DNA from: a virus
Virus record (IMG/VR): IMGVR_UViG_3300037189_002516
Span: 1 to 29,489 of that record
Direction: 5' to 3' (one strand)
Length of the DNA: 29,489 bases
Shown here: positions 1 through 29,489 of the stretch, in pieces
How positions within the stretch are numbered: the stretch's first letter is position 1
How the letters are laid out: the number at the start of each line of letters is the position of its first letter
Notes under the pieces: generated by a model
What the model was told of the DNA's origin: nothing
Database searches by the model: none
What the model saw: only the letters and a program-made list of their open reading frames with translations
Program-made: the position numbers and the translations under genes

Positions 1-84
1 TCGCCTAAATCCGTGGAAATTAGTAAGATAATCTGCAATAGTATCTTTGCCTGAACCTATGAACCCGCACACACCAATAATCAT
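1..84 (-). CDS. 1: Deoxynucleoside monophosphate kinase, T4 gp1-like (5' end only)
   Basis: Only the first 28 codons lie in the window; the gene continues off the left edge. The reverse complement begins MIIGVCGFIGSGKDTIADYL, a P-loop (Walker A) of the form GxxGSGKDT at residues 7-15, which is typical of phage dNMP kinases that phosphorylate dTMP, dGMP and hydroxymethyl-dCMP before DNA synthesis. The ATG (84-82) is preceded by a strong ribosome binding site, GGAGG, about five bases upstream. In T4 gene 1 also lies near head and tail completion genes. Family assignment rests on the P-loop alone, so another small P-loop kinase is possible. Confidence 0.7.
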   Translation of the reverse strand, partial: MIIGVCGFIGSGKDTIADYLTNFHGFRR

Positions 85-141
85 ATAGCCTCCGTCAGTA
101 AGCTATACTTTACTACAGTTTTATTACAGTGTCAAGAGATT

Positions 142-933
142 TTAGCCCAAAATAAAGGTCATTGGTTGACCTCCAGCTTCGAGATCCATAACTGATTTTT
201 CCAATTTTTCGATCTCTTTATCGCCTTCCTGCTTGAGGGCAGTACCGTTTAACTGGCTACCACTCTGTGGGCCAGCGATAGTAGAAAATTTGCTACGTGC
301 TTCGCCTAACATCTGTTTGCATGTGGCAAGCGTGTAATCGTATACCCATTGTTTGGCATATATATCCTGCAAGATGACAAAGTCAGGACGGAAGTTATCT
401 GTGCGTACAAGTATCTGCTCGCCCTGGGCAAATGGACGTTGCAGGATTGTCAATTGGTGCTTGGTTGGATTCCAAGCAAATTCGATGAAACTGCCAAAGA
501 TGCGCCCTAACAATTTCTGATATCCACTATACATCTCATAGGTAGCAATACCACCTAGTTGGCTAGAATTCATCAAGTAGGTATTAGTGTACGCCAAGTT
601 AAAGGGTTCAAACAGACTGCCGCCCGCGCCTTGACCAGTCCTACTTCCAATACTGCGTCTAAATACTGTACGCACATTAATTACTTCGTTAGGAAGGATA
701 TATTCGTTTACGTCTACTTGTAATTCTAGGAAAAGATAGCTTTCTTCTACACTATTACTGCTTTTCTGTCGGAACTTGGCAATAGCCCTGTTCAGTGCTG
801 TTTCATAATGCGCTGGATCTAGCTCTACATCAACCATGCCGTCGCCCAGCATCAGTTTGACATAGTCAAAGACTTTGTTACGCTCTTGTGTGCTAGTTGA
901 TAAACTAGGATCTGCTGGATAGATATCTGCCAT
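142..933 (-). CDS. 13: Neck protein gp13-like (head completion)
   Basis: A 263-residue protein resembling the gp13-type neck protein of T4-like cyanophages, which closes the DNA-filled head and joins gp14 and the tail. Recognisable stretches are VFDYVKLMLGDGMVDVELDP near the N terminus, a conserved FRRSIGSRTG segment, FEPFNLAYTNTYL, and near the C terminus the TLATCKQMLGEARSKFSTIAGP segment. An ATG exists at 951, but it lies inside the late promoter element at 951-958, so the predicted transcript (from about 945) would lack it. The ATG at 933 has GGAG eight bases upstream and is preferred. T4 gp13 is somewhat longer (about 309 residues). It is divergent from gp14, whereas T4 has 13 and 14 in the same direction. 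The assignment is from memory of family motifs. Confidence 0.7.
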   Translation of the reverse strand: MADIYPADPSLSTSTQERNKVFDYVKLMLGDGMVDVELDPAHYETALNRAIAKFRQKSSNSVEESYLFLELQVDVNEYILPNEVINVRTVFRRSIGSRTGQGAGGSLFEPFNLAYTNTYLMNSSQLGGIATYEMYSGYQKLLGRIFGSFIEFAWNPTKHQLTILQRPFAQGEQILVRTDNFRPDFVILQDIYAKQWVYDYTLATCKQMLGEARSKFSTIAGPQSGSQLNGTALKQEGDKEIEKLEKSVMDLEAGGQPMTFILG

Positions 934-950
934 TTTGGTTTCTCCACTCA

Positions 951-958
951 TATTTATC
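951..958 (-). promoter_or_regulatory. T4-type late promoter for gp13
   Basis: GATAAATA on the minus strand matches the NATAAATA late element recognised by the phage sigma factor gp55. With the T4 geometry (element at -13 to -6), transcription would begin near 945, giving a leader of about 12 bases that starts with GGAGAAACC and ends at the ATG at 933. This fits the start chosen for gp13. Promoter activity is inferred. Confidence 0.6.
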
Positions 959-962
959 TTAC

Positions 963-970
963 GATAAATA
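963..970 (+). promoter_or_regulatory. T4-type late promoter for gp14 and downstream operon
   Basis: GATAAATA on the plus strand, the mirror image of the gp13 promoter. By T4 geometry the +1 would fall at about 976, the first base of the gp14 ATG, so the transcript could be leaderless. There is no Shine-Dalgarno sequence ahead of 976. Activity is inferred. Confidence 0.5.
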
Positions 971-975
971 TCATT

Positions 976-2136
976 ATGCCACGATTATCCCTTTATAGAC
1001 CCGAACGAGGGCAAGACTACAAATTTATAGACCGCCAAGTTAGCGAAATGTTCCAGGTTGGCGGTACTGACATGTATCTGCACAAATACATAGGTACCAC
1101 TTATGTTGACAGCAACGGCAATACTGTTGCTAAAGATCAAACACAGATACAGGATTTAATGTTCCTGGAAAATCGTGATAGAAAATACGATACTGAAATA
1201 TACAAAATACGCGGTTGGTATAACGTACAAAATATAGATTTTAATCTAAGTCAATTTGGATTGTTTATAGATAACGATACTATATTCATGACTGTGCATA
1301 TTAATGACTTTATCAAATTTATTGGGCGTAAACCAGTCAGTGGAGACGTGTTCGAACTACCGCATTTGCGAGATGATTTCGCAGTCAATGGGTATTCAGT
1401 CGCACTGCCTCGTTATTATCAAATTACAGATGTTGGCCGTGCTAGCGAAGGTTTTAGTCCTACATGGTTTCCGCATCTATATAGATTAAAATGTACCAAG
1501 ATTAATGACAGCCAGCAATTCCAGAATCTTTTAGATCAAGTAGCGACTGATTCACAAGGTGTTCCAGATCCTGCAGGCACTACGTTGAAGAGCTTGTTAA
1601 GTACCTATCAGAATGACCTAGCAGTCAATGCCGCAGTCTTGTCAGAAGCAGAAGCTAATGCTCCTAAGAGCGGATATGAAACTAGACAATTTTACACCAT
1701 GGCTGTTGATCCTGAAAACGGTCGACCTATTATCAAGACTGCCGATGATTCGATGTTAGATGCCAGTATTACTACAGAATCTGCCGCGACGGTTGATGGT
1801 AAACCTATGCGCAGTGGTTATACCGGTTATCTGCTAGGTGACGGATTCCCTGTTAATGGTTATACTTTTGGAAGCGGTATACAGTTTCCTGACACGGCAG
1901 AAACTAATGATTATTTCTTAAGGAATGATTTTATGCCTAGCAGATTATTTAGATTTGACGGTACTAGATGGCTTAAAGTCGAAGACAGTGTTCGAATGAC
2001 CATGACCAATAATGATACCAGAAATACTCTTAAAACTAGCTTTATCAACAATACAAATACAAATACTATTGGTGGCGAGGTCGTACAAGAACGCCAAAGC
2101 CTTAGCCAAGCACTTAAACCTAAGGCGGATCTATAA
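976..2136 (+). CDS. 14: Neck protein gp14-like
   Basis: A 386-residue protein of the gp14 neck family of T4-like marine phages; with gp13 it forms the collar that links head and tail. Typical segments are MPRLSLYRPE at the N terminus, GGTDMYLHKYIG around residues 29-40, FLENRDRKYD, the long stretch NVQNIDFNLSQFGLF with INDFIKFIGRKPVSGD, and DVGRASEGFSPTWFPHLYRL. It is longer than T4 gp14 (256 residues), as is usual in cyanophages; the extra part is the C-terminal half, which contains a receptor-like FDGTRWLKVEDS segment. No Shine-Dalgarno sequence is visible, and the start almost coincides with the predicted transcription start. It ends one base into the gp15 start (taATG). Confidence 0.8.
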   Translation: MPRLSLYRPERGQDYKFIDRQVSEMFQVGGTDMYLHKYIGTTYVDSNGNTVAKDQTQIQDLMFLENRDRKYDTEIYKIRGWYNVQNIDFNLSQFGLFIDNDTIFMTVHINDFIKFIGRKPVSGDVFELPHLRDDFAVNGYSVALPRYYQITDVGRASEGFSPTWFPHLYRLKCTKINDSQQFQNLLDQVATDSQGVPDPAGTTLKSLLSTYQNDLAVNAAVLSEAEANAPKSGYETRQFYTMAVDPENGRPIIKTADDSMLDASITTESAATVDGKPMRSGYTGYLLGDGFPVNGYTFGSGIQFPDTAETNDYFLRNDFMPSRLFRFDGTRWLKVEDSVRMTMTNNDTRNTLKTSFINNTNTNTIGGEVVQERQSLSQALKPKADL

Positions 2137-3566
2137 TGCAGTTTTTTTATGACGGACAGATACGTAGATATCTAGTACAGATTATAAGAGTCTTTAGTAA
2201 CTTCGTAGTCAAATACGGCGACGGAACATTACATCAAGTGCCTGTAAGTTACGGCGATCCTGATAGACAAGCGGCCGCAATATTAAGACAAAATAGCGAA
2301 AATGCTATACAAAGCATTCCTAGGATCGCAGTGCATGTTACTGATATACAATTAGATCGTAGTAGGTTAGGAGATGCTACGTACATCGGTAAGCAACATA
2401 TAAGAGAAAGAGATATCTTCACAGATCCTACTACTGGAAATCCTACATATTCATCTGGACAAGGTAAAAACTATACGATCGAAAAGCTAATGCCAACGCC
2501 ATTTAAGTTAACTGTTAAGGTTGACATTTGGACCAGTAGCACTGAGCAAAAATTACAGTTGTTGGAACAGATCGTAGTACTGTTTAATCCTAGCTTAGAA
2601 ATACAGACCACTGACAATTATATCGACTGGACCAGTTTAAGCGTGTTAGATCTAACACAGTTACAATGGAGTAGTAGGCAAGTTCCTGTAGGCACTACAG
2701 ATGCTATAGATCTAGCTACATTAACATTAGAGGCCCCAGTTTGGATTAGTCCGCCAGTTAAAGTCAAGAACTTGGGTGTTATTACTAATATTATAACCAG
2801 TATATATGGTAGCCAAGGTCCGGATTATCAGGGTTATATCGATGGGTTAGGTGTTGATATGAACACCGGCGACAATAATCCTGTATTAAGTGATTTATTA
2901 AGCACACAGTATGTCTCGAACAGCGGTGATTTTGGGCTACTACTTTTAAACAGCCAGGCACAGATACTTAACCCCGGAAGCAATGTTTCAGCGACTAACG
3001 ACAGTTTAGATGTACCAGTAAGTTATAGCGTACCGATTAATTGGAGCGATTGGTTGCTTTCTTGTAAAGGTACATATGTCGGTGGTTCTAGTAAGATTTA
3101 TTTCATGCAACCGACAGGATATGAAGTTAGTGGAACATTTACTATAAACCCGTTGGATGATACTACTATCAGTATTACTTTAGACTCCAGCACATATCCA
3201 AGCAATAGCATCATACCAAGCTCTTATCGAAGCAGAAGTACCGGAACATTTGATGCCATCATCGATCCACAAAAAAGCTATGTTGGAAACGGTATAGATA
3301 ATGTGCAAGCAGGAGATAGATTCTTGCTAATCGAAGATGTTATCACCAATACTATAGCTTGGGGATCGTTCCAAGCCAAGGCTAATGATATTATAGAATG
3401 GGATGGATCTGCGTGGACTACAGTATTTGACCATACTCAATATTCCAACACCATAGTATATCTAACGAATATATACAGTGGAGTGCAATATAAGTGGAAT
3501 GGAGTTGCATGGGTCAAATCGTTTGAGGGCGAGTATAGGGCAGGTACATGGAGAGTAGCGTTGTAA
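2136..3566 (+). CDS. 15: Tail completion and sheath stabiliser protein gp15-like
   Basis: A 476-residue protein whose first 230 or so residues match the gp15 family, the hexameric ring that caps the tail tube and stabilises the sheath. Signs are the start FFYDGQIRRY (compare T4 gp15 GYFYNSSFRRY), SENAIQSIPRIAVHVTDI, a TPFKLTVKVDIWTSSTEQKL strand pair, NPSLEIQTTDNYIDWTSLSV, and LEAPVWISPPVKVKNLGVI. T4 gp15 is only 272 residues; here a roughly 240-residue C-terminal extension follows, with two small WxGxxW segments (EWDGSAW, KWNGVAW) and the end EGEYRAGTWRVAL. Cyanophage gp15 proteins carry a similar extension. In T4 genes 16 and 17 follow; here they do not. Confidence 0.8.
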   Translation: MQFFYDGQIRRYLVQIIRVFSNFVVKYGDGTLHQVPVSYGDPDRQAAAILRQNSENAIQSIPRIAVHVTDIQLDRSRLGDATYIGKQHIRERDIFTDPTTGNPTYSSGQGKNYTIEKLMPTPFKLTVKVDIWTSSTEQKLQLLEQIVVLFNPSLEIQTTDNYIDWTSLSVLDLTQLQWSSRQVPVGTTDAIDLATLTLEAPVWISPPVKVKNLGVITNIITSIYGSQGPDYQGYIDGLGVDMNTGDNNPVLSDLLSTQYVSNSGDFGLLLLNSQAQILNPGSNVSATNDSLDVPVSYSVPINWSDWLLSCKGTYVGGSSKIYFMQPTGYEVSGTFTINPLDDTTISITLDSSTYPSNSIIPSSYRSRSTGTFDAIIDPQKSYVGNGIDNVQAGDRFLLIEDVITNTIAWGSFQAKANDIIEWDGSAWTTVFDHTQYSNTIVYLTNIYSGVQYKWNGVAWVKSFEGEYRAGTWRVAL

Positions 3567-3997
3567 AAGATAAGATAGTGTGTAGTGGCGCATTAATTTA
3601 CGCTAAGAAAACTCACAGGATTCTACTTTTACAAAAAGCACACGGCAAACATGAAGGAACTTGGGGACTAGTAGGCGGTACTACTATAGAAGGTGAAAAT
3701 CCCTGGCAAGGTCTGCAGAGAGAAATCATAGAAGAAATCGGTTCTCTCCCCAAAATAATCAAAACGATTCCATTAGAAACATTTGTCAGCAACGACTATG
3801 TCTTCAATTTCCACACTTATCTCTGCGTTGTAGAAGATGAGTTTGTTCCTGTACTTAGCGACGAGCACACAGCGTGGGCTTGGGCTGGTATAGATACTGC
3901 TCCTAAGCCCCTACATCAGGGATTAAGAAACAGTTTTAGTAATCGTGCCATGCGCACAAAATTGCAAACTGTGTTTGAAGTTATGGATTTAATCTAA
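3548..3997 (+). CDS. Nudix (MutT-type) hydrolase
   Basis: A 149-residue protein with a complete Nudix box at residues 44-66: G44, E50, R58-E59, E62-E63 and G65 fit Gx5Ex7REUxEExGU. Nudix enzymes hydrolyse nucleoside diphosphates linked to another group (NUDP sugars, dinucleotides, oxidised NTPs, ADP-ribose or pyrophosphates); the substrate cannot be read from sequence. The length is typical of a single Nudix domain. The ATG lies 19 bases inside the end of gp15, which suggests translational coupling, and the next gene starts two bases after its stop. Being the first gene of the enzyme run, it may clean up or activate a nucleotide-linked intermediate, but this is only inference. Confidence 0.9.
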   Translation: MESSVVKDKIVCSGALIYAKKTHRILLLQKAHGKHEGTWGLVGGTTIEGENPWQGLQREIIEEIGSLPKIIKTIPLETFVSNDYVFNFHTYLCVVEDEFVPVLSDEHTAWAWAGIDTAPKPLHQGLRNSFSNRAMRTKLQTVFEVMDLI

Positions 3998-3999
3998 CT

Positions 4000-4587
4000 A
4001 TGTGGAAAATACCAAGTATTTCTAAACCTATAGAGCCTTATGCCTGGATGCAAAATGTCTTTACTCCAGAAGAATTAGATCTGATTATCGATATCGGAAA
4101 ATCGCTTCCGTTAGTCAACGGCGGAGTGAATGATGCAAATACTCCTGCCAGCACAGCCGTTCGCAGGAGCAAGATTGCGTGGATATATCCCGAAGTTAGC
4201 AACACTTTTATATTTGTAAAACTTACCGATGCACTGTTAAGGATCAATGATACCTTTTTTAATTACGACCTAACTGAGCTAGAAGATTTACAGTTTACAG
4301 AGTACGATTCCAGTTACGAAGGAATGTACAGAAATCATACAGACGACGGTTACGATACAGAAAAATATAGAAAATTAAGTTTTACATTGCAACTGTCCGA
4401 TCCAACCGATTACGAAGGCGGCGACTTGCAACTGTATCGCTGGAAACTAGATCAACCTAATGTAGTAAAGAAAGAAAGAGGTCTTTTATCAGTCTTTACC
4501 AGTAGCACAATACACGAAGTAACACCTGTAACTAAAGGAACACGGTATACATTAGTAGGATGGGCCAATGGACCAAGATTTCGCTAA
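4000..4587 (+). CDS. 2OG-Fe(II) oxygenase, prolyl-4-hydroxylase/PKHD-like
   Basis: A 195-residue protein with the double-stranded beta-helix signature of 2-oxoglutarate/Fe(II) dioxygenases: H113-x-D115 (in RNHTDDG), a following beta-strand with YEGGDLQLY (residues 138-146), distal H172 (STIHEVTPV) and R182, which would bind the 2-oxoglutarate carboxylate. The spacing and the EGGDL/HEVTPV motifs are those of the PiuC/PKHD-type and prolyl hydroxylase families, which hydroxylate peptides or small molecules. It follows the Nudix gene by two bases without an evident ribosome binding site, so it is probably translated by coupling. The substrate is unknown. Cyanophages commonly carry such genes. Confidence 0.85.
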   Translation: MWKIPSISKPIEPYAWMQNVFTPEELDLIIDIGKSLPLVNGGVNDANTPASTAVRRSKIAWIYPEVSNTFIFVKLTDALLRINDTFFNYDLTELEDLQFTEYDSSYEGMYRNHTDDGYDTEKYRKLSFTLQLSDPTDYEGGDLQLYRWKLDQPNVVKKERGLLSVFTSSTIHEVTPVTKGTRYTLVGWANGPRFR

Positions 4588-5140
4588 AGTAAACATTGTT
4601 AGTCTATGGCCAACATCTATACTGATGACAGAATATCATGAGAATTTGCCTGATTTAATTTCTGAAATCTACAGATTATCAAACGAGACAAACAATATTA
4701 AAAAATCTAACTATGGTGGTTGGCAAAGTAATGTCGATCTATATAGCAATGATAAATTTAAACCACTTTGTCAATACATAGCTAAAATATGTTTTGAACA
4801 ATTTGGAAAGGACAGCACTACTATACATCAGATGTGGGTAGGCATTAATAAAAAATATCATCACAATGTTATTCATAATCATGGTTCACAGTATCATGTA
4901 TCCGGTGTATATTATGTTAGTGTGCCTCTGGAGTCAGGGGATATTGTATTCCGAGACCCTCGTCCTGCCGCAACTAGTTCGTCAGCTCGGGAGTTATTTG
5001 ATAAAGGAGAATGTGAAAGATTTAGACCTTATTCTGGTCTCATATTATTATTTCCTTCATACCTAGACCATTTTGTTTTACCCAGTGAAAGCGCCGAGGA
5101 TCGTATCTGTATTAGCTTCGATCTAACGCTAAAGGACTGA
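4568..5140 (+). CDS. Putative 2OG-Fe(II) oxygenase, PF13759 type (HxH)
   Basis: A 190-residue protein of the 2OG-FeII_Oxy_5 type. Hallmarks are the N-terminal LWPTSIL, a W-x-x-N segment near residue 52, H103-N-H105, SGVYYVSVPLESGDIVFRDP (112-131), LFPSYLDHFVLP with H168, and R179 in EDRICISF. In this family the usual HxD iron motif appears as HxH, so the acidic ligand is not evident; the site could use three histidines. It overlaps the previous gene by 20 bases. It is one of five such paralogues in the window; the others begin at 6987, 12205, 14389 and 17514. Substrate unknown. Confidence 0.75.
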   Translation: MDQDFAKVNIVSLWPTSILMTEYHENLPDLISEIYRLSNETNNIKKSNYGGWQSNVDLYSNDKFKPLCQYIAKICFEQFGKDSTTIHQMWVGINKKYHHNVIHNHGSQYHVSGVYYVSVPLESGDIVFRDPRPAATSSSARELFDKGECERFRPYSGLILLFPSYLDHFVLPSESAEDRICISFDLTLKD

Positions 5141-5141
5141 T

Positions 5142-5789
5142 ATGTTTTTAGATAACAAGATAATAATTATAGATAATTTTTATAAAGATCCCGATGCTGT
5201 TCGTAAATTTGCGTTGTCGGAGCCATATAAAACTTGCAAAGAAGCACCCGGCGGCGGCAATTGGCCAGGTCGACGAACTGATTTTTTGCATGAAATTAAT
5301 ACTGATATAAGCGATGAGTTTCATAATACTTTCTTAGGTAATCTTTTAGAAAATAATCCTATCAAATATCGAGGATATATCGAAACAAACTTCCAATTGT
5401 GTTACGAAAGCGACGGCGATTCCTGGGTACACTATGACACTCCGACTTGGCACTGTACACACGTGGGTGTAGTATATCTTACACCAAATCCTCCGGAAAA
5501 TTCTGGAACATTATTCTACGAATTTGACGAAACATATCGTGCCGAGTTTGAAAAGTATGCGGCAAAACATAATTACAAGTGGTATGGCTTGAATAGAGAC
5601 CAGGACAAAGAAGAATTCCATAAGTTTTTTAAAATGACTATGCAGATACCAAATGTATACAACAGGGCTATATTATATGGGCCACACCGTTGGCATAAGT
5701 CAGATCGATATTTTGGAGATACACCAGAAAATGGAAGATTATTCCAGCCATTTTTTGTTAATTTAGAATTTTTGTATGATGAAAAGTAA
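5142..5789 (+). CDS. DUF6445-like putative non-haem iron oxygenase
   Basis: A 215-residue protein resembling DUF6445, a family often found near tryptophan-halogenase genes in bacteria. It has the N-terminal IIIIDNFYKDPDAVRKFAL pattern (residues 7-25), GNWPGRRT (39-46), H97-x-D99 in SWVHYDTP, a VGVVYLTPN strand (108-116) with the following SGTLFYE, and a C-terminal YGPHRWHKSDRYFG (179-192) with R199, consistent with the distal histidine and the 2-oxoglutarate arginine of a cupin-fold oxygenase. It begins one base after the previous stop. Its biochemical reaction has not, to my knowledge, been established. Confidence 0.7.
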   Translation: MFLDNKIIIIDNFYKDPDAVRKFALSEPYKTCKEAPGGGNWPGRRTDFLHEINTDISDEFHNTFLGNLLENNPIKYRGYIETNFQLCYESDGDSWVHYDTPTWHCTHVGVVYLTPNPPENSGTLFYEFDETYRAEFEKYAAKHNYKWYGLNRDQDKEEFHKFFKMTMQIPNVYNRAILYGPHRWHKSDRYFGDTPENGRLFQPFFVNLEFLYDEK

Positions 5790-6426
5790 ACCTACACTTG
5801 CTATATACGGAGATAGTTTTGCAGACCCGAGGTGGGTTGAAAATGACTATCCAGCATGGTCAGAATTATTAGAAGAAAATTTTACAGTTACTAATTTTTC
5901 TTTTACCGGAACTGGTATGTGGTGGAGTTATGATAAATTTATTGAAACACATGAAAAATTCGATACTGTTGTATTTGTTGTAACTGTTCCTGGCAGGATA
6001 CACATAGAATGCAAGGATGCCCACTTAAATTTAAATCCAGCAACATGGCCTGTTTGGAGTGGTATCAACATGGGCGATATGTATTTTAGATATTTTTATT
6101 CTCCTAAGAGAGAAGATTGTTTCCATAAATTTATGGTTGATGATATTTTAAAAAGAAATAATATTCTAGTAGTTCCAGCATTCAAAGAAAGTATTCCGGG
6201 CCACGAAGGCTGGTCACTATGTCATCTAGCAGATACTGAACTGGCATTCTACGATTTAAAGCACAATGGTTGGAACGAAAAGAGAAAATGCCATATGACT
6301 AGAGAAAACAACAGAATGGTTTATAATAAAGTACTAGAGGCGGTCGATAACGGTTCTAAGATTTTAAATCTACAGGAATCTGATTTTGTTCCACCAGCCG
6401 ATCCTTTAACAATGTATTGGAAGTAA
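5776..6426 (+). CDS. SGNH/GDSL hydrolase-like protein
   Basis: A 216-residue protein starting with a beta strand that ends in YGDSFADP (G12-D13-S14), the block I nucleophile motif of SGNH hydrolases. A GTG at 45-47 is in the position of the second block, and a C-terminal H173 in KCHMTRENN lies where the catalytic histidine would be expected, preceded by acidic D160. Family members are esterases, lipases and O-deacetylases. It overlaps the DUF6445-like gene by 14 bases. No signal peptide is seen, so it would act in the cytoplasm. An ester-removing or ester-forming step in the same pathway as the oxygenases is possible but inferred. Confidence 0.65.
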   Translation: MMKSKPTLAIYGDSFADPRWVENDYPAWSELLEENFTVTNFSFTGTGMWWSYDKFIETHEKFDTVVFVVTVPGRIHIECKDAHLNLNPATWPVWSGINMGDMYFRYFYSPKREDCFHKFMVDDILKRNNILVVPAFKESIPGHEGWSLCHLADTELAFYDLKHNGWNEKRKCHMTRENNRMVYNKVLEAVDNGSKILNLQESDFVPPADPLTMYWK

Positions 6427-6427
6427 C

Positions 6428-6997
6428 ATGGAATATAAGATTATAAGAAATTTTACAGATATCGATACTTGCAATCGCCTGGTCGATCGTCTAGATCGAT
6501 TTTATAAAGACCAACTAGATCTGCCGCCTGATAATCAATGCCCAAACAGCCCATCATTCTATGGTATTTTTAACGACGAATCACAACTATGGTTGCCGCG
6601 CATCGAAGAGGCGGTAGAAAAGAAACTGTTTCCAACATACACTTATTCAAGGATATACACTAAAGGAGAAGTTCTACCTCCCCATGTAGACAGAGACGAA
6701 TGCGAATTTAGTTTTACACTGGCATTAAGATACGATAAAGATATCTGGCCCATATACTTGCAAACCAGCGAAGGTGTAAAGGAAGTATTTTTAGACAATG
6801 GAGATATACTAATTTATAAAGGTGTTGAAAATATACATTGGCGGCTAGCTTTAGAAAATCAATTCCATTACCAAGGATTTTTCCACTATGTAGATCAAGA
6901 CGGCCTATTTGCACACAAAAAATTTGATGGCAGGTCTACTTTTGCAACCACACAAGATGCAGTCGATGAACTACTAAGGAGAAAAAATGTACTATAA
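6428..6997 (+). CDS. 2OG-Fe(II) oxygenase-like protein (HxD)
   Basis: A 189-residue protein with H86-V-D88 in LPPHVDRDECEFSFTLAL, a following strand IWPIYLQ, the turn LDNGDILIYKG (122-132) and distal H137-W-R139. This is the layout of a single-domain 2OG/Fe(II) dioxygenase, and similar proteins are encoded by marine T4-like phages. The ATG lies one base after the upstream stop. The C-terminal 40 residues after the catalytic core are basic and may pack on the core or bind a partner. Substrate unknown. Confidence 0.75.
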   Translation: MEYKIIRNFTDIDTCNRLVDRLDRFYKDQLDLPPDNQCPNSPSFYGIFNDESQLWLPRIEEAVEKKLFPTYTYSRIYTKGEVLPPHVDRDECEFSFTLALRYDKDIWPIYLQTSEGVKEVFLDNGDILIYKGVENIHWRLALENQFHYQGFFHYVDQDGLFAHKKFDGRSTFATTQDAVDELLRRKNVL

Positions 6998-7586
6998 CGA
7001 CGAGTTTAAGTATATGCTAATCGATGTTCCCTACATAGCAGAGAATATCGAAGATATCAAACGTATGACCGCAGTAGGTGTTGACAAGTTTAAGCGGAAG
7101 TTTAATCTAAAAAATCATGCCAATAGTACCGATAATATTACTTGGCAGTTTTCTAACTATAATGTATACAGCGTTTGCTCGTGCAATCAGTGGTTTTATA
7201 ACATCTATAAGAATCTAGTTACAGGCATACGAGAATATCATACTCTTTCAAATACTCCTATACCGTCCCAATTATGGATGCAGTCGTGGATTAATAGCCA
7301 CACCCCAAAACAAGTTCTAAAATCACACAATCACGACTGGCCGTTGCACGGATATATCAGCATCGAACCCATGAAATCCTGCACTGTTTTTACCGACAAA
7401 CCGAACGGTAAGGAGCTATACCGCGTAGAAAACAAAGTCGGACAGATTTATATAGGGCCCGGGTACAGATTCCACCACGTTGAAATGTTAGAGCCGTTTG
7501 CAGGCGAACGCATTACATTTGGATTCGATCTAGAGAACAGGGATCGCATTATCGATAATATGGGTCTCATACCAATAATCATCTGA
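6987..7586 (+). CDS. Putative iron-dependent oxygenase, PF13759-related (HxH)
   Basis: A 199-residue protein. The second half carries the hallmarks of the family: MQSWINSHTPKQ (98-109), H114-N-H116 in SHNHDWPLHGYISIEP, a CTVFTDKPNG strand-turn (132-141), GQIYIGPGYRFHHVEMLEP with H163/H164, and R175 in ERITFGFDL. The order and spacing are those of the 2OG-FeII_Oxy_5 proteins, with FTD in place of the usual FxDP. The N-terminal 90 residues are less typical. A good ribosome binding site (AAGGAG, 6976 onwards) lies inside the previous gene, with which it overlaps by 11 bases. It ends the first enzyme sub-operon: a 50-base gap follows. Confidence 0.65.
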   Translation: MYYNDEFKYMLIDVPYIAENIEDIKRMTAVGVDKFKRKFNLKNHANSTDNITWQFSNYNVYSVCSCNQWFYNIYKNLVTGIREYHTLSNTPIPSQLWMQSWINSHTPKQVLKSHNHDWPLHGYISIEPMKSCTVFTDKPNGKELYRVENKVGQIYIGPGYRFHHVEMLEPFAGERITFGFDLENRDRIIDNMGLIPIII

Positions 7587-7609
7587 GCTTAAAAAAATCT
7601 GCGTAAATA

Positions 7610-7630
7610 CTCGGTATATAAATGACCGAG
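7610..7630 (+). promoter_or_regulatory. Possible internal late promoter inside a small hairpin
   Basis: In the only gap of the plus-strand enzyme run, TATAAATG (7617-7624) matches the T4 late element TATAAATA in seven of eight positions. It lies in the loop of a 6-bp inverted repeat, CTCGGT (7610-7615) and ACCGAG (7625-7630), whose right arm touches the GAGGA ribosome binding site of the next gene. Either or both may be coincidental. Confidence 0.35.
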
Positions 7631-7636
7631 GAACCC

Positions 7637-8224
7637 ATGATTAATAAGAATTCAGAAATTTATCTTTTAGAAGATGTCGTATCTCCGGATACTTTTGTTA
7701 ACGTTTCGGCAGATCTAGACGGCGACATATGGAAATACGGCGTGATGACTCCTTACATAGGAGCCGAGATCGAGGATGATACTAAATTTTGGTACTGCGA
7801 CATGTTAAAAAACAGATGGCAGGAACTGATATTTCGGGATATTATCCTCAAGCTAGAAACGGTACATCCGCATACTTCACAATATCAATTTAAAAGCATG
7901 GACGTTAAGGCTGGCGGGAAAACTGCCGGCATGAATGGCGATGTGCATATTGATCGCACATTTAATTTCAATGTAGAAGGCGACGGATATATGACTTTTT
8001 GTTATTTTCCTAACAGAGAATGGAAAGATGAATGGGGCGGGGAACTAGTGTTCTACGATGCAGAAGGCGATGTTATTGCAAGCATATTGCCTAAACCAAA
8101 CACATGCGTAGTATTCGACAGTAATATTCCACATCAAGGATTCGGCCCGAATGCTGGCTGCGATGTATTAAGGAAATTTATATCTTATAAGACATTTGTA
8201 CACAAACAGTGGAACAAAACTTAA
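7637..8224 (+). CDS. 2OG-Fe(II) oxygenase, prolyl-4-hydroxylase type
   Basis: A 195-residue protein and the clearest canonical oxygenase of the run: H104-I-D106 after GDV, EWGGELVFYDAEG (132-144), PKPNTCVVFDSNIPHQGFGP with distal H166, and R179 in LRKFISYK. It matches the P4Hc pattern with all iron and 2-oxoglutarate ligands. An in-frame ATG at 7622 lacks a ribosome binding site and sits in the possible late promoter; the ATG at 7637 follows GAGGA (7628-7632) and is preferred. Its last bases lie just before the start of the small cysteine-rich gene. Confidence 0.85.
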   Translation: MINKNSEIYLLEDVVSPDTFVNVSADLDGDIWKYGVMTPYIGAEIEDDTKFWYCDMLKNRWQELIFRDIILKLETVHPHTSQYQFKSMDVKAGGKTAGMNGDVHIDRTFNFNVEGDGYMTFCYFPNREWKDEWGGELVFYDAEGDVIASILPKPNTCVVFDSNIPHQGFGPNAGCDVLRKFISYKTFVHKQWNKT

Positions 8225-8235
8225 AGGAGATTCTT

Positions 8236-8487
8236 ATGGAAGGGAAAAAGATTCCACGTATCATACGTAAAGTAGATGGGCAACATAGGCGTCAACACTT
8301 TAACGACAAAATACTGATAGTCTCTGAGCATATCGCTCAAGAGCGTCTTGGTATTTGTAAAACATGTACATCTTTTGAAGATTTTGGATGCACAGTGACT
8401 GGGTTTTTCATGCCCGTTACTGTTAAACAAAAATCACAACAATGCCCATATGGAAAGTGGAGCACAAACTATACTGTCGAGGAGTAA
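8236..8487 (+). CDS. Small four-cysteine zinc-ribbon-like protein
   Basis: An 83-residue basic protein with C41-x-x-C44, C52 and C70 in the pattern ICKTC...C...FFMPV...CPYGKW. Similar short phage proteins have two CxxC-like pairs and a final CPxGKW, and are thought to bind zinc; here the second knuckle is reduced to a single C52 before TVTGFFM. The ATG at 8236 follows AAAGGAG (8223-8229); an in-frame ATG at 8209 lies in the previous gene without a ribosome binding site. Function unknown; a nucleic-acid or protein-binding adaptor is possible. Confidence 0.7.
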   Translation: MEGKKIPRIIRKVDGQHRRQHFNDKILIVSEHIAQERLGICKTCTSFEDFGCTVTGFFMPVTVKQKSQQCPYGKWSTNYTVEE

Positions 8488-8488
8488 A

Positions 8489-9250
8489 ATGTCTGTTATC
8501 AAAGTAGGATACACTCCTTGGTTTGAAAAATCTCCCAATACTAGCGGCCTGGGGCCGCTAAACTATTATGGCTGGCAAGAAATCGTACACTATGATCTAG
8601 AAAAGCTAGACACTTGGAAAGATTCTAAAGTTGGATTTATGAAATGCCCGGCTTTTTTAAAATATGTAGAACAGATTTGGGTTATACGAGCTCTCGTAGA
8701 TGTTGAAATATCATGGGACAAGCATAATGCAGTTCTGAACAGCAACTTACCACCTCTGGCACACGATGCAATGGTCAAAGTACACTGGGGAGATTTCGAT
8801 CCTAAGACTGATAAACCGGTAGTAGCCATTAACAGTGCAATGCTTTTATTTGCCGATGAAGAAGTATGGGTAGATTTTTTACCACCTTGGAATCATATAG
8901 ATCCTCGCTGGAGATTGATGCCTGGTAGTTTTGATATATGTAACTGGCAGAGGCCAGTAGTTCCTACTTTCGAAATGTTAGAAGATAAGATACAATTTAA
9001 GAGGGGACAACCATTGGCATATGTAAGGTTCCGCAGTAGGAATCCACAAGATATGTTCCAGTTGATTAAACACCCCCGCACAGAAGAATTAGATCATATT
9101 GTTAACTCATCTGTATCAGTTAAATCATATCAAAATAATCTAAGCTGGAAAATTGTTACAGGTATGATTCCTAATAAGCTACGTCCTAAAAAGATGGTAA
9201 AATCTGAGCCATGGATCTGTAAATTCTTTAGGAAGATATTAAACAAATGA
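8489..9250 (+). CDS. DUF6065-like protein (distant paralogue of 14954-15694)
   Basis: A 253-residue protein. It shares a set of landmarks with the protein at 14954-15694: a CPAF/CPAV motif (53-56 here), then WVIRALVDVEISWD (about 64-77; the other copy has YVIPAWCDIEITFED), an MPGSFDICNW segment, and IQFKRGQPLAYVRF (the other copy has TIIKMGDPLVQVIPF). The end pattern recalls DUF6065, a family that accompanies halogenase and oxygenase genes in bacteria. Structure and reaction are unknown. The ATG follows GGAG (8481-8484); an upstream in-frame ATG at 8450 is inside the preceding gene. The stop overlaps the first halogenase start (ATGA). Confidence 0.5.
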   Translation: MSVIKVGYTPWFEKSPNTSGLGPLNYYGWQEIVHYDLEKLDTWKDSKVGFMKCPAFLKYVEQIWVIRALVDVEISWDKHNAVLNSNLPPLAHDAMVKVHWGDFDPKTDKPVVAINSAMLLFADEEVWVDFLPPWNHIDPRWRLMPGSFDICNWQRPVVPTFEMLEDKIQFKRGQPLAYVRFRSRNPQDMFQLIKHPRTEELDHIVNSSVSVKSYQNNLSWKIVTGMIPNKLRPKKMVKSEPWICKFFRKILNK

Positions 9251-10713
9251 TTAAATCGATGACTATATTAGGCGGCGGAACTAGTGGCCTAGTAACGGCG
9301 CTGATACTTAACAAATGGTATCCCACTATGGGCATCACTATTGTAGAATCTTCCACTATTGGAATAGTGGGCGTTGGCGAAGGTTCGACTGAACACTGGA
9401 AAACGTTCATGGATACAGTAGGAATTAATGTCAAAGAACTAGTACTCGAGACCGGTGCCACTTTTAAATCAGGAATCAAATTTGAAAACTGGAACGGTGA
9501 TGGCAAATCTTATATGCATTCACTACACATCGACCACACTCAGATGATGGCTAACGGACAAGCTGGTGTGTTGCTTAAGATGATATGTGATGGAGAAACA
9601 CAGCTATATCCCGACAACATTGCTAAATCTATGCACCACTATCCGTTAGATCAGCAAGTAAACCAATTTCATTTTGACACATTTAAATTAAACGAATTCC
9701 TGCATAAGAAATGCAAGGAAAGAGGCGTTGTTATAGTCGACGATGATATACAAGATGTCGAAATAGACAATGAAGGATATGTTTCTAACTTAGTTAGTAT
9801 ACACGGCAAAAAATATACCTCTGAATTCTTCGTTGACTGTTCGGGATTCGCTCGTGTCATTAGTTCTAAATTAGGAGCGAAATGGATCGACTGTAAAGAA
9901 TACTTACCCATGGATCGTGCTATAGCGTTTCCTACAGAAACTACAGCTGAAATCCCATCGCATACTTTAAGCCGTGCATTATCGAGTGGATGGAACTGGA
10001 GAATTCCTACACAGGATCGATATGGTAACGGCTATGTTTATTCTAGCGAGTTCCTAACAGACGATCAAGCTGTAGAAGAAATACAGCAATACTACGACAA
10101 AGAAATAAAGATAGGTAAGAGTTTTAAATTTTCAGCAGGCTATGTTGATAAATTCTGGATTAAAAATTGTGTTTCTCTAGGACTTGCCGGAAGTTTCGTA
10201 GAACCATTAGAAGCCACTAGCATAGGTACTAGCATACAGCAGGCATTTATGTTAGGAGGTTCGATAGTTAACTGGACACGCGGTGATGAATTGATCCGAG
10301 ATGTCTACAATAAGGCCTTTGAATCTGTTGCAAAAAATATCATAGATTTTGTACAGATACATTATATTACCAAGCGCAATGATACAGAATTCTGGAGAAG
10401 TTGTAAACATCTGAAATTAACTGATTTCAATCAACAGACATTCGAACATTTTAAGAACGTATTGCCAAACAAATCTTATTTTTCAAATACAAACTGGGTG
10501 CTATTTTCAGAATTAAACTGGATACAGGTTATTGCAGGATTAGAACAGTTTGATCTCGATAAACTCCGAGCTATATGGCATGCACAGCATCCTGGAGTAA
10601 TAAAAGAAACTGAAGAAATGTTAGTTAAGATGAAGATTTTTTACAGGGATGTACTAACATTCAGCCACAGAGACGCATTAGAATTCCTTAAGAAAGAAAT
10701 CAAAGTAGTCTAA
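9247..10713 (+). CDS. Flavin-dependent tryptophan-halogenase-like protein 1
   Basis: A 488-residue flavoprotein of the tryptophan halogenase family (PF04820), which uses reduced FAD, oxygen and a halide to form hypohalous acid and halogenate an activated carbon. The FAD-binding G9-G10-G11-T-S-G14 motif, GVGEGST (42-48), K74 in TFKSGIKFENW (the position of the catalytic lysine K79 of PrnA/RebH), WNWRIP (249-254, the WxWxIP hallmark that blocks monooxygenation) and FVEPLEATS (317-325, with the conserved glutamate) are all present. It is therefore the most canonical of the three. Cyanophage halogenase-like proteins are known (VirX1 of phage Syn10). No flavin reductase is in the window; the host would have to supply FADH2. 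ATGA overlap with the upstream gene; a second in-frame ATG at 9259 is also possible. Confidence 0.9.
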   Translation: MIKSMTILGGGTSGLVTALILNKWYPTMGITIVESSTIGIVGVGEGSTEHWKTFMDTVGINVKELVLETGATFKSGIKFENWNGDGKSYMHSLHIDHTQMMANGQAGVLLKMICDGETQLYPDNIAKSMHHYPLDQQVNQFHFDTFKLNEFLHKKCKERGVVIVDDDIQDVEIDNEGYVSNLVSIHGKKYTSEFFVDCSGFARVISSKLGAKWIDCKEYLPMDRAIAFPTETTAEIPSHTLSRALSSGWNWRIPTQDRYGNGYVYSSEFLTDDQAVEEIQQYYDKEIKIGKSFKFSAGYVDKFWIKNCVSLGLAGSFVEPLEATSIGTSIQQAFMLGGSIVNWTRGDELIRDVYNKAFESVAKNIIDFVQIHYITKRNDTEFWRSCKHLKLTDFNQQTFEHFKNVLPNKSYFSNTNWVLFSELNWIQVIAGLEQFDLDKLRAIWHAQHPGVIKETEEMLVKMKIFYRDVLTFSHRDALEFLKKEIKVV

Positions 10714-12215
10714 TGAAACGAGATATTATAGTCTTAGGTGGAGGCGGTGCAGGATGGATCACTGCTTTATTTTTAAAAGAAAAATTTCCTAATATTAGTA
10801 TCACGGTCGTTGAAGATCCTAACACTCCTCCTATTGTTGCAGGTGAAAGCGGTTCCGCTTTATTCAATAAATTATTAAATTTTTTAGGAATAGAATTCAA
10901 TGAGTGGATTCCCGCAGTTAACGCTATGCCAAAACTGGGCGGACGATTAGTTAACTGGAACGGCATTGGTACCTCGTTTGTGCATGGTCTAGTACCTCAA
11001 TGGTACAGCGCACGATACGACGGTGAATTTCCTGCGTTTGGAGACTCGATAGATTTTATATCCACAGCAGTTGCTCTAGACGTTCCAGTAGATAAGATAT
11101 TTTATGCGGCAGACCTACAGAATACCAATAAAATACCCATAACTCCGGCAGGAGGTGTCAATAGTTTTAATGTATTAACGATGCCCATGTGGCATTTTGA
11201 TAGTAGGGCTAATGCAACATTCATGAAGGAAAGAGCCCTTGAAAAAAATATCAAGTTGGTAGAAGGAAAATATATCAGCTGTACCAAGACACCACGTGGG
11301 GATATCAGCAGTATACTGTTAGACGACGGGTCTGAACTAAAAGCCGATTGGTATTTTGATTGTTCTGGATTTGCTAGATTGTTACTGAAGAAAGAACTAG
11401 GCGTAGAAGAAAACGATCTTAGCGATTATTTTCCAGCAAGTTCGGTCTTAGCATGGTGGGATGATCCTACTATAAAAAATTATACCGGTCTCACAGCTAT
11501 GAAACACGGTTGGAGCTGGGAGATTAATCTACAGCATAGAGCTGGAAACGGATACATCTATGACGAACAACATGCATCTGTCGATGAGATCGTACAAGAG
11601 ATAGAAGAGACATTCAATAAAAAGATCACGCCTGTGGCGAATCTAAAATTCCGACCCTCGTTGCTTAAAGAAGGATGGAGGAATAACGTAATAGCTATCG
11701 GTTTAAGTAGCGGGTTTTTAGAACCATTAGAATCTAATGGGCTTAGTAGCATTGCAGAACAACTAAAAGCTGTAGAAAATTTCTGGAACCCTGAAAGTCT
11801 AGGAGGGTGGGATCGTGATTGTTATAACAGATACACTGCTGAAGTCATGTCTGATATATGCGATTTCTTATGTCTGCATTATAGAGGAAAACGCAATGAT
11901 ACTGAATTCTGGAGAGATCATAACACTAATCCAATAAGGATTTCAGACAAATTACGAGAAAGATTAGATGGCGCTAGGGAAGGTGTATTAGGAATCGATG
12001 ATGTCCAAGGATACGGTATAGAAAATTACATAGTTGTCATGCAAGGTCTTAGCTTAATTAATAAAGAAAAATTAAAGAATCGACTATTGGCAAAAAGATC
12101 TACTATATTTGAAGATTTTGAAAAACATTATAATATACTGTCAAAAGAGATTGCTCAAATTAACGAAATATGTTACACTACAGAACAGTGGAGATCTATA
12201 ATTTATGGAAAGTAA
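10713..12215 (+). CDS. Flavin-dependent tryptophan-halogenase-like protein 2 (divergent motifs)
   Basis: A 500-residue paralogue of the flanking halogenase genes. The dinucleotide fold is intact (G9-G10-G11-G12-A-G14), K74 in PKLGGRLVNW is kept, and FLEPLESNG (335-343) retains the glutamate. Two hallmarks deviate: the GxGEST segment reads VAGESGS (42-48), and WxWxIP reads WSWEIN (267-272), with proline changed to asparagine. Motif changes of this kind occur in less typical family members with other or unknown substrates, so halogenation should not be assumed; it could oxidise or hydroxylate, or be specialised for another halide. Start taATG directly overlaps the stop of halogenase 1, so the two are probably translated together. 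Confidence 0.8.
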   Translation: MKRDIIVLGGGGAGWITALFLKEKFPNISITVVEDPNTPPIVAGESGSALFNKLLNFLGIEFNEWIPAVNAMPKLGGRLVNWNGIGTSFVHGLVPQWYSARYDGEFPAFGDSIDFISTAVALDVPVDKIFYAADLQNTNKIPITPAGGVNSFNVLTMPMWHFDSRANATFMKERALEKNIKLVEGKYISCTKTPRGDISSILLDDGSELKADWYFDCSGFARLLLKKELGVEENDLSDYFPASSVLAWWDDPTIKNYTGLTAMKHGWSWEINLQHRAGNGYIYDEQHASVDEIVQEIEETFNKKITPVANLKFRPSLLKEGWRNNVIAIGLSSGFLEPLESNGLSSIAEQLKAVENFWNPESLGGWDRDCYNRYTAEVMSDICDFLCLHYRGKRNDTEFWRDHNTNPIRISDKLRERLDGAREGVLGIDDVQGYGIENYIVVMQGLSLINKEKLKNRLLAKRSTIFEDFEKHYNILSKEIAQINEICYTTEQWRSIIYGK

Positions 12216-12822
12216 TATAGAAACTATTAACCTATTTCCTATACCAATTAAAAAAGTCAAAATCATTCCCTCGGAACATCAATATAATTCGTTGGGCAGT
12301 TTGATCGACAGGTTACTGTCTAGTACATCCGAAAATAATTGGGCACTAGAATCAGGAAAATCCACAGGCGAATTAGATCTATATCTCTACAAGAAAATAG
12401 AGATGAAATGGTTAGTCGATGCCGCTTTACTCCATGCAAATAATTATTGGCAAGATATGGATTATAGGAGAGGTGCAAAAGTATCTATAACCAGCAGTTG
12501 GGCGAATTTACATACATACGGCCAGGTTACCGGCGAGCACAGCCATTGCGGTGGCGCAGTCAAAGCACACATTTCTGCTGTATATTATCTTAAAAAACCC
12601 AAGGATTCAGGAAACATAAAGTTTACTGATCCGCTAGAATATATACATAAAATGACACCGGCTCATAACTACGATGAAACATTCGGTAGTACGTATTGCG
12701 AAGTCGATACAGATCAATTCGACCTGATACTATTCCCAAGCTGGTTAAAGCATCAGACACAGCCTAATATGTCCTACGACGATCGTGTGGCAATTAGCAT
12801 AAATTTTATAGGAACTTGGTAA
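12205..12822 (+). CDS. Putative 2OG-Fe(II) oxygenase, PF13759 type (HxH)
   Basis: A 205-residue protein of the 2OG-FeII_Oxy_5 type: INLFPIPI near the N terminus, SSWANLHTYGQ (98-106), H112-S-H114, ISAVYYLKKPKDSGNIKFTD (123-142), LFPSWLKHQTQP with H183, and R194 in DDRVAISINF. It sits between the second and third halogenase-like genes, overlapping both (11 bases upstream, TAATG downstream), which suggests that it works with one of them. HxH instead of HxD is shared with four other paralogues. Substrate unknown. Confidence 0.75.
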   Translation: MESNIETINLFPIPIKKVKIIPSEHQYNSLGSLIDRLLSSTSENNWALESGKSTGELDLYLYKKIEMKWLVDAALLHANNYWQDMDYRRGAKVSITSSWANLHTYGQVTGEHSHCGGAVKAHISAVYYLKKPKDSGNIKFTDPLEYIHKMTPAHNYDETFGSTYCEVDTDQFDLILFPSWLKHQTQPNMSYDDRVAISINFIGTW

Positions 12823-14405
12823 TGATTGTTGATAGTATTGTTATTGTAGGCGGCGGAACAGCCGGGTGGATGACTGCGGCCACGTTAGTTAAGCATTTTC
12901 CTAATAAGAAAATCACGCTAATCGAAAGCGCAGATGAACCAACAGTCGGAGTTGGCGAAAGTACTATCGGCGGAATCAATGATTGGTTAAACTCGTTAGA
13001 CATCAATGAAGATGACTGGATGAAGGCCTGCGATGCTAGTCTTAAACTCAGTATCAAATTCACAGATTGGGCCGGGAAAGGGTCCGGATCATTCCACTAT
13101 CCGTTTGGAGAATCATGGACTGTTGGCACTGCGCATGGTATCAACGATTGGTATATTAAAAAAGCATGGTACCCGGAAACTCCTGTCAGTGATTTCTGCG
13201 ATTGTTTCTTCCCGCAGATGGAATTAGTCTATCAGAACAAGGTTACAAAAAACGAAGAAGGCGAATTACCCGGTTGGAGGTATGACAGAGACGTTGCCTA
13301 TCACTTTGATGCCGCAAAATTTGGAGCATGGCTGAGAGAAGGATATTCCAAGCCACGTGGTGTACAGCACATAGTAGGCACTATAAAAGAGAATGTTGCT
13401 ACCGATAAAGACGGTGTTCAGTATTTAGAATTAACCACTGGTGAAAAAATTACTGCGGATCTGTATATTGATTGTACAGGATGGAAGAGTTTATTGTTAG
13501 GTAAAGCATTAGGTGTTCCGTTTATCAGTTATGAGCACCTGTTGCCCAATAACAGTGCATGGGCTACTAGATTGCCCTACACAAATAAAGTAGACGAACT
13601 AGAAGGTTATACTAACTGTACAGCAATCAGCAACGGCTGGGTTTGGAATATTCCGTTATGGAGTCGCATTGGTACAGGCTACGTCTTTTCCGACAAGTAT
13701 ATTTCTAAAGAAGATGCGCTAGAAGAATTTAAAAACTATCTAAAGACTGATAGAGAAGTTAAAGTAGATCCAGCCGTCGTTGAGTCTCTCGAATATCGAT
13801 TTATCAAGATGCGTATTGGCATTCACGAAGAGCTTTTCCATAAGAATGTGTGTGCTATCGGTCTATCAGCCGGATTCATAGAGCCGTTAGAATCTAATGG
13901 GTTGTTTACTGTACACGAGTTTCTACATCAACTTGTAAAAACACTAGGACGTCGGGACATAGGCATGATTGACAAGATGGGATTCAACAAGACATCTACC
14001 GGCGCATATGATTCATTTGCAGAATTTGTCAGCATGCACTATACACTAAGCCAGAGAAATGATACACAATATTGGCTCGATGCTCGCGAACGACTCGGCG
14101 GCCGATCAAAAGAAATAGGAATCTATAAGAGCTATGGTATCGATAATGCCATATTCAAGAGAGATTTCTCCTCGGCGTTCGACGGAACCATGGGAGGATT
14201 GCCTATGATTGCAACCGGATTAAATTATTTTCCCGTAGACCTTAACACTATACGCAGGACAGAGTTTAAGCATGGCATAAATTTATCTTTTGTTAATGAT
14301 TCTTTTGAAATATGGGAATCAAATAAGGTTTACTGGAAATCGGTTGCTGATAAATCACCTACTATTCTGGAATACCTAGAGTCAAAGTATGATAATTCCA
14401 AGTAA
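12822..14405 (+). CDS. Flavin-dependent tryptophan-halogenase-like protein 3
   Basis: A 527-residue halogenase-family flavoprotein. It has GGGTAG (10-15), GVGEST (43-48), K75 in ASLKLSIKFTDW, WVWNIP (273-278, fitting WxWxIP) and FIEPLESNG (352-360). All residues that define the halogenase active site and the FAD-to-substrate tunnel are present. Its FDAAKFGAWL segment and a longer middle region (85-160) set it apart from copies 1 and 2, so the substrate may differ. The ATG at 12822 follows AGGAA (12810-12814) and overlaps the upstream stop as TAATG; a TTG six bases upstream is in frame but less likely. Confidence 0.9.
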   Translation: MIVDSIVIVGGGTAGWMTAATLVKHFPNKKITLIESADEPTVGVGESTIGGINDWLNSLDINEDDWMKACDASLKLSIKFTDWAGKGSGSFHYPFGESWTVGTAHGINDWYIKKAWYPETPVSDFCDCFFPQMELVYQNKVTKNEEGELPGWRYDRDVAYHFDAAKFGAWLREGYSKPRGVQHIVGTIKENVATDKDGVQYLELTTGEKITADLYIDCTGWKSLLLGKALGVPFISYEHLLPNNSAWATRLPYTNKVDELEGYTNCTAISNGWVWNIPLWSRIGTGYVFSDKYISKEDALEEFKNYLKTDREVKVDPAVVESLEYRFIKMRIGIHEELFHKNVCAIGLSAGFIEPLESNGLFTVHEFLHQLVKTLGRRDIGMIDKMGFNKTSTGAYDSFAEFVSMHYTLSQRNDTQYWLDARERLGGRSKEIGIYKSYGIDNAIFKRDFSSAFDGTMGGLPMIATGLNYFPVDLNTIRRTEFKHGINLSFVNDSFEIWESNKVYWKSVADKSPTILEYLESKYDNSK

Positions 14406-14964
14406 TCCATGGCCTAGTTTAATTTATAAATCACACTACGATGGCGATCTCAGTGAGATCGTAACAGTGGCCAGTGCGATTTGTAAAAACATAACAGAAG
14501 ATCATGGATTAGAAGACGGTGGAAAATCAACTTGGGATCGAACTATCAGTATACTAGACTTGCCTGAATTTGTTGATCTAAAACAATGGTTGATAGATCG
14601 ACATTCCGAAGCATGGAACGCATGGGGTTTCAATGATCACAAGCGACATCTACATAAAAGCTGGGTAAACTGGCATCCAACAGGAGCCAGTACTAGAGAA
14701 CACGATCATGGTGCTGTACATTTAGTCATAGTGGTATATCTACAGCAACCAGAAAACGGTGGAAATATACAATTTAAAGATCCGTTGCAATACCACTGGA
14801 GCTCTTATCCTAGCCCTGATACTGACAATTGGAAAACTATCGAAGTTAAGACCGGTGATGTACTATTTTTTCCCGGTTTTCTACGACATCGCACTGAACC
14901 TAATACCGGTACAGGTGATAGATTTGTACTAACAGCTAACATAACGGCACAATATGCTCTTTAA
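14389..14964 (+). CDS. Putative 2OG-Fe(II) oxygenase, PF13759 type (HxH)
   Basis: A 191-residue protein with the family layout: SWVNWHPTGA (91-100), H105-D-H107, VIVVYLQQPENGGNIQFKDP (113-132), GDVLFFPGFLRHRTEP with H167, and R178 in GDRFVLTANI. It overlaps the third halogenase gene by 17 bases, so each of the halogenase copies 2 and 3 is followed at once by one of these proteins. The pairing is clear in the sequence; a shared reaction is inferred. Confidence 0.75.
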   Translation: MIIPSNPWPSLIYKSHYDGDLSEIVTVASAICKNITEDHGLEDGGKSTWDRTISILDLPEFVDLKQWLIDRHSEAWNAWGFNDHKRHLHKSWVNWHPTGASTREHDHGAVHLVIVVYLQQPENGGNIQFKDPLQYHWSSYPSPDTDNWKTIEVKTGDVLFFPGFLRHRTEPNTGTGDRFVLTANITAQYAL

Positions 14965-15694
14965 TAAAAAACAAACACCGATTATAGAATTTAGTTGCAA
15001 GGAATGGGCCATAAGAAAACATGCCCCAGTACTGCCTTCTATACATTTTCTTCCTAAAGAGTATGAAGATCTGCCAGCTGGGAATAAATGTCCGTTTGAT
15101 CACTTTCAAGAAGCATCGTTACTAAGCATTAAATTATGCCCTGCGGTTGGCAATTATCTAAACGCAGGATATGTTATACCTGCATGGTGCGACATTGAGA
15201 TCACATTTGAAGACAATAATTTTAGAATAAACTACAGCAATCTGAACTATCAGCATCGTACACATCCTGAAGAACAATTTAAAGGCATGTTTGATCGATT
15301 TAAGATGCGAACAGATATCAAATTAGACAGCCCGTGGGCTATTAAAACTGCACCCGGTTATAGTGTTATGTGGATGCCCATGTGGTTCCACAACAATAAT
15401 TTCCAAGCAGTTCCTTCCATAGTCGATACTGATTCGGTTCCAAATCATAATCCTATAAACATCATGCTATTTGAAGCAAAGACCACAATTATTAAGATGG
15501 GAGATCCATTAGTACAAGTGATTCCTTTTAAGAGAGAACACATTACAGGTGTTAGTAGAGAATATACCGAAGCAGACTATAAACGCAAAGATGCATTAAT
15601 GGGTTTAGGACAACTATCTAAGTACGGCTGGCGACAATTTATCAAGAAAAATGTAAAATATTTGTTAGACCGTAAGGATCTCGATTTGCCATGA
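14954..15694 (+). CDS. DUF6065-like protein
   Basis: A 246-residue protein with KLCPAVGNYLNAGYVIPAWCD (55-75), a conserved PWAIKTAPGYSVMWMP segment (about 126-141), FQAVPSIVDTD and KMGDPLVQVIPFKRE. These fit the general DUF6065 pattern: P-W-x-x-x-T-x-P-G-Y-S, a turn with IVDTD, and GxPL-x-Q-x-x-P. DUF6065 genes occur in halogenase/oxygenase neighbourhoods, but no activity is known to me. It is a distant paralogue of the gene at 8489-9250; the pair bracket the three halogenases. Eleven-base overlap with the upstream gene and four bases (ATGA) with the next. Confidence 0.6.
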   Translation: MLFNKKQTPIIEFSCKEWAIRKHAPVLPSIHFLPKEYEDLPAGNKCPFDHFQEASLLSIKLCPAVGNYLNAGYVIPAWCDIEITFEDNNFRINYSNLNYQHRTHPEEQFKGMFDRFKMRTDIKLDSPWAIKTAPGYSVMWMPMWFHNNNFQAVPSIVDTDSVPNHNPINIMLFEAKTTIIKMGDPLVQVIPFKREHITGVSREYTEADYKRKDALMGLGQLSKYGWRQFIKKNVKYLLDRKDLDLP

Positions 15695-16290
15695 TAGATA
15701 TAAACGATATTATCGTATTAGATGATGTAATTAACAAGACATATCAACATGCCTTAGAAAATGTACTGCTAGAAGAAATGGGGGCTCATTGGTTTTTGCT
15801 AGATGATGTCGCATATCCAAGCCCAGCAGTCAGCATCTGTCGCCCTGGAATAGTACATCCTTTGTTTGAACAGAACAAAGGAATCATGAGTTCTTTATAT
15901 AACTTAACATTGCCCATGGTGTTTGAAGCTGTTTCTAACATTGATTATACTTTTGGAGAAGTCGTAAGAGCACGTTCGTTCATACAATTTCCTACAGGCG
16001 CTAATCTTGTCAATCATCCACATATAGATACTAACGAACAGCATCTAGTATGCTTATATTATGTAAACGATAGCGACGGTGACACTGTAATCTATAACGA
16101 GACTGCGGACGATATTCAAAATTTACCCGGAATAGATACAAGTATGCTAACTATTAAGCAAACTATTTCTCCTAAGAAAGGACGTGCGGTATTATTTAAT
16201 GGTAGAAGATATCATAGTAGCACTACGCCTATAGCTAATAAAAGGTGTATAGTGAATTTTGATATCACAGTAAGGATTAAAAATGCTTAA
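15691..16290 (+). CDS. 2OG-Fe(II) oxygenase (HxD), tandem paralogue A
   Basis: A 199-residue protein with H111-I-D113 in NHPHIDTNEQHLVCLYYVND, SDGDTVIYN (128-136), SPKKGRAVLFNGRRYHSSTTP with distal H175, and R185 in NKRCIVNFDI: a complete 2OG/Fe(II) ligand set. The first 25 residues (DIIVLDDVINKTY) form the usual N-terminal strand-helix. It overlaps both neighbours by a few bases. The next gene is a clear tandem paralogue with the same PKKGRAV-FNG-RYHSST core. Confidence 0.85.
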   Translation: MIDINDIIVLDDVINKTYQHALENVLLEEMGAHWFLLDDVAYPSPAVSICRPGIVHPLFEQNKGIMSSLYNLTLPMVFEAVSNIDYTFGEVVRARSFIQFPTGANLVNHPHIDTNEQHLVCLYYVNDSDGDTVIYNETADDIQNLPGIDTSMLTIKQTISPKKGRAVLFNGRRYHSSTTPIANKRCIVNFDITVRIKNA

Positions 16291-16957
16291 TTTAGACGAA
16301 TTTATCGTGATAGACGATGTAGTAAGTCCGCAGTTTCAGAAATTAATCGAAGAATGGTTGTTGTCTCCGGCTAGTACATGGTCTTTTGCACGTGATGTTG
16401 CCCTAGATGACAATGTTATCGATAATCTAAAACTAAACTCAAGACCCGGATTCAGCAAAACGCTGTTTAGCCTCAAGAGCGGAAAATCTAATGACCTGTA
16501 TCCTATGATTTTACCATTAGTTTTCGAAGCTAGCGCAAAAGCAGGACTGCATGTAGGAACTGTTTTGTTTTCTAGAAGTTTTATAACACTTCCAATTCCT
16601 GGCGATACCGGCAATACTTTTGACCATGTGCATGTTGATACACCCGATGAGCATATAGTTTGTCTATACTACGCAAATGATAGCGATGGCGATACTGTAT
16701 TTTTTGATTGGACTGTTCCTCAATTATTAGAAGACCCGGAAATACAGCAAGCTCTAGAAGCCTCGGGTCATAATTACAATGATCAGACATTGTTAGATCT
16801 ACTAGATAAACGTATTGCAAAGAGCGATTTTAAAGTAATAAAAAGAGTAACTCCTAAGAAAGGAAGAGCTGTATTCTTCAACGGTTTAAGATATCATTCG
16901 TCAACTAGATGCACAGCTGGATATCGTTTAATCGTTAATACTTGCTTCAGGCCATGA
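16283..16957 (+). CDS. 2OG-Fe(II) oxygenase (HxD), tandem paralogue B
   Basis: A 224-residue paralogue of the preceding gene: H117-V-D119 in DHVHVDTPDEHIVCLYYAND, SDGDTVFFD, PKKGRAVFFNGLRYHSST with distal H205, and R215 in YRLIVNT. The ligand set is complete. Relative to copy A there is an insertion of about 25 residues between the two halves of the beta-helix (after VFFDW, roughly 143-180), rich in D, E and Q, the loop that would line the substrate pocket. Overlap of eight bases with copy A and ATGA coupling with the next gene. Confidence 0.85.
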   Translation: MLNLDEFIVIDDVVSPQFQKLIEEWLLSPASTWSFARDVALDDNVIDNLKLNSRPGFSKTLFSLKSGKSNDLYPMILPLVFEASAKAGLHVGTVLFSRSFITLPIPGDTGNTFDHVHVDTPDEHIVCLYYANDSDGDTVFFDWTVPQLLEDPEIQQALEASGHNYNDQTLLDLLDKRIAKSDFKVIKRVTPKKGRAVFFNGLRYHSSTRCTAGYRLIVNTCFRP

Positions 16958-17514
16958 TTATGAAATATCAAGAACACACAACTAAATCAGGAAATAAGAT
17001 TAAAGTATGGGATGACTTGTATAGTTATTCTGAACGTGTTGCTATGCTAAGGGGAATCACCGAAAGTGATTTTAAGTTTCGTTCGACTTACGATAATGAA
17101 CTTGAAAATCAGGAAGGAACTTGGTCAGTATATTGTGATTTAAATCTAAATCTAACTACTATGCTACTTGTAGATAAAGTTCCTGAATTAAGGAAAGAAT
17201 TTGCAGGATATCATCCATTCAGGTCATGGGTAAATTCCTCGACTAAGGAAACAGATCATGCATTCCATCCAGATTCCGATGACCCTACATGCAAGAGCAT
17301 GTTATATTATGCAAATATCAAATGGGATCATCTAAATTGGGATGGTTATACTATCTGGAGGACTCCGAATCTAGATGATATAGAATTTGTTAGCGATTTT
17401 ATACCTGGAAGGATAGTTGTATTTGATAGCATAATTCCGCACAAAGCTTCTATCGCTAGTAAACGGGCACAACCATTTAGATTTACTATTAATACTATCT
17501 GGAAACCACTGTAA
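16954..17514 (+). CDS. 2OG-Fe(II) oxygenase-like protein (HxD)
   Basis: A 186-residue protein with H105-P-D107 in AFHPDSDD, a CKSMLYYANIKWDHLNWDG strand pair, DFIPGRIVVFDSIIPHKAS with distal H163, and R176 in FRFTINTIW. The layout is that of a 2OG/Fe(II) dioxygenase of the P4Hc kind. The ATG at 16954 overlaps the upstream stop as ATGA; a second ATG at 16960 is equally possible. It ends with TAATG overlapping the next gene. Substrate unknown. Confidence 0.8.
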   Translation: MIMKYQEHTTKSGNKIKVWDDLYSYSERVAMLRGITESDFKFRSTYDNELENQEGTWSVYCDLNLNLTTMLLVDKVPELRKEFAGYHPFRSWVNSSTKETDHAFHPDSDDPTCKSMLYYANIKWDHLNWDGYTIWRTPNLDDIEFVSDFIPGRIVVFDSIIPHKASIASKRAQPFRFTINTIWKPL

Positions 17515-18095
17515 TGTCTAGCGATATACAATGGGTTGGGTCTATTCCAATAGCCAGATCATTCTGGAAGGAATTCGATCAGCATAAGAATGCTATTGTA
17601 GATCTATGCCTACGGCAAGAAAAAACAAACGTTATAGAATCAAACATTGCAGTAGATTTAAAACAAAATATGTGGGAATCAAATTTTAATTTTTTGTCAC
17701 AGCCAAGTCTAACTGAACTTAATACATGGATGCATTCCGTAACTTCTGATTTTGTCAGTAATGTTAACAACAAATCCCACAGGATTGCAATAACAGAAAG
17801 CTGGGCTCATGTTACTAGACCTTCGGGATATCATGGACCGCACAGGCATCCGTGGTCAACCTGGAGTGGGATTTTTTATGTTTATGCAGACGATCCGTCA
17901 GTTGCCAACAACACATTCCTTAATCAATTCAATATGCCTGTGATTCCTGGGTATGAATTTTTCGAAGAAGAGATGCAGATAGAATTTAAAGCAGGGTCAC
18001 TCGTGATTTTCCCAAGTACAATGTTGCATTACGCAAAACCATACTTGGGAAATGATAAGAGAATAGTTATTAGTTTTAACAGTGTCTGTCTTTAA
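17514..18095 (+). CDS. Putative 2OG-Fe(II) oxygenase, PF13759 type (HxH)
   Basis: A 193-residue protein, the last of the plus-strand enzyme run. It has SWAHVTRPSGYHG (96-108), H110-R-H112, WSGIFYVYADD (117-127), AGSLVIFPSTMLHYAKP with H172, and R183 in DKRIVISFN. The strand after YVYADD lacks the usual SGxIxFxDP, being replaced by a longer loop (128-157). Its stop is directly beside the stop of the convergent tail gene, without any terminator between. Confidence 0.75.
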   Translation: MSSDIQWVGSIPIARSFWKEFDQHKNAIVDLCLRQEKTNVIESNIAVDLKQNMWESNFNFLSQPSLTELNTWMHSVTSDFVSNVNNKSHRIAITESWAHVTRPSGYHGPHRHPWSTWSGIFYVYADDPSVANNTFLNQFNMPVIPGYEFFEEEMQIEFKAGSLVIFPSTMLHYAKPYLGNDKRIVISFNSVCL

Positions 18096-18737
18096 TTAAA
18101 CAGCAAGTGTTTCGATACTTCCGTTTCCATCAACTGCGGATACAGTTGCTACACAGTTATAGCCAGTGCCTGTAAGATGTACAGTATCTCCAACTTTGTA
18201 ACCATGTCCTCCTACTGTAGCGATAACTTGATAAGTTCCTTGTGCATGACGTACTTTGAATACAGCGCTCGAACCGGATCCATTAGTTGTTCCAGATACT
18301 CCGGAAAATACTTCTGCGATAACACCATTTTCTCCGACCATCTGTACTCCGGTTGATGCTATCGGATCTGCCGGATCGTATGCTACTGGTTTAGGAATTC
18401 CTGTTTTAACTGCTTGTATAGCCTTAAACCATTCACCGTCGACTGAAATACCGCCAGTATCTCTGATTTCTTTCCATAGCATATCCATCTGATCACCTGC
18501 TGGAGGATATGCTCTCATGCGTTGCATGTTGAACGGTTCTACAGGATTTCCAAATTCATCCTTGGATGCACCGTGTGGATCCTCAAAGGTCAATTCTTGG
18601 GGATCATATAGGTAGTATGATTCAGTATCGTCAGGGCAATCTACCCAGTACAGATTATCATGCACTTCAAAATCTTCACCCATATTAACAACTTGGATTA
18701 CCCTAGAGTTGCCACTGTCAATTAATGCTCTTTTCAT
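18096..18737 (-). CDS. Tail-fibre-assembly-like protein
   Basis: A 213-residue protein. The segment at 77-116, with YPPAGDQMDMLWKEIRD, then GEWFKAIQAVKTGIPKP, follows the pattern P-x-x-x-Q-x-x-x-L-W...I-x-x-x-K-x-x-x-P-K-P seen in tail-fibre assembly and XkdW-like proteins of many phages. The N-terminal part (MKRALIDSGNSRVIQVV, NLYWVDCPDD) is also shared with small tail proteins of cyanophages. After residue 120 comes a further domain with GYKVGDTVHLTGTGYN, an Ig-like or beta-repeat of the kind found in marine phage fibres. Good ribosome binding site AAGGAATAA. It is the last gene of the minus-strand tail operon. Confidence 0.5.
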   Translation of the reverse strand: MKRALIDSGNSRVIQVVNMGEDFEVHDNLYWVDCPDDTESYYLYDPQELTFEDPHGASKDEFGNPVEPFNMQRMRAYPPAGDQMDMLWKEIRDTGGISVDGEWFKAIQAVKTGIPKPVAYDPADPIASTGVQMVGENGVIAEVFSGVSGTTNGSGSSAVFKVRHAQGTYQVIATVGGHGYKVGDTVHLTGTGYNCVATVSAVDGNGSIETLAV

Positions 18738-18747
18738 TTGTTATTCC

Positions 18748-19695
18748 TTATCTGTATTCATAAACGATTACAATTCCTTCACGGCCGCTTCTACCGCCTT
18801 GACCATTATGCCCTGGACTGATAGCAACGCCGCCTGTACCAGGTGCCGCAACCTGAGATTGGCTCCAGTCAGGTCTGTCTCCGATCATAGATCCGCCCCA
18901 ATATGTTCCGCCTCCGATGCCGCCAGAAGCACAACTTGGACTATACTGATCCATGTTATTATGGCTTCCGCCCATGCCACCGTATGTATTAATCTGTCCG
19001 CCTGATCCTATGCCGCCATGGCCGCCGCAATGCTGAGAATTGTTGCTAGAACCGTATCCACCTGTAGCACTTGCATAGCCGCCAAAACTACTGGTTCCGC
19101 CTTGACCACTGAATCCAAAATAAACTCCGCCTGCTCCACCACCGCCTACTGTTACTGAAACTGTAGTGATACCCGTAGCATCGATTACTCTTTCACAGAA
19201 TCCACCACCGCCACCACATTCGGAATATGCTCTTGCTCCGCCACCGCCGCCGGTAACTAGCACATGTATAGTGCTTACATCCGGGCCGCTTTTTGTATAT
19301 GTATAAGTTCCTGCAGAAGTATAAGTGTATATACCTTTTAATCGTGTTTTTAGAGAGTCATCTGCAATAAATTTAGAACCGCCTGATGACATTAATTTAG
19401 TACCTGCGCCGGTAGATGCTCCAATTTCAGTTATTGCATTGCCACCGATAGTTGCAGTTCCTACAGTAGCAGTAGTGTTAGTCCAGTTTGTTACTGATAT
19501 AGTGCCACCTGTGATAGAAACGTTGTTGCTATCTTGGTTTGCAATAGTACCTAAGACTTTAACAGGATTATTTGATGCATTTCCAACCCATGCTTTCTTA
19601 TCTGCAATGTTAACCGCTAGCTCACCAGGATCTAGACTACCGTTTGCAGGAACGTTTGATGTTGTAACTGAATTTTTAAATCTAATTTTTGGCAT
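18748..19695 (-). CDS. Glycine-rich tail-tip adhesin, paralogue 1
   Basis: A 315-residue protein with three parts: an N-terminal fibre-attachment repeat (MPKIRFKNS with DPGELAVNIADKKAWVGN, residues 1-41), a linker with INSIG-like beta repeats up to about residue 120, and a C-terminal half of glycine-rich runs (GGGGGGARAY, GGGGGF, GGGGAGGVYFGFSGQGG, GGHGGIGSGG) that ends REGIVIVYEYR. Such runs suggest a stack of polyglycine-II helices, the fold known for the gp38 adhesin of the T4-like phage S16, which binds the host receptor through loops between glycine strands. No ribosome binding site is evident; it starts right after the upstream stop. Role as receptor binder is inferred. Confidence 0.6.
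   Translation of the reverse strand: MPKIRFKNSVTTSNVPANGSLDPGELAVNIADKKAWVGNASNNPVKVLGTIANQDSNNVSITGGTISVTNWTNTTATVGTATIGGNAITEIGASTGAGTKLMSSGGSKFIADDSLKTRLKGIYTYTSAGTYTYTKSGPDVSTIHVLVTGGGGGARAYSECGGGGGFCERVIDATGITTVSVTVGGGGAGGVYFGFSGQGGTSSFGGYASATGGYGSSNNSQHCGGHGGIGSGGQINTYGGMGGSHNNMDQYSPSCASGGIGGGTYWGGSMIGDRPDWSQSQVAAPGTGGVAISPGHNGQGGRSGREGIVIVYEYR
19145..19184 (-). repeat. 40-bp near-identical copy shared by adhesins 1 and 3
   Basis: This stretch in adhesin 1 is identical to 21606-21645 in adhesin 3 except for one base (C against T). It codes for the ATGITTVSVTVGG strand just before the glycine-rich tip. Such similarity at DNA level points to recent duplication or gene conversion. Confidence 0.8.
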
Positions 19696-19696
19696 G

Positions 19697-21199
19697 TTAT
19701 TTGTACTCGTAAACTAGGCAAATTCCGGTATAACCATCTGAACCGTTATGGTTTCCTGCACCACCCGGACCGCCGCCACCCGGGGCTGCGACTGGGTTAA
19801 ATCCGTGGCTTCCATGTCGACCTTGTCCTCCGCCACCAAAGAAACTTGCGCCACCTTGGCCAGAACCACCAGAGCCTTGGTTGTTATAGTTTCCTAGATG
19901 TCCGCCGCCACCACCACCATATAGATTAAATTGTCCGCCGGAACCTACTCCACCGTGTCCGCCTGCGTGACTGCGGTTCTGATTAGCACCGTAGCCGCCA
20001 GTGGCTGAACAGTATGATCCAAAAGATGTTGTACCGCCTTGGCTTCCAAATCCAAAATAGTAACCGCCACCAGTTCCGCTACCCACTGTGACACTCACTG
20101 TCGATATCTGTGAAGCGTCGATCCATCGTTCGCAGAATCCGCCAGCGCCTCCTGATTCGTGGTAGCCTCGGCCGCCGCCGCCACCTCCAACACAGATAAC
20201 TCGGATCATTCTTACATCCGAACCGCTCTTGGTGTATGTGTTGTTACCAGTGTAACTGTAGAGATTCTTTAATGTTCCGGTAAAGTTGCTGTCGATATAT
20301 GATTTTACAGCGTTTTCTGTCGCTAATTGTGCAAAATCAGTTGATAAGCTGGTACTAGTCGTTACACTAGTCACTGGGGTATTACCACCGCGTATCCATA
20401 ATTTCACATGGCTGATATAGAATGCTTCGTCTGAAGCATCTTGGTTTAGATCTGTGTGATGCTTGACCTGTATAGTAGATGCAGTGTGGCTGGTCCAATC
20501 TGTGGTTACTTGGAGATAACCGTCGTATAACTGATCTCGACCTTGTGGGTTATCAGTGCTTGGGTTTCCGTTCCAAGGAGCATAGGAATAATATTTGTTA
20601 CCCCACCACGATAGTGTAGTATTGTTATAACTGGTTAGATTGCTAGGTGGAGCACTGTTAACCTTGGTCCAACTGGCCATCTGCACATAACTGGCTGCAT
20701 CGTTAGTCACGTACACTTGGTTAGCTTCGTTGTCCCATGAATCCACATGGTGTATATAACATTCATATTTTATCTGGGTGTGGGCCGGAATGCCTGATAG
20801 CGATAGGATATAATCTCTAGGGCCAGCAGTCCAACCGTGTATGTAACAGTTGCCAAGACCTGCACAATCTGTCATATTGTAATATGTGGCATCGTTCCAG
20901 TTGCCGATAGTTGCACGGCAATCAGCATCTTCGTTGTACCATATACGCTCACCTGCATTTAAGGTCAAACTAGTAAAATTAGCGTTGGTCGCTGTGTTAG
21001 TGGCGCCGCTTACAGATCCGCCAGTGATGCTAACACTGTTACTTTCTTGTCCAGCGACAGTTCCGATGATCTTAACCGGATTTCCGGAAGCATCACCTAT
21101 GTTTACATTGTTATTTGTCGTAGTAACAGCAAGCTCTCCGCGGTTTAATGAACCTGCGCCGGGAGTTGTTGTTCCTGTTTTAAGTCTAATTACTGGCAT
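19697..21199 (-). CDS. Glycine-rich tail-tip adhesin, paralogue 2, with inserted domain
   Basis: A 500-residue paralogue of the flanking genes: same N-terminal repeat (LNRGELAVTTTNNNVNIGD), and same glycine-rich C-terminal module from about residue 337, ending GICLVYEYK. Between them, residues 82-275 form an extra domain of about 190 residues rich in W and Y (ERIWYNEDADC, DSWDNEANQVYVTND, LSWWGNKYYSYAPWNG, EAFYISHVKLWIRGG), likely a beta-sandwich of a carbohydrate-binding type. A segment DFAQLATENAVKSYIDS (288-304) is the helix common in phage fibres before the tip. Weak ribosome binding site AGG. Confidence 0.6.
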   Translation of the reverse strand: MPVIRLKTGTTTPGAGSLNRGELAVTTTNNNVNIGDASGNPVKIIGTVAGQESNSVSITGGSVSGATNTATNANFTSLTLNAGERIWYNEDADCRATIGNWNDATYYNMTDCAGLGNCYIHGWTAGPRDYILSLSGIPAHTQIKYECYIHHVDSWDNEANQVYVTNDAASYVQMASWTKVNSAPPSNLTSYNNTTLSWWGNKYYSYAPWNGNPSTDNPQGRDQLYDGYLQVTTDWTSHTASTIQVKHHTDLNQDASDEAFYISHVKLWIRGGNTPVTSVTTSTSLSTDFAQLATENAVKSYIDSNFTGTLKNLYSYTGNNTYTKSGSDVRMIRVICVGGGGGGRGYHESGGAGGFCERWIDASQISTVSVTVGSGTGGGYYFGFGSQGGTTSFGSYCSATGGYGANQNRSHAGGHGGVGSGGQFNLYGGGGGGHLGNYNNQGSGGSGQGGASFFGGGGQGRHGSHGFNPVAAPGGGGPGGAGNHNGSDGYTGICLVYEYK

Positions 21200-21205
21200 G
21201 TCATG

Positions 21206-22147
21206 TTACCTATATTCATATACTACACAAATTCCGTACATTCCATCGTATCCAGCAGAAAAACTACCGTTTCCATAGAAGTTATGACCACCTCCACCTG
21301 AACCTGGTGCCGCAACGTTCTGCGCAAATCGTTCAGTGTAGTGAGATCCTGCGTTTCCGCCGCCAAAGAAGCTCTGCCCGCCGTGTCCAGGATTATGATG
21401 GCTCGAACTGTGTGCATTCTGATGCCCTGATCCGCCGCCGCCATGTGTATTAACGTTTCCGCCATATCCTACGCCGCCGTGGCCACCGCAATGTTGATAG
21501 TTGGCATTTGCGCCAGATCCACCACCTGCAGAGCAATATCCACCAAAGCTAGTGGTGTTGCCGCCGCCACTGAATCCAAAATATTGGCCACCACCACCGC
21601 CACCACCTACTGTTACTGAAACTGTAGTGATACCTGTAGCATCGAGCACTAGTTCCGACATGCCGCCTGCACCGCCGGCTTCTCCGTAGCCGCGACCGCC
21701 GCCGCCTGCTCCAACACAGATGACTTTCAGACGTATCACATCAGTTCCGCTTTTAGTATAAGTTCCTGAACTGGTAAATGTGATGATGTTTTTTAGGCCG
21801 CCTTTCTTACTGGAGATATAACTGGCCACAGCATTTTGATTTGGTACTAGGTTGTTGCTAGCGCCCAATGATGTGCTAGTTGAAACACCTGTTATCGTCT
21901 GGCCGCTGTTCAACTGCAAATTAGATGTAGCTACTGTTCCACTTGTGATAGGCGTTGCACTAATAGATCCTCCAGTGATACTGACAGCATTGCTGTCCTG
22001 ACTGGCTAAAGATCCTCCGATTGTTTGTACACCGCCGTTACCAAGATATAACTTTGCATCGGCGATATTTACGGCTAGTTCGCCTGTTGCAAGAGAACTA
22101 GGAACAGAGCTTGCAGTTGTGGATCTTTTTAATCTAATTTTTGGCAT
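21206..22147 (-). CDS. Glycine-rich tail-tip adhesin, paralogue 3
   Basis: A 313-residue paralogue with the N-terminal repeat MPKIRLKRSTT and LATGELAVNIADAKLYLGN, the fibre helix LVPNQNAVASYISSK (about 102-116), and a glycine-rich C-terminal module starting with VICVGAGGGGRGYGEAGGAGG and ending GICVVYEYR. Histidines (GGHGGVGYGG, GSGHQNAHSSSHHNPGHGG) are frequent in its most variable part. Ribosome binding site TGGAGA lies six bases before the ATG. Role as receptor binder is inferred from the resemblance to polyglycine adhesins. Confidence 0.6.
   Translation of the reverse strand: MPKIRLKRSTTASSVPSSLATGELAVNIADAKLYLGNGGVQTIGGSLASQDSNAVSITGGSISATPITSGTVATSNLQLNSGQTITGVSTSTSLGASNNLVPNQNAVASYISSKKGGLKNIITFTSSGTYTKSGTDVIRLKVICVGAGGGGRGYGEAGGAGGMSELVLDATGITTVSVTVGGGGGGGQYFGFSGGGNTTSFGGYCSAGGGSGANANYQHCGGHGGVGYGGNVNTHGGGGSGHQNAHSSSHHNPGHGGQSFFGGGNAGSHYTERFAQNVAAPGSGGGGHNFYGNGSFSAGYDGMYGICVVYEYR
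21606..21645 (-). repeat. 40-bp near-identical copy (partner of 19145-19184)
   Basis: Second copy of the shared segment, in adhesin 3; one mismatch with the first. The corresponding region of adhesin 2 codes for a similar protein segment but with more base differences. Confidence 0.8.
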
Positions 22148-22176
22148 TCTGTCTCCAATGTCTTCTTATACTTGCT

Positions 22177-22719
22177 TTAGAATGTTCCACCGTCGATGTA
22201 ACCAGTTCCGCCCATGCTAGTGTTCAGTGTTAATTGAGTAAATGTAGCAGTGGCGGCAGTGGCGGCTCCAATAACAACATTATCTAATGACCCAGCTATA
22301 GTTGCTGGAGCAATAGTTAATCCGCCTGTTGGACTGATTGTCACAGGCTGTGCCGGACTTAGTGTAACTGCTGAATTTACGTTTGCTATGATAGGATTTC
22401 CGTGATTCAAAGATAAAACATAATTAGTACCGTTAGAAACGACTGAAATAAAAGCATTAGGAACCACTGAATATGTAGCACCTGTCTGGGTCGCTAGACT
22501 TGAACCGATAAAATATCCACTTGGTGTCGATAATGTCACGCTAGCCGTACCTTTGTTGTAAAAGTTCTGCATAGAACCTGGTGAACTTGCAGGATCACCT
22601 AATGTTAACGTAAAAGTGCTACTGCTGTTGAATTCAGTCAGCGCCGCGTTGCTAGGAGCGGCCGCACTAGTTGTCGTTGTAGCAGTTGTTGTTAAAGGTA
22701 TCGAACTATATCGTGCCAT
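22177..22719 (-). CDS. Putative phage structural (fibre) protein, 180 residues
   Basis: A low-complexity, Ser/Thr/Ala-rich protein of marine-phage fibre type. It contains SSTFTLTLGDPASSPGS, a TFTQLTLNTSMGGTGYIDGGTF C terminus and several beta-strand repeats (VTLSPAQPVTISPTGGLTIAP). No signal peptide or catalytic motif is visible. It lies between the giant fibre and the adhesins, so it is probably a small virion component or the shaft base of a fibre. Weak ribosome binding site AGAGAG. Function not recognised. Confidence 0.55.
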   Translation of the reverse strand: MARYSSIPLTTTATTTTSAAAPSNAALTEFNSSSTFTLTLGDPASSPGSMQNFYNKGTASVTLSTPSGYFIGSSLATQTGATYSVVPNAFISVVSNGTNYVLSLNHGNPIIANVNSAVTLSPAQPVTISPTGGLTIAPATIAGSLDNVVIGAATAATATFTQLTLNTSMGGTGYIDGGTF

Positions 22720-22744
22720 AATATCTCTCTTTTTAGTTAGTTAC

Positions 22745-22754
22745 TATATTTAGC
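22745..22754 (-). promoter_or_regulatory. Possible weak late promoter upstream of the 180-residue protein
   Basis: Minus strand GCTAAATA matches the T4 late element TATAAATA in six of eight positions and sits in a 37-base gap, 26 bases before the ATG at 22719. Leader would include the AGAGAG ribosome binding site. Low confidence. Confidence 0.25.
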
Positions 22755-22756
22755 TA

Positions 22757-23092
22757 TTAGCTAAGGCTAGTTTCAATGCCATATACGTTGACATTAACCG
22801 TAGCTGGTGAGCAATTAACCCAGATGTAAGGGGCATTGCTCGAGCTAGCTACTAGCCCTGTTCTTTCAAAAACACCTCCGTTGGCTGCGACGCTAGTAGC
22901 GAATTCGATGAATTCGCTAGATGTTGGTGCGCTACCAGATGTGCTGACTGCTAGTTTTATTGTTGCTGGAGCTCCTCCAGTGTTGGTAAAACTCACGTTA
23001 AACACAGAATAGTAGCCAGTCTGTACGGTATATGTTAGCTGGTTACCAGTGCTGGGTGTTCCTGAGTATAATCTTCCTGTATTTGATGCCAT
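22757..23092 (-). CDS. Small putative phage structural protein, 111 residues
   Basis: A 111-residue protein with the start MASNTGRLYSGTPST, beta-strand repeats (YSVFNVSFTNTGGAPATIKLAV) and the end NVNVYGIETSLS. Proteins of this size and pattern occur beside fibre genes in T4-like marine phages; it looks like a single immunoglobulin-like or jelly-roll domain. Ribosome binding site TTGGAGA lies eight bases before the ATG. No enzyme motif. Function not recognised. Confidence 0.6.
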   Translation of the reverse strand: MASNTGRLYSGTPSTGNQLTYTVQTGYYSVFNVSFTNTGGAPATIKLAVSTSGSAPTSSEFIEFATSVAANGGVFERTGLVASSSNAPYIWVNCSPATVNVNVYGIETSLS

Positions 23093-23113
23093 TTTATTTC
23101 TCCAATTTTATTT

Positions 23114-26100
23114 TTAACGTTGTCCAAAGAATACTAAAGCTACTGGTGCTCCATCTATTCCGCCTGTAAAGTTCATCTTTGATGTAACTTGTATCGCATT
23201 GCCGGCAGTATTATAGATTTGGTCATTTTGAATCTTAATCTGTCCAGCGGTCAGTGTATTTACGTTCAATGCACTCTGTCCGCCACCAATTTGAGCTGTA
23301 ATATAGCTCTTGATAGCTTTCTGTGTTGGCAGAATGTTATCGCTGTTAGCAACGAAGAACGGATCTGTCGAGAAGCTAGTAATCGTAGCAGAGTTTACAC
23401 CTAAGTTAACCGAGTTCAAAGTCAAGCTCTGTAGACCTGCTAGGTTAAACGCACTAGCGTTCAATGTAGCAGTACCAGTTGACTGCTGAACTCCGAACAA
23501 GTTACCAACGTTGAAGTTACCGTCTTGGTCAGTACTTGTAAAGAACACACGACCTCCACCTGTTTGATATTGCTGATTAGCTTGTATAGCATTTCCAGCA
23601 ACTACATACGGATAGTTAGTTTGTGTTTGATTACCAGTACCGATATACAAGAAGTCGTGTCCTGTTAGACGTACTTGACTGTATTTCAATCGTGTAGTAA
23701 TCAGTGTACCATGTACAGGAGCATTCAATGTAGTCAAACTTGGGTTGATCGTGAATGTTGCTGTGTAGTAATTGTTACCTGTTCCTGGTTGGATCAACTG
23801 GCTAGCATTTGTAGAAACTAGCTTGTACCACTGATTAGCACCAGTAATTGTAGCAAATTGTACGTTTGCACCAGCTGAAGGCAATCCAGTGTATGTGCTG
23901 ACAAAGTTGACGTTGATTGTGCTACTTGTATTTTGATACAAATCGCTATATCCGTCGCCTAATGTTGTTGCTGTAGCAGTAGTATTATTAGTACCACGTG
24001 TTGCAAAACTTGGGTTGCCTAATGCGCCATCGCCCAAACGAGCACGTAATCCAACGTCTATCACGTGATTCGGATCGAATACTCTGACCACAGGACCAGC
24101 TCGATAAATCATACCAGACGGTGTTGTTGTGCTTAGTGTTACTGGTGTAGTTCCTCCAGGTGTTGCAGTTACTTGGAAAGTTCCTGCTGGAGCACTGGTT
24201 ACAGTTACACTTGAACCGATCACATAGTAAGTTGTGTTAACAGTTAGTCCGCTAGTAGTTACAGTATTAAATTCAATTGGCTGATTGTTAGCAGTACTTG
24301 TGCTTAATCCTGTGATGTCATCCGCTGTAATAACGTTTGTACTAGTCGTTGTTGCAGTAACGTTACCTTTTGGATATCCGCTTCCTGGTTCAACTAAGCG
24401 CACTTCAATCACGCTGTTGCTTGCTACCTTGACACGACCTAGTGTTCTAGCACCAGTCCTAATGCTGTTGGCCACAGTTCCAGCTGTACCACTTACTGCT
24501 ACGAATAGCGGAACAGCTCCTAGTGTTACACTGGCTTGTGGATTACCGAATGCTATACCAGTCCAGCTAGTGTAGCTTGGCAGTGTGCGAGCAGTCCAGT
24601 TAATACCGTCCCAGCTTGTGGCACAGACGTTAGTACCTGTTTTGCTAGTCCAAGAACCTGTATCGCTAATCACTGATGTGATCGGACTTAATGTTGGGCT
24701 AGAGCTTAGTGTAATGTTATTGCCACTGATGCTTGCGATATAGTATGTAGAACCCGATGTTAAGTTTCCTAACACTGCTCCAGATACTAGAGTCCAGCTA
24801 CCTGCTGAATTAGTTAATGCAAAATTGCTTGTACCACCATATGCAGTAACTATGCTTATCTGTGTACTGCTTATTACTTCTGATACAAAGTAAGTTACAC
24901 CGTTAGTGATACCGCCAAATGTTCCGCCAGCCACAGTAGTCCATGCTCCATTACCGTTGCCGGGATTGAATACACTGCCACCATAGCTTGTGCTAATAGT
25001 GATTTGATTAGCACCAGCTGTTGGATTGATAATGTAGTATGTTGCACCGCTAGACAAGTTGCCATACGTTGCACCTGCTACGAATGTCCAAGCACCATTT
25101 GCACCTGCTGTTACTGTAACAGATCCAGTTCCATATGATGTGTACAATGTGATATTGTTTCCGCTCGGTGCACCTGCTAGATAATAAGTAACACCGCTTG
25201 TGATTCCGCCAAATACAGCACCTGCTGTTACGCTTACTGATTGACTTGATGTAGTCGATAATGTAAAATCGCTGGTTGCTGTGTTAGTAGTTCCAACAGC
25301 CAGTGTATTACCAATAATCTTAGTGATATAATACACTGAACTTGATAACAAGTTACCAACGTTAGTTCCTACTTGGAATGATTCGCCTACCAACATACCT
25401 GTTGTGTTACTTACAGTAATTATGTTACCAGTAAATGTTAATGTTGCAGGACTTCCTGAACTTGCAACTGTCTGCGAAACACTTACAGCATATGTACCTT
25501 GCTGGCCTGGAGTATAGAAACTATAATTTCCAGCGGCCTGCTGTGTAAGTGTAACTGCGGCACCAGCGGCATTTGCTAATGGCACTGTTGTACTAGATGT
25601 GACATATGTCGGGCCAACGTATGTTCCGTTAGGAACACCGGTACCACTTATTAGTTGTCCAATAGCAATACCAGTTCCGTTGTTAACAACAAAAGTACTA
25701 GTTCCTGAACTGCCTCCGCTAGAGTAACTTGGAGTGACTGAAGCTGTGTTAGTTGCTGTTAGCTGTGTAGTAATATAAGTTCCAGCTGTTGTGGTTGAAC
25801 CAGATACGACCATACCGTTTACAATGCTAGCACTTGGTGCAAACATCATAGTTAAAGTAGTACCAGCAATGTAACTAGTACCGCTTGCTGTTGAATTAGT
25901 AGTAGCTGTTAGTGTTGTTGCCTGTGTAACGGCTGTGAATACAATGCTCTCTCCTGAAACAAGTCCTGTACTACTGCTTAATGTAAAGGCATTGCCAGCA
26001 GTAGTTGCCGCTGTTAAAGTACCAGTCTGTGTCACTGCTGTGAACACGATTGGTTCGCCAGCTGACATACCAGTGTTCGAACCTACAGTAATTAAATTAC

Positions 26101-29100
26101 CTGTACTTGATACTGCTGTTGCTGTAGTTGTCTGTGTCACTGCTGTGAACACGATTGGTTCGCCTATAGTCATACCAGTTGTAGAATTAACTGTGATAAT
26201 ATCACCTGTTGATGTGATAGGAGTAGCAGTTATATTCTGACTAGAACTTACTGTATAGCTTACACCACCTATCGCACTACTTGCGATAGTGCCTAAGGTC
26301 TGGCTAATAGTCCAAGTACTGCTTGAACCAGATACGATATAAGCACTGAACGCACCGCTGATAGCTGTGCTTGGAACTAAAGTTGTTGTATTAACAGTAT
26401 ATGCTGAACCTGTAATAGTCTGACCTGTAATAGTCTGACTTGGGGTTACGTTGTAAGTACCTTGTACACCTGCGGCAACCGATGTATATGTACCGGATGC
26501 TTGTGTATGGAATGGTTGACTTACAGTAATCACAGCGCCTACAACGTTTGTAATATAAGTGTTATTAAACAAACCAGTACCAGTAATCAACTGTCCTACA
26601 GCAAATCCTGAACCAGAAGCTAATGTCACTGCTGTTGCAGCCGGAGCACCGCCTGATGAGTATGCTTGGCTACCTAGTGTGCCAGCAGTGCCTGTAACTT
26701 GGGTAACAATAAATGTACCTGCTGTTGTTGTCCCACCGCTGATTACCATACCAGGAATAAATGAACCACTTGCCGGAGCACTAGTCATAGTCAATACTAT
26801 TGGCGTAGCAGTTGTACAAGTTGCTGTTTGGCTGATGCTTACATACCATGTGCTACTTGCACTAGTAGGAGTACCAGTAATGTTAGATACAATAACTGTA
26901 CCAGCTGTAACTGTACCACCGCTTAGTACGTATCCTGGTTGTATGCTACCACTGTTAGCAGACACAGTAAGAATGTTGCCTGAAATGTTACCTGTAATAG
27001 TTTGTCCAGAACCCGGAGCGATACCTGCATTAGTTGATGCACTAGTAGCAGTTACAGTTCCAGTAATATAAGTGGCATAGTTGGTAATACCTGTTCCGCT
27101 TAATTGTTCGTTAGTCTGTATTGCTGTTGCACTACCTACACTGTAAGAACCGGTTAATGTAAGAATACCAGTTTGTACTCCACTTGGCCAGTAGTTGGCA
27201 AGAATGTAACCAGTTCCATTTGTAAATGCTGTACCGGTTAGTGATTGTCCAATAGCAACTGTTCCTGTTGGGGTTCCAATAGTTAATGTACTACCACTGA
27301 TGCTCGATCCTGTAGAAGTAAAACTGTTGCTAGCTGTAATATAAGTTCCAGCAGTTACACCAGAACCAGTTAACTGCTGTCCTACAACTACTTGTCCTGT
27401 CTGAGGAATAGCTGTAAAGACTGTGCCTGCATTACCACTAGTACCATTAGATATAAATGATGTACTTGCGTTAACGGCTACTGTATGAGCTGCCAAACTA
27501 GATGTTCCGGTTTGTGTCACTTGTGTTGGCACAATGCTATTACCTACGTTCAATCCAGCAGTGCTACTTAGTGTTACTAAGTTAGTACCCGAAGCTGTTG
27601 CTGTAATAGTAGGAGTCGGCATGTTAGCTACTGCAACAAACTGTCCTTCTCCGTATGCCACTGATTTCCATTGTTGTGTAGTTGGAAGTCCTGATGCATA
27701 TGTTCCGTTTACGCCCGACTTGTTGCTTGCTAGTGTCCAGTTAGTACCATTATTCAAACTGTATGCAACATAAGTTCCGTTAGAAGATACTGCCAAGAAT
27801 CGTCCGTTACCGTAAGTTACGTTAGTCCATGCAGTTGCTACGCTCGGTAATGATCCGCCAGCTGTAAATGTCGCACCGCCGTTGCTTGATACAACGGTTG
27901 AAGTGCCGCCGTTTTGTACAGCAACAAAAAATCCGTTACCATAAGCAACACTTGCCCAGTATCCTGAGCTGATGTTTCCGCTAGTGATAGTAGAAGCAAC
28001 CCATGTAACGCCATCAGTGCTCTTAGAAATTGTACCTGCTGTAGATACAAGTCCGCCCACTGCTACGAATACACCGCCGCCATATGCAAGAGATTTAAAG
28101 TTTTGGTTAGTACTGTTATTAGTAACACTGCTTGACCATGCACTTGACAAACCAGCAGTAGTTGAGTAGGCAGAAGTAGTAGAACTACCAGATATCGCTA
28201 CCCACTTAGCATTGCTATCAGTGATAGTTACTGTTGGAGTTGCAGTATATCCATAACCCGAAACAGCCAGAGTCAATGCACTAACGCCATAGTTAGTTAA
28301 CGTGATACCAGTTCCAACACTTGCCTGTGTAGCCACGTAAGTAAATTGAGCACTGCCCAATGTTACATTGGTTAGAGTTGTTGAATTTGCATAATCAAAT
28401 GTTGGTGTTCCGCTATATGTACCAGATCCTGCACATAGATAAATTCTACCTGCGGCTGTCTGATAATAAGTTCCACTTGTTACTGCTCCTCCTGGAGTAT
28501 AAGACGTTGGAGTTAGTCCTTGTGGCTGGCTAATAGTTATTGTTGGAGTGCTGAAATAATTTTTACCCCAGCTGTTCATTGTAATACCAGAAACAATGCT
28601 AGTAACTGCTGTTACGACAGGAGCATTTACACCCGTAGTATATCCGCTACCGTTAATGCTCATAGTTACAGCAACAATAGTTCCATTTAGTACTTGGCAC
28701 GTTGCTGTCGCACCAGTACCAAATCCAGACGGAGCTACAATGTTGATTGTTGGAGGTGTTGTGTAGTTATATCCACCATTAAGAATTGTAATGCTTACGA
28801 TCTGTGAAGCACTAGAACCAGTTCCAACCACCGCTTGTAGTACTGCGCCGGTTCCTCCTAAACCACCGATTAGAGCGGTAGCTACGGCACCTGAACCGCC
28901 ACCATATACAACTCCTACCCAGTTTTCTGTTGAACCTGGCAGTGCGCCACCTGCGGCCCACGTTTTACCATCAGTGCCTAGTGCAGTACCTGTACCGCCT
29001 GTTGCGATAGAAACATAATATCCATCGCCGTACACTACAGATCCATAAGTACCTGTTCCAAGTGCAGGCAATGTTCTTGCTGTTGCATTGAAACCCGGTT

Positions 29101-29489
29101 CAGTGTAAGAAATCCTTGGTTCAATAGTATAAGTTGTTGTTAAGTCTGTTGTATTTGTATAAACGGCTGTTAGACCAGATCCAGTTGTGTTACCTGGAAC
29201 TACGTGATCCCAACCTGCGGCAAACAATCCTGTTCCTACAGTACCAGTTATACTTAGACCCGATTGTGTAGTTGTGATAGCAACTACTGGGCCGCCTGGT
29301 ACTAAACTAACTGAGAAGCTAGCAGTACTTAGATTTAATGCTGAAACATAATAAACTGTTCCTGCATCTAATCCGTTAAAACTAGAAGCAAATGTAATTG
29401 CCTTACCAGCTGTTAAAGTATTAGTAGCAGTAATTAGATTATTAGTAATTGCTGTTGCAGTTACAGTTACAGTGCTTGCCGCACCGCCA
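23114..29489 (-). CDS. Giant virion fibre protein (5' part missing)
   Basis: An open frame of at least 2120 residues that runs off the right edge: reading stays open from 29489 through the TTG at 29227, so that codon is not a true start. The C terminus (23114 to about 24100) has motifs typical of a large structural protein of T4-like cyanophages: KYSQVRLTGHDFLYIGTGNQ, GGGRVFFTSTDQDGNFNVGNL, LFGVQQSTGTATLNA, ILPTQKAIKSYITAQIGGGQ and the end MNFTGGIDGAPVALVFFGQR. Further in are beta-propeller blades (YGNGxFVAV...S-x-DG-x-x-W) at about 24470-24640, 27610-28200 and 28890-29060, interrupted by long Ser/Thr/Gly-rich beta repeats. Probably a tail fibre or adhesin shaft. Confidence 0.8.
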   Translation of the reverse strand, partial: GGAASTVTVTATAITNNLITATNTLTAGKAITFASSFNGLDAGTVYYVSALNLSTASFSVSLVPGGPVVAITTTQSGLSITGTVGTGLFAAGWDHVVPGNTTGSGLTAVYTNTTDLTTTYTIEPRISYTEPGFNATARTLPALGTGTYGSVVYGDGYYVSIATGGTGTALGTDGKTWAAGGALPGSTENWVGVVYGGGSGAVATALIGGLGGTGAVLQAVVGTGSSASQIVSITILNGGYNYTTPPTINIVAPSGFGTGATATCQVLNGTIVAVTMSINGSGYTTGVNAPVVTAVTSIVSGITMNSWGKNYFSTPTITISQPQGLTPTSYTPGGAVTSGTYYQTAAGRIYLCAGSGTYSGTPTFDYANSTTLTNVTLGSAQFTYVATQASVGTGITLTNYGVSALTLAVSGYGYTATPTVTITDSNAKWVAISGSSTTSAYSTTAGLSSAWSSSVTNNSTNQNFKSLAYGGGVFVAVGGLVSTAGTISKSTDGVTWVASTITSGNISSGYWASVAYGNGFFVAVQNGGTSTVVSSNGGATFTAGGSLPSVATAWTNVTYGNGRFLAVSSNGTYVAYSLNNGTNWTLASNKSGVNGTYASGLPTTQQWKSVAYGEGQFVAVANMPTPTITATASGTNLVTLSSTAGLNVGNSIVPTQVTQTGTSSLAAHTVAVNASTSFISNGTSGNAGTVFTAIPQTGQVVVGQQLTGSGVTAGTYITASNSFTSTGSSISGSTLTIGTPTGTVAIGQSLTGTAFTNGTGYILANYWPSGVQTGILTLTGSYSVGSATAIQTNEQLSGTGITNYATYITGTVTATSASTNAGIAPGSGQTITGNISGNILTVSANSGSIQPGYVLSGGTVTAGTVIVSNITGTPTSASSTWYVSISQTATCTTATPIVLTMTSAPASGSFIPGMVISGGTTTAGTFIVTQVTGTAGTLGSQAYSSGGAPAATAVTLASGSGFAVGQLITGTGLFNNTYITNVVGAVITVSQPFHTQASGTYTSVAAGVQGTYNVTPSQTITGQTITGSAYTVNTTTLVPSTAISGAFSAYIVSGSSSTWTISQTLGTIASSAIGGVSYTVSSSQNITATPITSTGDIITVNSTTGMTIGEPIVFTAVTQTTTATAVSSTGNLITVGSNTGMSAGEPIVFTAVTQTGTLTAATTAGNAFTLSSSTGLVSGESIVFTAVTQATTLTATTNSTASGTSYIAGTTLTMMFAPSASIVNGMVVSGSTTTAGTYITTQLTATNTASVTPSYSSGGSSGTSTFVVNNGTGIAIGQLISGTGVPNGTYVGPTYVTSSTTVPLANAAGAAVTLTQQAAGNYSFYTPGQQGTYAVSVSQTVASSGSPATLTFTGNIITVSNTTGMLVGESFQVGTNVGNLLSSSVYYITKIIGNTLAVGTTNTATSDFTLSTTSSQSVSVTAGAVFGGITSGVTYYLAGAPSGNNITLYTSYGTGSVTVTAGANGAWTFVAGATYGNLSSGATYYIINPTAGANQITISTSYGGSVFNPGNGNGAWTTVAGGTFGGITNGVTYFVSEVISSTQISIVTAYGGTSNFALTNSAGSWTLVSGAVLGNLTSGSTYYIASISGNNITLSSSPTLSPITSVISDTGSWTSKTGTNVCATSWDGINWTARTLPSYTSWTGIAFGNPQASVTLGAVPLFVAVSGTAGTVANSIRTGARTLGRVKVASNSVIEVRLVEPGSGYPKGNVTATTTSTNVITADDITGLSTSTANNQPIEFNTVTTSGLTVNTTYYVIGSSVTVTSAPAGTFQVTATPGGTTPVTLSTTTPSGMIYRAGPVVRVFDPNHVIDVGLRARLGDGALGNPSFATRGTNNTTATATTLGDGYSDLYQNTSSTINVNFVSTYTGLPSAGANVQFATITGANQWYKLVSTNASQLIQPGTGNNYYTATFTINPSLTTLNAPVHGTLITTRLKYSQVRLTGHDFLYIGTGNQTQTNYPYVVAGNAIQANQQYQTGGGRVFFTSTDQDGNFNVGNLFGVQQSTGTATLNASAFNLAGLQSLTLNSVNLGVNSATITSFSTDPFFVANSDNILPTQKAIKSYITAQIGGGQSALNVNTLTAGQIKIQNDQIYNTAGNAIQVTSKMNFTGGIDGAPVALVFFGQR
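24636..27615 (-). repeat. About 990-residue repeat region inserted in a propeller blade
   Basis: Two families of degenerate protein repeats. At 24650-25400 the unit is about 45-50 residues around GxTYYV...ITLSTSYGG...GxWTxVxGAxFGxL. From 25400 to 27600 the unit is around GxxISGxGVxxGTYI...GTYxVSxSQ. Both are Thr/Ser-rich beta repeats typical of marine phage fibres. Confidence 0.7.
26025..26164 (-). repeat. 35-bp exact direct repeat inside a 35-residue tandem unit
   Basis: The 35-bp sequence 26025-26059 is exactly repeated at 26130-26164, at a distance of 105 bp (35 codons). It codes for EPIVFTAVTQT in successive protein units; a third, less similar unit (ESIVFTAVTQ) follows towards 25920. 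Confidence 0.85.

Follow-up and report, generated by a model that had tools for sequence, protein, structure and literature searches.

The window, that is, the whole stretch of 29,489 nucleotides analysed here, carries according to its ORF list an island of 20 plus-strand ORFs lying in tandem at 3548-18095. The spacing between adjacent island genes ranges from -20 to +35 bp; the leading gene shares 19 bp with an upstream gp15-like structural gene. Three of the products are flavoproteins of the Trp_halogenase family. Oxygenase-like proteins number six with HxD and five with HxH, and alongside them the island encodes a DUF6445 protein, a pair of related DUF6065-like proteins, and Nudix, SGNH-like and zinc-ribbon proteins. 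A Pfam match of any kind was obtained for 16 of the 20 genes and none for the other four.

The upstream flank holds a neck or head-tail adaptor gene (gp13-like; 142..951, minus strand; phrog_211, E 6.7e-32), a virion structural gene of jumbo-myovirus type in gp14-like position (976..2136, plus strand; phrog_11591, E 1.9e-84) and an extended T4 gp15-like tail sheath stabiliser (2136..3566, plus strand; phrog_227, E 1e-20; phrog_11196, E 2.4e-75). The best isolate matches of the 976..2136 protein were Atu_ph07, Phosso, the PA5oct group and SCTP-2. Judged from this one tested gene, the virus appears to be a marine phage of giant type whose backbone has its closest relatives among jumbo myoviruses and not among cyanophages. 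The cyanophage framing of the original prediction does not fit this affinity, nor the failure to find psbA in any of 16 related, possibly fragmentary records. At the far end, 22177..29489 (minus strand) holds more fibre-side genes in the ORF list, including a 2124-aa open frame that extends past the window end; a PHROG search gave them no clear family.

The three predicted flavin-dependent halogenases, already proposed for the island in the original prediction, lie on the plus strand and match PF04820: A at 9247..10713 (E 5e-101), B at 10713..12215 (E 1.9e-84) and C at 12816..14405 (E 1.6e-104). Their halogenase activity and FAD binding are predicted from conserved residues; the catalytic Lys, retained in A, is present in all 170 rows of the halogenase alignments. 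They share PF04820, GxGxxG and this Lys with tryptophan halogenases of the PrnA/RebH type, but differ from them in two motifs. WxWxIP reads WSWEIN in halogenase B, whose Pro is found in 0 of 28 rows, and the Gly of EPLExxG is replaced by Ser, Ala or Asn in 67 of 67 halA rows. The closest solved structures to halogenase A include that of PrnA, and in the tree this enzyme groups with the P-SSM2 type. Halogenase C falls inside a clade of Syn10 enzymes (SH-aLRT 99), the VirX1 clade, which stands apart from that set. Its best relative of solved structure is VirX1 (6qgm, E 1.3e-104); halogenase C and the Syn10 gene share 39% identity over 93%, as well as the catalytic Lys and WxWxIP.

Twelve oxygenase-like proteins had been proposed as well, and Pfam and PHROG searches together with motif alignments bear this number out: six with HxD, five with HxH, and the DUF6445 protein, itself with HxD. 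All are encoded on the plus strand. By orthologue alignments the HxD set comprises oxy1 (4000..4587; PF13640, E 2.6e-15; H113, D115, H172 and R182 at 100% in 37 rows), oxy3 (6428..6997; phrog_2954, E 1.5e-39; H86, D88, H137 and R139 at 100% in 52 rows), oxy5 (7622..8224; PF13640, E 2.3e-10), oxy8 (15691..16290; PF13640, E 6.1e-6; phrog_274, E 8.4e-31), oxy9 (16283..16957; PF13640, E 2.9e-4; phrog_274, E 2.2e-26) and the 2OG oxygenase-like oxy10 (16942..17514; phrog_274, E 8.2e-14). Matches to 2OG-FeII_Oxy_3 were above the cut-off for oxy1, oxy5 and oxy8 and below it for oxy9 and oxy10; oxy3 had no Pfam match and is placed here instead by its conserved HxD...H...R and phrog_2954. The HxH set comprises oxy2 (4568..5140; PF13759, E 2.5e-19, and motif), oxy4 (6987..7586; PF13759, E 3.4e-4; phrog_2696, E 2.6e-46; motif), oxy6 (12205..12822; PF13759, E 5.3e-19), oxy7 (14389..14964; PF13759, E 1.2e-13) and oxy11 (17514..18095; PF13759, E 3.3e-17); with 2OG-FeII_Oxy_5 only oxy4 stayed below the cut-off. 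The DUF6445 protein (5142..5789; PF20043, E 5.5e-11) has HxD...H, with H97, D99 and H185 conserved at 95-100% in 40 rows. In the orthologue alignments the conservation of the metal ligands and of the distal Arg is 95-100%, a figure covering eleven proteins, as no distinct orthologue of oxy10 passed the filter. Iron binding is predicted from these residues.

The remaining island genes are also on the plus strand. The Nudix hydrolase (3548..3997; PF00293, E 1.8e-15) and the small Cys4 zinc-ribbon-like protein (8209..8487; DUF6171, E 2.6e-6, and alignment) agree with their earlier labels. For the SGNH-like protein (5776..6426) the GDS motif stands, with D13 and S14 conserved in five rows, but no match was found in Pfam at E<=0.1 or in PHROG at E<=0.01. 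DUF6065-like protein a (14954..15694) has a predicted dUTPase-like fold: its AF2 model (pLDDT 79) matches dUTPases in Foldseek/VIA with Z 12.1. Protein b (8489..9250; phrog_17480, E 5.3e-14) probably starts at 8489 rather than at 8450 of the listed ORF, from the alignment of relatives. Neither has a Pfam match at E<=0.1; the DUF6065 label is nevertheless backed by PF19541 in 6 of 38 members of the family of protein a (best E 9.6e-7) and by the distant relatedness of the two proteins (hhalign probability 92%, E 5.7e-7).

Convergent to the island lie three tandem Gly-rich receptor-binding tip genes (18748-22147), all on the minus strand: tip 1 at 18748..19695 (phrog_863, E 1.1e-36, and alignment row), tip 2 at 19697..21199 (phrog_863, E 2.8e-49) and tip 3 at 21206..22147 (phrog_863, E 3.1e-41; PF21722 Gly_rich_2, E 1e-6; Mtd_N at E 0.0012, below the cut-off). 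They are homologous to tips of T4-like Kyanoviridae isolates (15 proteins, E 4e-55 to 5e-44). The predicted fold of tip 3 resembles the Gly-rich fibre gp24 of cyanophage Pam3 (AF2 model versus 7ypx: Z 20.7, rmsd 2.3, 181 residues), a fibre reported to recognise its receptor through TNF-like and Gly-rich domains. One Tyr is invariant across 98 tips, and His makes up 3.8% of Gly-rich stretches in tips versus 1.3% in other Gly-rich ORFs. Between tips and island, 18096..18737 (minus strand; phrog_1787, E 2.8e-21) encodes a relative (BLASTP E 2e-9) of the Syn10 protein encoded between the tips and VirX1. Position and size make it a probable tip chaperone or adaptor: the Syn10 protein (164 aa) and the Pam3 chaperone gp25 (162 aa) are similar in size and both adjoin tips, though the Syn10 protein matched no solved chain at E<=1. 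The range of the original prediction ended at 18095, short of these tip genes.

How constant is the company of tips and halogenases? We searched IMG/VR starting from tips in two scans, window-type and cyanophage-type, and counted a tip locus as evaluable if at least 6 kb lay downstream of the tips. A halC-type halogenase was present at 69 of 71 window-type loci (60/60 evaluable), and a Trp_halogenase-family gene, its type not assigned, at 73 of 79 cyanophage-type loci (52/52 evaluable); the eight loci without one are on contigs stopping at the tips or shortly beyond. All evaluable loci also had the chaperone-like gene (60/60 and 52/52), and most linked loci the order tips, phrog_1787, halogenase. 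In the cyanophage-type scan the nearest tip-halogenase distance had a median of 557 bp and a maximum of 857 bp. Two tip queries of cyanophage type, run against 50,697 phage records, matched 20 of them; the chaperone-like protein matched the same 20, and all had a halC relative (34-44% identity). A second Gly-rich family, of Sf-CH11 type, had a halogenase at 12 of 14 loci, close relatives of one another, the remaining two being cut off. The neighbourhood is conserved, and the scatter of homologues that would have told against the joint pathway originally predicted was not seen.

The link from tip to VirX1-type (halC) halogenase is strict, and tip genes are the most constant partner of this halogenase; A and B only share the island with them. 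In the opposite direction the link is loose. Of 28 halC-type genes, 11 had these tips within 10 kb and 24 had some Gly-rich gene within 5 kb, against a background of 73/139; the counts within 5 kb were 7/41 for halA-type and 0/22 for halB-type genes. Many halogenases lie elsewhere: around the VirX1-clade genes of S-B64 and S-MbCM6, the 6 kb shown to each side contain no Gly-rich gene.

From the gene content, the conserved catalytic residues and the halogenase in every evaluable tip locus we infer, with somewhat better than even confidence, a cassette that halogenates and hydroxylates the receptor-binding tips. Tips, probable chaperone, VirX1-type halogenase, usually the dUTPase-fold DUF6065-like protein, and 2OG/Fe oxygenases would form an exchangeable host-recognition module. 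Late in infection the enzymes would probably be co-expressed with structural genes, and tip side chains would be modified while the chaperone holds the tip proteins. The halogenases, using FADH2 from a host reductase, O2 and a halide, would act on aromatic side chains, and the oxygenases would hydroxylate tip side chains. Should the targets be the residues that vary least, Tyr189, His219, His242 and His269 of tip 3 are candidates, although their constancy may equally be explained by folding. The product would be a chemically altered adhesin, perhaps sturdier or differently sticky. Several observations count against this tip modification: PF01613 flavin reductase was found in 0 of 9 records, PrnA-like phage halogenases occupy metabolic-gene regions, and the window tips, convergent to the island and 4.7 kb from halogenase C (the closest PF04820 match being 4658 bp away), are not in one transcript with it. 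Since the Pam3 Gly-rich tip with its chaperone is obtained as a soluble trimer from E. coli, this fold does not in general depend on such modification.

The same linkage could arise, with a lower but appreciable probability, if the fibre-neck interval is a recombination hot spot where enzymes acting on host metabolites or surface travel with the tips. In cyanomyoviruses a variable region follows g15, and the accessible text describes this structural-module region as variable and carrying metabolic genes (PMC2984593), so that linkage can come about through a receptor-switch block that carries the enzymes along. Hal+ and hal- strains of S-RIM44, with flanks 95-96% identical, exchange the entire block. 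The hal+ block holds three Gly-rich tips, a chaperone-like gene, two halogenases, a DUF6065-like gene and oxygenases; yet the hal- block, where an unrelated protein takes the place of the tips and a single 2OG enzyme is present, has no halogenase, which argues against simple co-travel. So does the persistence of linkage over different backbones and tips as low as ~36% identical to the query. At 50 neck-gene control loci we found tips with halogenase at 10, tips only at 0, halogenase only at 11 and neither at 29. The slot can thus hold other contents, but the halogenase is no constant of it (10/10 with tips versus 11/40 without; Fisher p 3.4e-5).

A halogenated, hydroxylated product, made or decorated late in infection, was originally suggested as possible. 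The halogenating and oxidising island agrees with this; a free small molecule (antibiotic, signal or pigment) made in the infected cell is less supported than tip modification, and we regard it as improbable. PF04820 does include free-tryptophan halogenases, halogenase A has PrnA and P-SSM2 affinities, and pyrrolnitrin-like protection was suggested for phage PrnA in the parts seen of PMC2984593 and PMC9964418. However, the 16 Pfam-matched island genes show no carrier protein, ligase, synthase or transporter, nor pyrrolnitrin- or rebeccamycin-type genes; VirX1 stands outside the clade of A and P-SSM2, and the strict tip linkage is left without reason. Overall, the original interpretation is partly supported.

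Alternatively, the enzymes might alter LPS or surface proteins of the host to exclude superinfecting phages, in a way matched to the receptor that the tips use. This would account for linkage to a receptor-binding gene, and the S-SSM7 halogenase sits among sugar genes. We consider it very unlikely: Pfam found no sugar or lipid enzyme in the window's island, and the enzymes would presumably have to encounter their substrates in the cytoplasm. Least probable of all is that the oxygenases drain or sense 2-oxoglutarate or repair DNA, roles put forward for 2OG enzymes of cyanophages (PMC3037559) and repeated in the text available from PMC9146016. This leaves halogenases, DUF6065-like proteins and tip linkage unexplained, and twelve diverged copies, eleven with tested conserved active sites, point to several substrates.

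The portions of literature covered contain no report of receptor-binding tips being halogenated or hydroxylated. In phage virion glycosylation, glycosyltransferase genes neighbour the structural gene whose product they modify; the enzyme gene adjoins a structural gene in both systems, and the chemistry differs. The window tips are a tandem of three, which sets them apart from the Pam3 fibre, and at the loci covered tips are accompanied by a halogenase. VirX1 is handled as a single enzyme with a large accessible active site in the sections available, and the review table there lists no gene cluster for it; the window, unlike VirX1 so described, belongs to a phage of jumbo type and combines three predicted halogenases with twelve oxygenase-like proteins. 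The original prediction spoke of single genes of this kind in cyanophages, but Syn10, the phage of VirX1, has two adjacent halogenases, a DUF6065-like gene, a JmjC_2 protein and several 2OG oxygenases in a row, an island of like kind adjoining homologous tips. Other cyanophages resemble the island in Pfam families and high copy number: the excerpts seen give 24 2OG-Fe(II) oxygenase genes in S-SCSM1, 10 in S-CREM1 and 9 in S-SZBM1, regarded as auxiliary metabolic genes and scattered genome-wide in S-SZBM1 (PMC9602691, PMC9964418, PMC9146016). In the stretch shown of the S-CREM1 record, eight oxygenases, one named JmjC, lie directly behind a tip, a halogenase and a DUF6065-like gene.

The halogenase-oxygenase island of the window is most likely part of a receptor-binding-tip cassette whose tip it tailors. 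The original prediction had suggested that it possibly makes or decorates a halogenated, hydroxylated product; the island itself proved to be real, and the interpretation is partly supported and is here redirected to this cassette. On the minus strand just past position 18095 lie a phrog_1787 protein (18096-18737), a probable chaperone, and then three tandem phrog_863 proteins with Gly-rich C-terminal parts (18748-22147), the tips. The model of tip 3 (21206-22147; pLDDT 79) matches the Gly-rich fibre of cyanophage Pam3 (7ypx) with Foldseek E 1.4e-8 and Z 20.7 (rmsd 2.3 over 181 residues), and also the Bxb1 tail tip (Z 15.8). Tip 3 is thus modelled with a Gly-rich distal domain fold of the Pam3 type. 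By sequence, neither the tips nor the phrog_1787 proteins, that of cyanophage Syn10 included, matched a solved structure at E<=1. The TNF-like and Gly-rich domains of Pam3 are reported to recognise the host receptor, and its fibre to be assembled with a 162-aa chaperone (PMC9608196). Further on, a 2124-aa open frame (23114-29489) runs off the window; it has a weak PHROG match (E 2.6e-4) and is possibly a fibre shaft.

Cyanophages that carry VirX1-type halogenases show the same neighbours. The window phrog_1787 protein matches its Syn10 counterpart (E 2e-9), 15 cyanophage Gly-rich proteins match the window tip profile (E 4e-55 to 5e-44), and in seven phages (Syn10, S-CREM1, S-WAM1, S-SZBM1, P-RSM6, P-TIM40, S-RIM44) a halogenase comes after the Gly-rich proteins and a gene of 135-221 codons. 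In Syn10, from which the flavin-dependent halogenase VirX1 comes, two halogenases lie side by side, together with a DUF6065-like protein, a JmjC_2 protein and several 2OG enzymes in a row. Known JmjC_2 proteins from other sources include hydroxylases that act on ribosomal proteins, in keeping with a protein as substrate. With window tip 2 as tblastn query two records were matched, both of P-RSM6 and outside the Gly-rich half; since BLAST masks simple sequence, tblastn can miss Gly-rich tips in other phages.

How regularly, then, does a halogenase accompany such tips? Among the best 80 of 172 matches to the window tips, 69 of the 71 loci had a halC-type halogenase, and the two without one (L163 and L186) lie on contigs that end soon after the tips. 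Where at least 6 kb followed the last tip gene, which we took as an evaluable locus, both a halogenase and a phrog_1787-like gene were present in 60/60. The best 80 of at least 375 matches to cyanophage tips gave a halogenase in 73/79 loci and in 52/52 evaluable ones, again with a phrog_1787-like gene in all 52; in the six negative loci the contig ends 423 bp or less from the last tip. The tip-to-halogenase distance in these best cyanophage matches has a median of 557 bp and a maximum of 857, while in window-type loci the halogenase is convergent to the tips and further off, and in L210, L211, L218 and L220 one or two genes stand between phrog_1787 and the halogenase. DUF6065-like genes occurred in 37/60 evaluable loci of the first set (best 80 of 172) and 49/52 of the second (best 80 of at least 375). 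By contig name, 20/71 and 2/79 of these loci were already in the halogenase scans and 11 were in both tip scans; many are closely related, so the counts are not independent events.

A control scan used the neck gene of an S-RIM44 strain without the halogenase block as query, with locus length (at least 10.8 kb) rather than upstream length as filter. Its 50 loci divided into 10 with tips and halogenase, none with tips only, 11 with halogenase only and 29 with neither (p 3.4e-5). In 50,697 phage records the cyanophage tip queries matched 20, phrog_1787 matched the same 20, and all 20 had a halC relative (34-44% identity); many of them being copies or close relatives, they amount to some ten different phages, and Gly-rich proteins can escape tblastn. 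Of the S-RIM44 species, five records have tips, phrog_1787 and a DUF6065-like gene, and four are in none of those match lists. In the pair compared, the flanks are 95.6% and 94.8% identical. Between them the strain with the block has three tip genes, phrog_1787, two halogenase genes, a DUF6065-like gene and oxygenases; in the other strain, one of the four such records, this place is taken by a protein of 294 aa that is not rich in Gly, a single 2OG enzyme and two proteins of 121 and 66 aa. Used as control query, the protein in the tip position of this second strain had a single IMG/VR relative (L231), which is without halogenase; this is too few to count. For the Sf-CH11-type Gly-rich family, which is different from the tips, a halogenase was present in 12 of 14 closely related loci and the other two were cut off. 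A further, separate example of a halogenase next to an adhesin comes from S-SRM01 (L153), where a halogenase outside the VirX1 clade lies between a putative tail-fibre region and a gene for a 'gp37-gp38 adhesin tip complex'.

The linkage is strong in one direction, from tips to halogenase, and not in reverse. Starting from halC-type genes, with 5 kb viewed on both sides, 11/28 had these tips within 10 kb. Some Gly-rich gene stood within 5 kb of 24/28 halC-type genes against 73/139 background genes (Fisher p 0.0013), the background being high because these loci are fibre regions; for halA-type and halB-type genes the figures were 7/41 and 0/22. The halogenases of P-SSM2, Syn1, S-PM2, S-MbCM6, S-SSM7, S-SCSM2R and S-B64 have no tips alongside in the stretches shown, that of HTVC008M lies between packaging genes, and that of S-H38 about 4.6 kb from a Gly-rich gene. 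The strict link is therefore that of the VirX1 type, and even this type also occurs elsewhere. Halogenases A and B lie in the same island, yet their role could be a different one. The enzymes may also simply hitch-hike with the tips, since variability in part of this region is known from cyanomyoviruses (PMC2984593).

Single-sequence queries of a bacterial genome collection, which reach close relatives only, gave three loci with VirX1-type enzymes: one with the whole phage module, one with an oxygenase/DUF6065 run and a Gly-rich gene, and one with neither. The phage tip/halogenase module is carried by L230, binned as Euryarchaeota TMED129, and a similar oxygenase run by L229, a Maricaulis MAG; both bins may hold phage contamination.

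The island also recurs as a unit when the search starts from its enzymes. Scans with the three halogenases returned 134 loci, some sharing contigs, and the window-like ones keep the gene order, each holding between two and five halogenases, a DUF6065-like gene or two, and numerous oxygenases. Thirty records chosen for holding a halogenase had phrog_863 fibre matches in 22 cases and gp15-like genes in 24. Of the 19 records that have both markers, 18 have all their halogenases between gp15 and the fibre/tip genes, the exception being G018, whose tip match is weak; split matches in G003, G016, G019 and G022 had been merged manually, and a fragment of G019, 59 positions long, was left out. The idea of the island as a cyanophage feature was ruled out: the window's backbone gene 976-2136 matches jumbo myoviruses, and psbA was not found in 16/16 records, which may be fragments. 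No halogenase was found in 31 kb around the related backbone gene of the jumbo isolates Atu_ph07 and SCTP-2, so the island is not a fixed feature of this backbone. Megablast of the window's first 25 kb against phage records gave no match. Matches at 100% (L001, L081 and L130) indicate that the window is part of IMG/VR contig IMGVR_UViG_3300032285_000968 (38,778 bp).

Within the window, the open reading frame call fills 3548-18095 with 20 plus-strand genes whose spacing runs from -20 bp (overlap) to +35 bp (gap). The gp15-like tail sheath stabiliser gene (2136-3566) shares 19 bp with the first of them, and the island is therefore probably expressed with the structural genes. Pfam and PHROG scans identified three PF04820 flavoproteins, Nudix, DUF6445 (gene starting at 5142), DUF6171 and oxygenase families; together with orthologue alignments they bear out the content originally predicted for this stretch. 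The DUF6065 label rests on relatives. The window's own DUF6065-like proteins (genes starting at 8450 and 14954) had no PF19541 match in the Pfam scan; 6/38 members of the 14954 family match it (best E 9.6e-7), and the 8450 protein is a distant relative of the 14954 protein. The model of the latter (pLDDT 79) is predicted to have a dUTPase superfamily fold (Z 12.1, rmsd 2.9 over 127 residues; Foldseek E 1.9e-4). A 73-aa Syn10 protein was rejected as a relative of the zinc-ribbon protein, the Cys pattern being absent. Scaffold-building or carrier enzymes, as expected in a natural-product biosynthetic gene cluster, do not occur among the Pfam matches of the 20 genes, four of which have no match. 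PF01613 flavin reductase was present in none of nine phage records.

We suggest that late in infection the tips would be made and then held by the chaperone-like protein, while halogenation of exposed aromatic side chains would fall to VirX1-type enzymes and hydroxylation of other side chains to the oxygenases. This chemistry is a hypothesis that we hold somewhat better supported than its negation. Among the residues other than Gly that vary least across 98 non-redundant tips are Y189, S200 and F201 (100%), H219 and E156 (97%), N214 (96%), H242 (94%) and H269 (86%); these are candidate modification sites, and buried structural roles would look alike. His makes up 3.8% of the tips' Gly-rich stretches, threefold the 1.3% of a comparison set of other Gly-rich ORFs, taken in any frame rather than from called genes, and over whole tip proteins the enrichment of His and Tyr is modest. 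Halogenated and hydroxylated proteins rich in Gly, His and Tyr serve marine worms and mussels for hardening or gluing. By analogy, marine phages may run a post-translational chemistry on their tips, in which VirX1-type halogenases and 2OG oxygenases would add halogens and hydroxyls to Gly/His/Tyr-rich adhesins, and tips, chaperone and enzymes would be exchanged between different backbones as one receptor-switching cassette; we give this wider proposal an even chance.

In the sources drawn on, among them PMC10452541, PMC10436341 and PMC8407142, sets of phage 2OG enzymes and prnA genes are well documented (PMC2984593, PMC3037559, PMC9964418, PMC9602691, PMC9146016). Phage halogenases and marine-phage 2OG oxygenases are counted there as auxiliary metabolic genes, and the roles put forward for them (antibiotic protection, nitrogen signalling or DNA repair) are speculative (PMC2984593, PMC3037559, PMC9964418, PMC9146016). 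The literature searched, most subscription papers lying outside its scope, contained neither a link between halogenases and tail tips nor a description of linked enzymes that halogenate or hydroxylate phage adhesins; the components themselves are known. The nearest known kind is phage virion glycosylation. The linkage offers phage halogenases and 2OG oxygenases one concrete, testable client, the receptor-binding tip. If the proposal is true, VirX1, the first characterised viral halogenase, gains its missing natural substrate, some phages tune host recognition by chemistry and not by sequence alone, and standard virion proteomics may overlook tips through shifted masses. The S-SZBM1 virion study reports neighbours 51-54 as detected and states that no long tail fibre protein was (PMC9146016). 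Text search of this proteome paper gave no S-SZBM1_4x entry; genes 46-49 (L154) are the tips, the phrog_1787-like gene and the halogenase, and tips 48 and 49 have 9 and 8 predicted tryptic peptides of 7-30 residues. This absence fits unexpected masses, and also low abundance or poor extraction.

Judged by their motifs, the island enzymes look live. The GxGxxG FAD motif is present in all three window halogenases (A, 9247-10713; B, 10713-12215; C, 12816-14405), each Gly being kept in 169/170 aligned rows with one row gapped, and the catalytic Lys (PrnA K79) stands in 170/170, the window's three being counted twice through their locus copies. WxWxIP, a motif suggested in a review to prevent monooxygenation, is complete in A and C. 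Its Pro is found in 67/67 A-type rows, where the other motif positions are more variable, and in 75/75 C-type rows. Halogenase B reads WSWEIN, and Pro occurs in 0/28 B-type rows, all 28 having N, S or D instead. We therefore call B only halogenase-like; its function may have drifted, and it might work as an oxygenase. The best solved relative of halogenase C is VirX1 (E 1.3e-104), whose active site is reported to be large and accessible. A quick ML tree of 137 rows, with some long branches, groups halC with the Syn10 halogenases in a 62-row clade (SH-aLRT 99) and places halA and halB outside it with the P-SSM2, S-H38 and HTVC008M types. The Syn10 gene that follows VirX1 (L139:11508-13100), labelled hypothetical in its record, codes for another full-length Trp_halogenase (E 5e-105). 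Trp_halogenase relatives also turned up in Campylobacter phage CP21 and in phage contigs of human faecal origin; haloarchaeal virus HRTV-2 gave a DUF6065-like match (records MT835646, MT837902, HE815464, MZ334517).

For the oxygenases, orthologue alignments distinguished six proteins with HxD and five with HxH; DUF6445 likewise has an HxD, and distal His and Arg accompany these motifs. The HxD, distal His and 2OG-binding Arg are 95-100% conserved in the six HxD proteins and DUF6445, the protein of the gene starting at 16942 being excepted from this count; the five putative oxygenases of PF13759 type carry HxH, distal His and Arg, 100% conserved in their own alignments. Several PHROG names on the window 4000-17514 oxygenases (phrog_274 'DNA endonuclease V', phrog_2954/3531 'ferrochelatase', phrog_1644 'minor coat protein') look wrong, because the matched proteins bear motifs of the 2OG-oxygenase type. 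The S-H38 and Sf-CH11 records have the same kind of names on genes that match our oxygenase profiles.
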